From NCBI RefSeq assembly GCF_032854445.1, contig NC_088302.1, forward strand, positions 30,535,979-30,599,978: DNA of 64,000 nucleotides. The letters are read 5' to 3'. The notes below the pieces were generated by a model. It was not told where the DNA came from. It searched no databases and saw only the letters and a list, made by a program, of their open reading frames with translations. The translations under genes and the position numbers were made by a program. Below, in pieces: positions 1 through 64,000 of this stretch; the first letter of the stretch is position 1; the number at the start of each line of letters is the position of its first letter. This DNA comes from Liolophura sinensis (taxonomy: Eukaryota; Mollusca; Polyplacophora; Chitonida; Chitonidae).

Positions 1-129
1 TTTATACGTAGGCAGGAACGTAATACCCTGGTATGTGATTTTGATGACCTCTATCGATATGCGTGACCTTGAGCTAGCGTCGATTGAGAATGCGAGTATT
101 AAAGGCTGTGTACGACACATGTGGGTGCA

Positions 130-266
130 TCAGTAGGTGATGGCCAGTTGTCTCACTTTCTTCCCAGCTTTTCTCATCTCTTGTCGGTAAGTGTTGTAGT
201 TGATGCAGTGGGGCTGAGTCCGTCGTTCAACATCATATTCAATGGCCATCTTCTCGTCATCGATGA
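130..266 (-). CDS. Exon 3 (last coding exon) of the small minus-strand gene
   Basis: The acceptor TTTAATCAG precedes two bases completing a Val codon, then IDDEKMAIEYDVERRTQ and the basic C-terminus ending in LAITY and TGA. Reading is fully open. Bases 1-129 would be 3' UTR; no AATAAA is visible before the window edge. Confidence 0.72.
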
Positions 267-2992
267 CTGATTAAAGTGACAAGAAAAAAAATGAAAAAGG
301 TATAATGAGATTAATTCCAGAGATTTCGTATATTACTAAATGTTAAAGAGCGTGTCTGTGTTATTTGTTATCCAAGCAACAGTATGTTAAGTGTGTATAG
401 AATCCCATATGCAGGGGAAGTAGTGTACCGGCGATGCAGGGCGGAAATCTGGATACCAATTGATGACCGTTCACGCATGTAAGGCTAAGTCGACTCCTTT
501 TCCATAAACACCACACAGAAACATACAAGGTTAGGAGGAAAATGGGTTATCTGTAGTTACTTTAAAATTATGGCGCAGTAATGCCACACTGAATCCTCAC
601 CTCCTTACTACTACATGTTTTCCATGCCAGCTCTTAATGGACTTATTCCCTTTGTATTAAATAACGACATCACACCTCAGTGCACCGGTGAGATTATCGT
701 TTCACTTGTGCTAGTATTCCAGGTATTATGCGCTGGGAAAACGCCCTAACATACCACGTACAGAAATAGCCCAATCTTTCACCTAGCCATTTTTTAACCG
801 GGACATTTCCCTTTATGCGTTAGTAGGTAAATGCTGTCAATTACACTCCAATCGACGAAATGGTCAACAGTTTATGTACGGACTATTGTGCCAATCTAGT
901 GAGGTAAAACGAGTTTAAAACATGCCGTTACTTGACAGTCAGGGAAACAAGGTGGGGCAATTAGCATTAGGTCTAATCGATCACCAATCGATTGAGGCGA
1001 ATCATGCTGTTAAACAGACAGCTTTATGATTGTCGTCACGTTTAGCCGTCCTCGTGTGGCGCGTTACTATGTTCGTACCTTCCTTAGGAGGTTGGAGTTG
1101 AAAAGCAGTTCTTCATAGTTGTTTGTGATTTATCCAGCTTAGGGAAGTGTTCTTCACCATGGTCTGTGTATAATTATCTGGCTTAGTGCTCAGGGTTTTC
1201 TTTACTGTAGCCTGCTTGTACTTACCTGGATTAGTGCTGAAGGTATTCTTCACTGTGGTCTGTGTGTACTTATCTGGATTAGTGATGAGAGTGTTTTTTA
1301 CCGTGGTCTTTGTGTACTTATCTGACTTAGTGGTGAGGGTGTTTTCGCCGTGGTTTGTGTGTACTTATCTGGCCTAGTGCTGAAGGTGTTCTTCACTGTG
1401 GTCTGTGAGTATTTATCTGGATTAGTGGTGATGGTGTTCTTCACTGTGGTCTGTGAGTATTTATCTGGATTAGTGGTGATGGTGTTCTTCACTGTGGTCT
1501 GTGTGTATTTCTCTGGCTTAGTGATGTTTGTGTTCTTCACTCTGGTCTGTGTGTACTTATCTGGCTTAGGGTGAGGGTGTTCTTCACTGTGGTCTGTGTG
1601 TACTTATCTTGCTAAGTGATGGTTTGTGTTCTTCACTGTGGTCTGTGTGTACTTATCTTGCTTAGTAGTGAGGGTTCTCTTTACTGTGGTCTGTGTGTAC
1701 TTATCTGTCTTAGCGGAGGTGGTGTTCTTCACTGTGGTCTGTGTGTACTTATCTGGCTTAGAAGTGAGGGTGTTCTTCACTGTGGTCAGTATGAACGTAT
1801 CTGGCTAAGTGGTGATGGTGTTCTTCACTGAGGTCTGTGTGTACTTATCTGGATTAGTGGTGATGGTGTTCTTCACTTCTGTGTGCTTACCTTGCTTGGT
1901 GGGGAGAGTGTTTTTCACAGTGGTCTGTGCATTCCTTAGTTCTCCATACACTCGGAAGGTTTCGAGTTGGGTGAGGAGATTGTTGGGGACAGGAGGCGGG
2001 GTACATCCAAGCCAAGGCTGTCGAGCATCAGTCGATCGTCCGAACACCGCTGTCCAAGTCCTTACCTGCGAGAAGCAAAAGTCAATCAACACATATTTTT
2101 TATTGGTTGATTATTATTTGCTGATTTATTTCTTTTTTAAAATATTTATGCATTTGACGTGTATGGCTGATAGAGATTGGACAGAGCCCATGGCTAAATA
2201 CCACAACTCCCCAGATACCCGACAAGCCTTCCAACATAAAGTCGCCGCCATCTTGCCACAAGAAACTACCACACCTTCTCAGACACCCGACAAACCTTCC
2301 GACATAAAGTCGCAGCCACCTTGCCACATAAAATTACCAAACCTTTCCAGATACCCGACAAACCTGACGACAGCCATTTTGCCAAGTGAGACAAACCTTT
2401 CCTCTCCGAGTTTCATTCGATACATTAGTCGAAAACAATCAACATACCTGACCATTAGTACACTTATTGATACATCGGTTTTGCCAAATCTCGTTCTCTT
2501 CACCCTCCTGTGGTGATTTGGGGTTAAAATTGATTGATTTTACTCGATACGAGCTCGTTGATCTTGCTCGGTGAAAAATCAGCAAAAATCTTTTGGATAA
2601 AGATGAAGTTTTGAGCTTGGAAAAAAAGGTTTAAAATCCATTATCACCATCATAATAAAAGACCGTGATTTCAGAAAGATTATTAACTCTTTTTCGCTGG
2701 AACACTTATTTCAGTACATCTACATATACAGTTACGTTGCTTTTCTGATCATACAGTCTGACAAACTGCCTCCCACCAACCTTCATTCGTTAGACAATCC
2801 ACATCATGCACATTCCAGCATACTTTGCTCTCGAATATTAATGAATTTCGTTCCTTTACTCACATACAATGTCAAGTCGCATAGCGCCTATTAGCATGCA
2901 AGTGTTTTCCAGCCTAACTGTAGGTTACTTCCAATTTCATGACTTACCTCAGCTGCTGAACCCTTGGTTAGAAGATTGGCTTTGGATGTCAT
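130..2992 (-). CDS. Unrecognised 118-residue protein, three-exon gene (whole gene span)
   Basis: I assembled three coding exons by splice signals and phase: 2992-2948, 2065-1891 and 266-130, totalling 357 nt including the TGA. Donors are GAG|GTAAGT and CAAG|GTAAGC; acceptors are CTCGCAG and TTTAATCAG. Phases join cleanly (0, then 1 plus 2). The protein starts MTSKANLLTKGSAAE and ends GKKVRQLAITY. It is small and basic toward the C-terminus (a YRQEMRKAGKK stretch) with a Pro-rich middle (GCTPPPVPNN). There is no signal peptide and no membrane segment, so it should be cytosolic or axonemal. I do not recognise the family. Matched phases over three exons make a real gene likely. The donor of exon 2 is the first unit of the minisatellite at about 1130-1930. 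Confidence 0.72.
267..1129. other. Intron 2 of the small gene, unique part
   Basis: Between the last exon and the minisatellite I see no open frame, RNA gene or recognisable repeat. Confidence 0.5.
1130..1930. repeat. 48-bp minisatellite growing out of an exon donor
   Basis: About 16 imperfect head-to-tail copies of a 48-bp unit (plus-strand core CTTCACTGTGGTCTGTGTG). Because 48 is a multiple of three, both strands stay open in patches (VFFTVVCVYLSGLVVR on plus, KNTITTNPDKYTQTTV on minus). The right-hand copy is the 3' end of exon 2 of the small gene with its splice donor. The open plus-strand frames are repeat artefacts. Confidence 0.9.
1891..2065 (-). CDS. Exon 2 of the small minus-strand gene
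   Basis: A 175-nt exon starting V-R-T-W-T after CTCGCAG and ending phase 1 at CAAG|GTAAGC. It contains RQPWLGCTPPPVPNNLLTQL. Its last ~40 nt (CACAGACCACTG to the donor) match the 48-bp minisatellite unit that continues into the intron. Without splicing, the frame reads on through about two repeat units before a stop near 1805. Confidence 0.72.
2205..2400. repeat. 68-bp imperfect tandem repeat, 2.7 copies
   Basis: Three successive copies share CAGATACCCGACAA..CCTTCC and AAAGTCGC..GCCA..TTGCCA. They lie in intron 1 of the small minus-strand gene (2066-2947). The remainder of that intron is AT-rich with nothing else recognised. Confidence 0.7.
2948..2992 (-). CDS. Exon 1 (coding part) of the small minus-strand gene
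   Basis: Fifteen codons from ATG (complement of 2990-2992) to GAG, followed by a strong GTAAGT donor. The ATG context is GAGCCATGA, with a purine at -3. The upstream 3000-3130 stretch is GC-richer than its surroundings and probably holds the 5' UTR and promoter. Confidence 0.7.
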
Positions 2993-3130
2993 GGCTCTCC
3001 CTGCTGGTGCAGAACGCTCTACAGCCACCTCTCCTAGCTGTATGGTAGATTGTACCGACTTTCACTGGTCAGTCAGTCTGTGCTGTGCGGGGCTCGCTCC
3101 AGCGTGAGGAAACCGAAGGCTTAACGTCAC

Positions 3131-3462
3131 GCTGGGCGAGCGGTGTTAAAACCGTGTAACACAGCTAATACTTTTGTCTGATTTTGTGGTAAGAATATCA
3201 GGTAGGTATAAATACAGCATAATGCAGCCCTAAATGCCAGACTTAATACATCATCAATACACGAGTATTTATGTGCCGTTTCAAGTGTTCTTTTTGAGCG
3301 ATTTATAGGTTTAGAGATAAGCTATATGCTGGAGCTTGTGTTGTAACCCATACAACCCAGCACTTAACCCCACTGAAAATATCTAATACCGCTTTGTAGA
3401 GTGTAGCATTGGCTGGCAGAACCATGTAATGCAGCTAGGTTACAGGTACAGTGATCATATAA
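3131..3462. other. Intergenic, nothing recognised
   Basis: Upstream flank of the small gene. A short inverted pair AGCGTGA/TCACGCT sits near 3100-3140. No coding or repeat family was identified. Confidence 0.4.
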
Positions 3463-3631
3463 TATTTATTTATTTATTTATTTATTTATTTATTTGATTG
3501 GTGTTTTACGCCGTACTCAAGAATATTTCACTTATACGACGGCGGCCAACATTATGGTGGGTGGAAACCGGGCAGAGCCCGCGGGAAACCCACGACCGTC
3601 CGCAGGTTGCTGGAAGACCTTCCCACGCATA
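3463..3631 (-). mobile_element. SINE family 1, 5'-truncated copy
   Basis: Starts with a (TTTA)n tail, then TTGATTGGTGTTTTACGCCG and the conserved body around GGAAACCGGGCAGAGCCCG. The tRNA-like head is missing. Confidence 0.85.
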
Positions 3632-4179
3632 ATAGTATATAAAATAATTTGAGATAAACAAATGAGTAATATACTGATGAGTCAAGTTGTTCAGAAACAA
3701 AGTGTCATCTTTTCAAGAAAAAGAGGTTTGTCTTGTACCTGGTGAAGGTTAGAGGTTTACTCCTATCACCTCGGTGACGTCCAACAATAAACCTGGCAGT
3801 CGTCATGTGAGTGAAAAAATATTGAGCACGGCGTAAAACACCGACCAGTCAATCAGTCAAGCAATCTGTCTATCTATCAATCAATTTATCTGGTTGGGAG
3901 TAATCGCCCTACTCTAGTTAATGACGAGAGTAACCAATCATCCATTAGCAGTCAAGTACCTAAAACATCTCATGAGAGTTGGAGTTGTCTGTATGCAACC
4001 TTTCAGCATGAAGGAATCAAACACCAAATCAGTCAATCAATCAATCAACTAACCAACCATGACCATGGGACGATGGCCTGCAAGAGGAATAACGCTTTGA
4101 GGTTAGCGAAAGAGCAAGCTATATATGTAGAAACCGAAAGTTTCCAAGTCATTTATTGAATCGCCTATTGTACATCACA

Positions 4180-4950
4180 GCACCAGCCTAAGTCTAAATC
4201 AATCGGAAGAATGATGAATAAATCAGGGATTTATTGACTTGTACAGAAGAACGTGGTTTCAAGGATGAAAGCGCATCGCAGAATCCATTTGCTCGTGGTT
4301 AATGAGGTGTGGCCTGGGAGTTATCTCCCGCTGTCTAAGCTGTTTAATTCACGTCTGCTTTCACACTACACTTTGCTCCTGTGAAATGGCGAAACAGGCT
4401 AAACCATTCAAACTTACACAGGTCGTCCTAACAAGCGTTCTGTTTTGTTCTTTTCTGTCTTTACTTATCTATTCGATTGGACGCCGTATACAAGAATACT
4501 TATCCTGTACGACGGCGGCCAGCATTATGATGAGGGAAAAAAACCCCCAAAAAAACCCCACGCCATCATCACGTGATTCATGACGATTACAGACAAGTAA
4601 GAAACGTAATAACAGCACCACTCTATGTTTAAATCGATCAGACGAATGATGAATAAAACAGGGATTGATTGACCTGTACAGAAGAGCGTGATCTCAAGGA
4701 TAAACGCGCCAAACAGAATCCATTTGCTCGTGGTCAATGAGGTATTGTCTCCCATTGTCTTGTCTATTTAATTCATTCTAAACTTTAGTCATATGGAATT
4801 ACGAACCGGCATAAACCATCTCACTGAAACAAGTCCTCCTCAGACGTGTTCTTTTTTTCTGTATTTATATATGTATGCGTTTGTATTTTCATGCCACACC
4901 CAAGGACATCTCTCCTACATGACGGCTGCCAACATTATGGTGAGGAATAA
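4180..4950. repeat. Tandem duplication of a ~430-bp segment
   Basis: 4185-4550 and 4615-4950 are diverged copies sharing GAATGATGAATAAA, TTGACTTGTACAGAAGA/GACCTGTACAGAAGA and CAGAATCCATTTGCTCGTGG. Each ends in a decayed SINE family 1 tail (near 4465-4545 and 4880-4945). A third trace of the junction (CGCCATCATCAC) occurs near 10832. Confidence 0.75.
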
Positions 4951-5095
4951 AAAAACTTGATTTTTTCTGTATAGTTGTCCTCCTACACCTTAAAAATGAT
5001 TTGTTTTTATACCGCTTGGAACCAAGCAGTTTAGGCGGAAATGCTTTTATTGCTTTTAACGAAATGGTCCTCGCATGAGCGGAAATTAGAGTGAG

Positions 5096-5450
5096 TGATT
5101 GAGTGCTTGGGGTTAAACATCTTATTTAACAATTTTTCAGTCATCTGACGACGAAGGAGTCCTTGGAGTGCATGTAATGTGACCCCTTGTTGCAGGACGG
5201 ATTTCCACCGCTCTTTTATCTAGTGCTGCTTCACTGAGACGCCTTACCGAAGACAAGTAAGCTGCCCCACCCGAGCCATTACACTGATATGGGTCAACCA
5301 GTCGTTGAACTATCCCCTTAATGCTGAAAGCCAGGCGAGGAAGGCGAGTCAACTTTTTTTAAGGTCCTAGGTGAGCCCCGACCCAGGATTGATCCTGGAT
5401 CTACCGCTCCCGAAGCGGATGCTCTACCAGCTGAGTTATCGGGACTGGTA
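5096..5450 (-). mobile_element. SINE family 2, full copy with tRNA-like head
   Basis: In reverse complement the head (5447 to about 5375) reads GATAACTCAGCTGGTAGAGC (A box) and GGATCAATCC (B box), like a tRNA. A body with GTTCAACGACTGGTTGACCC and AGAGCGGTGGAAATCCG follows, then a tail ending in AACCCCAAGCACTCAATC. It is a tRNA-derived SINE. The adjoining body argues against a functional tRNA gene. Confidence 0.82.
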
Positions 5451-5559
5451 ATCATCGAAATCAGAGCTGCATCTGTTTAATGGTGTGAATACCGATTGGA
5501 TCTGCGCCTCAATGGGTTGTTGTCTTTTTACACGGTGGTGAACTGTTGGAAACTATGCG

Positions 5560-5720
5560 CTGAAATAGACATTCGTATACCGGCCGTCAACCAAGAACCA
5601 AGCAATTCCCAAAACGACGTTTAACACAAACTACCAAATGACTAAGAAAGTATACTCAGTATGAAAATAGGACTTTATCATGCAAAGAGAAGCAGCCAAC
5701 AGTTTTGAATGATGTTGGAA
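5560..5720 (-). mobile_element. 3' end fragment of the RT retroelement
   Basis: Shares GACATTCGTATACC..CCGTCAACCAA and CATGCAAAGAGAA with the non-coding 3' region of the reverse-transcriptase elements at 42.2-42.5 kb and 47.5 kb. No coding part remains. Confidence 0.6.
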
Positions 5721-5741
5721 AGACGCAAGGTATGTTCTAGG

Positions 5742-5960
5742 CGACTGAGTGGTTTAACGTCCTACTTAACAATTTTTTTAGTCATATGACGATGAAGGAG
5801 TCCTTAGAGCGTATGCCACATGCTTCCTTGTTGCAGGACGGATTTCCACCGCTCTCTTGTCTAGTGCTGCTTCACTGAGACGACGTACCGAAGGCAAGTA
5901 AGCCACATCAACCGAACCATTATACTGACATGGGTCAGCCGGTCATTTCACTATCCCCTT
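5742..5960 (-). mobile_element. SINE family 2, truncated copy
   Basis: Body only (AGGACGGATTTCCACCGCTC, GTCACTGAGACG-like core). It stops at CTATCCCCTT, where a MITE copy begins at 5961, so the MITE junction truncates it. Confidence 0.78.
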
Positions 5961-6335
5961 GAAGGAGAACAAAACTTAAAAACATGACACTATAGGCTGA
6001 AAAGAACACATTACTTTCTATCTTGTGGTGCCTGCTGCATGACTTTGCGATTTTTCCTCGCCATACACGTAAAGCATAAATACGGCAAAGCTGGCATAAA
6101 TCGCTGAGTCTATCGCGTCCTCCATCTTTAACACCCTGTATTTTATGCTGAGGGTGTGTTGCCTCTCAGCCATTGAGAATGGTTAAAACTGCCGGCTTGT
6201 TAGTGTAATCTCGGAACCTACATCCAACATTCCGGTTTCCCGATCATCAAGCGGAGAACGAACTGTACTGTTCGCTAGCGTGTTGGAAGAAGAGTTCTAC
6301 CCGAAATATACGAACTGCACTTCGACTGTTTCAGC
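5961..6335 (+). mobile_element. MITE copy, 3'-truncated
   Basis: Begins GAAGGAGAACAAAACTT and follows the elements at 14731 and 20706 (TGGTGCCTGCTGCATGA, TCGCGTCCTCCATCTTTAAC). It loses the right terminal inverted repeat after about 375 bp. Confidence 0.78.
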
Positions 6336-6424
6336 ACGATGAATATACTGCCCCTAACCCCTAGCTCCAGGCTAAGCGAAATTAGACACCATCATGAAGC
6401 AGAGTGCCAGGGATTCTGGAGTGA

Positions 6425-6700
6425 GTGAGGGAATGCTTGGGGTTTAACGTCGTACTTCACAATTTTTCAGTCATATGACGACAAAGTCCTTAGAGTGCAG
6501 GTAACTTGACTACTCCTTGCAGGACGGATTCCCACCGCATTTTTCTCTAGTGATGTGTCACTGAGACGACTTGCCGAAGGCAAGTAAACGACCCCGCCCT
6601 GGCCATTTTACTGATACTATTACATTATACTGGTCTACCAGTCGTTGCGCTATCTCCTTTATGCTGAAGGCCAAGCGAGGAAGTTACAACTACCTCTTCT
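6425..6700 (-). mobile_element. SINE family 2, headless copy
   Basis: Runs from GAATGCTTGGGGTTTAACG through CAGGACGGATTCCCACCGC to GCTGAAGGCCAAGCGAGGAA, then ends against a (TA)n tract where the tRNA-like head should be. Confidence 0.8.
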
Positions 6701-6705
6701 GAGGT

Positions 6706-6706
<1 letters not shown>

Positions 6707-6768
<62 letters not shown>
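6707..6768. repeat. (TA)n microsatellite
   Basis: About 30 uninterrupted TA units between a SINE and the end of an RT element. Confidence 0.97.
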
Positions 6769-6769
<1 letters not shown>

Positions 6770-7962
6770 CGTCCGACATTCCTATACCAATCGTAGTCCG
6801 TAAAGGGCGTTCCAAGTCGATAATCGCAAGATCCATTTCCAAAAGAACGTTTAACACTAACTCCCAAAGACAAAGGTATGAAAGAAATTATACAAATAAG
6901 AAATAAAGCCGGTAACACACGAGAGAGAAGTGGTCATCAGTTTTCAATGATGCCGGGCAGACAATGAATATTCCAGGCATGAATTCCATATCAAAGTTCA
7001 AATTCGTAGTCCGTGAATGAGTTCCATGTCAAATAACAATTAAACAAGTATCTCAGTCGCGCTTTAATTGCAACTGTTCATAAAGGCATCATGCTGATGT
7101 AATGAGCATGGCTACCTTTAAGCGGTACCTAGCCCCAGTTAAGCGGTATTAGATACAGTTTGAAAATGACGAGCGTTACAGACCCTAACCGATCAGATTG
7201 TGATTCAAAAGTAACGGACGATTACGTCTTTCCCGTTAATATGTAAAGATCTCATACTACAAGAGGCGCCATCTATGATGTTACACATGACATACAAGAT
7301 AGACGGTTACACTGGGAAACCAGCGCCATCTATGTTGTTAAATACCATGTACGTCATAGATATGTACATAGGGATAACAGCGCCATCTATGTGGTTGATC
7401 ACAATGCAGATCGCCAGAGATTCTGAACGCTCTGTCTATACCTGCAACGAGAGTGTTATACTCATTGTAGAATTTGAGAAACTTAGAATGAAGGCGTTTG
7501 ATGGAGTATCCTTGACAAACTAGTTTTTGAACTAGCAACTTGTGACGCAGATTAAAGTCATCACAATTAACGCAAGATCTGACAAATGCTACAAGGCGAG
7601 ATATGTATACGCCATATGCAGGACCCTTTGGTATATTGCTATCTAAATAAGGATAATTTACAATATCAAAATTGAAATTATCAATTTCGTGAAAGGAGAC
7701 CTTGTTCGTCTTTGTACAGATATACATCCAAATAAGATGTACCATCAGGACTATTTGTTGTCTCCTTTAAATCCAATGAAGGCGGATAGATTTCCTTCAC
7801 CGCTTCAGCAATATGGGGATTAGGCCTATTTAACGCCAGTAGATCATCAATATACCTCTTGGTAAATGAAAAGGATCGAGCTTTAAAGATATTACTTTTA
7901 AGTAATTTCTGCATATATTCGTACCCAGGATTGACCCTAGATCTACCATTCACGGTATTAAG
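6769..7962 (-). mobile_element. RT retroelement, 5'-truncated antisense copy
   Basis: The coding part on the minus strand (about 7960 to 7440) gives KRYIDDLLAL, the YxDD catalytic motif of a reverse transcriptase, then SLDLKETT, SYLDVYLYKDEQGLL and, in another frame, FNFDIVNYPYLDSNIPKGPA. It matches the plus-strand copy at 52.9-54.4 kb closely, including the non-coding 3' part with three GCGCCATCTATG repeats (7266-7395). About 300 bp near 6850-7148 are absent from the other copy. It is disabled by truncation and frameshifts. Confidence 0.8.
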
Positions 7963-8800
7963 CACGATGAATATACAGCTCCTAGCTCTAGGTTAAGCGC
8001 AATTAGACACAGTCATGAAGCAGAGTGCCAGGGATTCAGTAGACTCTGTCCAAATTTACTTACACGAGAATTATACTCATTGTAAAACTTAAGAAACTTC
8101 TAGCGAATAACCTTGACACACAAGGTTTTGCAGTAATAACTTGTGACGTTGATTTAAATCGTCACATAACATACAGGATCTAACAAATGCCATAAAGTAC
8201 AGTAAGATATCTACACACCATATGCAAGACCCTTCGATACACTGCTGTTCAAGTAAGGGTAATTTACTGACTCAAAATTGAAACTGCGAGAGAGGAAACC
8301 GTTTTGGTCTTCGTACAAATATAGATCAAGATAAGATGTACGTTAGGGAGAGTCTCTGGTTTCCTTTAAATCCACGAATGGTCGTGGGTTTCCCCTGGGG
8401 TCTGACCCCTTCCCTTCCACCATAATGCTGGCGGCCGTCGTATAAGTAAAATATTTGTGGGTACGGCGTAAAACACCAATCAGTCAAATCAATCAAATCC
8501 TTTAAATCCATCGAAGGTGGATATATATCTTTCACGGTCTTTGCTAAATGTGGATTGTTTAAAGCCAGCAGATCATCAGTATACGGTTTACTGAATGAGA
8601 AAAATTGGACCTGGTGGGGATTACTCCTTAATAGCTTCTGCATATAGCCGTATTTAAATGAGAACAGGCATAGGTCGGCGAAAAGGGGGCACGATTGGTA
8701 CCTATCGGAATACCTATACCTATATTTTATATAGATGTTATTAATGACAAATTCTATGAATGGTAATCCTTGTATTGTAGTTAAACTGGTGAAGGCTTTG
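7963..8800 (-). mobile_element. RT retroelement, second antisense fragment, split by a SINE
   Basis: Minus-strand frames give KPYTDDLLALNNPHLA, so the catalytic YIDD has become YTDD, and YPPSMDLKD. The block is interrupted at 8386 by a SINE family 1 fragment flanked by a TCCTTTAAATCCA duplication. This is a decayed copy. Confidence 0.72.
8386..8492 (+). mobile_element. SINE family 1 fragment inserted in the RT copy
   Basis: Contains TGGTCGTGGGTTTCCCC, CATAATGCTGGCGGCCGTCG and ACGGCGTAAAACACCAATCA. The 13-bp sequence TCCTTTAAATCCA lies on both sides and is a clear target-site duplication. The 5' head is absent. Confidence 0.85.
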
Positions 8801-9356
8801 TCGCTTTAGCCTTGGACTCATTCGAAGTCGTTGGTTTTGTGTTTTGATTTTTGATTTCAAAATGTCATTTTAAACAAAACTTTAAAGCGTTCCGAGCTAA
8901 CACAATCCTCCGCCACAGTTAAATGATCAAATCAGAATGCACTATACAGATAAAGGGACAATACTGTGCATATGTGTCGTCGGCTATCTCGTAATGGTGA
9001 AGAATCGTTACAAAATTCCTGAACCCAGACCATCAAACTGACAAACTGACTGGCATGCAGGCGGACAGAGGGACTGGATAATATATTCATTTTAAACGAC
9101 ATATTCATTTATTTGATTTTTGCTTGGAGCAAACCTGAGCGCCCCTGGTCTTGGACGAATGTTAAATTGTGCTAACAGCCATCTGAAAACCGCGATCAGC
9201 TCCCCTCCGAGAGTAAGGAAATGTAGACAAGTAACTGCACGTGGTGGCTAACTTTCTCTTCAAGAATTTAGCGGCGTCCACAAATGCGAACGGTCAACCG
9301 AATTATCTCCCTTTGGCCGTCGTTGTTACGCATACATGTGCATAGGGAGGCCTATT

Positions 9357-9646
9357 TGTTTTATATAATTTATTTATTTATTTGATTGGTGTTTTACGCC
9401 GTACTCAAGAATATTTCACTTATACGACGGCGGCCAGCATTATGGTGGGTGGAAACCGGGCACAGCCCGGGGGAAACCCACGACCATCCGCAGGTTGCTG
9501 GCAGACCTTCCCACTTACGGCCGGAGAGGAAGCCAGCATGAACTGGACTTGAACTCACAGCGACCGCATTGGTGAGAGGCTCCTGGGTCATTACGCTGCG
9601 CTAGCGCGCTAACCCACTGAGCTACGGAGGCCCCTGTTTTATATAA
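9357..9646 (-). mobile_element. SINE family 1, full length with target-site duplication
   Basis: Element 9369-9634, flanked by TGTTTTATATAA at 9357-9368 and 9635-9646. In reverse complement it opens with GGGGCCTCCGTAGCTCAGTG (A-box region), then GCGAC..TGTGAGTTCAAGTCCA (B-box region), a conserved middle with CGGCCGTAAGTGGGAAGGTC, a conserved 3' part ending ACGGCGTAAAACACCAATCA, and an (AAAT)n tail. It is a tRNA-derived, polymerase III type SINE, and the best reference copy here. Confidence 0.92.
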
Positions 9647-11400
9647 AATTGTCAGTCCCAAAATGTGTTAATACATCATCACACCGAGATACATTTCCAA
9701 AAGGAAGTTAATCAAGTGGCATATGTGTTAATTCATCACACATAACTGATGAATTTTCATCTTTTGGATCCAGAATCCACCTCACAGGCTATGGAAGCCA
9801 CACGGTGTATTTGTCAATCAAATTTCGTATTTGATTGATTTTTTACTACGGACTTAAAACTTTCTTCATTCTCGATGGATACGATACATAAAACAGGTAA
9901 CATGACATAAAACTGAACTGGATTGTAATTAAATGGTGTAAATATTACTGTACTTCTGATATCATAAACTGACAAATAGGGTGTGTGCTTGTTTACTACA
10001 CAAACTCGAGGTCACGTGTGGAAGTGACTTACGTGCATTACACCGGTCTTGTCTGGTAGATACATTCTTCCGAAAAGTTTGTACGCACCATACCGCGGAA
10101 ATAACCACTTGGAAATCGTTCGATGAATGATAGGATGGCTGTGTACATGACGTAGGGGATATATGGAAATGAATTGCCACGCATTTAAAGAAAAGAGTAG
10201 TCTTCACACAGGACTATCAAACTTAACTTAATAACTCTCACGTGAACTTTGCTAAGTTTTTTCTTCTTGTGAATGCAAAGTTTGGTGTATATGACAGGTT
10301 TACTTTTTTTCAAAGGTTTTATTCGTCTTTAATATTATCGCCATAAATGTTGATATGGAATTTTTGTTTGTTATATTCTATTGTTTTCTAATCCAATCCA
10401 TTGTGCGCTACGGTAGCCCAGACGTTTCCGACTTGGGCACTGAAGTTCAATTCAACACTCCCTTTTAGAATGAATCATTTTTCTCCTATTTTCTTCTACT
10501 TTTTGTATCATCTTTTATTAGCGGTTTTCTTCTTTGTTCAGTTGGGCTTTAATCGACATTTTAACTTTTATTGCCCTGCCGGTATCTAGTTTGTTTTACT
10601 GGACTGTGTTTTACTGCCGTTGTATAGTGAACCGTACTATACATTACACATGTATATGATTCACATGGGGTTTTGCATTCAATAATAGACCTACATGCAC
10701 AGCATTCTAACTGCTGCCCGTATATTTCCCATAGGTAAGCTCACATATAATGTTGAAACAAATATTTGTATACCGGTAAGTCAAATATATAAGCAGTCAC
10801 TGACAAAGATAATCACATCTTTCCATGCGGCGCCATCATCACATGACTGACGACAATTATAGACAAATGAGGAACATTACAGGACTCCAGTGGACCATCC
10901 TAATGGCCTTAATTTGCTTCCCGCCAGCCGCAAACATTCCGCAGTTAATATGGCAGAGTTAAATGCTATAAAACAGCTTGAGCCATATAATTTAAAACAT
11001 AGGAAATTTAAAAAAACATAACTGGCTGACATTTACACTGCTTGTGATGTAAATGTGAAAGAATGTGTTGATAAATTACTTTTGGGGTCAGCTCATCCCG
11101 TAGCGTAGGCCTATACATGTAGTTAACGCTGTTGAATATAGGCCTTATAGTCCTGCTGAGGTTATTCAAGGATTTAGCTCATGGTACCGCGTACATGAAC
11201 TACAGCCGGCATCCGCGGCCAGCGCGAGCTGAAGGAACAGACAAGTGTCAACATAAGCCTGCGGTGTGTAGCGGCCATTGTTGCCCAGCTGCTGACTGCC
11301 AGGTTAGAGCCATGGCTTAACTGCAGTGACAACGTTGGGCCCTACTGTCTGGTTCATTGTTATTAATTGATAATGTCCAAGAGAACGTTACTGGAAAATG
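9647..11400. other. Intergenic upstream flank of iGluR-1
   Basis: No gene recognised. 11190-11340 is markedly GC-richer than its surroundings (CATCCGCGGCCAGCGCGAGC) and lies just before exon 1 of iGluR-1, so it may hold the promoter or 5' UTR. The sequence GAGCTGCCAGCTTACAG just upstream of the ATG could be a splice acceptor for a non-coding first exon. Confidence 0.35.
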
Positions 11401-11468
11401 ACTTTTTTATCTGACGTAACTCATCTGATGTTCTAACTAAGAGCTGCCAGCTTACAGCATTCGGACTC

Positions 11469-11562
11469 ATGGACGTGGCGATTGCAGTGGCTAGCTGGGC
11501 CGTGGTGCTTCTTGGCTTGAGCGTGGCTGTAGACGCGTTTGCCGTAAGGCGGGTTATAATTG
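11469..11562 (+). CDS. iGluR-1 exon 1: signal peptide
   Basis: Thirty-one codons plus one base: MDVAIAVASWAVVLLGLSVA, then VDAFAVRRVII, ending ATTG|GTAAGT. The hydrophobic core and a small-residue VDA site fit a secretory signal. The phase (1) matches the next exon, giving ..RRVIIGCLASS.. . Confidence 0.85.
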
Positions 11563-14500
11563 GTAAGTGTATCAATATACACTTTTTCACGTCTTCCTAT
11601 ACAAACAAAAACTACGTATTTATATGTGTGGAAATAAGTGTAAATTGAAACTAATCATCTTAATTAATTTGCATTTAAACTTTTATTTTATTGTAAAAAC
11701 ATTAAGTAATTTTTTTTTCTTAAAAGTTCCGTAACTGCCCGACCCTGTTATGATGTACGATACCGTTATAAATATAAACGCATGTATTCAAGCGAGGAGA
11801 ATTACGTACGGACGTAACGTATGTATTTTTGTTAACACATGTAATACATTTCATCTCAGCTGTTTATTGGGTTAGTATTTATAGTTGTGCTTTGGCATTC
11901 AAATCTTTGTCAGGCTGAGTTGATAAAAGCTTACACAGGAAGTGTAAGCACTTGGCGCTAAAACTGGTGAACACTGGAATAAATGTACTGCTACATATAG
12001 TAGGCCAAGGTGCTGCATACATTGGCGGTGAAAGCACAGAAATGATTGGAAATTAGGTAAACATAAATGTATGTGGTGGAAAAAATGAGATCAAAGATAC
12101 AGTAAACACTTGCGGGAATGTAGTGTAGAATGTATACACTAATGATGAAAGCGCTGAATTAATTAGATATTAGGTTAACACTTATGTGTGTAGAGGGAAA
12201 AAAATGAGATGAAAGATACGGTATGTAAGATAAACACATTATAGCCAGTAAAAACCTCCCGGGGTACATTAAAGAGGGTAGATAAAGACATTATATTATG
12301 GATAAATGGTAAGCACTATTGGTGAAATTGGCAAGCACTCAATCCCTAAAGAGGTACAAGTCATAAGTAAGTAAACACTACCTGCTGAGAACTGTAAATA
12401 CCGTTGAGTCCAATAAATATACATTGTTCTCTGTAAACCGCCAGCGGCATCCGTGGCTTAGTGGTTAGGGTACTAGCGTAGCACAATGACCCAGGAGCGT
12501 CTCACCAATGCGCTCGCTCTGAGTTCAAGTCTTATGCTTATGCTGGCTTCCTCTGCGGTCGTATTTGATTTATTTATTTATTTATTTGATTGGTGTTTTA
12601 CGCTGTAGTAAAGAATATTTCACTTATACGACGGCGGTCAGCATTATGGTGGGTGGGAACCAGGCGCAGCCCGGGGGAAACCCACGACCATTCGCAGGTT
12701 ACTGGCAGACCTTCCCACGTACGGCCGGAGAGGTCGTATTTGAGGAAGTCAGCCAGCAACTTGCAGATGGTCGTTGGGTTCCTCCCACCATAGTGACTGG
12801 ATGAAGTAAAATATTCCTGAGTACGGCGTAAAACACTAGTAAAATATATAAATAAATAATTGTTAACCACGAGAACTATAGTTGACAAATACACTTGGCA
12901 GTATTAAATTAAACGTACATACATTGGAAAGAGCTGCAAGGTCCATTAGATAAATGTGTGGAAGACATCGTTATAACTGCAGTGGTAAACTGAATAGGCC
13001 TATTGTACAACCTGTCTTTTCGTGGGGCCTTTATGACAATAAAGGAGGATAACTGCACTTGTGTTACCATTTTTCCAATCTAACGCTCCTTGGTGACAAT
13101 AAAGGAGGCCGACTGCGGCCGTGTGACCTTTTTTGCAATCTGACGTTCCTTGGTGACAATAAACGAGGTCGACTGCGTTCGTATCACCATTTTTGCAAGC
13201 TAACGTTCATTGGTGACAATAAAGGAGGTTGACTGCGCTCGTGTGATCATTTTTGCAACCTAACGTTCGTTGGTGACAATAAAGGAGGCCGACTGCACTC
13301 GTTGTACCATTTTTGTAATCTAACGTTCCTTGGTGACAGTAAACGAGGTCGACTGCGCTTGTATCACCATTTTCCCTCCAAGTCCACATGTCTTCCACCA
13401 GTATGCACGTCACACGTGGGAAAATTCGTTAGTAACTTGCCAAAGATCGGTGGTTTATATGTCGGGCACTTCGGTTTCATGCACGTACAAAACTGACCGC
13501 CATCGCCGTCAAATTCTTGAGTGTGACCTTAAACAATCAAATAAATTAATGAATAAATGGAGTATAATTATGGTATTTTGTTACAGGTTGCTTGGCCTCT
13601 TCGAGAGACGACCCTTCAGTAGAGTTGGCCAGACAAATTGCAGACGGAATCGAAGACCCACAGATACAAGTAAAAGGGATATACAAAGAATTTAACAACA
13701 GCTTTGACGAGGTTTTGTCGGGTTGGTTCCATGATATATTGATATACTTGATATGTTCTTTGAAAACAGCTTTAGATGCTGAGACACCCCATGCATGCTC
13801 GAATGGCTTCTCCCTAGAATCCATTATTGCGGATCAACAGTGAGGTTGCTGGTTCAAACGCAGCTCTCTCTGATTTCGCTGCAACTTTAAGGCAGGAGCT
13901 TATTTAGGTATCTCGCTGGTTGGGGAGATTTCCTTGACCGCCGTTATATATAATTACATGTGTCAAATTTTTTTCGACGATGTAAAATGCCAATCAGATA
14001 AGTTCCGGTGATTAAAATTGTTTTAGAACGATTTTTTCTCCATACAGTTGTGGTGGCTGTTTAGAAAACTACTAAGTTTTGCAGTGAAATATAAAACTTT
14101 TATACATTCACAAATATCTGTACAGAGTTCATGGACAATATATTTTTCTACCAAAAAGAGGACAATGGAAGATTAAATAACAGGCTGATAAAATCGATAA
14201 CTGGGTGCATGGAGTGAAAATGTCGGTGCAGCAATTCTTATTACTCTGATGTATAGAGAAAGTTCACTTTAAGGCCGTATATAATTTTCACATTTTCATT
14301 TTATTACTCTCTTCTTCAGCTTTTGAATTCCTGACCAGTGAGAATATTTCGGCCGTTGTCGGACCATTCCAGGAGACGTACGAAGTGATCACGGAAAGTT
14401 TGAAGATTCCATACCTAGCCACGACCTGGGTACCGCTCAAAACACAGTCTCTGCAGATTGTGCAGATCTATCCAGATGCCGAGACGTTCGAAGCTGCTGT

Positions 14501-17500
14501 TGTTGATGTTGTCAACTATTACTCATGGTCGCAAGTCACGGTTATTTATGATTCGAAGGAAGGTAACGACTCTAAGCGCACGTATATCCGCTTTTAATTC
14601 CTAGAAACAATGAATCAGAACTTTGATGAGCTTGATGTCTTTTAAGTGCTTTTATGTGCGTGGTGGGCCATCTGATAATTTTCTGTCATGTTTCGAGAAA
14701 CTGGACTGCTTCTCTTTACACGACTCTGCCTTAAAGGAGAAGAAAATTTAAAAACATGACACTATAGGCTGAAAAGAGCACATTTTTTTCTATCTGTTGG
14801 TGCCTGCTGCATAATATTGCGATTTTTCCTCGCCATACACGTAAAGTCAGAAAACGGAAAAGCTGGCATAAATGGCTTAGTCCATCGCGTCCTCGATCTT
14901 TAACACCCTGTAATTTATGCTGAGGGTGTGAGAGTCGTTAAAACTGCCGGCTTGTTCGTGTAAACTTGGAACCTACGTCCAACATTCCGGTTTCCGGATC
15001 ATCAAGCGGAAAACGAACTGAAAGAAGAGTTCTACCGGAAATGTACGAACTTCGCTTCGGAGGTTTCCGACGACAATTCTCCTCCTAACACAGAAGACTT
15101 TAGGACTAGTTCTTAGACAAAATGGAGTCGGCCACAGCGATTTTGGCGTTGACTTTATTTATAATTTATCAACTTGAGGTACATATTAGAATTTTTTATG
15201 GCAAGCGAGGAAATGCATACTCTTTTCAATGGTATATGTTTGTAATTTAAGTTTTCTTCTCCTTTAATTTCTTACCCTATATACCCTATATAGTTCTCTG
15301 ATGGTTACCGTTGAACGGTGTTTTTGAAATTGGTCTCGCGAATATTGATCCTGGTTGAGAGCTGTTATACGAATATCCGTTTCCAAGGCTTACATATTCA
15401 TCAGAATCTCTGCGGACATCAGCAAGTCCGCTGCATACCGTTTTTTTCTTTTAAGCTGAAAAATTGATTTAATGTATGTGCAGGGAGCCTTTCCTTTTAG
15501 GGTAAAAAGTTGATTTAGTATTTCCAGGAAGCCATTCCTTTTAAGCTAAAAAGTTAATTTACTGTTTCCAGGAAGCCATGTTATTGAGCAACTCTTACAT
15601 CGGCGGACTATAGACGTTAATGGGCACAAGGTGAGTGCTGTGGACAGCCAGGAAGGAGCCATGCAGCTGAAGGAGACTTTGATACAGATCCGGGACAGGG
15701 GCAGACTGGAAATCGTTGTTGTTTGCTCTCCATCAACCACGCACACAATTATTAAACAGGTGAATCAACGGTGGTTTCTGGTTTTGTTAACCAGGCACCT
15801 AAAGTCTCACATAAAACCCGAGATAACAGATGTTGTGTCGTAAAAAATTTAAGTGTGACGTAATAACAGCGGAAGCTTTTTGCTGCTGTCAACTTAGCTG
15901 ATAGTGGCAATAAAAAAAAGAAACAAAATGGCGAGATATTTTAATTCCTGTGCTCTCTAAATGGAAACGTTATTGCATAAATGCGTACAATAAAAAGTAA
16001 AAATAGCACTGTTGCTAATTGAAAAAAATAATTACACTCATGTAATAGTGTCCTGGCAGCATGTCTTTTATTTTTGGTGGACTGAAAGCCCCTTAACACA
16101 CTTAGGACACAGCTACTGCCACATTAGGAACACACAAATTTAACAGTGGACGAGATCTAGTATAACTAAAGACGTACAGCACAGAGAGTAAAACCAGAGC
16201 ATTGACGACAGTGTGATAACAGGCAAATGGTCATAAGCAACCGGTGAAATACGGTCACATGTCTATTTACCGTAGTTAAGGTTTTATTCTAAGTGTTCAT
16301 GCAAATACCTAAATAGGAAGAAATTTCACACCCACTAGCACTATGGCTTAAACAGATTAGGTGAAAAAAAAAATACAATTAGACAACATAATTATCCGTA
16401 CATTTTAGCTTATTTATTGATATACAAATGTACATTTATGTTTGGTTTACGCTTATCATCTTGCTATGTCATTCTACATTTGTTGAAATTACCTATATCC
16501 ATTTTGTCCATTGTTTCCATAGGGGTTATATTTGGGATTGCTGTCAACCAGAAACAAATGGCTCATAGTGAACATGGTAAGACTTGTGATCTTGGGGAAA
16601 ATCTTATAAAATAAAGAGATTTTTATATTGTATACATCCCCTCGAGCTCTACAGGTTTCCTTGCACTATAATGCTGGTCGCCGTCGTATAAGTGAATATT
16701 CTTGAGTACAGCGTAAAACACCAATCAAATAAACAAAATAAATAAATATATTGTACACAAAACTGAATATTAAGGGCAAATGTAGTATTACCTTGACGAA
16801 TGTTGATCTAAATGCCAAAATATACGTAGTACTGCCACATTACCGTGGTGGATCATTCAACGGACGATCCTGCAATTTGCATATGAATGATCTAAGCGAT
16901 TTGCATAAAAGTCTTCAGGGTAAAATAAGTACACAATGCCATGAAATTATGGCAAAACTTTTTATTTGTTGATATTTACATCCCATTTCATTCGTTTACA
17001 CATAACTGTCATCGTGTTGGACTGAACACCATTGACCTCTATGTTCTATAGTAAAGTGTAGAAAAACACTGCCAAATGGTTGTCTTACTGCAACATCGAG
17101 TTTCTGGCAAAACTGTTTACAGTCACAAAACACTCATGTATGTATTATCAGATTAGTGAAAGGCTTTGTGGATTGCAGTGACAGTGCACAGGCCTAACAT
17201 ACACATAACCCATTTCTGAACGTCTCGTCCCGACATCCCTGAAATGTTGTCGATTTGACATAAATTTGATATTATACCGATACACCATGGCCATTGGGAT
17301 ATCGGTCTACATGAGATACTGCCAAGGCAGAATGTGGTGCAGTAGATCAGGTGGTGAGACATTAATTTCATCAAGTTGATCAGGCAAATTTGTGTTCAGG
17401 CACCCGGAAGTTTGCTCATGGTTCCTCAATCCAACCTACTGAACTGTATCTCCACATATATTTAACAAGATTTATTGATTTGTCCGGTGTCTTTTTTTTT

Positions 17501-20500
17501 TACCTGCAGGGCACAGAAGAGGCCAACTTGACGGACTTTGTAGACTCCAATGCTAACGTGACTATCCTGAGTGTGAATCGCGACGAGGAGCATAACTCCA
17601 GCATTTGTCATCTCGGATTCAGTCAGTCCATTCTTCATGACGCCATTCACGTCTACGCCGCCATGACAAGGAACGTCCAAAACAAGACGGTATTTCCGAA
17701 ACTTTTCCCGCGCAATTAATGTCGATATGTTTGTGTTTTGTTGAGAATTTGGAACCAAATTGTTTTCAGCAGGATAAGTCCTAGTTCAACAAACGGCAAC
17801 AAAGTCAAGCTATAGAGATTTCCATTAGTTAGCCTGGCAAATCATGATATATAATTTGTACAAATAGTCTCTGGCTTCACGTGTTTCTTCTATAAAATCT
17901 CTCATTTTAGTGGAATTACAATTAAAAGAGAAAGATGAAATTTACAGCAAACCTTACAAGTTTTTACAAGACCGAACAAAACGAACAAATATCCGTGCTC
18001 TGTAGTCATACGCCCCTGCCTCATGTGAATAACAAGCGCGAGACAAAGGTTGAGAATGTTTCTACTGTCTAAATAAAAGATTTACTGGTTAAATTAATGC
18101 CGGCACTATAACTGAAAGTTTGTAAAAAAAAAACAGTCGTTCATGAATCAGTATTGGAAACAATTTCTTTTGTGAGCAAAAAGGAAGGGAAAATGTTTTC
18201 CTGTTGAAGATTTATGTATTTTTATCAGTATACATACGCTTTAAAAGCATGAGTGAAATGAAGATATTGGCTATCCCACAAATTAAGCTATTGAGTGCAT
18301 AGAAAATATGCTCCTTGTTTAAACCAGCTTGTTTTGAGTGTAGTCAGTCGAATTGAAGTCCGAAAACAGGAACAAAATGGCGGTGTGTTTCCAAAATTGC
18401 AAGATCAAGACGGAGGCAGTGATGGCATGGTCTTTTAACTGGAAGAAGTAGTCATCAAAGCGTAAATCCTATAGAACCGCGAATTGTATACATGGTGTAC
18501 TTCACGAGTTCATATGTACATTACTGTAGGTGACGGTTCACGGATGTACAGGTGCACTGCAAGTAATCCCGGGGGGTACCAGAGGCAATCAGTTCCTACA
18601 GCTTTACACATTAGACGGTCTCAGAGGAAAAGCCGTGAGTATACTGGGAATGGCAAACATTCTCTCAGTAACGTTGTCCGGGAGTTCGAATCCTGCTCTG
18701 TCTGATTACGCGATTTTTCTTTTGTATGAATTTTAAAAGCATGCATGCTTCCCTGGTTTAGTCTATGCATGCATGTTTTGGCTTGATTTCATCAGGACCG
18801 ACGTCAAATGGGCATACGGCCAGTGTAACAATTCAGTTGTTACATTATTGGGTTGCAATATAACGTTATGGTATCCAAATGTTTTTTCCATTTTTTGATT
18901 GATGCTGAACGCCACACACATTAGTTTTTCATTGCCGACCAGACTTTATGGGTGGAGGAAATATAAATGCCGTTGGCAAGTTACTGACGAACTTTCGCAC
19001 GTGCCACGATATTGATGGAAGACGATTGGTGGTCATTAAATGTAAGACAAAGGGCCACACCAGCGTCGCCAACTGTTTATTGTCACCTTGGACAACAAAC
19101 ATTGGAAACAGCGAAATCTTGTTTTGTTCATTATAGGTTTGTAGAGGTATCGTTCGACGAGTATTTGGTAAATTTGTTTACTGAATTGTATAACAGTCCA
19201 TGGAGTTCTTTCTTAATATCATTTGTTTTACGTCGGATAAGTTAGACCCTGGCTAGCATACATACCAGGATCCTTAAGACACCAAGCGATACATAACAAC
19301 GCTTAGGGTGCACGTGTCGTAACCATTTCTCTATTATAATTTTTCAATATGTTACAGAAGGGCACTTGGACGTCCGGGGCGAACGACGTGAAAACACGGA
19401 TTGACTTTAACCGGACGTACAGTGACCGAACACGTACCAGCCATGCTGAGTTTGGTAGAAGAACGCTTATAGTTACCACCAAGATAGTAAGTATAAACTT
19501 ACTTGTAGGTATGCCTAACGGTGTTCTATATGAAACGGAGGGCCGCTTTCGTGGCCCAATGGCTAAGAGTGACCGCTTAGAAGTCGGGAGTCCTGAAATC
19601 AAATCCAGTACTTTGTTGCTGCCTTGCTTGCAAACTATGAAAGTGTGAGGATCTTGGTTGGTTTTGTATTTGAGGTGTGACGGTTGTGCAAGAATAATGG
19701 AAAAAATAATAAGGTATGTATAATTCTACGCATGAGTTTATAACAGTGTTGCATCGCCCTGTTCATGTTTGTTTTTAGGACGAACATTTTCGGCCTGTAG
19801 AGTAACTCACGCAGGCCTAAGCTGTGCAGTTTATAGTTTATTACGGATCACTCATATATTGCAATATAAAAATGACCTGTTCAGCTTGGACCCGAGTCGC
19901 CGTTGCATAACTCAATGTAACTCAATGATTGGACACAGTGGTTTATTTCCAAAGTATACCCAAGCCGTTATACTAGAAGCGGCGTCACAAAGAAATATTT
20001 TACACTCTTAGCATCAAGTCATTATGTATTTGTAGCTGTATAAATGTGCCCCAAGACAATCGAGATAAGAGACAATAGGCGAGCAGCTTAAACCGAATAC
20101 ACCCAACAGACCAAAACACAAAGGTATAGTCGACACTGCTATAAGCGGGTTAGCCCGAATAAAAGCAGCAATGTAATTGCGTGTTAGTTGTCGTGAGACC
20201 GAGTGAAATAGAAAAACCGATAGATGCAAGTTCGTATCGTGGTGAATTGGCCAAATCTGAGGTTGGGCATCCCAGGGTTATTCATCCCAACGGAATTTGA
20301 GCACACAGTCGCTCCTGTTGTTAGGATAAACGCATCTCTCTGAAATGGAAATCAAACAAGCAGTGTTTGATCTGGCAAAAAGCTTTTAGTACGCTGTCAC
20401 AGAGTCATTTAACCCGCAGTAATGGTTCATGCACTGAACGTTGTATTTGTCGAACATTTAGCTTACCATTTTAACAGGAAAGGACGGCGGCCTGAAAGAT

Positions 20501-23500
20501 AAACGATTTTAAACCGACTTTAAACTTTCATAACATGACATTCATGTGGCGATATGTTTGTTTGATAATTGATTATCAAACCGCATGCTGTAATAAAAAT
20601 GGGATTTATTCACAGCGTTGTTGTTGTAATTCATGTGCTATGATCATATCCAGTCTTTTTATCTTGCTGGGATCCTAGTTTGCTGAGTGCTCTACAGAGT
20701 GTTCTTTAAAGGAGAAGAAAACTTTAAAAAATGACACGAAAGGGTGAAAAGAGCGCATTTTTTTTGTCTTGTGGTGCCTGCTGCATAATTTTGCGAGTTT
20801 TCCTCGCCACACACGTAAAGCCCGAAAACGGAAAAGCTGGCATAAATCGCTGAGTCCATCGCGTCCTCCATCTTTAACACTCTGTAATGTATGCCGGGGT
20901 GTGTTTTATCTCAGCCAGTGAGAGTCGTTAAAACTGCCGGCTTGTTCGTGTAAACTCGGAACCTGCGTCCAGCATTCCGATTTCTCGATCGTCAAGCGGA
21001 AAACGAACTGTACTGTTCGCTACCTTCTGGGAAGAAGACTTCTACCGGAAATGTACGAACTGCACTTCGGTGGCTTCTTACGACAATTCTCCTCCTAACA
21101 CAGAAGACTTCAGGACTAGTTCTCAGACAAAGTGGAGTCGGCCACAGCGGATTTTGGCGTTGACTTTATTTATAATTTATCAAGTTGAGGTACATGTTAT
21201 AATTTTTTTATGGCATGCACCCGCGAGGAGATGCATATTCTTTTCAGTGGTATTTGTTTGATATTGAAGTTTTCTTCTCCTTTAACTTGCAGACTCGTCT
21301 ACGCTTCAGCGCTACTCAAAAATAGGTCCATTATTCATGAGGTAACATAGATATTATTCGCCAGACTTGATTTAGCAACAGTTTGGAATGAATTTCATTA
21401 CAGTTTACTTATACAGATGCAGATAAATAAACACACAAATATGAGATAGTAAACGCATATATATCGATACATTAGTTAATGACCAGACACTTGAATTGGA
21501 CCTATATACCAAGAATGTGAAATCAGGCTGCTAATGTCAAATCTCTGATAAATGATAAATATCATATTGGAATTATGAGGGACGATTATAACGTTAAAAA
21601 TCACAGGCAAAGACGGGAAATATATAATAGGGTTAATCCAAAACATTTTAGTAACAAGGAAAGCAAAGGAATTATTTCTACTCAAAGCTTACCAATCACA
21701 GTATAACGCGGTGTTTGGGAGAGCGTAAATTAACGTAGCTCGCTTCGATTAAGGTAGCTCGCTTCTGCGGCGCGTCTGTAAGATAGGGCTTTGTTCCACT
21801 GTTCTCATTCATTGACTTTGGCAGATGGGTATGCTACATACCAAAACTGGGAAATTGATCTAAAAGATGGTTGTCCAGTATAACCGAGGAAATGTGCGGG
21901 TCTGTCAATTACAGCGGACATTATTAATTTATAACTACACTCATACACCGATATAAAGACAGTTTGCACTTATTCACGTTAGACAAAAGCGTTGTTTTTG
22001 TATTTATGTTCTCACCGTGAACTATATCAGTTTACAAACTGAGGAAATTTGATTCTATCGAGCTATCTTATTGTAAGGTCAAGTGTACTTTGGAAACCAC
22101 ACGCTATATTAGTAATACATTTATATAATATTAAATACATTATGGCTTCGAACAATTAACAATCAAATCAATAAAAATTAATGTGAACTTCTTTCGTAAA
22201 GTTCATTTTCTTCAAAATGATATGACAGAGACCTGAACACCGGTCTATCTGCTAATACACGTAAATTTCGCTAAGGCGACTCTTACTTTCGTCGTAGATG
22301 AAGATCACACCCTATATTTTATTTTACATCACTTTCAGGAGAAACCTTATGTGCAGTGGAAGAGAGGATTCGGGAATTCTACCAATGATTCCACCGACCA
22401 TCTGGAGGGCTATTGTATTGACATTCTACGAGAACTGGCTTACCGCTTCGGGTTCAAGTATTCCATTTATCTGGTACCTGATGGAAAGTTTGGCAGCTTG
22501 AAGGATGATGGCTGGACAGGCATGATTCGGGAGCTCAAAGACAAGGAAAGTGGGGGAAAGTTACATATCGGCATAAATGCAATTTCTATGGATTTAACGC
22601 TTTAGGGCACAGTGCTACGGCAGATAGCAACGATAGTTAAGATGATATGTTTACAGAGCTTCTCCAGTGTATATACTCAAGTTATTGTTCCTCTTGGAAA
22701 TGCTTTTTTTCTTGAGTGGCTGGGGCGGGATGGGGGATACGTACGTTCCACTAGCCTCTGCATTCATATTACACACTTACCGTTTTGCGCTTTAATTAAA
22801 AGATCAGGCTTTTCCCCCCGTCGTACGCATTTTAGACGGATTCTTGGCATTTTCTTGATTTTGTTATTCATTTTCCCTATCTTAATGAGTACTACTTTCG
22901 TTGTATATTGTACTGTGTGTTTTGATGAAATAAACAAAACAAAATCTGACGTATAGGACTACTAATGGAACTGATGATAAAACATTTTAGAGTTTACCAA
23001 AACTGAACCTCCCTTCAGTAACATCAGCAACAAATTTTTAATTTGTTTTTACCATTTGGCTATACAGAGAGCTGATATCGCAATGGCACCGTTCAGCGTC
23101 ACCCCAGAAAGGTCACAAGTGGTGGACTTCACCAAACCTTTCCAGATCAAAGGCACCTCTACAATTGTGAAAATCCCAGAGAGACACGTATCCGTATTCC
23201 AGTTCCTAGCGCCATTATCCAAAGTAGTTTGGGTCAGTATCTTTATATCCTTCTTGGCGGCCAGTTTTGTCCTTTTCGCCATCAGCAGGATAAATTCGGA
23301 TCGCAAGCCCAAAACGCTAGACAACTTCCGGGAGTGTTTTTGGTACATATGGGCCGCGCTGCTCCGTGGCGGGACTTCCGGTGTGCCGAATGCCACGTCT
23401 AGTCGAACCCTGAGCAGCGCCTGGTGGTTCTTCTCGCTGATTGTTGTCGCCATCTACACGGCGAATCTAGCCGCCTTCCTGACTCTCACGAACGTCAACA

Positions 23501-26500
23501 TCCCCATTAACTCGGCCGCCGACCTGGCATCTCAGAACATCTACGATTACGGCACGGTGGACGGAAGCCAGATAGAGTACTTCTTCAAGCACACCAAGAT
23601 TAGCGCCTATGAGAAGATGTACGCGCACATGTCGGTTCTCTCCCCTGAGTCCATGGTCCGCAGGGTGGAGCACGGATTGGAAAGGGTCAGGAAAGAGAAG
23701 TACGCATTTCTCTGGGACTCGCCTACACTAAGGTACATGATCCAATCGAGGTGTGACCTGCTGGAAATAGGCTCACCGTTCGACCTAAAGGGCTACGGGT
23801 GGGCTGTGCAGAAGGATGCTCCTTACAAAGACGCCCTATCTCTGGGGCTGCTCAGGTTGAACGATGAAGGTTATCTTCAAAAGTTCGAGAAACGGTAAGC
23901 GTCATGATTAATTTGAGGTTTTCGTCAGTTATTTGCAAAGAACTGCCTTTGAAGAAGCTTTAGAAGTGCAATTTTTCGTAACTTTTTTCATTAATTTATT
24001 AATTTAATTATCTTATCGGTGTTTAACGCCACCAGAATGTTTGGTTTCTAAGAAGGATTTATGAAAAGATGAAAACAGTATGCCAAGGGTAAACCATCGA
24101 CTTTCATCAGGTACTAGTACCTGACAAACCTTCCGACACATACCTTTTCTACATAAGCAAACGTAGGCCTGTGTGGTAACGGTCTTTGCGGGTTACACAG
24201 CATCGATTTAGGCTAGACTGGGTTAAGATCATCGCGTGTGTATGCTGTAGAGCATATTTACTCACCTTTACTCAAAATGCCACTAGAGCACATCTGTTGC
24301 AATGCATGTTGTTTTGTCTATACTGATAAAAGGTGGTCGACTAGATCAATGTGGGTATATGGTCCTGAAAATCATGAGTTTTATAATCATCTTATTCTTT
24401 AAAGTTGATGAATTTCAAATCACTAGGAAGAAATTCCTTCTGCATTAAAACAGTTAATTTTATTTTATTTTATTAACTCATCATACGTCGATAGTAGGTC
24501 TATATTGCATTCTATCAGCTACTTTCAGTGCTGCATAAGATCGAGGCTGCCCTACGCTCACGTGCTATACGTTACCATGGATAAGCAAAACTTTTATCAT
24601 TCTTTCATAGGGGACACATAGAAATATAAACTGCACTCACGAATGTGAGGAAAATATACCTTAACACACAAAGTTGAAAAAGAAAGCTCGACCTGAAGAG
24701 AGCCTCACCTATGTCCGAGATCAGTAGCGTAATACTTTGCAAGATTCGTTGTGAAACAAACAATGTGATATAAAGTAATTATTTCGAGTTGGGTAAGCGA
24801 ATAGTTGGACTGACCTTTCTAGAATTGTTCAATCGTTGTGACCAAGAAGCTGATAGAAAGCAGTATAGACCTACTATGGACGTGAATGCTTTCTAAAGAA
24901 GTTCAAAGAAAGTGTCATATGAACTTCATATCTTGCCTGCAGATGCTTTCCAGAGCTGTGAATAGTTTTAAATGATAAGGTAAATTTAAACCCGATAGCT
25001 TCATCGCTTTCTCCAATGACAAAGTGGAAAAGGAAGGATATCATTTGTGTTTACCACATCTAGAGTTGTCACGATTCACTTTGCGAATTGTTTACACTTC
25101 TCATCGATATGATATGGATATTTTCTCCACTGCCGGTAAAAATCGATCCATGTTGTGCGCGGAAAAAATGGCATTTGATAATTAAAGCCACTGATTTACC
25201 CGTCAGCTCAACAGCTGTCGTTGTGTTAATCAACACCGCGATGTTAACATGTTCGCTCGTATTACAGTTCCTCACCCCTCTCCCAACTCACTCTCACTAA
25301 CTATCAGGACCTATGGTAACAGCGAGGAGTTGGGGCTAATCTGCTACTGGCCGACACCGCTCGCGAGGCGACTTCTGTAAACATCCCGTAAATTTACCGA
25401 TTGTTATTAACAACAAAACCATGTGTATAATGTGACTGAAGTTGTAATGTGAACTCCCGGAATGAGAGACCACATACCATCCCTTGAGAACTGTCGAAAC
25501 AACGGCTCGAAATGAAATACCTGATGAACAAATACGTGAAATTTCTGCTCGAGATTTGTGTGAATAAAACATTCGAAATGCAGGTACACATTCACACCTC
25601 ACTTCATAAGCTTTGCTTGTTTAAGGGATCTTGATTAACTTGTTGAGCTCTAGTCCAGCCATTCTTTTGTGCAGAGTGGGTTGGGTCATCGTGTTGAATT
25701 AGACTGCCACGTTGGATATATGAACAGTTACAATCAAAGCACAACTGAGATATATATTATTATCGACAAGAGCGTGATACGCGATTTGAATACTGATTTC
25801 ATTCATTCACACGGAACATACGGTGCGTCTTACCAACATCATTGAAAACTATTGACTGCTTCTCTTTGCATGATTCCAGCCTAATGGCGTACCATATATA
25901 CTTTCTGAGTTCTGCGGTAGTTTGCGTTAAATGTCGTTTTGCGAATTGGACGTGCGATTATTGACTTGCAACGTCCATTTTGTTTGACGACTGTTTCGAC
26001 GTATTTCGAGTGTTGTTCACGAAATATTCACCTCATGTACCACTTACTAATAAAGCGATAGTAGAGACTCTCCATATTCTCAGTGCAAAGAGTCATTCGT
26101 GTGGATAGATTTTTGCGTAAACTATCCAGAAAACCAGACAGTAAAACCATTGTTTTGATTCAAGTTTTCCATCAACCAAAAAGCATATATCACCACACCA
26201 GTTCTCCTATAAGACAAGCATATGGTAATATATACCTATTTTGTACACTTTTATAAAACGTTTTGACCAGAATAACAACGAAATAAGATGATATTGTCTT
26301 ATTAGAAAAACAGTCCCGCGGTGCCTGTTCGCTGCGACAGACAACTGGAAGCCATTGGTTAACGAGATTGCACGCATGCTCGATTGCAGCTCTGACTGCT
26401 TAGTCTGCGACTTCAGGTAACGGGGTTTGAAAAGGTATCCGTCGAAGGGTGATGGTTTAATGGGCACTCCGGTGTCCTCCATCCGTAAAACTGACCGCCC

Positions 26501-29028
26501 TTATATAACTTTTTATATAAATTTTTGACTACGCCATTAAACACCAATAAAACTGATAAATTAATTATACAGAAATATTTCCGAGATATCTGTGGAAGGA
26601 ACGCTCTTCGTTCGTCACATTTTACGGAAATGGCAAACTTGTGCATCAGTAAGCACTTACACCAGTGAAATTCAAAGAATATCTTGGATTGTTGTCAGAT
26701 GGTGGGGGCGTTCTGGTTGCCCGGATATGAAGCAGACGGCGTCCACGAAGGAGCTTGAGTTTAAGAATGTGGCGGGAATTTTTCTGGTACTCGCGGGAGG
26801 GGTGATCTTATCCGCTCTCCTTTGTGTCGCCAACTTCATCATTTACAAACGGAAAGAGGCAGTCAAGGTGAGATCTGCATGGGTATTGAGTAAACCAGTC
26901 ATAGTGAGATCTGCAGGGGTGTTGATTAAACCAGTCAAGGTGAAATCTGCATGAGTGTTTATTAAACTAGTCAAGGCGATATCTGCATTAGTGTTGATTA
27001 AACCAGTCAAGGTGCGATCTGCATGGGTTTGGATTAAACCAGTCAAGGTGAAATCTGCATGTTTGTTGATTAAACCAGACAAGATGAGATCTGATTATTG
27101 ATTAAAACAGTCAAGGTGAGATTTGGTTATTGATTAAAACAGTTAGGGTGAGATCTGGGTATTGATTAAAACAGTAAGGGTGAGATCTAGGGATTGATTA
27201 AACCAGTGAAGGTGAGATCTGCATGTGTATTGATTAAACCAGTCATAGTGAGATCTGCATGGGTGTTGATTAAACCAGTCAGGGTGAGATCTGCATGAGT
27301 GTTGATTAAACCAGTCAAGGTGATATCTGCATGAGTGTTGATTAAACCAGTCAAGGTGCGATCTGCATGGGTTTGGATTAAACCAATCAATGCGATATCT
27401 GCATGGGTTTGGATTAAACCAGTCAAGGTGAGATCTGCATGTGTGTTGATTAAACCAGACAAGATGAGATCTGATTATTGATTAAAACAGTCAAGGTGAG
27501 ATCTGGGTATTGATTAAAACAGTTAAGGTGAGATTTGGGTATTGATTAAAACAGTAAGGGATAGATCTAGGTATTGATTAAACCAGTCAAGGTGATATCT
27601 GCATGGGTGTTGATTAAAACAGTCAAGGCGATATCTGCAGGAGTGTTGATTAAACCAGTCAAGGCGATATCTGCAGGAGTGTTGATTAAACCAGTCAAGG
27701 TGCAATCTACATGGGTTTGGATTAAACCAATCAAGGCAATATCTGCATGGGTTTGGATTAAACCAGTCAAGGTGAGATCTGATTATTGATTAAACCAGTC
27801 AAGGTGATATCTGGGTATTGATTAAAACAGTTAAGGTGAAATCTGGGTATTGATTAAAACAGTAAGGGTGAGATCTGGCTATTGATTAAAACAGTAAGGG
27901 TGAGATTTGGGTATTGATTAAAACAGTAAGGGTGAGATCTGGGTATTGATTAAAACAGTTAAGGTGAGATCTGGGTATTGATTAAAACAGTAAGGGTGAG
28001 ATCTGGCTATTGATTAAAACAGTTAGGGTGAGATTTGGGTATTGATTAAAACAGTTAAGGTGAGATTTGGGTATTGGTTAAAACAGTAAGGGATAGATCT
28101 AGGTATTGATTAAACCAGTCAAGGTGATATCTGCATGGGTGTTGATTAAAACAGTCAAGGCGATATCTGCAGGAGTGTTGATTAAACCAGTCAAGGCGAT
28201 ATCTGCAGGAGTGTTGATTAAACCAGTCAAGGTGCAATCTACATGGGTTTGGATTAAATCAATCAAGGCAATATCTGCATGGGTTTGGATTAAACCAGTC
28301 AAGGTGAGATCTGATTATTGATTAAACCAGTCAAGGTGATATCTGGGTATTGATTAAAACAGTTAGGGTGAAATCTGGGTATTGATTAAAACAGTAAGGG
28401 TGAGATCTGGCTATTGATTAAAACAGTAAGGGTGAGATCTGGCTATTGATTAAAACAGTTAGGGTGAGATTTGGGTATTGATTAAAACAGTTAAGGTGAG
28501 ATCTGGGTATTGATTAAAACATTCAAGGTTAGATTTTAGCGCTATAGATAGTAGATTATCCATGAAGAAAACTTAGAAGCCTAACATTTGAGCGGCGAGG
28601 ATGCTTAGAGTAAGTAAAGAAGGCATTGCCATTCTTTTAATTAATTCTCTAACATTTAGACGTAATATGCAGAGTAGCATGGACTTTAACATCGTTAATA
28701 TTATATGCGTTTCTTGCCCTTGAAAATCAAAAAATTCTGCTAACTATATCGAAAAATTATGTATTTGAGATCAGAATAATGCACATGTTTTTTTTACTAA
28801 AACCAGGAGGCGTTAAGCCATAATCATTCATTCTACAAGTAGTAATTATACATATCACATCGAGTATAAGCAGTTTTGTCCAGCGTTTGCCACCTTATTA
28901 TTTGAATAGACCCTCACATTTTATCATTTCCTCACCAGAGCCGGAAGAAAGTCTCGGAAGAGAATGCTTGGCCATTAAAATCGGAGAACAACAGCAGCAA
29001 ATGGTATCCGGATTCATCTTACAGCTGA
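11469..29028 (+). CDS. Ionotropic glutamate receptor 1 (iGluR-1), 12 exons
   Basis: Exons: 11469-11562, 13587-13721, 14320-14562, 15572-15759, 16523-16576, 17510-17689, 18530-18634, 19358-19486, 22339-22545, 23068-23894, 26699-26867, 28939-29028. Together they give 2421 nt, about 806 residues. Order: signal peptide (residues 1-24), amino-terminal domain (to ~350), S1 (~370-490), M1 (~498-518), pore loop (~535-552), M3 with IYTANLAAFLTL (~573-585), S2, M4 (NVAGIFLVLAGG), short cytoplasmic tail. It should be a plasma-membrane ligand-gated cation channel subunit. Binding-site residues: Arg460 kept, Ile614 for the usual Thr, Asp662 for the usual Glu. The Q/R site is Arg545. The LBD disulfide Cys pair is present (SRCDLLEIG, RSGCPD). 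All junctions are canonical except after exon 9 (GA in place of GT). It is AMPA/kainate/delta-like; the exact subclass is uncertain. Confidence 0.9.
11563..12443. other. iGluR-1 intron 1, left part
   Basis: AT-rich. Two diverged ~120-bp copies lie around 12010-12130 and 12130-12240 (GTGGAAAAAATGAGATCAAAGATAC-like core). No coding potential was seen. Confidence 0.45.
12444..12840 (+). mobile_element. SINE family 1 carrying a nested SINE
   Basis: The host SINE runs on the plus strand: head 12444-12557 (CATCCGTGGCTTAGTGGTTA), body resuming at 12733, tail ACGGCGTAAAACACTAGTAA. It is split by the inverted copy at 12569-12732. Confidence 0.85.
12569..12732 (-). mobile_element. SINE family 1, 5'-truncated, nested in another SINE
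   Basis: Antisense copy beginning (TTTA)n TTTGATTGGTGTTTTACGC and ending TACGGCCGGAGAG. GTCGTATTTGA flanks it at 12558-12568 and 12733-12743, so it inserted into the older SINE. Confidence 0.88.
13025..13385. repeat. 60-bp tandem repeat, about 6 copies
   Basis: TTGGTGACAATAAAGGAGG recurs every 60 bp (13092, 13152, 13212, 13272, 13332, with a diverged first copy near 13032). It lies in intron 1 of iGluR-1, about 200 bp before exon 2. Its minus-strand open frame is an artefact. Confidence 0.93.
13587..13721 (+). CDS. iGluR-1 exon 2: start of amino-terminal domain
   Basis: Acceptor TTGTTACAG. Encodes CLASSRDDPSVELARQIADG and KGIYKEFNNSFDEVLS. Donor TCGG|GTTGGT gives phase 1, which joins exon 3 as ..EVLS-A-FEFLTSEN.. 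. A weaker alternative donor (CAA|GTAAAA at 13669) breaks the frame into exon 3. Confidence 0.8.
14320..14562 (+). CDS. iGluR-1 exon 3: amino-terminal domain
   Basis: TTCTTCAG acceptor and GAAG|GTAACG donor. Encodes FLTSENISAVVGPFQETYEV, IPYLATTWVP and VVDVVNYYSWSQVTVIYDS. These match the family's 'IGP' turn, the 'IPxxxTxW' strand and the 'YxxWxxVxxxYD' helix-strand of the ATD. Confidence 0.93.
14731..15267 (+). mobile_element. MITE with 15-bp terminal inverted repeats
   Basis: TTAA flanks both ends (14731-14734 and 15264-15267). Left end AGGAGAAGAAAATTT, right end AAGTTTTCTTCTCCT. No coding capacity. Sits in intron 3 of iGluR-1. The TTAA duplication suggests a piggyBac-type donor; a TA duplication cannot be excluded, since TTAAAGG/CCTTTAA contains both. 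Confidence 0.88.
15572..15759 (+). CDS. iGluR-1 exon 4: amino-terminal domain
   Basis: Acceptor TTTCCAG, donor AAACAG|GTGAAT, phase 0. Encodes HVIEQLLHRRTIDVNGHK, then GAMQLKETLIQIRDRG and LEIVVVCSPSTTHTIIKQ. An internal CAAG|GTGAGT at 15630 looks like a donor, but the frame reads through and the downstream sequence matches the family. Confidence 0.9.
16523..16576 (+). CDS. iGluR-1 exon 5: 54-nt micro-exon
   Basis: GLYLGLLSTRNKWLIVNM between TTTCCATAG and ATG|GTAAGA. Phase 0 on both sides and identical in length to exon 5 of iGluR-2. Corresponds to the 'LGM(L/M)xxxYxxIxT' strand of the ATD. Confidence 0.88.
16650..16748 (+). mobile_element. SINE family 1, tail fragment
   Basis: TATAATGCTGGTCGCCGTCG to AAACACCAATCAAATAAAC plus an A-rich tail. 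In intron 5 of iGluR-1. Confidence 0.82.
17510..17689 (+). CDS. iGluR-1 exon 6: amino-terminal domain
   Basis: Acceptor TACCTGCAG, donor AAGACG|GTATTT, exactly 60 codons, phase 0. Encodes GTEEANLTDFVDSNANVTIL and SILHDAIHVYAAMTRNV, the latter matching the 'LxxDAxxVxxxA' helix. Potential N-glycosylation at ANLT and ANVT. Confidence 0.92.
17690..18529. other. iGluR-1 intron 6
   Basis: AT-rich, with no recognised repeat family or open frame of interest. Confidence 0.5.
18530..18634 (+). CDS. iGluR-1 exon 7: end of amino-terminal domain
   Basis: 105 nt, phase 0/0, the same length as exon 7 of iGluR-2. VTVHGCTGALQVIPGGTRGN aligns without gaps to IQLNGLSGNLQFDDNGFRTN there, i.e. the family 'GLTGxIxFxxxGxR' element. 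Donor GCC|GTGAGT. Confidence 0.88.
19358..19486 (+). CDS. iGluR-1 exon 8: ATD to S1 linker
   Basis: 43 codons, acceptor TGTTACAG, donor ATA|GTAAGT. Starts KGTW (family 'xGxW') and ends RRTLIVTTKI, the strand opening the ligand-binding domain. Confidence 0.92.
19530..19660 (+). mobile_element. Probable tRNA-derived SINE fragment (other family)
   Basis: CGTGGCCCAATGGCTAAGAG resembles an A box and TCCTGAAATCAAATCCAG a degenerate B box. In intron 8 of iGluR-1. The family was not identified. Confidence 0.5.
20706..21285 (+). mobile_element. MITE, complete copy
   Basis: TTAA at 20706-20709 and 21282-21285 flanks AGGAGAAGAAAACTT and its exact inverse AAGTTTTCTTCTCCT. 572 bp internal. Same family as 14731-15267 and 5961-6335. 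In intron 8 of iGluR-1. Confidence 0.92.
21286..22338. other. iGluR-1 intron 8, right part
   Basis: AT-rich. A short direct repeat AACGTAGCTCGCTTCGATTA / AAGGTAGCTCGCTTCTG lies near 21731-21770. No gene seen. Confidence 0.45.
22339..22545 (+). CDS. iGluR-1 exon 9: S1, with a GA 5' splice site
   Basis: Acceptor CACTTTCAG. Encodes EKPYVQW, LEGYCIDILRELAYRFGF, YLVPDGKFG and WTGMIRELKDK, the S1 core. Taking the end at AAG|GAAAGT gives 207 nt, identical in length and phase to exon 9 of iGluR-2 (GGG|GTGAGT), and a gap-free join (RELKDK-RADIAMAPF). This makes the intron begin with GA. The alternative is a GTTACA donor at 22559 with a 2-nt acceptor shift, which adds four residues. Confidence 0.82.
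23068..23894 (+). CDS. iGluR-1 exon 10: S1 end, M1, pore, M3 and S2
   Basis: RADIAMAPFSVTPER carries the glutamate-carboxylate Arg (residue 460). M1 runs over VWVSIFISFLAASFVLFAIS. The pore loop WAALLRGGTSG has Arg at the Q/R site (CGT, 23365-23367). M3 has IYTANLAAFLTL in place of SYTANLAAF. S2 has YGTVDGSQIEYFF (Ile614) and YAFLWDS (Asp662). The exon ends AAACG|GTAAGC, phase 2, joining the RWWGRSGC of exon 11. Confidence 0.95.
23895..26698. other. iGluR-1 intron 10
   Basis: 2.8 kb of non-coding DNA. It holds a ~360-bp fragment of the RT element's 3' region near 25660-26030. Otherwise no gene or repeat family was recognised. Confidence 0.55.
25660..26030 (+). mobile_element. RT retroelement 3'-region fragment
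   Basis: TTGAATTAGACTGCCACGTT, CTGCTTCTCTTTGCATGATT and ATTATTGACTTGCAACGTCC match the non-coding 3' part of the element copy at 42.2-42.5 kb. No coding part. Confidence 0.65.
26699..26867 (+). CDS. iGluR-1 exon 11: M4
   Basis: Acceptor TTGTTGTCAG. (CG)A-TGG-TGG gives RWWGRSGCPD, then LEFKNVAGIFLVLAGGVIL (M4) and a basic stop-transfer YKRKEAVK. Donor GTCAAG|GTGAGA. The last ~8 exon bases and the donor form the first unit of the minisatellite at 26860-28530. Confidence 0.93.
26860..28535. repeat. 36/32-bp minisatellite built on an exon donor
   Basis: About 45 copies. Long unit 36 bp (CAGTCAAGGTGAGATCTG, then CATGGGTGTTGATTAAAC). Short unit 32 bp, lacking part of the CATGGGTG segment. Nearly every unit repeats the AAG|GTGAGA donor of exon 11. 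36-bp runs are open as 12-residue repeats on both strands (e.g. VKAISAGVLIKP). A ~532-bp block is itself duplicated (near 27551 and 28083). Confidence 0.95.
28939..29028 (+). CDS. iGluR-1 exon 12: C-terminal tail
   Basis: Acceptor TTCCTCACCAG. SRKKVSEENAWPLKSENNSS, then KWYPDSSYS and TGA. Phase 0, matching exon 12 of iGluR-2, which begins ERKEESAD. Confidence 0.85.
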   Translation, partial: SRKKVSEENAWPLKSENNSSKWYPDSSYS

Positions 29029-29444
29029 ACGCTGACGCGTTTGTGAAAAGCTATGGAAACCACTGAATAATCATGACTCAGGACCAACACTCTTCCACAC
29101 TCGATTTGGAGAAAAGCTAAGAGGTTCGAACCCATGAGTCGCCCAAGGTCATTCCAGACGGATGTGCTATTCCTCTATGGATCAACCAGCAATGACTACA
29201 AGACCGTTCTTCCGTTCCTGGAAATCGGATATGAACGGCATATGCTTTGGCTGGACGCACCGCTTTGGTAGGTTCTGGTGTTCTCACCTCATATCTCTTC
29301 CCTAAAGCTGGACTGCTGCGTAAAATCCCTGAGTATGTTGAAGAATGCTGCTCAGTGATAAACTGCATTATCTTGCCCGTTAAAAAGATTAATAACTGTG
29401 TATAAGTATCATTGTTTCTGTACCAATTTACATATTACCAACAC

Positions 29445-29905
29445 AGGATGTACGGACTCCTGCACACTATATCACCAATCCGGGGCATACAGACTCCTGC
29501 ACACTGTATGACCGATCCAGGATATACAGACTCCTGCACATTATATGACCGACCCATGATGTACAGACTCCTGCACACTGTATGACCGATCCAGGATGTA
29601 CGGACGCCTGTACACTACATGACCAGTCCGGGGTGTTCTGACTCCTGTACACTATATGACCAATCCGGGATGTACGGAGTCCTGTACACTATATGACCAA
29701 TCCGGGATGTACGGAGTCCTGTACACTGCATGACCAATCCGGGGTGTACTGACTCCTGTACACTACATGACCAATCCGAGGTGTACAGGCTCCTATACAC
29801 TATATGAACAATCCGGGGTGTACGAACTCCTGTACAGTACATGACCAGTCCGAGGTGTACAGGCTCCTGTACACTATATGACCAATCCGGGATGTCCTGC
29901 ACACT
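29445..29905. repeat. 37-bp minisatellite downstream of iGluR-1
   Basis: About 12 copies of GACCAATCCGGGATGTACGG..AGTCCTGTACACTATAT. It lies 0.4 kb after the iGluR-1 stop, within or beyond the 3' UTR. Minus-strand open frames here are repeat artefacts. Confidence 0.93.
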
Positions 29906-30642
29906 ATAATCAAACTTGGGTTCTACACCAAAAATATTTACCTACGCAGGTCTTAATTTATTTCTGAACAAGTACCAATCTAACGAGCCTCAGGATACTA
30001 TAATCGAATTGGGGTTATATTCTTGTGTACACTAAGTGTTATATATTAAGTGATTTTATGTAAGACTACCTATAGATAATGCGCATGCTTGATTCAGCGG
30101 GACTGGGAACAGTTTACTTACTGGAGAGTTGAAGGAAAACAAGTAACTCACAGCATATAAATATGGACAATTTTTTTGTTATACATACATAAAAGTATAA
30201 CTCCCTTTGCATTTAGACAGAAACCTTGTTGTTGACCTAAAAGTGAAAGTGAAAGCGAAACAATATTACATCTCTGTGTAAAATGTTCCAATGTTGCTCA
30301 GTCATCACCACCGGGAATTCCAGCGTGTGCTTTGGCTATTGTATAGCCCGCTGAATGGGTTTCTGCTGAACATTCATGTTGTAAAATCGCTCGCGCGGGA
30401 ATACTGTATGATGGTCAGCCCTAGTCCACACTATCAGTTCAGTTTATTGTCAAAATATTAAGCCTTTTAAAATAACCAGGAAATGTTGGGTTTATTGTCA
30501 TCATGCAATATTCCAAATTTACTGAATAATACTGAATATATTGTCTACATAAGGGCCCAACTTACTTCTTAGTTGAAAAAGGTTTGATCAGATTGTTGTA
30601 AACGTTGTTGGCCTTATACATTCAGTTGGGAATTTTTCGTGC
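29906..30642. other. Intergenic, nothing recognised
   Basis: AT-rich sequence without open frames or known repeats. Confidence 0.45.
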
Positions 30643-30903
30643 CTGAACTAATTTAATTTATTTTATTTGATTGGTGTTTTACGCCGTGCTCAACAATATT
30701 TCATTTATACGACGGTGGCCAGCATTATGGTGGGAGGAAACCGGGAAGAGCCCGCGGGAAACCCACGGCCATCCGCAGGCTGCTGACAGACTTCCTCAGG
30801 TACAGCCGAACAGGAAGTCAACATGCGCTGGACGAACTCACAGCGATCGCATTGATGGGAGGCCCCTGGGTCATTACGCAGTGCTAGCGCGACTGAACTA
30901 ATT
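30643..30903 (-). mobile_element. SINE family 1 with target-site duplication
   Basis: CTGAACTAATT flanks the copy at 30643-30653 and 30893-30903. The body is complete; the tRNA-like head is eroded (GCAGTGCTAGCGCGA). Confidence 0.88.
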
Positions 30904-31221
30904 ACTTCCAAGCATCATTCTCAGCTGCACGCATGTCTACATAGAAACAGGGACGTAGTATTATAGAATGTAACCAAGGAGTATACCGCTTGGACCGAGT
31001 AGATTTAGGCGTGTGGTCCCCAAAAGTAGGATATTTTATGTTTGTATTTTTATTCATGGCTTGTACATAGTAGTGTTAACTCCATTCTGGTGACACAGCA
31101 GGCATGTCAATGTATTACTATAACAGTTTTTTTTACTTTAACAGTCATTACATAACCAATTTGTTGATCAAGACTGTACATACTGCCATACATGTTGTAC
31201 ATAGTTTTCATACATATATTC

Positions 31222-31224
<3 letters not shown>

Positions 31225-31293
<69 letters not shown>
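31225..31293. repeat. (TA)n microsatellite
   Basis: About 34 TA units. Confidence 0.97.
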
Positions 31294-31298
<5 letters not shown>

Positions 31299-31689
31299 GG
31301 TTATTTGTATTGATTTTCAGGTAAATGAATTAAATAAATAATTTATATGACCTGGTACCTGAGATTTGTTCTTCCGTGTCTAATTGTTCTGGTAGCTATT
31401 AATGGATTAGAAATCAGTTATCACCGCATAAACTGCTGTTGGGAACCGGTTAACCCAGGGGGTTTGTATAAGTATGTCGTTTATTAGAAATGGTATTTTA
31501 ACAGTTTTCTGTAGTTAAATTAGCCCCACCCCCATCCCACCGGCTTACCCACCTTCGGCTTTGTTGCTGTCACAGAGAAGAGAATAGCTTTTATGAACCG
31601 AAAAAAAACAAATCTGGTCAGCTGGAAAGCTCATACTTTCGCTTCTAGAAGCATAATTTCAAGTTTTATCTCTCAAATCATTTGAATGG

Positions 31690-31920
31690 TTTAAGGTATA
31701 CACATGACTTCTTCAGTAACATGGTAGGGGTGTGGTTTAAGGGTGAAGGAAACCTTGGTACACCGCCGTCCTTCTCTACAAACCTGACAAACATCATGAC
31801 TTAAAGCCCCAGCGGAAACATCGAGTGATGGATTCGAACACACGACCTCATTGGCTTGTAGATCTACAGAAAGTCGTGGTAAGCCAATACTTTAATCATC
31901 TGATCCGGGAACTTCCATAT
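31690..31920 (-). mobile_element. Possible further SINE-like repeat
   Basis: GATTCGAACACACGACCTCA has an antisense B-box look, next to body words (GTACACCGCCGTCC, AAACCTGACAAACATCATGA) echoed near 58720-58790. Weak. Confidence 0.35.
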
Positions 31921-32934
31921 AGCTTTAATTTTCGGTATAGTCTATATTGGCAAAAAATTACCGTAAGCTGGGAGACATTTGTATAAGTGTGAAGCGCCAA
32001 CAGGTCTGTCCACGTTTAGTTAGCCATTTCTCTAAATGAGCTACTAAGCCTCTTATACAACTGGCACGAGAGTAAACTGAAATGGCAGGCTAACGTTACA
32101 GTCATGTTTAAACATTAAACAAACACACAGCTAGTGGTAGATCAGATGTTACAGGGTGTATATCAGTCTGTCTGGGACAGATGTTACCTGATAATGACCA
32201 GATGGACTTTGCGTTTGATGCAGTGAAGAGGCATGGTAAATACATGATAACCGACTGATTGTGGGTTGGTTACTATTTGTGCTTCCGTTACGCGCACAAC
32301 GCCCGCCTACTTGATATGCATTCTCATATTTTTGTCCGGGTACAAGATAACTGGCTTGCGAAATTTTCCTATAGGGAATAAAAGAATACCCACTGGTTTA
32401 CTTTGAAGTTGCTTTGCCCAACAGCGGTAATTCGCTTATGGACAAACCAAATGAGTTTTTCGCGAAAAGTGAGGGATATAAATTTGGGTCCGTCCGTCTG
32501 CATATCTGTCTGCATGTGTGTCCGTCTGTCTGTCTCTCTCTGTCAGTCTGACTGGCTTTGGTTCCCGTGCAATAACTCATCCAGATATTGTCCGATTTTG
32601 TCCGATAAATAAAAAATATGTGCTAGTCCATTCTGTGAAACTTCACCTGAAGTTTGATAATCGGTCCTATCTATAGCTGTTTTTCACGAATTAACGGCTT
32701 CCAACATTGGTTTGATAAAATTTGTGAGAAGACTCATTTTGGTTCCGCTCATGTCAAGTCGGAAGACCAGGTTGCTTAAGATAGGGAGTAAATTTTTTAG
32801 TTTGTTCTCGAAATTTACCAGTCACGCATGCGTCTTGCAATGACATTTCAGGCCAAAAAAAAGAAGCAAATTTTTCAGAAAGCAGGGACTTGTTCATAGT
32901 TAAGTTGCTTAGTTCATAGTAAAGTATCAGTATG

Positions 32935-33125
32935 CCGCCTCACTGACGTCTAACGTAGACGTAAAGATCAGTGTGGCGCCTCATTCAAGTCTAACGCAGA
33001 CGCAAAGATCAGTGTGGCGCCTCATTCACCTCTAACGTAGACGCAAAGATCAGTATGGCGCCTCATTGAAGAATAACGTAGGCGCAAAGATCAGTGTGGC
33101 GCCTCATTCACGTCTAGCGTAGACA
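32935..33125. repeat. 41-bp tandem repeat, about 4.5 copies
   Basis: GATCAGTGTGGCGCCTCATT followed by CACGTCTAACGTAGACGCAAA. The unit contains the near-palindrome GTCTAACGTAGAC. Confidence 0.92.
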
Positions 33126-36100
33126 CGACAACGACCCTAAGATCATCTTCACGAGCCCAATTATGAGACTTAGTACTTGACCAGTGTGAAGAATACTCCA
33201 AATATAATTCGTATGATTGGTACAGTACCGAGGTACTTGATGCGTTGTGCACAGGCACCGATTTGTCTACTCAGTTAATGGTGAATGTTAGTCGATCGTG
33301 ACGTGCGATAAATCTCGACTTGCAGAAATCGTTTTATCGGGGGAGCTTATGTGTATAATCAGTGCGCGGAAACATAATACACAGATGGGTAGCAGCTGGG
33401 CATAGCATACCAAGTAGATGGTCAGCCTTCCCCTACTCTGCTGTCCCAGCCAAGTATAAAGCAAAGAGAGCTAAGCTGGTCATGCTCGCCGAGTTAAACT
33501 GCTTGTCTATCAATCGCTCGGACGCACGAAGCATTGGGTTGAGCCCAAGCTTCAGTCAAAGAATTTTCAAATTGTCTGTTTTTGGAAACTTGCGCTTGTA
33601 AAACGAGGCGTCGAAACAGACATTTGTATACCAGCCGTCAACCAAAATGGACATTTCACGTCAACAACCGTAATGTTGAAGACTTATAGGATAGAGAGTA
33701 AATTCAGAACAGTGTGATAGTTAGCAAACGGTCGCACATAACCGGTGAAATGTAGACTATTGATAACAACTTACGCGATCCCAAGCACCAAGACCCAAAT
33801 GTTACAGTTGACAGAAAGAATGTTCTAGGCGATAGAATTAAATCAGTAACCAAATCGTGGTCAGTGTTAGTATATACATGTAAGTTGTCAATATATACAT
33901 CTCAGTTGCGCTGTGATGTCGGCTGTGCATGTATCCCATATATGAAGGGGCGTGACAGAGATTCTGGACACTTCGCCCATCTGCTCTTACATGGTGCCGT
34001 GTAGACGGTCTTACGTGAATTGGGCACTAACACATGGCATACACTTTGAGCTCGCTGCCTAAATGAATATATGTGTACGTCAGTGACATGTGGGGAAAGT
34101 TTGTTACTTAATTACTTGCCAAAGCTATCTATATATAAACCGACCGGCACTCGGGTTTCCTTCACTAATGATATACTGCCCGCCGAGTCACGTGTACAAG
34201 CGAAATACTCTTGAGTATTTATTGATTGATCAGACAATCAATCAATAAACCAAACATCCCATCAATCACACAAAGAATACAATCACAATTACACAAGGAT
34301 ACAGGATTGTATGATGTTTTCATGTAATTATTACATATAAATGCATTTTGTCAAGATAAAATATTGTATATTTGAAAAGCGCAATACAATCGTGGAAATC
34401 GAGCAACATGTATGCATATATCATATCAATATAATCTACTTATACATCCATCATGAGATTAAGTGTGAATTCGACGGAAGTTCGGCTTGGGGGCCGTGGT
34501 CCATTAAGTCCCCAGAGAGTGACATCACTCAGAGACTAAGAACTGACGTCAAACTTTGCAATGAACAAAAACAAACCCTGACTGTTTGCAGGACTGCAAG
34601 ATACCAGATAATGTACCATCGAGATCTGTACAAATTAATAATTCATCGTTTAATAGATGCGAGGAACCAAAGCTTTGAAGTTGCTGACTGCCATTGTTTA
34701 TCGTCGTTGTTTTGGCTGTTGCGATCTGGATCATATCGTCATACGATCTGGTTAATACATTACGCTATAAGCTAATCCGTTAAACTGTTTACATTACTCT
34801 AACATGAAAATGTACTTATGCGTATGGTTTAAGTCAGTCAGCCTTCATTAGCACCAGCGTGTTTGACACAACTTTATCATTCGCGCCTTTATCTCTTGCG
34901 CATGTCACAAATCCATGCACAACTCTTGAGTGCTTTGAAATCGCATCAGCCTGCATGCGTACTGTGCCGAGTTGTGTCCGGTGCTTTGAGAGGACTGAAA
35001 ACTGATACAAAAACGTATTAGAAAGCGGTATTAGATACTTATCGCTGTGTAATCGTCCACATTACCCCTGTGACAGCCACAACCGATAAGTTTTCATCAG
35101 TGAAGAGATTAGAGGGACCAAGACAAGTGGTGGCTAAATATTTGACAATACCAGCGCTCTGCAGTTATCGTAGTCCCACCGTAGACACCAGTCTGGTTTG
35201 TGACATGGACGTACTCACCATGCCACGAATTCTACAACGCTGCAGTGTTCCTCTTTTTGATCCGTGTCAAAATAGCATCTAAAAACCTAGATCCGAGGCA
35301 AATATATTGGAATCACTTTTCGGGCGCATAAAAAGCAAACAGGCTGGTATAATTAATTCCATCAGGTTTGTTTATTCTAATTAATTTATTACAATCAATA
35401 CACCCCGGGTGGGTTTAATCCCTGCGTATTAGAACTGGTGTGGGTGTGTGACAGAGGGTGAAGAGTGTGGGGTGACCAATACGGGTAGAAAGGAAGCTAA
35501 ATGTTAACTGGAGCCAGTACTCGTGCCTTCGAGAGGGTCAGCAAACACAATGTTCCTTTCAGTCGCGATCGTGTCGCCTGCTTCGTTTTCTCTTACGAGG
35601 CCACTGGCGATCTGGACCACATTCTAAAGTACCTGTACTGATGGCTTAGCCCTAGGTGAGCGAACTGAGTAATAATAACTCTCTGTGGGTCACTGATTGC
35701 CTGTCATCCCGGCCAAGTCACATCGATATATTTAACCTCTTTAGGACCATTGTTAGCTCTAATCAGTGCTTTGTTGTTTGCCGGTGACACATTCTAAACT
35801 CAAATGGAGACGTTTCTCGGACCTATAACTGTTTCCATTAATTTTTTCTGGGCAACCTTTTTCTCTCATGCCTGGGCACCACACCACCCATTTCCTGCTC
35901 AATGTAGTACGCACCATCAGTGAAGGAGACTGCATGTCGAAGTCACGTACGCTGACTAATGTCCCTTCAATACTTCAAAAGATCTGTGATAAATTGTTGG
36001 TCATATAACTCAATCATGCAGGAATATGACAAACATAAATGATAAGGCGAAGTCTTGGTGAGGTTTTCAGTTTGCCACATTTAGAGGACCGTGGGAACTA

Positions 36101-36849
36101 TTGTAATCCTTCAACTCTTCCCCATGCTTGCTAGATGTTTATTCAAGCATATTCTGAAGTCATTATTCTCTGTTGTCTGATAAAATTATACTTTTGTGAA
36201 GCCCTTAAACTGGGCAATCCAGCCAATGTACCTTAGTCTCCAAAATCAAATTTAAAATGTGCATAGGCCATAAATTGCACAAGAAGTTGATCTTTCATAT
36301 GTAAAAAGGTTGAGGAATTTGGGCATAGGAACACCACGGCAGCTCCGATTTATCCAGCTGCGTAATCGAGTAAATGGTTGATCATCCGCACGCATACATT
36401 CTTTCATCCACTGAGTGACTGACGATAATACATCTTGAAAATATGAGCAAAGAAGCAAGAATGATGACTGATGTGAGGTCATAAGCTTCGACGCAGGCGC
36501 ATTCAAAACTGCACCATATGGCCAAGAGGCAGGAAGATCATCGCAGCTAAATTTTTTTTTTGGAAATTGAGAGCTATTAAAATTAAAATGAAATGTTAGC
36601 GAAATTTTTGTCTCAGTCATGCATCACTCAATCAACAATTCATTGCGCGAATTGCCGCGAAGTACTTCAACACGTCTATTAGGCCGGTATGTTGGTATAT
36701 AACCCTACAAAAATGGCCAGAATTGTGTTGAAAATGCACGAAACTCTCGCAAGTTGAACTTGATATCTAACTTGTCATAGTGGATAAAATCCAGTTTCAG
36801 CAAGATGAGCCATTTTCCAGCGACATGCAGGTGTATGGTTATGGATTTC
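33126..36849. other. Intergenic between the two receptors
   Basis: An RT-element 3' trace (CAGACATTTGTATACCAGCC, 33617-33660, antisense) is the only recognised item. Open frames up to 144 codons (34341-34775) show no recognisable protein and are probably chance. Confidence 0.4.
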
Positions 36850-36900
36850 ACCACCCGCTGTCTTCAGTACGGCGTAAAACACCAATCAAACAAATAATTT
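36850..36900 (+). mobile_element. SINE family 1 tail fragment
   Basis: CAGTACGGCGTAAAACACCA ATCAAACAAATAA; only the 3' end remains. Confidence 0.72.
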
Positions 36901-39310
36901 TAAAAAACGTTTGGAAAACTGAGTGTATAGAGACGGGCTGACCGACGGACGGTCCGACGAATTGACAGACGAGGGTTAAACAAATAGGCCTCCTTTCACT
37001 TCACAGACAATATCCTCATAAAACGCAAACAAATAAATGAATAAATAACAAATGCATATTTTGCAGAAATATGAATATTTTTCTGTTACAAAAATGGTGA
37101 AAATTGCAATTTTCGCCGTGACCAACAGCTCTCCATACAATTTCTTCTCATGGAGTGTTCCATGATGGTCACTCGTGGATTAAGACGTAGCCTTGGTTTC
37201 ACGAAGCGCATTTACCTAAGTAAACCCTTAACTACCATGACAACGCATGTTGTAGAAAAAAAGGAGTAGCATTTAGTTGTACTTAACACTATAGCTCACC
37301 CCAGGTCGTCTCAAGCGCTAACTCCATTATAGATGCCTCCACCGGTGAGGACTCTACGTGAAACTTAAAATAAAGGTGTAACTGTTTGGGGGCTAGATAC
37401 AGTCTTGTAGCTCTCCTGTGACATGTTGACGGACAGATGGCTGCACAATGAAAACTAACGACATTAGGCGGGTAGCTTAACTGTTTAGGCTCGGGTCGTC
37501 GAATAAACTTTACAGAGAAAAAAGAAGGCCTTTTGGTCAGTGGCAATGTCTGAATTTAAGGCAGTTGTGATTTTTATCCACCATCGCTTACTCATCCTGC
37601 TAATATTTATTTCCTGCGCAAGGTAAAGCCCTCTCTGCTTCTGAAGTCCGCCATATTTCCTCGTTTTGGATTATGTCCATTTCGCTGGCTTCCGAGATTA
37701 AGATAGACGGACGGTCCGTCTATCTTCATCCCAGCTAGCTTTTACCCTGAGCCTCTTCGTCTATCAGTTTATCTGTCGGAAAGATATACTGTACTTTATT
37801 CAGCTTGAAACATGCTATGCAGTGTCAGAATTAGCAATTTCAGACGTTGGTTGAAAGCATGCGATAATTTAGAGCATCTGCCGATAGTGAGATGTCAGTG
37901 ACCGATGAGACATGTGCGTACTCCATATATGCGTCCCTTCGGCATGATGTCTGGCATATATATAATAAACGGACTTCAGTGTACACGTATTATATACAGT
38001 AGCCCATCAGTAGTTTAAGATAGGTGTCACTTCGGCGTTGACCAAATGTTTTCGTGCAGACATGTTCTAATACGCATTTGGGATACATAGCTTTCAAACA
38101 GCTTTATGAAAAAGTCCATGTGAATTTATAAAGGTAAAACAACCCTCTCTCAGCCCTTTAGACTCAGATATAACCAAAATATAGGTGATCAGTTCTCGAC
38201 TCCGATACGAAAATGCGAATATTTGACTTGCTATTAAATGTTATTTACAGTTACTATGTATACATTATATATATGCGCATTATATCATGAAGGCTACACC
38301 TTAAAACAACTTATAAATGTAATAAAAACGTATTAACGTTTTAGGAAAAAGTATATGGTATACAAACGTACAACATGAACACTACATTGTCTTTAAAAAA
38401 TTAACCAACGGAGTATATCATATTAGGTGCTTATATAACCGTAAATAACATTTAATTATGTTATAGGCGTACATGATACAGCCGTTACCTTTATTCTATA
38501 ATTATTATATTGTCATTATTATTCCTATAATTATTATAACTGAAAAATGGCGTTACACAGGCTCACAGTGCGTTGTACACTATGTTTTTTGGTTCAGTTT
38601 TGAATAAATCCTTTCTGGAATCAAAGCTACGAATGCGTATATAGATAATGCGAATAATGCGTGTAAGGTTATCAAAATAATTCAAACAAGCCACGTAAAA
38701 TATTGGACTACACTTGGCACGCATTTTTCTAATCTAAAATGCTTTGTAATTGTATGTAATACTGTGTGATTTCAATGAATCTTACATTTCAATTGGATTT
38801 CTGTTTCCTGACATCTCGCCTCGATACTGCTGCGATATTGTCGAACTGTATGATGTCAAGTCATAATCATTTATTCATTAAATTTACATCTGAAGTCGAA
38901 AGAGGCATACTCTTAATTGTGTCCCGCTTTGTTGAGTGAGAAATGGGTAATTTATTAATGTAGGAAGCTTTTCGAAATAACCACCAGGCAGCAGTTCAGA
39001 AATTCCTCCAGTGTCACATTCAGCTTATAATATTGGTTCAGAAGTGTAGGCCTACTTAAGTCTAAAATGAATGAATGCTTGGGGTATAACGCCCTACCTT
39101 AAGCCTAGACTGATAGAGGTATCACGATAACCCGTTGTGGATGATTATCAAAGGATCGTTATAGTCTAAAATTATGTACGCTCAAGAATTAATTTTGTAA
39201 TTGTAATATAGAAGGAAAGTGTACAGGCTTGCAAAATTACACTTGTGCTGTATAATGACGTATTCAAAGATGCCAGGTTATGGTAAGCATTTTAGCCCAG
39301 ATATAGCTTA
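36901..39310. other. Intergenic, AT-rich
   Basis: No gene recognised. It contains a perfect 13-bp inverted repeat at 37700-37726 and a very AT-rich stretch at 38200-38700. Confidence 0.4.
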
Positions 39311-39319
39311 AAAGGATAC

Positions 39320-39725
39320 AAGGGTTCGGGTCATGGTCCAGTGGGTAAGACGCTTGCGTTCCATTAGCTGAGGCACCTGAAACGTGGATTCAATCCGGTT
39401 CTGGTACAGGAGATATGAAAGATTCCACTGGTTCTAATGTTCTTAAAACATTGGGGAAACAAGTGGCCAATGGTGAATTCTTAATTGTATGCATGGACTT
39501 TACGGAATACGCGAGAAATAGCCTGTTTCAAGTTAGCAAACACGACGTATATATATACAGCTGTATGTCACAGGTCGGAATGTTAGCCCGTAGCTTGCCA
39601 AAGTTCGGTGGTTTACTCCAGGCCGTCCGCGCCTTCCTCTACCCATATAGTATTCAGGTGGCCATCGTGTAAATGAAAAAGTGTGGTCAGTAAACAAACA
39701 AAAAAACAAAAAAATAAATACATAA
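39320..39725 (+). mobile_element. Probable tRNA-derived SINE, third family
   Basis: The head TCATGGTCCAGTGGGTAAGA (A-box-like) and GGATTCAATCCGG (B-box-like) is followed by a body with GCTTGCCAAAGTTCGGTGGT and an A-rich tail. The body is echoed at 13430-13550 (CTTGCCAAAGATCGGTGGTT). The 85-codon open frame within it is not a gene. Confidence 0.6.
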
Positions 39726-40179
39726 ATAAATGAGAAAATGCATTTTACGGTACCTAGAAATGTTTAAAGCATCTAAAGGCATATGAGGTATATTTTGTTG
39801 GATAGAGGATAACTACATAGTTATACCCCTTATACGCCCTCTTATTAACATACAGATTTGATCCAGTTTTTCCCAGCGGATCATAGGATCATTACAGGTT
39901 AGCAATAGTCAATCCAAAAAAATAAAAAAAATAAAATCACTCTTGTTTTCCAGTTAATGAAGCCATCCCTAACTGTGGCACCGTGTGTGTTTGTAGGGCG
40001 GAATGAGCATGTCTTTACCACAGAGCCGCGATCTGCATTTCCAGCCCCCGGGAGAACTATAGTATTACGTGTGGGGACACAAAGTGCGCTGAGTAAAATC
40101 CTGCCTTAGTATTGATGCTGATTTTTTTCGCCTGTGTTAGTGTGACTTTGTCTACAAACCGATATTACACAGGGTATAT

Positions 40180-40400
40180 GCATGCAACTCGTGTTTAACA
40201 CGGGCAGAGTGCGGGGCTGTATACCGGACGCGCCACACGAGCCTGTATACAGTAGGCGGCTGCATGGCCCAAGTCAGCATGAATTGCCTGCAATTAGAGA
40301 TAACCGCCATCCCATAAACTTTGTATACGGTCGCCCGCGGCAGATGCCCGAGGCCGCATTCAAAGCCTTCACAGGCTTCACATTAGAAAGCTAACTGGAC
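40180..40400 (+). promoter_or_regulatory. GC-richer block before iGluR-2 exon 1
   Basis: CGGGCAGAGTGCGGGGCTGT and GGTCGCCCGCGGCAGATGCC stand out from AT-rich surroundings 170-380 bp upstream of the iGluR-2 start codon. It could be a promoter or 5' UTR. No TATA box or initiator is claimed. Confidence 0.3.
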
Positions 40401-40563
40401 ATATTAGTCTGCGCAATAACAACAACGGACGGTTGAATGGCGGACAAGCTCATACGTGGTTATCATGTGACATTATACTATTACGTGGCCGCTATGACGA
40501 ACTCGAGAGAAAATGGACAAATGACAGATACTGGGATGAGTGTTCAAATCTAACGATACAAGA

Positions 40564-40714
40564 ATGGCATGGCTTCGGGCTATGGCGTCGACCTTCATCG
40601 CCTTAACGAAAGCTTCCAGATCGGACAGGAACGCGTTGTGTGTGTTTATCTTGTCCTGCACTGTTTTTCTGTCATCGTCGGTATTTGTGGTTGATGCCAT
40701 CAAAATAAACATTG
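40564..40714 (+). CDS. iGluR-2 exon 1: signal peptide
   Basis: Starts MAWLRAMASTFIALTKASRS; hydrophobic core CVFILSCTVFLSSSVFVVDA; then IKINI and donor ATTG|GTAAGT, phase 1 as in iGluR-1. I chose the ATG at 40564 (A at -3). The in-frame ATG at 40582 would give a shorter, more typical signal and is equally possible. Confidence 0.82.
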
Positions 40715-43700
40715 GTAAGTCCTCAATAGGCGACTAAATGACTATATATTTGTATCTATGGATACATTATTTAACTTTATAAACTTAAAGTGTAGATGTT
40801 GTTTGATCCTGCAGCTAGAGTTTTAGTATGAATATTCGTTTACATTTCCTGTCAAAATTTTATATTAAATCCCAAGGTAATATTTATATACTCTCATTGT
40901 AAATGTTGAAAAGTCTTGTAATACACCGGTTACAGTGACGGCAATATTTACTTGTATTTGCTGTGCATAGACTGTTGTATGACAAGTCTGTCATTATAAT
41001 CTATATTTTGCTTGTTATGTCTATTACCTTGATCGCTTCAAACAAAATCACGTGATGTTTACCGTGTACACGTGTATGGGAGGTGTGTATTTATGAGTTT
41101 AGATTCGAACGTTCTATAATGTCAAATGGCACACTATCACTGAGGATTCTACAGAAAGTGTTTACAGAAAACAAATTGTAAAATAGTTTTAAGAAGTTCC
41201 AACACGCATAAATGTATAAGCATCAAGAAACTGAGGTAAACGTAGCGTCATAAAACAGATAGACATGACAATGGTATAGATAACTATACAGAGCACAGAT
41301 TTACCTACACAGTGAAAATGGCAGAGAATACTTGTATATAGCAATAGTTGTTAGGGCAATGCCGCTCAATGCTCTATAGCCTAGCTGGCTATAACCCGGA
41401 TGAACGCTGACATAGGGCAGCAAAGCATGTATGCATATTACAGATGAATCATAAAGACCATCAGATCATAATTATTTTAGGCCATAGTTCATCATAATTA
41501 TTTTAGGCCATAGTTCATCATAATTATTTTAGGCCATAGTTCATCAGAATTATCTTAGGCCATAGTTCATCAGAATTATTTTAGGCCATAGTTCATCAGA
41601 ATTATTTTAGGCCATAGGTCATCAGAATTATCTTAGGCCATAGTTCATCAGAATTATTTTAGGCCATAGTTCATCAGAATTACTTTAGGCCATAGTTCAT
41701 CAGAATTATTTTAGGCCATAGTTCATCTGTAGGCTAGTGATGCAACAGACATATTACATGCCTTGGCATAGTCCTTTAAACAATCCATGTATAGCAAAGC
41801 TGTGAAAGATATACACCCGTCTTCGCTGGATTTAAAGGAAACCACCTACTCCCAGGTGTTACGGCTTGACCTATATTTGTACAAAGGCCAAAACGGATCT
41901 CTCGCATTTCAATTTTCACATTGTAAAGTACCCTTACTTGGACAGTAATATACCGAAGGGTCCTGCATATGGTGTATACATATCGTGCTTTGTGGCATTT
42001 GTAAAATCCTGTGTGTTATGTGACGATCTCATTTAACGTCACATGTCATTAGTGCAAAATCAAAAACCTTGTGGGTCAAGGTTATTCCAGCAAACGCCCT
42101 CACCCTAAGTTTCTAAGTTTACAATGTGTATAATTCTCTTGTATAAATGTGGATAGAGCTTCCAGAATCTCTGGCGCTCTGCTTCACGATTGTGTCTTAT
42201 TCCGTTAAACACTGGGCTAGGTGCTGTATATTGATCGTGTTGAATTAGATCGCCATGTTGGATATCTGCAACCCATTTGTCTAGAGCCTACCGTGCGCCT
42301 TTCAAAACTGTTGACAGCTTCACTTGGCATGATTCCGCCGTAATTTCGTACTTTATATACTTTCTTTGTTCTTTGATAGTTGTATGAAACGCCGTTTTGA
42401 GAATTCGCTTTGCAGTTATTGACTTGGCTCTAACGACCATTTTGTTTGCGGGCTGATATACGAATGTCTGGTTCGACGCATAGATAATTTCCTTCAAGCC
42501 AATGTGTATATCTTAGCTTAACTCTATAGTATGGTACCATAAAGTCAATATAGTGTTAGTTTCCATTGTTTAAAATGACCTGGAATTGCCGATTTGATTG
42601 ATGCGCATATAGTTCACGTTACTTAGTCAACTCGATCCGCTATAATCTAAACACTTTACAGGCATGTACGAATTTCAAATCTGGACACTCACATTAAAGC
42701 TTGTGATTTCCAAACTTCTGGTCAGAGCCGTAAACCACGATTCTGCTGGTGGGGTAAACATCCCCATTGCAATGTTTTAATGTTACTGTAGGCTAAATAT
42801 GATGACAACACAACATTTTGAGTAATTCTAAACCAGCGACGTCTAATAATTTGCAATTAACATTACTGACTTCTTTATTTACCTAATTCTGCTTAAGTCA
42901 TGCTGCTAGGGGCCGTCTAATTTGCTACTATTTTCTATTTTAAATTTTAAAATTTTTAAAATTTTTCTCTATTTCAGGATTTCTATGAACAGTTAGAATA
43001 AAACTTAACTGGGGTAAACTGACAAGAGTCCTGTTACGTATCACCATTTGCCAGCTATCACACTGTGGCTTTACTCTCTTTACTGTACGTCTATAATTAT
43101 ATTATATTTCTTAAAGAAGATTTCTCTTGCACCATCGGCTGTGAATGAAACACAAAGTTTCCAGTCACCATTGAGAATATGGCCTGACCTAGTTTTCAAA
43201 GATGCTTGTTTTCAGTCGTTATAGTTGCCTGTTCAAACCCGGGCTTGGTTAGGGAAGTTACGAATTATCCCGCTCGCAATGTTGTTGACGCTTCTTGTGG
43301 ACATTTGAACAGAGTAACTTTCTTAGAAGACCACTTGCTTTCCACCTGCACTGTGTGCATATATCTGTACGTTATGAGTGTAAGAATGTTCGTCAGTAAT
43401 TAACCGATGGTTGCTGGTTTACATCGGCCACTCCGGCTATCTCCACCCATAAGACAGACAGCCAAATTGAAAATTCTCGAGTTAGGTGTTGAACAATAAT
43501 CAAATAAATATATATTCAGCACTATAAGCCAGAGCATGTAGCAATTCATGCAGATAAAAATCTATTGTCTGATAACCCACTGACTGCACGGGACACAAGC
43601 TGACTGATTGCAACGGTGATGCGCCATTATTACAAGATTTATGTACCGTTTACTCAGATAATCTGCTGCATCACTAGATCTGTTGCGTATTATCAGAGTT

Positions 43701-46700
43701 CAAAACATCCATGGTGATCTAATATACTCGTTACACAGAAAAGCCTAATCAGGTAAAATCAACTAACGACTCAATTTAGTCCGCTAAAGGAATGATAAGT
43801 GGATGATGGGTGTACGCATATGGAAGCCCACTGCAGTCATCATTCTGCGACAATTCGACAAAGCAAAAATTTTCGTGGCTCTGTCGTTCCGTAGTCCTTG
43901 ATTTGCATATTAAAAAAAAAACGCTCATTCTTATAAATAAACATTCTAGTTTAAAATGTCACCGTCCTATCAACGGCCAGGGAAAAAAGTTGACTGTTGC
44001 TTTCTGTCATGTTGATTATCATTTTATCTGATTAGCATAAAATAAATGATTGCGCATGTGTAAAAACCTGAAGACGACACATTATAACTGAAATGTCGTG
44101 GTGTCGCCCCGTTAAGATGTGAACCAAAATCCAGAGAAGCACTGCATTTTGCATTATCTTCGTTAGACAAAGGGCAATATAGTTTAACGAGAAATGTTGT
44201 TTTGTCGTGTTTGCCACAAAAGTAGCAGCAGAAGACGAATCTGCCAATGTAACGGCAAACTGTTTCGCTTCTGTTCTGTTGAAGTACAGAGTAGACCGAA
44301 GCGATGGCCGCAACTGGCTTCCATAGGTACCTAATTGTCGAACAGATGGCGAAAGTCCAACTATATGCTCACGTGACACTGTGCCAGCAACAACTGTGCT
44401 ATGTTTACCAGCCGTCAGTCATCCGCGAATTGTAAATCTGGTTGACGTTATGGTGTCGATTATGAGAAGACTCAAGGCTTTATACCAATGCCGAAGGAAT
44501 GTTTAATGTACTTGCACTTTTAACGAACTCAATTCGCTTATGCAGGAAACTATCAGTTGGATCGGCCCTTTTTCTTTTTGAAATACCAGTACCAAGCCAA
44601 TATTTCACATGGCCCTCTAGAACTCCTACAGTGAAAAATGTCATATCCTCCATATATTCAAAGATAGAATAGCACGATTATGGATCTCATTGGTCAAGTC
44701 CAAAATGTAAGCAAAATACCTTGGGCAGAGAATTTGCCTCAGCCTTGGACAGAGAATTTGCGGATATGCCCTCTCTAGTTTTTCAGGGGCCTTTCAGGGA
44801 ATAGTAAGCGGTCAGCGCTGCTCGTGAGGCTGTTTGCACAGTCTATAACGTTTCACTTTTCTTATGGCATGCTTATGGTGTGCTCATGGCGTGCATATTT
44901 GTACGTCACACGTGGAAATGTTCATAAGTAAATTTACAAGAGTCGATGTGTTACCTTTTCATAAAGTTCATCGTCATGGTATAAGTAAAAATGTTATGGC
45001 GTTAAGAAACACTCAAGTAAAGAAGGTATACATTTTTTTATGAATCTGTGACCTTAAAATCAAGAGAAATCTTCCAGTACAGGTTTAAGAAATGGAATGT
45101 CCAAGGCAAAGAAAAACTAGCATGAAGCATATGTTTCCTCCCGCAATAATGCTGACCGCCGTCATACAAGTGAAATATTCCTGAGTACGACGTAAAACAC
45201 CAATCAAATAAATAAATAAATAAATAAATAAATGAAGTATATATCGGATGAAAGACCTTTGAACCGTGACGAGTAAAGTCGCAAGAGTTCTTTTTTTTTT
45301 TTTTACTTTTTTTTTGACCTAGTAAAATGAATTTGAAACTTTGGATTTTTATGAGTTAGTATTGCAGAGACCAGTGTGTTGAGCACACTACTGTATTATG
45401 ACAAATATCCATTGTGCGCATTGAACTTACTGCTGATTAAAAGTGCGTCGGTAAACCTGGTTACAAGTGGCTGCATGCTCTTTAACGCCGTTGTAATACG
45501 GCGTTTTTGTGCTCGTTCGGTCGCTTTCACAACCTGTCATTATGAGAATGCCGATGTGAACTTTATATATCACGCATCCACAAAACGCATTCGTCTTCTA
45601 ATGAAGAAAAACACGTCAAAAATATCATTAGCAGTAGTAGTACCTGCTACTAGTTTAAAAGTGGAAACACGGAGAATATTCAATACTGGCCGTGGGCAGC
45701 ACGTATACTCCTAATTACGTGATAGGTGGTCTGTCACGAGTGACTGCAGTGTTTGGCGTGAGATTAACGTTAATAAACCTTGCAAATAATCCAGTTACCC
45801 CGATTATTTCCTCCCAAATTACTGTATCCTGGCAAATGTCATGGTTCCTTCCTGTGTACATATGACACGCTAACTTCATCCGAAACAGTCTGTTTTGTTC
45901 CCTTATCAGTCCCTACATCAGCGATCCATTGTGGACAATAAACGGTCTTTTATACAGACAGATCCTATTGCTTTGCCCTGAAGAACACAACTGTAGAACG
46001 TAGTAGAATTCCATCCTGATCATCCAATGATTGCTTCCTTTCAGTTTAACCACAATTAATATTCACCAATATAATACACGCGGCCAAGATATGATCATAA
46101 TACTGTCAAAGTGGCGTAAAGACGTAATCATTCATTCAGTGGAATGAAAGACAGACGTATGCCTGAAGTGGTGGGACGCTTGAACTGTGTAGTATGACTG
46201 ATTCATTTAATGACATGTACTTATTTATTTCTCATTGAACTTGAATTGTCTCCCTTGAGTTTATTCTAATGATCGCTTAAGTAGGGATAACTTTTAAATT
46301 CTTAAATATATTTTTTCGTATAGCCTTAGCCTTATGTTTAACCGGCGTTTATTTGTGTGTCTGTTTGTCCTGTCAGTTTGTCTGTCTGTCTGTGTGTCTA
46401 TTTGTGTGTCTGTTTGTCTCTCAGTATGTCTGTCTCTCTGTAAGCAGTTTTACCGAAAAAAGTACACGGATTATACACGGATTTGGAGGAAAGCTAGTGC
46501 ACAGGTTGGCCTTACATCGGTTAATTAGGACCAGTCCATTAAATTTTGATTTGGAATTTATTATACGATTTTTTTTTATCATTAACAGTAGAAGAGATAG
46601 GAGAGCATAGTCCCTTTGTCTGATCTGAATTTGCTGGAGTAGAAGTTTTTTTTCACTCTTTGAGTGCTATCTAGTTATCAGTCTTACACTTAATTAAGAT

Positions 46701-49700
46701 ATCTGATTTGCACATAACGCAAACTAAATATATATATATTTTCTTTTCCCAGGTGTGGACCGTCACCTACGTGATGTCGTACGTGATGAGTTAGCTGCGA
46801 TTGGACGGCCCGGAAATGTAAGACTTTATGACCTTGAATATGGTAGTTCATCGGAAATGTACTCCAGAATTATTGAAGGTAATTGTTTGTTAGGGTCATT
46901 TCAGTGTAAATCATCCCACAACAGTTCGTACATACACCGGCGTTGTATAAAAAAAATATATCCTTCTCTGCTTGTGAACTATACCTCTCAGAGCGAGGAA
47001 TTGCAGAAAAGAACAAAACCGATTGGACCGAATTATTTTAGACCAGCAATACTCCACATTCGGTTGATTGATTGGTTGATTGATTGATCGATCGATTGAT
47101 TGATTGTTAACTGAGTGATACATTGGGGCTTAACACCATACGCAAAAATGTTTCACCTGTAAAAGGAGGCTGATAATGCCAATATGGTGAAAACTGGAGT
47201 GACAAGAGGGTCATAAGTGAACCATGTACTTTTGGCAAGCATCTAACCAACTTTCCCAAGAAAGTCTGCATGTGATGCACGGGTGTGTGACCTGGGGAGC
47301 GAGTACATGCCACATTGAAACTATAAAGTTAAACTAATACGTAGTGTATGACTGATGAGGATCATTTCGAACGTGAGTTAAGTATAACAGTTTGACGTTA
47401 ATCGCTATTTGCACTTTCTGGTAATTATGAGATTCCAGTTTTAAGAATTGATTGAATCTATGCGTCCAAACAGACATTCATCTACCAGCAGTGAACCAAT
47501 AGGGGCGTTTCAGGTCAATACTCCCAAAACGACGTATAACACAAACCAAAAAAGAACTAAGAAAGTATATAAAGTACAAAAGTAAGCCGGAATCATGCAA
47601 AGAGAACCAGTCAACAGTTTTCAGAAAGTTGGAAAGACAAAAGATATGTTTTAGGCGACTGAGTGAAATCAGTATTCCAAACGTGAACCATGAAACCATT
47701 CAGAGTTTCGAACAGGGATTGGGAGGCCAGTTGACCGAATGGTATGACATGCATTACGATCAGGCCCTGGGATCGCTGGTTCGAAGCCTAGAATGGACTC
47801 CGCATGCCAATTTTCATTCCAATACACCGATAATACACGTAATACGTTATGTGTGAAGCTGATTGAGATTGAAGCATGATAACCCCACTATCACACCCGA
47901 CCCCTATTTCAGTTCTAAGACTCCTCCCATAAACAGCCCGTCAGTATTCAAACTTTAACATGATATATATAGTGATGAGCACCATATAGCTGACAAGATA
48001 CAACTAAAATGCTAAACAGCCGGCAGTATCTAACTTTGCTCCGTGGGGCGCCAAGAGCTAGCTTTTACCATAGCGGAAGGGTCATCTGTATGAACGCGTG
48101 GAAGAATTTCCAGACGCCTGTTCTGTGTTATGAAATATGAACTCTAACCGAGGAGGAGCCTGGTTATCTGCTGAGTTCCATGTTGATGTGCTGGCAAGAC
48201 ATCACTAACGCAAAGATTTCCGAAGATGGGTAACCTACTGACCTTGGAAATGCGCAGTTAGCTTCTACCCTGGAACACATGTAGCGGTAATCTTTATAAA
48301 CACATGCAGGAATCTCATATCGAGTGTTTTGTGTTAAAAATTTAAATACCCTCGAGCTACAAGAAGCGTGATTATACCCAAGGCAGTGTGTTTCTGGTCG
48401 ACGTTTTTGGTAATTTAAGACAACACTTAAACGCAAGGATTTCAAGAGGCATCAATCCATACAGGAGAGGTTATTTGGTCCGTTCTGTATTAATAGCTTG
48501 TTGAAACGAGAGGTGTTGAGTCTGACAAACCGTTTTGGTATTTATTCTCTAATCATACTTATGTGGAAAAGAATTGTATGTATATGTCCAATCCTTCTGT
48601 GCCTATGTGAAATAAACGTTCATAATTGTATACATGTGAAAATGTTTTGTACATGTGTGAAAATGTTTTGTACACGTGTGAAAATATTTTGTGCACGTGT
48701 GAAAATTGTTTGTACACATGTGGAAATCTTTTATACGCATGTGTGTGCGAATGAAAATTTATTTATTTTACATATCTATTTGTAACAAAAAAATAGCATA
48801 TAATATAACATATAATGCGAAAATATAAATACCCAAACGGCGTGTAAAATATCTATAGTAGATGGCCAAATTTTTACCATGTGAAAGGTGATGTTGCATT
48901 TGACTTTTTTTAAAGAAATGGAATTTCTGCAAAAAGTGAAATGCACCATCACCTTAAATTCTTCAAAAAAATTACATTCAATTTTTTGTAATAAAAATCA
49001 CCTTCAATCTTTTTCGATAAAAATCGCCTTCCATTATTTTTAATAAAACTCACTATATATATATATTTTTTTTTAAAAAATCACCTTTAATATTTTTTCA
49101 TAAATATTTTGGGGGTATTATATGCATTAATAAAAACTACAGCAGTTGAAATATGAAATCACTTCATACCTTTTTCAATAGATGATTGACCAACCCCGAT
49201 AGCACAATGGGAAGAACGTTCGCTTCGGAGGGCTCTTCAATTTTCGGTCGGGTCACACCTATGGCCTTAAAAAAAGAGGGGCCTCCGTGGCTCAGTCGGT
49301 TAGCGCGCTAGCGCAGCGTAATGACCCAGAAGCCTCTCACCAATGCGGTCGCTGTGAGTTCAAGTCCAGCTCATGCTGGCTTCCTCTCCGGCCGTAAGTG
49401 GGAAGGTCTGCCAGCAACCTGCGGATGGTCGTGGGTTTCCCCCGGGCTCTGCCCGGTTTCCACCCACCATAATGCTGGCCGCCGTCGTATAAGTGAAATA
49501 TTCTTGAGTACGGCGTAAAACATCAATCAAATAAATAAATAAATAAATAAAAAAAGAAGCGTTGTAAGCGTTCAAAATTAAGGGGATAGTGCAACGACTG
49601 GTTGACCCGCATCAGTATAATAGCTCGTGTGAGGCAATTTACTTGCTTTCGGTAAGTCGTCTCAGTGAAGCAGTACTAGATAAAAGAGCGGTGGAAATCC

Positions 49701-52700
49701 CTCCTGCAGCAAGGAGAAAGTTACATACCCTCGAAGGACTCCTTCGTCGTCATATGACTGAAAAATTGTTAAGTACGACGTTAAACCCCAAGTAATCAAT
49801 CATTCACTAACTCGCTGCCTGATTTGATTAATAATACCCATTCCAAAAATCTATTCATCTAATTCAAGTATTTATGCTCAGTCAGTAACACTGTAATATA
49901 TGTAGAGCTGCAATTGTTTACTTGAATACGAAACAGCGTTAGTGAAGTGACGTAAAGAGGGAATTTATTCACACAATGAAAATTTTTAACGGTGTTTTTC
50001 TGATTTCTCTTTCGATAGCCCATTCCCGTTCCATTACGCAACGTCTACATGCTACAATCGGTCGCTTCGACACCGCATTGGCGATGGCATCAGAGAGACT
50101 AGGCATGGCCTACTTGATCATAGACGAGACATCAAATCTGGACTATCCCAACGTCTTCCACATGGGGCCTAGAATGGGCGACGTGTCACAAGCGTTCGCT
50201 GACGTCATCAAGTATTACAAATGGGAGAAAGTTGGGGTGTTTTACGACAACGAATTCGGTATGTTGTCGCATGCTTAACCATAACCTATACTATACATTC
50301 TTCATTAAACGGCTGCTAGTCTACGTCATAAATCCTTTCTTAGACTTCTTGAGCCAATTCCTCGAAACCATTTCTGACTTAAGTCAAAATTTGAAATATG
50401 ATTTTAAAGCTTATTTTTGGGCTTTAGAAATATAAATTTTGTCCGACTCATCTGTGTTAGGCCTATCTTATTAGACGTACGTGTCCAAATTTCAACTTCT
50501 AGCATCAGAAAATAAGGTTCGTAAACTGTGACTTAAGTCAGAAACAGCTTTGTGGAGTCGACCCCAGGGATAATATATGATTGCGTTCTATGTACTAGTT
50601 TATCTGTGACAATTCAAAGGAAGCTTCTTGAAATCCACTCGGTCAGAACATTGCTGTGTGCGCGCATGAAATGAACTTTCTGACATCTGAGCAGTGCGCA
50701 TTGTCATACATATCAACAACTGTGCGCACTGTATAAGCATGTGTACACACTTATTTTGGATAACAAATTCAAAAGTTTGATTTGAGAGTGATGGACGTAT
50801 CGAGTATCAGTTATATCTTCCTGAGTATATAGTTAAAACGACCGTGCATCTCTTTGACATGTAAAATGTCGTTTTCTCCATATTGCATATGTAGGTATAA
50901 TCTTGTCTGTTATATATGCGTATATGTCAGTGTAGAAGTATATTGTTGTCTGTTGAAGAGGCATTACGTTGTATGTTGTACAGGTACGTTCGTTGTTTGT
51001 TGAACAGGCATGTCGTTGTATGTTGTACAGGTACGTCGTTGTTTGTTGAACGGGCATGCCGTTGTATCTTGCAGTTGTTGAACAAGTATGTTGTTACCTT
51101 TTGTACAGGTATGCCGTGTTCTGTTGAACAGGTATGTCGTTGCTGGAGAAGTTGATTGGTCTTAGCGACTTTACGGTGAAAGCCTGGAGAATCTCGGACA
51201 AGACGCGTGAGAGGGAAATACGGGATTTTCTGATACAGATGAGAAAGCTGTGGATACAGAAAGTTGTTCTCTTTTGTTCGCGTTTGAAAATCCAAACCGT
51301 TGTGCACCTGGTGAGCCACCCTTAAACGATGAAGACAAAATCAGTACTATTCGAAGGGCCACTGTGCCATTAACTAACCTTTAGAGTATTTGCTGCACCA
51401 TAAAAAAAATTGAAAATAGGGTAAAATAGGCTAGCTTTTCCAATATCTAACCTATGTAAAGATACGTCACTTTCTTTATAAGATATTTAGATATGTATAT
51501 ATGGAACACATATACATGGTTAATTTCTGTGAAACCATCTTTGATGAAATACCTTAAGATCATTTCAATAAGCTTCAGTAGATAGCTCCAAATAATGTGA
51601 AAAAAATTTGGACAATTTTGGTATCAAAACCTCACCAAAATTCCTTTATGCCATTTCTCGCTGAGAAAAAATATAAAAAGATAATTTAAGATTTGTTTGG
51701 ACACAGCCTTCTGTTTTGCTTTTAATTTGAGGCACAAACTCATATTTACTTCAAAGTTTTTCCGATAAATACAACGGTGCTTATTTCTCCCTACCGCCTA
51801 ACTCCAGATAATTCATGGGTTGCATAGTGTTTATTTCCCGCCATTTTTTTATCTGTAACATCAGTCGTCTGTTTATAAATTACAACCTCATGTACTAGTA
51901 CTGTGATTGTAAGGTATAAACCTTATTGTAATAGGTTTGCCTATATCGTAGGCCCCTACGTTCGAACAGCTTTATTTCTTAATTTGACAGAATCAACAGA
52001 ATTATTGTGTACATGTTGAATATTCAAAAGACGTAATGTCGATGCTTATTCCAATCTCCATTATGCAGGCAAGGAACTTCGCCATGATGACTCCGCCATA
52101 TGAGTGGACATTCTATAACACGGTATGTACAGCTAATACTTTCCACCGCCAGCAATGCAAGGGAGATAATTCACATGGGCACATGGAGCGTTTACCAGTT
52201 TGGCCGATCGATCCCAGCTTATGTTAGATGGAGCATTATGATGAATAATTCACCGTGATAGACCAGGCCTGATGTTCTAGGCCGATTTTGGGTGTCTCTA
52301 GTTTGCACGCTCAAACAAGAAATGATAATAACAAATCTTTCATATATCCAAAATAGGCCTAATTTGGTTTGTTTTGCGTGGAATTGTTTTTGAAAGGTTA
52401 GATCAGGCTCTGATATTTCCACGTAATCGTTGAGGGCCAAAATTATATTGCTTGAACCATTGCATACGTGTGGCTCAGTGCATAGTTTATAGAGTATGTT
52501 GTATGAAAAAAACAATGATGTTCAAAAAAACTTTCGAAGTATTAAAAATAGGGTGCTCGCTCATCTGAAAATGTACTGATTTTTGTCTGCTGTCTCTTCT
52601 ATTTAGGACGGCGAATACTGGAGTACCTTCTCTATATTGGAAGACTTACAAAGTAACGTTACCATTGTGAGCTTTACTGAACTGGAAAAGGTCACGTCTC

Positions 52701-55700
52701 GGTCAAGGCCAATAGCGAGCGTTCTCACAAGGAAATTGGCACGTGACGCGCTCCAGGCCATTCTCATTACAGCAGATAGGGTAGACATGTCGGAGTTGTT
52801 TCAGCCACAGACTTACCGTGACGGGAAACTGCGAGAGACCATTCTAACTGAGCTGCCCAGGGTAAAATATTAAAATATGTTTTATAGAATATGGCTTCAG
52901 ACGTGAGCTTTGTCATACAGAAATACCACAACTTTACTGGATTCCTAAAATGCATAAATCCCTATACAAGGCTCGATTTATTGCAGGTTCAAGAAGCTGT
53001 ACCACCAAACTCTTGTCAACCCTACTTACGAGAGCGTTACAAGAAGTAAAGTCATTTTGGAATAAGTATTGCTGTGCCATAACAAAAAATTCAGGTGTCA
53101 ACTGCATGTGGATCCTTAACAACTCCAAACATCTTACAGAAGAACTCCATGCTCATATGCATATACCGTACAAAGACGTATCCACATGGGATTTCTCTAC
53201 TCTCTATACTACGATTCCTCACAAAGATCTTATTGAAAGATTATCGTCGTTAATTGTCTCGGTATTTACTAAAACTGGTCACCATTACATTAACGTCAGA
53301 AGCAATAAGGCTTTCTTTAGTTCTACTCTTTATAAAGGTTACCACTCATGGGATGTTACAGTATTTATTGAATTACTTGAATTTCTCATTAATAACATCT
53401 ATGTGAAATTCGGAGATACCATTTACCAACAGTGCATAGGTATTCCAATGGGTACCAATTGTGCGCCTCTTTTGGCAGACCTATACCTGTTTTCATATGA
53501 ATACGACGATATGCAGAAATTACTTAAAAGTAATATCTTTAAAGCTCGATCCTTTTCATTTACCAAGCGGTATATTGATGATCTATTGGCGTTAAATAAT
53601 CCCCACATTGCTGAAGAGGTGAAGGAAATCCTTCCGCCTTCATTGGATTTAAAGGAGACAACGGATAGTCCTGATGGTGGGCCCTACATCTTATTTGGAT
53701 CTATATCTGTACAAAGACGGACAAGGTCTCCTTTCACGCCGCCTTTACGACAAAAGGGATAATTTCAATTTTGATGTTGTAAATTATCCTTATTTAGATA
53801 GCAATATACCAAAGGGTCCTGCATATGGCGTATACATAGGCCTATCTCGCCTTGTAGCATTTGTCATATCTTGCGTTAATTGTGATGACTTTAATCTGCG
53901 TCACAAGTTGCTAGTTCAAAAACTAGTTTGTCAAGGATACTCCATCAAACGCCTTCATTCTAAGTTTCTCAAATTTTACAATGAATATAACACTCTCGTT
54001 GGCAGGTATGGACAGAGCGTACAGAATCTCTGGCGATCTGCATTGTGATGAACCACATAGACGGCGCTGTTATCCCTATGTACATGTCTATGACGTACAT
54101 GGTATTTAACAACATAGATGGCGCTGGTTGCCCAGTGTAACCGTCTATCGTGTATGTCATGTGTAACATCATAGATGGCGCCTCTTGTAGCATGAGATCT
54201 TAACATATTAAGGGAAAAGACGTAATCGTCCGTTACTTTTGAATCATAATCTGATCGGTTAGGGTCTGTAACGCTCGTCATTTTCAAACTGTATCTAGTA
54301 TCGTTGTTTTGGAAATGGATCTTGCGATTATCGACTTGGAACGCCCTTTACGGACTACGACTGGTATAGGAATGTCGGATTCGACGCTTATATTGTAAAT
54401 AATGTGGTAGGTTTATGTTTGTATAAACTATAGACTCTTGACACATTTTAAGACTCGTCCGCAAAGAACGGTTTGAAATATCACTTTGTTTCTTTACAAC
54501 ATAAGTTAACCAAAATCTACGATGAATGCTAGACCAAAGACTTCACCTTCGATCCAATATGTGGCCATCACGTAAGCGACATCCAAATGTCGTACTGAAG
54601 GTGGAGTCTTTGGTCTAGGTGAATACAAAATGTTTTCACAAAAAATATATCCTCGCCACGTGCGGCTCAGTCATTTAACGGTTGTTTTGCAAATGTTCCT
54701 GATAATCAACGCAGAATGTTGACCAACTAAATTTTTTGTATCAGATATCAACGTTTTACAATCCTTGTATGGTTGCAGATACAGTTAAATGGGTTGAGTG
54801 GTAATCTACAATTTGACGACAACGGTTTTCGTACTAACGTCACTTTACATGTGTCCCGTATTGCCGAAAACAACTCGGTTACGGTAAGAAATATCTTCGT
54901 GTTACACGTGTTTCGTATATTGCCGAAAACAGTCCAGCTAACTGTAAGAAGTAACGCCACGTTACAGGTTTCTCGTACTTAAGAAACAGTCCAGTAATGG
55001 TAAGAACAAGACTACAGGTATTTTATGGCATAATCAGACATTGCGACATTAAGAGCCGGGGAGCTCTGCTGCGCTGTCCAGTCTTTCAATGTCGCATAAT
55101 CCTGTAGACATTGCCACATAGTGGGAACAGGATGTCGGCTACATCTTCCGTTGGACACTGCGTTTCATGTCTGGGACGAATGTTAGCTTTGGTGATTAAT
55201 CCATTTAACGCCTAGGCATTTTGCGGGAAGGCTGATGTATACTTAGTCAAGTATGAAGTTATTTTAGTCAAGATCTTAAAAATTTTTAAAAATCGGTTTT
55301 ACACCAAACACAAATATATTTCTCAGTGAAACGTACAGTAAACGTACACACAACCAGGGGACGGCCCCCTGGCCTAGAGCTGCGGTAAACATATTTCAAT
55401 GGGTACTTAAAGAAAAACCTTCAGTAACAAATTGAACAATATTTGATCGCACAGGCATGCCTTGTTGGGGCGGTGCGATATTATAGGAAAGTTTATATCT
55501 ATGTTACACTAATCTGAAACCGATCATAATGCATGATCAGCTTGTATTTGGCAAATATTGCATCTAGTTCATTTTACTGATCCCAAATAAAACCTTTTTT
55601 GTCGATATAATAATTGTTTTCTTCCCGCACAGATTGGTCAGTGGGCTTCGGACACCCAGTTCAATGGCAGTAGTTTAGATTTGCAGAAATTACCCAATGG

Positions 55701-58700
55701 ATCTCTAGAATTTCCATTAAAGGGAATATTAGCCGACGTGGTCATGATACTGGTAAGTTATTTATATTTAGACTGTATATTTTACTTCTTTGGAATAATA
55801 TTTTTAAAGTTGACAACATATTTGTTTACAGTATGAACACATGACATGTTTACTGTGTAAATACGTCAGATGTTTATTATACTAAACACATTTACATATA
55901 TATCTCCTTTTGTCCCTTAATGTAAACACAAAGTCATGTTTACTGGACTGCTTTTGTATACTGAAAATATTTATGTAAACACGTTTTACTGTAATAAACA
56001 CATTTCTTTAGTTACTAAACATAACTTTTTTATGAATGAACATAACGACAACTGTACAAAACTGTTGCAGAAATGTGTTTAAAACGAAACACTTATTTTT
56101 AGAGTGTATTTAACCACAAGATATTTGGTTTAAGTTCAATATCGATGCACGGAAATAACGGTAAAAGAACTTATGATATTTCACCTATATATGAAAAATA
56201 TAACATTATTGTTCACCTTCAGGAAGACCCATTCACGCGCCGGAAAAGGGATTACGAGGCAAGATCGGGCAATGATAGATACGAGGGGTTTGCTGTAGAC
56301 TTGCTAAGAGAAATCGCTGACATGTTGGACTTCCGGTATAATATATACCTCGTGAATGATGGGAAATTTGGCTCCAAAAACGAAAAGACTGGCGAGTGGA
56401 ATGGTATCATCGGAGAGCTCCTGGCTGGGGTGAGTTCATTGTGCCCGGAACAGAGGTTTAGGCCAAGCATTGATCCAAGGCGTGTCAAAACACTATATGT
56501 TTCAGTGTGGTAGCACTGGAACAGGCCTAATACCAGACAATTTTTATAACCGAAATAAAGTTAACACTTTGTAGCGTTCAGCCAAAAACAATTATCCAAT
56601 TATACTTGGATGGAGCAGTAAATCCTACGAAAGACCACATCCTGTTTTCAATAATTTTAGCCTGATTACAATTCTATGCGCAAGTTTAAAGTCTACCGTC
56701 TGCAAAATGGCGCCGATCAAGTAATAATTAAGTAAACAGTATCCATTTGCTTCTGATTGTTGTTCATGGTCTAAAAAGTCAAAATGTTTCAAATCACAAA
56801 ATAAACTCTTCCATGTTCGCATGTATACAGTTATGTATTTGGCATCCCTTCAGAACGCCACGATGTCTGTTGCCCCGCTGAGCATCAATTCGGACAGAGA
56901 AGAGGCTGTGGACTTTACCAAACCGTTCATGACCCGTTATATCACTGTTCTGCTGAAAACCTCACTTCCGGAGACCTCGTATTTCGAGTTCTTGTACCCC
57001 TTGTCGGTCAGGGTTTGGATCTGCACCTTCGGGGCCTTCGTCTTGGTCAGTGTCGTGCTCTACCTGCTGGAGAGAATTGGGAACTCTAAATACGGCAAAA
57101 AGAAACAACACATGTCCTTGCGTGAAACATCTTGGTTCATCTTTGGCTCGTTGCTTCAAGGAAACACTGATGATTCCCCAACCACTGTGCCGGGACGGAT
57201 TCTTACCAGTTCTTGGTGGTTTTTTGCCCTTATCCTGATATCTTCCTACACGGCAAATTTAGCAGCATTCCTCACCGTCAAGAAAATCAACACGCCAATA
57301 AAGTCCGTGACAGACTTGGCGCAGCAAACAAAAATAGATTATGGGACGGTCAAAGACAGCGGAGTCATGTCATTTTTCAAAAACACTAATGTGGAACATT
57401 TTGCTAAAATGTGGGCGAAAATGTCGGAGGTGGATCCGGACTCGATGGTGTCGAGCACAGCGGAGGGTTACGCCAAGGTACGTCGGGGGAACTATGCTTT
57501 CTTTTGGGACAGTACAGTAAATAGACACCGAACCACCATCGACTGTGAGTATACTGAGATTGGTCCGCCATTTGACGCCAAAGGGTTCGGAATAGGCGTG
57601 CCTCCTGGCGCCACCTACCGGGAAGAACTGTCGATGGCCATTCTAAGACTGAGTGATACGGGCAAACTGTTCGAGATGGAAAACAAGTGAGTAGGCCTAC
57701 GACTCAGACAACACGTCATATTAACCGTTCGTTGGATTGGTTGATTGAATAATTGATTCATTCATTTGTACTTTTTGCTTATATGTTGGCGGTCGTGTTC
57801 ATGGGAGCGGTTCATTGGATAAAAAGGTATCGGTATTAAAAACACTACGTGGTTTGATATCATCGCACTGAAGGAAGAATACCGAAAACTACAGCGTTAG
57901 TCTTTACTCTTGAAACAGTCACTGTATTTATTTATTTATTTATTTATTTGATTTGTGTTTTACGCCGTACTCAAGACTATTTCACTTATACGACGGCGGC
58001 CAGCATTATGGTGGGAGGAAACCGGGCAGAGCCCGAGGGAAACCCACGACCATCCACAGGTTGCTTGCAGACCTTCCCTCCGGCGGCCGGACAGGAAGCC
58101 AGCATGAGCTGAACTTGAATCCACATCAGCCGCATTGGTGAAAGGCTGCGGCGCACAGGGCGTGCTAACCTTCTTGGCCACGAAGGCCCCCAGTCACTAT
58201 AATGGCATTTGGAACGAAATAACAGTAAAATGGCCAGCGTGAATTTTGACCATAACAAACCACACACATGTGATTTTAAGGAGTGAAATCCACACCAATA
58301 TCCAAAATAATGTGGTTATCATATTGTAGAGCAGGTCATTTATCCTTCAATGACATTATCACATGACACGTTTCGTCTTTACAAGTGGGTGATACCTGAA
58401 TGTGCTTCCCGTGTACAGTTCTTGATGCATATGCACCTGTACTGGAGGGCACTATAGGTTGGTACTTCATCTGTCAGTCTGTCAAGAATCACCTCTTTGA
58501 CAGTTTACTGCATTTCTCTTGCAGAGTAGTTTTAAAAAAAAAGAGTAAAATAAAGCAATCTGACAAAATGTTTTGAAAACGTGTGATATTTATTTTTCGA
58601 ACCAGTTAAAACCAATGAAGACATATTTGTTAATCTTATAGAATTTATTTATTTAAACGAAGTTGTCAAAAAATTTTCACGTACACAACTGAGGTCAGGT

Positions 58701-59729
58701 TTGTGAGCAGAGGGAAAAGGGCAGGCAAGAGTAAACCACCGCCTTTCACCTGGAACCTTACAAACCTCCTGATTTAAAGTGGCATTCGTCATCACAGTGG
58801 CTCACTTGTCTATTTAGCGCTAATCAGCCTGTAGGACAAAGCCGTTTTTCGACCGGTGTGTGTAGATGCAAGATGCTTAAAATGGTGATTATGCCAACCA
58901 CTGGAGCAAGCAAATCGGACATAAATAACGCTAAGAAAAAAGAATTCCAGATCGAATTAAGACATTTTGCTCATATACCAACAATGCATAAATGGTCAAT
59001 GGATAAATCAAATGGGGCACCTTCTCTCCTCACCACCACCATGACAAAAAGAAACAATTCCTTCGCTTATAGGCTTATCTCTGTTGGCGTTCAAGTTCAA
59101 AATGTAACGGCTATTCCATGTTCCACATTTAGTGATAAGTATGGCAATCGTGTAATAGCAGATTCTCTTGCGACCTTGCTTGATTTCGCTTCCATATTGC
59201 CTTTCTCAGATACTGGGGAAACAGAGACTGTCCGTCAGATAACGCTGTGCACGCCGAGGAGACGTCCGAATTGCAGATAGAGAACGTGGCTGGTGTCTTC
59301 TTTATCATTGTCGGAGGGATTATTTTGGCGACCATCATTGGACTGTGTGAGAAATTCTTCTCTATGATCAGGGGATCTCTGAATTCGGTAGGTGTTTCTG
59401 AACAATTTGTTGTTGGTAGGGGTGCATCGACTACTGAGCAGAACGTTTTATAAGAACTCAGAGCTGAGAGTATTATCGTTATTAGGATTTCACACTTCTG
59501 GATGTAAGCACTATAGAATCTGTGACAGATCCAAGATTTATTGACGTGATTAATAATCCTGCTTGTTATAAAACCACTTCCCGAAATTCTACACTTTGAT
59601 TTGTTTTTCAGAATGACCAATGCGATATGACCAGTCGTGCAATAGTATATTTGTGTGTGTGGTCATCTTGACTCTTTCATTCTCTCTTTTCAGGAACGTA
59701 AAGAGGAAAGTGCGGACGGGTTCACTTGA
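40564..59729 (+). CDS. Ionotropic glutamate receptor 2 (iGluR-2), 12 exons
   Basis: Exons: 40564-40714, 46753-46878, 50019-50258, 51132-51310, 52069-52122, 52607-52861, 54779-54883, 55633-55752, 56223-56429, 56854-57686, 59210-59387, 59694-59729. Sum 2484 nt, about 827 residues. Same domain order as iGluR-1 and the same intron phases (1,1,1,0,0,0,0,0,0,2,0). Exons 5, 7 and 9 have identical lengths in the two genes. All junctions are canonical GT-AG. Arg494 is kept; Val650 replaces the usual Thr and Asp698 the usual Glu of the ligand site. The Q/R site is Gln581. M3 has the canonical SSYTANLAAFLTV. The LBD Cys pair is present (IDCEYTEIG, NRDCPSD). It should be a plasma-membrane cation channel subunit and a tandem paralogue of iGluR-1. 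Confidence 0.92.
41460..41728. repeat. 26-bp tandem repeat, 10 copies
   Basis: TTCATCAGAATTATTTTAGG CCATAG repeated with few changes, in intron 1 of iGluR-2. Confidence 0.96.
41790..42490 (+). mobile_element. RT retroelement, 3' coding end and non-coding tail
   Basis: Decayed frames give SSLDLKETT, LDLYLYK and YPYLDSNIPKGPAYGVYI-like reading (with stops), then the 3' region shared with 25.7 kb and 47.5 kb. Inactive. Confidence 0.72.
45128..45234 (+). mobile_element. SINE family 1, tail fragment
   Basis: CAATAATGCTGACCGCCGTC through GTAAAACACCAATCAAATAA and an (AAAT)n tail. Confidence 0.83.
46753..46878 (+). CDS. iGluR-2 exon 2: start of amino-terminal domain
   Basis: Acceptor TTTTCCCAG, donor TTGAAG|GTAATT. 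Encodes VDRHLRDVVRDELAAIGRPG and NVRLYDLEYGSSSEMYSRII. Phase 1 both sides, matching exon 2 of iGluR-1. Confidence 0.88.
47465..47675 (-). mobile_element. RT retroelement 3'-region fragment
   Basis: CAGACATTCATCTACCAGC, CAAAACGACGTATAACACAA and CATGCAAAGAGAACCAGTCA match the fragment at 5560-5720. In intron 2 of iGluR-2. Confidence 0.62.
47676..48630. other. iGluR-2 intron 2, middle
   Basis: No gene or repeat family recognised. Confidence 0.4.
48635..48745. repeat. 21-bp tandem repeat, about 5 copies
   Basis: GTGAAAATGTTTTGTACATGT repeated with drift, followed by AT-rich ~27-bp repeats (48950-49110, AAATCACCTTCAAT core). The Cys-rich open frame here is a repeat artefact. Confidence 0.88.
49190..49263 (+). 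mobile_element. tRNA-like SINE head fragment
   Basis: CCCCGATAGCACAATGGGAA and TTTCGGTCGGGTCACACC look like decayed A and B boxes. It abuts the SINE at 49276. Too degenerate to be a tRNA gene. Confidence 0.4.
49276..49548 (+). mobile_element. SINE family 1, full-length plus-strand copy
   Basis: Head GGGGCCTCCGTGGCTCAGTC, B-box region GTGAGTTCAAGTCCAGC, body CTGCGGATGGTCGTGGGTTT, tail (AAAT)n. In intron 2 of iGluR-2. Confidence 0.92.
49575..49800 (+). mobile_element. SINE family 2, 5'-truncated plus-strand copy
   Basis: GGGATAGTGCAACGACTGGT to ACGACGTTAAACCCCAAGTA. No tRNA-like head. In intron 2 of iGluR-2. Confidence 0.85.
50019..50258 (+). CDS. iGluR-2 exon 3: amino-terminal domain
   Basis: Acceptor CTTTCGATAG. 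Encodes TQRLHATIGRFDTALAMASE, AYLIIDETSNLDYPNVFHMG and FADVIKYYKWEKVGVFYDNE. Donor TTCG|GTATGT, phase 1. The 'IGR' here replaces the usual 'IGP' turn. Confidence 0.92.
50940..51142. repeat. 23-bp minisatellite built on an exon acceptor
   Basis: About nine units of TTTGTTGAACAGGCATGTCG TTG (alternating with TATGTTGTACAGGTACGTCG). The last unit is the true acceptor and first bases of exon 4 of iGluR-2 (TTGAACAG|GTATGTCGTTG). Confidence 0.9.
51132..51310 (+). CDS. iGluR-2 exon 4: amino-terminal domain
   Basis: Acceptor TTGAACAG, donor CACCTG|GTGAGC. (G)GT-ATG gives GMSLLEKLIGLSDFTVKAWR, then REREIRDFLIQMRKL and IQKVVLFCSRLKIQTVVHL. Phases 1/0 as in iGluR-1. Its first ~11 bases are part of the 23-bp repeat. 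Confidence 0.9.
51311..52068. other. iGluR-2 intron 4
   Basis: AT-rich, nothing recognised. Confidence 0.5.
52069..52122 (+). CDS. iGluR-2 exon 5: 54-nt micro-exon
   Basis: ARNFAMMTPPYEWTFYNT between CATTATGCAG and ACG|GTATGT. Same size and phase as exon 5 of iGluR-1. The 'MMTPxYxW' matches the family strand. Confidence 0.93.
52607..52861 (+). CDS. iGluR-2 exon 6: amino-terminal domain
   Basis: Acceptor TTCTATTTAG, donor CCCAGG|GTAAAA, 85 codons. Encodes LEDLQSNVTIVSFTELEKVT, LARDALQAILITADRVDM and GKLRETILTELPR. It is 25 codons longer than exon 6 of iGluR-1. Confidence 0.92.
52895..54410 (+). mobile_element. RT retroelement, best-preserved copy, frameshifted
   Basis: A 5'-truncated reverse transcriptase reads WIPKMHKSLYKARFIAGS, TWDFSTLYTTIPHKDLIE, IGIPMGTNCAPLLADLYLFS and KRYIDDLLALNNP (catalytic YIDD). 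It shifts frame near 53680 to continue YLDLYLYKDGQGLL, FNFDVVNYPYLDSNIPKGPA and SIKRLHSKFLKFYNEYNTL. Motif order is closest to what I know of Penelope-like elements, but no endonuclease is visible and the assignment is tentative. The non-coding 3' part (54050-54400) matches the antisense copy at 6769-7420. It fills almost all of intron 6 of iGluR-2, in sense orientation. Confidence 0.85.
54779..54883 (+). CDS. iGluR-2 exon 7: end of amino-terminal domain
   Basis: Acceptor TATGGTTGCAG, donor GTTACG|GTAAGA. IQLNGLSGNLQFDDNGFRTN, then VTLHVSRIAENNSVT. 35 codons, phase 0/0. The second half of the exon and its donor are duplicated twice more downstream. Confidence 0.93.
54836..55012. repeat. ~58-bp triplication of an exon end and donor
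   Basis: CACTTTACATGTGTCCCGTA..GTTACG|GTAAGAA is followed by two diverged copies ending AACT|GTAAGAA (54943/54944) and AATG|GTAAGAA (54999/55000). Confidence 0.85.
55633..55752 (+). CDS. iGluR-2 exon 8: ATD to S1 linker
   Basis: Acceptor CTTCCCGCACAG, donor ATACTG|GTAAGT, 40 codons. IGQWASDTQFNGSSL, then GSLEFPLKGILADVVMIL. Confidence 0.9.
56223..56429 (+). CDS. iGluR-2 exon 9: S1
   Basis: Acceptor CACCTTCAG, donor GCTGGG|GTGAGT, 69 codons. EDPFTRRKRDYEARSGNDRY, EGFAVDLLREIADMLDFRYN, YLVNDGKFGS and WNGIIGELLAG. Confidence 0.95.
56854..57686 (+). CDS. iGluR-2 exon 10: S1 end, M1, pore, M3 and S2
   Basis: Acceptor GCATCCCTTCAG. NATMSVAPLSINSDR (Arg494), VDFTKPF, M1 VWICTFGAFVLVSVVLYLLE, pore FGSLLQGNTDD with Gln at the Q/R site (CAA, 57157-57159), M3 SSYTANLAAFLTV, S2 YGTVKDSGVMSFF (Val650) and YAFFWDS (Asp698). 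Ends AACAA|GTGAGT, phase 2. Confidence 0.96.
57926..58192 (-). mobile_element. SINE family 1, near-full antisense copy
   Basis: (TTTA)n TTTGATTTGTGTTTTACGCC to GGCCACGAAGGCCCC. The head is altered, the body intact. In intron 10 of iGluR-2. Confidence 0.9.
58193..59209. other. iGluR-2 intron 10, right part
   Basis: No gene recognised. The 140-codon open frame from 58858 ends in the other reading frame of exon 11 and is not supported. Confidence 0.5.
59210..59387 (+). CDS. iGluR-2 exon 11: M4
   Basis: Acceptor GCCTTTCTCAG. (AA)A-TAC-TGG gives KYWGNRDCPSDNAVHAEE, then IENVAGVFFIIVGGIILATI (M4) and SMIRGSLNS. Donor TTCG|GTAGGT, phase 0. The frame was set by joining to exon 10 in phase 2; a different frame is longer open but does not match the family. 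Confidence 0.9.
59694..59729 (+). CDS. iGluR-2 exon 12: C-terminal tail
   Basis: Acceptor TCTCTTTTCAG. In phase 0 it reads ERKEESADGFT and TGA, aligning with the SRKKVSEEN start of exon 12 of iGluR-1. The other frame stays open to 59829 (ending TREHESV) but would need an exon 11 ending in phase 2. Confidence 0.68.
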   Translation, partial: ERKEESADGFT

Positions 59730-60244
59730 GACTTCAGAGGAAAGCAGTTCATATAACGTGAAATCCCTCATCAAGGCATCAACCATCTGCGAAATGATCG
59801 GACTGACACGTGAACACGAGTCTGTTTGATAACATGCAAATCTCGTTCTAAAGCGTCCTGTCGCCTTACATGAATTTCACCCGCATTTCGTCTCGGCTTC
59901 ACGCCATTAAGGGTCTCATTTATATGTATTTTAATGTACAGTCGAAAATACTGGGTTTCTTTGCCACAGTGAAGATGTATATAATTTATAAACCTTCACA
60001 TATACTACTTAAACTTTTTGTACTATGGTGTCCTGCAGTATTATCTTCACTTGACTGCCACATCTGTGATATAGTCCTTTCTTAAGATTTGAATTTGTGT
60101 ATGTACGGTAAATGTTTATGACACATAATGTTTGTTGTTACCTCAAAACAGTAATTTGCTGTATAGTGTACCATACAAGAGATGGGCCATACTTCCTAAA
60201 ACATGTCATAAGAGATATTTGTAAATACCGCTGAAGTAGCCGTA

Positions 60245-60304
<60 letters not shown>

Positions 60305-60952
60305 TAGTAAACGACGTGAAAATAACTTTATACGGAATTGAGGAAGGGACATAATTTTGTAATTCATAGTTTTTAGTCATCGAAAAAAGAGAATCAAAAA
60401 AACTAACCAGCAAATCAAAATGGTGATATTTGAAATGATAGTTTCTCATCGGCTGCTAAGTCGGGGTAAATTAATTTGCCAAGAGTTAGCTAATTTAGTT
60501 TCTTTATTCTTTTTCCGAACGGCCAAAAAAAAAAAAATAAGAATTACCAAACTATGTCCTTTACTTATTATTGTAGATTTATTTTTCACCACAATGGATG
60601 TATTAAAATATAGAAATCCTATGGTGGGCTTTAAGCACCGTGTTACTGACGGGATATTAAGTACCGTATTCCATTTCGTGAAATAAAGTAACATTCTAAG
60701 TAAGTAAATAGATAAATGTATTTTCGGACTCGGCTTTCATTGATCTATCTTGTTATTAATACCTTAATTGCCAGTGGTATTTTCCTGTAATTCACAGTTA
60801 CCAGATCAGGTTTCTTTCTTTTAATTTAACACGTCATTTGACAATACAATGCCGAATAAATATAGAAATACGCATCGCTATCTTCGAGACGGAATTTAAT
60901 TTGTAAATAGTCTTACATCTTTGTACACTTTCTTTTGGAAGATAGGAATAAA
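59730..60952 (+). other. Probable iGluR-2 3' UTR
   Basis: No further coding exon. AATAAA occurs at 60682-60687 and 60947-60952; either could be the polyadenylation signal. A (TA)n run interrupts at 60246-60302. Confidence 0.4.
60246..60302. repeat. (TA)n microsatellite
   Basis: TA units with one GTA interruption. Confidence 0.96.
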
Positions 60953-61126
60953 GTAAAACTTATGAACGTTATCTAGTACAGCAATTCAGCCATTTTGTTT
61001 CTCCTTAGCGTTTGGTTATTCGTTACATGTTTACACCATTCAATTAAGATAAGAAATTAAAAAAAAACCCGATCAGGCTTCGCAAATGATAAAAAACAAC
61101 AGGGCATTTTTCAACAGATTTTTGTT

Positions 61127-62031
61127 TTTATTTATGTACATATCACAGTCACATCTCTCAACCACAGGCATGAAGACACTTTTTTCACATTACAAGGCAT
61201 TAGACACAAGGAATCTTTAACTTTGATTTTTTTTAAAGCAGTTTATATCCATATGTGTTTCCAAGAACAAAAACAATGATTGTGAAGAATAAGCCAGTTT
61301 GACACTCCACATTTAAAATAAATAACAGCAAATGATATGAGTAGGTGTATGGAATGACACAAGCCTGCAACTAAAAATCTCTCCATGATTTTGGGTTTCT
61401 TGGACAAAACTGGAATACAACACCTCTAGCAACATTTTAATGTGTAGGTCAAAATGACAGCTTTACGCTTGTAACTTATAACAAATAACAAATATATACA
61501 AATTTATATGAAAAATATAGAATAACTTTAATACACAACCTTCAGTAAATGAAACACTATTTGGTGGGAATAAAGACAAAAAATGCCCAAAATGGTTGGA
61601 CGGAGCGTTTGTGAAGGAAGGATGTGTAGGATTAAATACAACCTCAAGACTGAATGTGCTCATGACGGCCATCTTTGTGTTTCTTATAGGTCATCTATTG
61701 TACGTTAGCAAATGGTGAAAAAAATCAAGATGACTGCCATAAGATTTTGCTATTTAATTCTACAGTATGAATTCATTTGTAAACCAAGCAAAAAATGTCA
61801 CAGGTACAATTTAATTTTCACGGATACAAACAGAATTTAATGAAAAAAACATTTGCTGGAAATTCAAATGATGAAGTGGAGTAAACTGGACGTTACACAA
61901 CACAGCTGATGATATTTGCACATAACGTTGTTTTATGATTCCTTGTCCATCACTGAAGACATCCTGATATCACGGATTGAGTTCTTCACCAACTGCCACA
62001 AAGTGATAAGCAGTGAGTGAGGCAGTCTTGG
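61127..62031 (-). other. Probable 3' UTR of the ARMC3-like gene
   Basis: Follows the TAA at 62032-62034 on the minus strand. AATAAA (complement of 61127-61132) is a candidate polyadenylation signal. No open frame of note. Confidence 0.45.
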
Positions 62032-62142
62032 TTACAGCTTCTGGTAGTTTGTGGCTTCAATTGAGTCAGCGAGTAAAAGGCCTCCAGGGTTATGTACCAG
62101 GTCCACCACATACCATTTGGGAGGAAACACCGGATCCGAGGG
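62032..62142 (-). CDS. ARMC3: ARMC3-like last exon
   Basis: An acceptor with a run of about 20 T's before CAG; 36 codons then TAA. WYVVDLVHNPGGLLLADSIE matches the end of the EDR1 domain. Confidence 0.8.
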   Translation of the reverse strand, partial: PSDPVFPPKWYVVDLVHNPGGLLLADSIEATNYQKL

Positions 62143-63127
62143 CTGAAAAAAAAAAAAAAAAAAAATCCAAGATTACCATCAAGAACAAGTAAATCCTTGT
62201 AAATATGCAAAAGTGTGCATGTATCAAGCTGGTTTTTGAAACTGGGTCTGAAGAGTAAAAAAAATTATTACATCAGCGCTCAAAGTTTTTCATAATCTGA
62301 CAATATTTTAAGCCATTGTTGTGCAGAAACCAACCAATCTGAATCCAGAAAATCATCAAATTTTGGGAATGAATGGATCTGGCTGGTTTTCAAACCCCAT
62401 CTGAGGTTACTTAAAATGAACAGGCAAACCAAATTTCATCAAAATCGGAAAATACTTGGAGCAGTTATTGCACAGAAACCAACAAAAATCAGGCTAATGG
62501 AATATATGAAATACACAAAAGCACAGACAAAGGCACACAGACAATTTTCTGGCTGGGGCGGAAAATTGCACATTTTGAATGTCTTTTCACTTTGATTTCA
62601 AAGTTCTTGTCATGGCAACCAGACTTCCCCACAAAAAGAACGAACGCCAAAATTAAGAGAGCTACACTGGAGAATACGGCAAAAAGTCACTTCACCCTAA
62701 TTAAATCAAATATTCTGTATTTATCAAGAATAACTCCTTTCATTGCCTTTCATTAAATGTCAGTCTCGGATCTGTGTTATTTACAGAGTTAAAGTTTGAA
62801 AAACCTATACTGTAAGTAACTTTTTTAACTTTTAGGAATTTTATTATTGATTCTGAATGGTATAACCACATGAGCAGAAGATGCTGATAATTTGTGACAG
62901 GTAAACATCAAAGTTATTCACAAATTTGACTTGATTAACACTGATAAAACATTGGTGAAAACCTCTGGTGCAGCCTTTTCAACCATAAACTTCTGGGAAT
63001 ACAGTATACAGGATACTGTTGTTATACTCACTGTTTCGGGTTCAGTTGGCAACAGCACCTCATTCCAGGCCCGGTAGTACTCCCCTCTCACCAGTGTACA
63101 TGGTAGGGCTATCTTGTCTGCCAGTAC
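62032..63127 (-). CDS. ARMC3: ARMC3-like protein, last two coding exons (partial, continues beyond the window)
   Basis: Exons 63127-63032 and 62142-62032 join in phase 0 to give 68 residues: VLADKIALPCTLVRGEYYRA, WNEVLLPTEPET, then PSDPVFPPKWYVVDLVHNPG, GLLLADSIEATNYQKL and TAA. The pattern (ADK.G/A.PC.LVRGEY.RAWNEV...Y.VDL...PG.L...) is the EDR1/CTR1-type domain that in animals ends ARMC3, an armadillo-repeat protein linked to ciliated and germ cells. Only the end of this domain is in the window; the armadillo repeats should lie beyond 64000. It is convergent with iGluR-2. Confidence 0.78.
62280..62560. repeat. Dispersed repeat fragment in the ARMC3-like intron
   Basis: Two arms share GCACAGAAACCAAC/GTGCAGAAACCAAC, and there is a CCAAATTTCATCAAAATCGG word typical of abundant invertebrate interspersed repeats. 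The family was not identified. Confidence 0.4.
63032..63127 (-). CDS. ARMC3: ARMC3-like penultimate exon
   Basis: Acceptor TGTTTACAG, donor GAAACA|GTGAGT; 32 codons with the PCTLVRGEYYRAWNEV core. Confidence 0.8.
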
Positions 63128-63341
63128 CTGTAAACATACAGCAAGATTAAGATCTGCACTACTGTGTGTGTCAATGGTATGTGGTGCATGTATGTTAAAT
63201 CAAAAACAGCACTGCTGGCACAAAACGTATGTGTGTTTGGGATCAGTCTAGCAAATAATATTACAATAGTAAGTTTTAGGGTGCCTTCCTTTTTAACTGG
63301 CATGACATCAATGATCAGCAGTCTACGCTACATGTGCAATC

Positions 63342-63500
63342 TGTTTATTTATTTGATTGGTGTTTTACGCTGTACTCAGGAATATTTCACTTATATGACA
63401 GGAGCCAGCATTATGGTGGGAGGTAACCAGACGCAGCCCAGGGGAAACCCGGGACCGTCCGCATGTTGGTGCCAGACCTTCTCACGTACGGCCGGAGAGG
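63342..63500 (-). mobile_element. SINE family 1, 5'-truncated antisense copy
   Basis: TTTGATTGGTGTTTTACGCTG to CTCACGTACGGCCGGAGAG. In the ARMC3-like gene's intron. Confidence 0.88.
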
Positions 63501-63628
63501 GCATGTGCAATCTAAGATCCGCTACTACATGTACATGGAAAAATACCTTGGCATTAAGCAATAATCATCCAATGCTCGGCATGCGATAATAATATGAAGT
63601 AAAGAACTCCTTACTTCAAAGACCAACC

Positions 63629-63872
63629 GGGTCCTCCGTGGCTCAGTTGGTTAGTGTGCTAGCGCAGCGTAATGACCCAGAAGCCTCTCACCAATACGGT
63701 GAGTTCAATTCCAGCTCAAGGCTTCTTCTCTGGCCGCAAGTGGGAAGGTCTGTCAGCAACCTGCTGCCCCGGGCTCTGCCCGGTTTCCTCCCACCGCAAT
63801 GCTGGCCGCTATCGTATGAGTGAAATATTCTTGAGTACAGGGTAAAACACCAATCAAATAAATAAATAAATA
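63629..63872 (+). mobile_element. SINE family 1, near-full plus-strand copy
   Basis: Head GGTCCTCCGTGGCTCAGTTG to tail AAAACACCAATCAAATAAAT. A short internal deletion removes part of the GATGGTCGTGGG body. Confidence 0.9.
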
Positions 63873-64000
63873 TTCATGGTCATGATTATACCACAGGGTG
63901 ATGTCTGACACCTCCAGTTGTTTGCCTACTCACGATTATAATCCCTACCCTTATACCACAAAAATCAAGGAGAGCCTTAACACAATGGGTACAGTCCAGA

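Follow-up and report, generated by a model that had tools for sequence, protein, structure and literature searches.

Genes at the locus

The DNA analysed here, referred to throughout as the window, is a 64-kb stretch of the Liolophura sinensis genome (C8:30535979-30599978), and the genome searched alongside it comprises 609 Mb in 632 contigs. Exon edges were placed by reading frame, phase, and homology. Two of the genes in the window, iGluR-1 and iGluR-2, encode ionotropic glutamate receptors (PF00060 and PF10613 in both, PF01094 in iGluR-1) and are tandem paralogs. The third is a small gene on the minus strand.

The exons of iGluR-1 that matter here, all on the plus strand, are exon 3 (14320-14562; ANF_receptor, PF01094, E 2.9e-7; donor phase 1 by frame reading), exon 4 (15572-15759), across whose start the protein runs on as IYDSKEG|SHVIEQLL, the M4 exon (26699-26867; donor GTCAAG|GTGAGA), and the last coding exon (28939-29028; SRKKVSEENAWPL..., with the stop codon at its end). 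In iGluR-2, on the same strand, they are exon 4 (51132-51310; protein VFYDNEFG|MSLLEKLI), exon 7 (54779-54883; donor TTACG|GTAAGA), and the M4 exon (59210-59387), which matches that of iGluR-1 and is followed by an array-free post-M4 intron.

The small minus-strand gene is beta-thymosin-like; the phases of its three exons fit together, and the reading frame closes with a stop. Exon 1 (2948-3055, outer end provisional) contains the start codon, exon 2 (1891-2065) ends at the donor CAAG|GTAAGC, and the coding part of exon 3 (130-266) includes the stop codon. The donor at 1891|1890 is supported because the join of exons 2 and 3 falls within the Thymosin match (PF01290, residues 56-79, E 4.7e-6).

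Arrays at splice junctions in the window

An earlier note on this DNA had claimed that four splice junctions in three genes are each the founding unit of a tandem repeat. All four are confirmed, their units contain the exon edge, and we add a fifth that the earlier list lacked. These arrays are minisatellites at exon-intron boundaries, that is, tandem units of roughly 10-100 bp in which the unit holds the exon edge. Each edge was tested by comparing a 50-mer spanning it with the 300 bp of adjoining intron, and the score was set against 300 shuffles; at none of the five array edges did any shuffle reach the observed score (0/300 in each case).

Case (a) is an array of a 48-bp unit on the minus strand (1147-1929; 16.5 copies by TRF; edge self-match 45), founded on the exon 2 donor of the beta-thymosin-like gene at 1891|1890. 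Case (b), on the plus strand like all those that follow, is an array of 36/32-bp units (26860-28534; about 49 copies, with TRF giving 36 bp and 49.4 copies; score 46), founded on the iGluR-1 M4 donor at 26867|26868. Case (c) has a 23-bp unit (50945-51142; score 40; TRF rows of 23, 47, and 78 bp) and ends on the iGluR-2 exon 4 acceptor, AACAG|GTATGTCGTTG, at 51131|51132. Case (d) is a diverged triplicate of the end of iGluR-2 exon 7 together with its donor (54836-55012; edge 54883|54884; score 32); it is not among the TRF rows at score 40 and was identified by the edge 50-mer score and by alignment of its copies. Case (e), the addition, consists of three copies of a 44-bp unit (15448-15579; score 51) that carries TTTCCAG|GAAGCCAT and ends on the iGluR-1 exon 4 acceptor at 15571|15572. 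Reckoned from the edge coordinates, the arrays reach into the exon by about 39 nt in (a), 8 in (b), 11 in (c), and 48 in (d), and the introns that hold the five arrays are 749-2071 nt long.

The contrast with other edges is sharp. The test covered 34 window edges (17 + 17), a set drawn from the exons that were located, which leave aside gene starts and part of the middle exons in the amino-terminal domains; the iGluR-1 exon 2 donor was tested one base off (13722). Five of the 34 duplicate into the intron (scores 32, 40, 45, 46, and 51), whereas the other 29 score 12-21; the highest of these, the acceptor at 14319, scores 21 and is matched by 8/300 shuffles. By the same test there is no duplication at the donor of small-gene exon 1, the acceptor of small-gene exon 3, the acceptor of the last coding exon of iGluR-1, or the donor of the iGluR-2 M4 exon. 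The matches of the edge 50-mers to the adjoining intron also bear out the earlier description of the anatomy, in which one end of the array is the exon edge and the copies run into the intron.

The homologous exon 4 acceptor thus carries an array in both paralogs; by eye, the 44-bp unit of one and the 23-bp unit of the other are unlike. As an observation apart, the 48-bp unit of case (a) corresponds to 16 codons and includes a thymosin core (QTTVKNT...TK).

The same anatomy elsewhere in the genome

Exons outside the window were sampled by family search (Lig_chan, and the unrelated SNF transporters) and not by their repeats. The same anatomy recurs at seven more arrays in genes of the iGluR family and in SNF-transporter genes, giving 12 arrays in total with those of the window and a range of unit lengths of 23-106 bp. 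In all seven the unit contains the exon edge. Three of them are at acceptors: L043 (73-bp unit), L037/L062 (34-bp unit), and L069 (57-bp unit). The other four are at donors: L053 (106-bp unit, 2.2 copies), L061 (52-bp unit), L065 (47-bp unit), and, in an SNF gene, L093 (51-bp unit, with only about 5 exon nt in the unit).

Two of these units can be read closely. The L062 unit, CAG|AACGCTACTCTGGC, comprises the acceptor and the exon start and encodes (Q)NATLA where iGluR-2 in the window encodes QNATMSVAPL. The L065 unit comprises the exon end, encoding KNGTNLWAMFS, plus GTGAGT, and the stretch examined holds eight exact donor strings, the working one included. Since the coding part of the L065 unit is conserved between paralogs, the copies spread from the exon edge into the intron. 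Edge arrays are real, commoner than first reported, and of a known kind.

L061 and L065 are tandem paralogs at C1:6.22-6.31 Mb, and their homologous donor carries arrays of differing unit length; the other sampled paralogs of the cluster gave no flagged array at that donor.

Several neighbouring arrays were left out of the founder type. Those at the L060 acceptor and the L092 donor merely abut the edge and could have spread to it, the array at the L045 donor begins about 15 bp into the intron, the one at the L093 acceptor stands about 37 bp from the edge, and those at the L110 and L112 acceptors stand about 7 and 22 bp away. The abutting array at L060 (hit 1501-1692, minus strand) has 10 copies of a 20-bp unit that appears to supply the acceptor CTTTATGATTTCAG of its exon; this exon contains an NMDA-receptor-like motif.

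Age of the introns

Tandem duplication of segments bearing AGGT is an established route to new introns in a few genes: it has been described for ATP2A1, potato RdRp, and fission yeast (PMC4974935, PMC3629103), and for Drosophila cases (PMC2891723). The likeness to our arrays is that a segment with splice signals is duplicated in tandem, and the potato case, as described, straddles an intron-exon boundary. The difference is that those duplications yield a new intron, whereas here the intron pre-exists in the testable cases. The suggestion in the earlier note that the introns themselves arose by duplication of AGGT-bearing exon segments finds no support wherever it can be put to the test, because the tested introns occur in paralogs that either have no array or have dissimilar ones, and we consider such an origin highly improbable.

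The post-M4 intron, where the iGluR-2 M4 exon serves as the comparison for case (b), is present in both window genes within one codon (in phase 0 at both donors, 34 residues past the start of the NVAG motif in one gene and 35 in the other, with the last iGluR-2 exon read in a provisional frame), and its array is found in iGluR-1 only. Likewise, both window genes have the intron of the L037/L062 array, each time without an array. The exon 3/4 intron of cases (c) and (e) lies at the same position and in phase 1, after YDSKEG in iGluR-1 and YDNEFG in iGluR-2, in paralogs whose arrays differ; as both paralogs bear an array of their own at this place, no relative lacking one was seen for these two, and a search of a C6 paralog for the junction found exon 3. 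In each of the five window introns, moreover, the duplication is at one of the two edges only, which also argues against intron gain.

In favour of gain one might cite case (c), where the exon 3 donor GTATGTTG resembles the exon 4 start GTATGTCG. We rejected this likeness as a sign of intron gain, as it is mostly donor consensus. The evidence on age covers the introns of (b), (c), (e), and L062; at those of (a) and (d) gain may have some room. Looking in iGluR-1 and in the sampled loci for a counterpart to the intron between iGluR-2 exons 7 and 8 gave weak matches only. Vertebrate beta-thymosin genes have an intron near the place of case (a). Where they can be checked, then, the introns look older than the arrays.

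Dispersal of the introner type was looked for with the array of case (b), the sole case tested: a DNA search of the genome gave one match, the array itself, in a search that is weak because simple repeats and very common words are skipped.

Are exon edges special?

The earlier note had also proposed a recurrent process acting at junctions. Junctions have indeed founded minisatellites repeatedly; a special process there is possible, with flat coverage and a weak excess of founders outside the window to judge it by. We caution against taking the coincidence of array ends with exon edges as evidence alone, and we rejected it as such, since far extension into a coding exon would damage it and any array that reaches an exon therefore ends there. 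A fair test has to ask how coverage changes with distance, or how many founding units there are. Under the first model arrays spread through introns, and what is compared is the share of sequence in arrays at each distance from the exon. Under the second, only the founder can include the edge, and the expectation is array density multiplied by unit length.

Coverage was measured at 147 domain-internal exon ends outside the two window genes, which were excluded: 102 from 67/99 Lig_chan matches at 48 loci (28/30 from the profile search plus 20 chosen from the list before their sequence was seen) and 45 from 26/110 SNF matches at 20 loci (the first 20/82 regions in contig order). At 38 donor ends the Lig_chan match broke off at profile positions 109-121, about 50 nt before the true donor, and these ends were accordingly shifted by 51. 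With donors so corrected, arrays cover 5.0% of sequence at 0-20 bp from the edge, 6.8% at 20-120 bp, 5.5%, 3.9%, and 5.2% in the bins from 120 to 400 bp, and 7.3% and 8.9% beyond, to 1400 bp. Counted by edges, an array is present at 0-20 bp in 9/147, compared with 10/147 at 100 bp, 7/147 at 200 bp, and 8/147 at 300 bp. There is thus no coverage peak at the exon edge among the 147, before or after the donor correction. In the window, 150/2000 random non-exon positions (7.5%) score at least 32, so that 5/34 edges gives P 0.11.

For the founding-unit count a later SNF sample was added, taking every fourth remaining match (21/84), of which 4 were dropped for size and 17 used. The test ran on hand-entered values for 178 edges and 35 arrays (an exact count of the edges gives 147 + 32 = 179), with a density input of 33 arrays in 143 kb plus 2 in the last 17 loci, all outside the window. 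Only flagged ends were read by eye there, and duplications as weak as case (d) would be missed. The L037/L062 acceptor is of founder type and stands outside the 147 edges (its hit begins at profile position 3), and ANF_receptor loci were scanned for arrays and kept out of the counts.

Six of the 178 edges are founders, against 1.9 expected if the smallest period is used (P 0.013) or 2.9 with the best-scoring one (P 0.078). With five cases, whether L061 and L065 are treated as one event or the marginal L093 is dropped, the values become P 0.044 and 0.175; with four cases (L061/L065 merged and L093 dropped), 0.125 and 0.339. None of the 17 exons fetched last is of founder type. In the window the four TRF-detected edge arrays compare with 0.21 expected (P 7e-5), a figure to be read in the knowledge that the window is the discovery set. 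The excess outside the window is suggestive only.

These counts bear on a biased birth of arrays at junctions, under which exon edges would make tandem duplications several times commoner and only those straddling the edge would survive. Exonic base composition, nucleosomes, breaks linked to transcription or splicing, and shared CAG/GT microhomology would be candidate causes. The founders above expectation speak for it, as do the apparently independent arrays of both tandem paralogs at the homologous exon 4 acceptor. Against it stand the flat coverage at the 147 edges, the window coverage test (P 0.11), an excess that fades with five or four cases, the last 17 exons, and a splice site that has no fixed register in the unit. 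On balance we think such a bias possible but doubtful. In its broadest form, a few percent of exon edges, and thus thousands, would carry junction-founded minisatellites, several-fold commoner than inside introns, and a biased process would multiply splice sites and lengthen introns from their ends; this, too, we regard as a rather unlikely outcome.

Probable birth of the arrays

The reading we prefer, and consider probable, is ordinary minisatellite birth at the edges of pre-existing introns, tolerated as the exon-proximal copy stays available to splicing. A stretch of 23-106 bp that by chance straddles the edge of an existing intron would duplicate in tandem, and the founding duplication would then expand by slippage or unequal exchange. 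If splicing keeps to the copy nearest the exon, the protein would be unchanged and the other copies would be intronic and free to multiply. Edge duplications would survive because splicing can go on using this exon-nearest copy. The mutational mechanism, the actual use of splice sites, and selective near-neutrality are the inferred parts of this scheme.

Two observations describe the units themselves. It is the exon-side copy that agrees with the conserved protein. The exon share of the unit ranges from 0.10 to 0.77 over the 12 arrays and is not distinguishable from uniform (KS P 0.38, on values read by eye); since it is spread so widely, between roughly one tenth and three quarters, the duplication breakpoints do not lie at the AG/GT. 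Such variable breakpoints fit ordinary tandem duplication near an edge.

Against ordinary birth, the random model expects fewer edge founders than are seen, both outside the window (1.9-2.9 against 6) and within it (0.21 against 4). If arrays grow by insertion of copies alone, coverage should dip near the exon, and the flat profile could then hide an excess at the edge.

As to which copy is spliced, exon-defined exons are reported to favour, among sites equal in strength, those that lie closest to each other across the exon, although in the classical experiment, with two sites in competition, the intron-proximal one prevails (PMC9225289). Exon-proximal use in long introns is a prediction of the exon-centric proximity rule set out in that source (PMC9225289).

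Known counterparts are found in human genes. In genes of segmental duplications, minisatellites (internal tandem repeats) have been described at exon-intron boundaries, with 27 intron modifications (PMC2812944). As in our arrays, the units there (about 30 bp) repeat across the splice boundary and lengthen introns. The human cases differ, as far as described, in belonging to recent paralogs, in being often polymorphic, in having transcript evidence, and in including some putative new introns; the testable introns here are old and known from sequence alone. In the earthworm, metallothionein introns contain minisatellite-like repeats that lie, as far as described, away from the edges (PMC12783039). 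No genome-wide test of array founders at the exon edges of invertebrates was found among the matches listed in the open-licence literature, a weak negative.

Multiplied splice sites

That the arrays would offer many decoy splice sites, as first suggested, holds up in the counts of donor and acceptor strings in (b), L062, and L065. Including the working site in each case, there are 24 copies of GTGAGAT in (b) and 13 of [TA]TCAGAA in L062. In case (a), CAGATAAG occurs 7 times exactly against 2 for AGGTAAG (working site included), and since it outnumbers the intact site 7 to 2, the GT has often gone. The minisatellite of IFI6/6-16, a mammalian gene, reportedly supplies multiple splice donor sites from a shorter unit, and several of its donors are said to be used. 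Like it, our donor arrays have a donor site within the tandem unit and hence many candidate donors.

Copies further in might also be used as exon. Arrays would then be partly exonic, with inner copies used alternatively to give variable protein inserts or tails, as in the human boundary repeats, for which alternative transcripts are reported (PMC2812944). In (a) the exon frame runs on for slightly less than two units before it meets a stop; in (b), where the cytoplasmic tail would be affected, it is open for about 2.3 units, and in (d) it extends into the third copy. Stops follow, however, in the arrays whose frames were examined, and units of 34, 47, or 52 bp, for example, do not divide by three, so we give this reading very little credence.

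The copies of one junction, if nearly identical, would make a natural test of spliceosome choice among anything from a few to about 49 competing sites. An intron-centric rule would select an inner copy and disrupt the protein, and an exon-centric rule the outer one (PMC9225289). Arrays founded at an edge also illustrate one way for introns to grow from their ends.

Other features of the window

After merging, the TRF rows give 12 arrays in the 64-kb window (period at least 12, length at least 45). Among the repeats away from the junctions, a 60-bp array at 13034-13373, with open 20-residue periods, stops some 215 bp before iGluR-1 exon 2, on its upstream side, and lies off any edge. A 37-bp array occupies 29449-29895, some 420 bp past the stop codon of iGluR-1, and may belong to the 3' untranslated region. 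The intron between exons 6 and 7 of iGluR-2 holds a 298-aa open frame (52866-53759, plus strand) with a weak match to reverse transcriptase (RVT_1, E 9.5e-5, bits under the Pfam cut-off). Finally, one interspersed element, presumably a mollusc SINE, is copied at 3455-3650, 12523-12800, and 57858-58140; the first two copies were likened by eye, and the third also matches L062 and L063.
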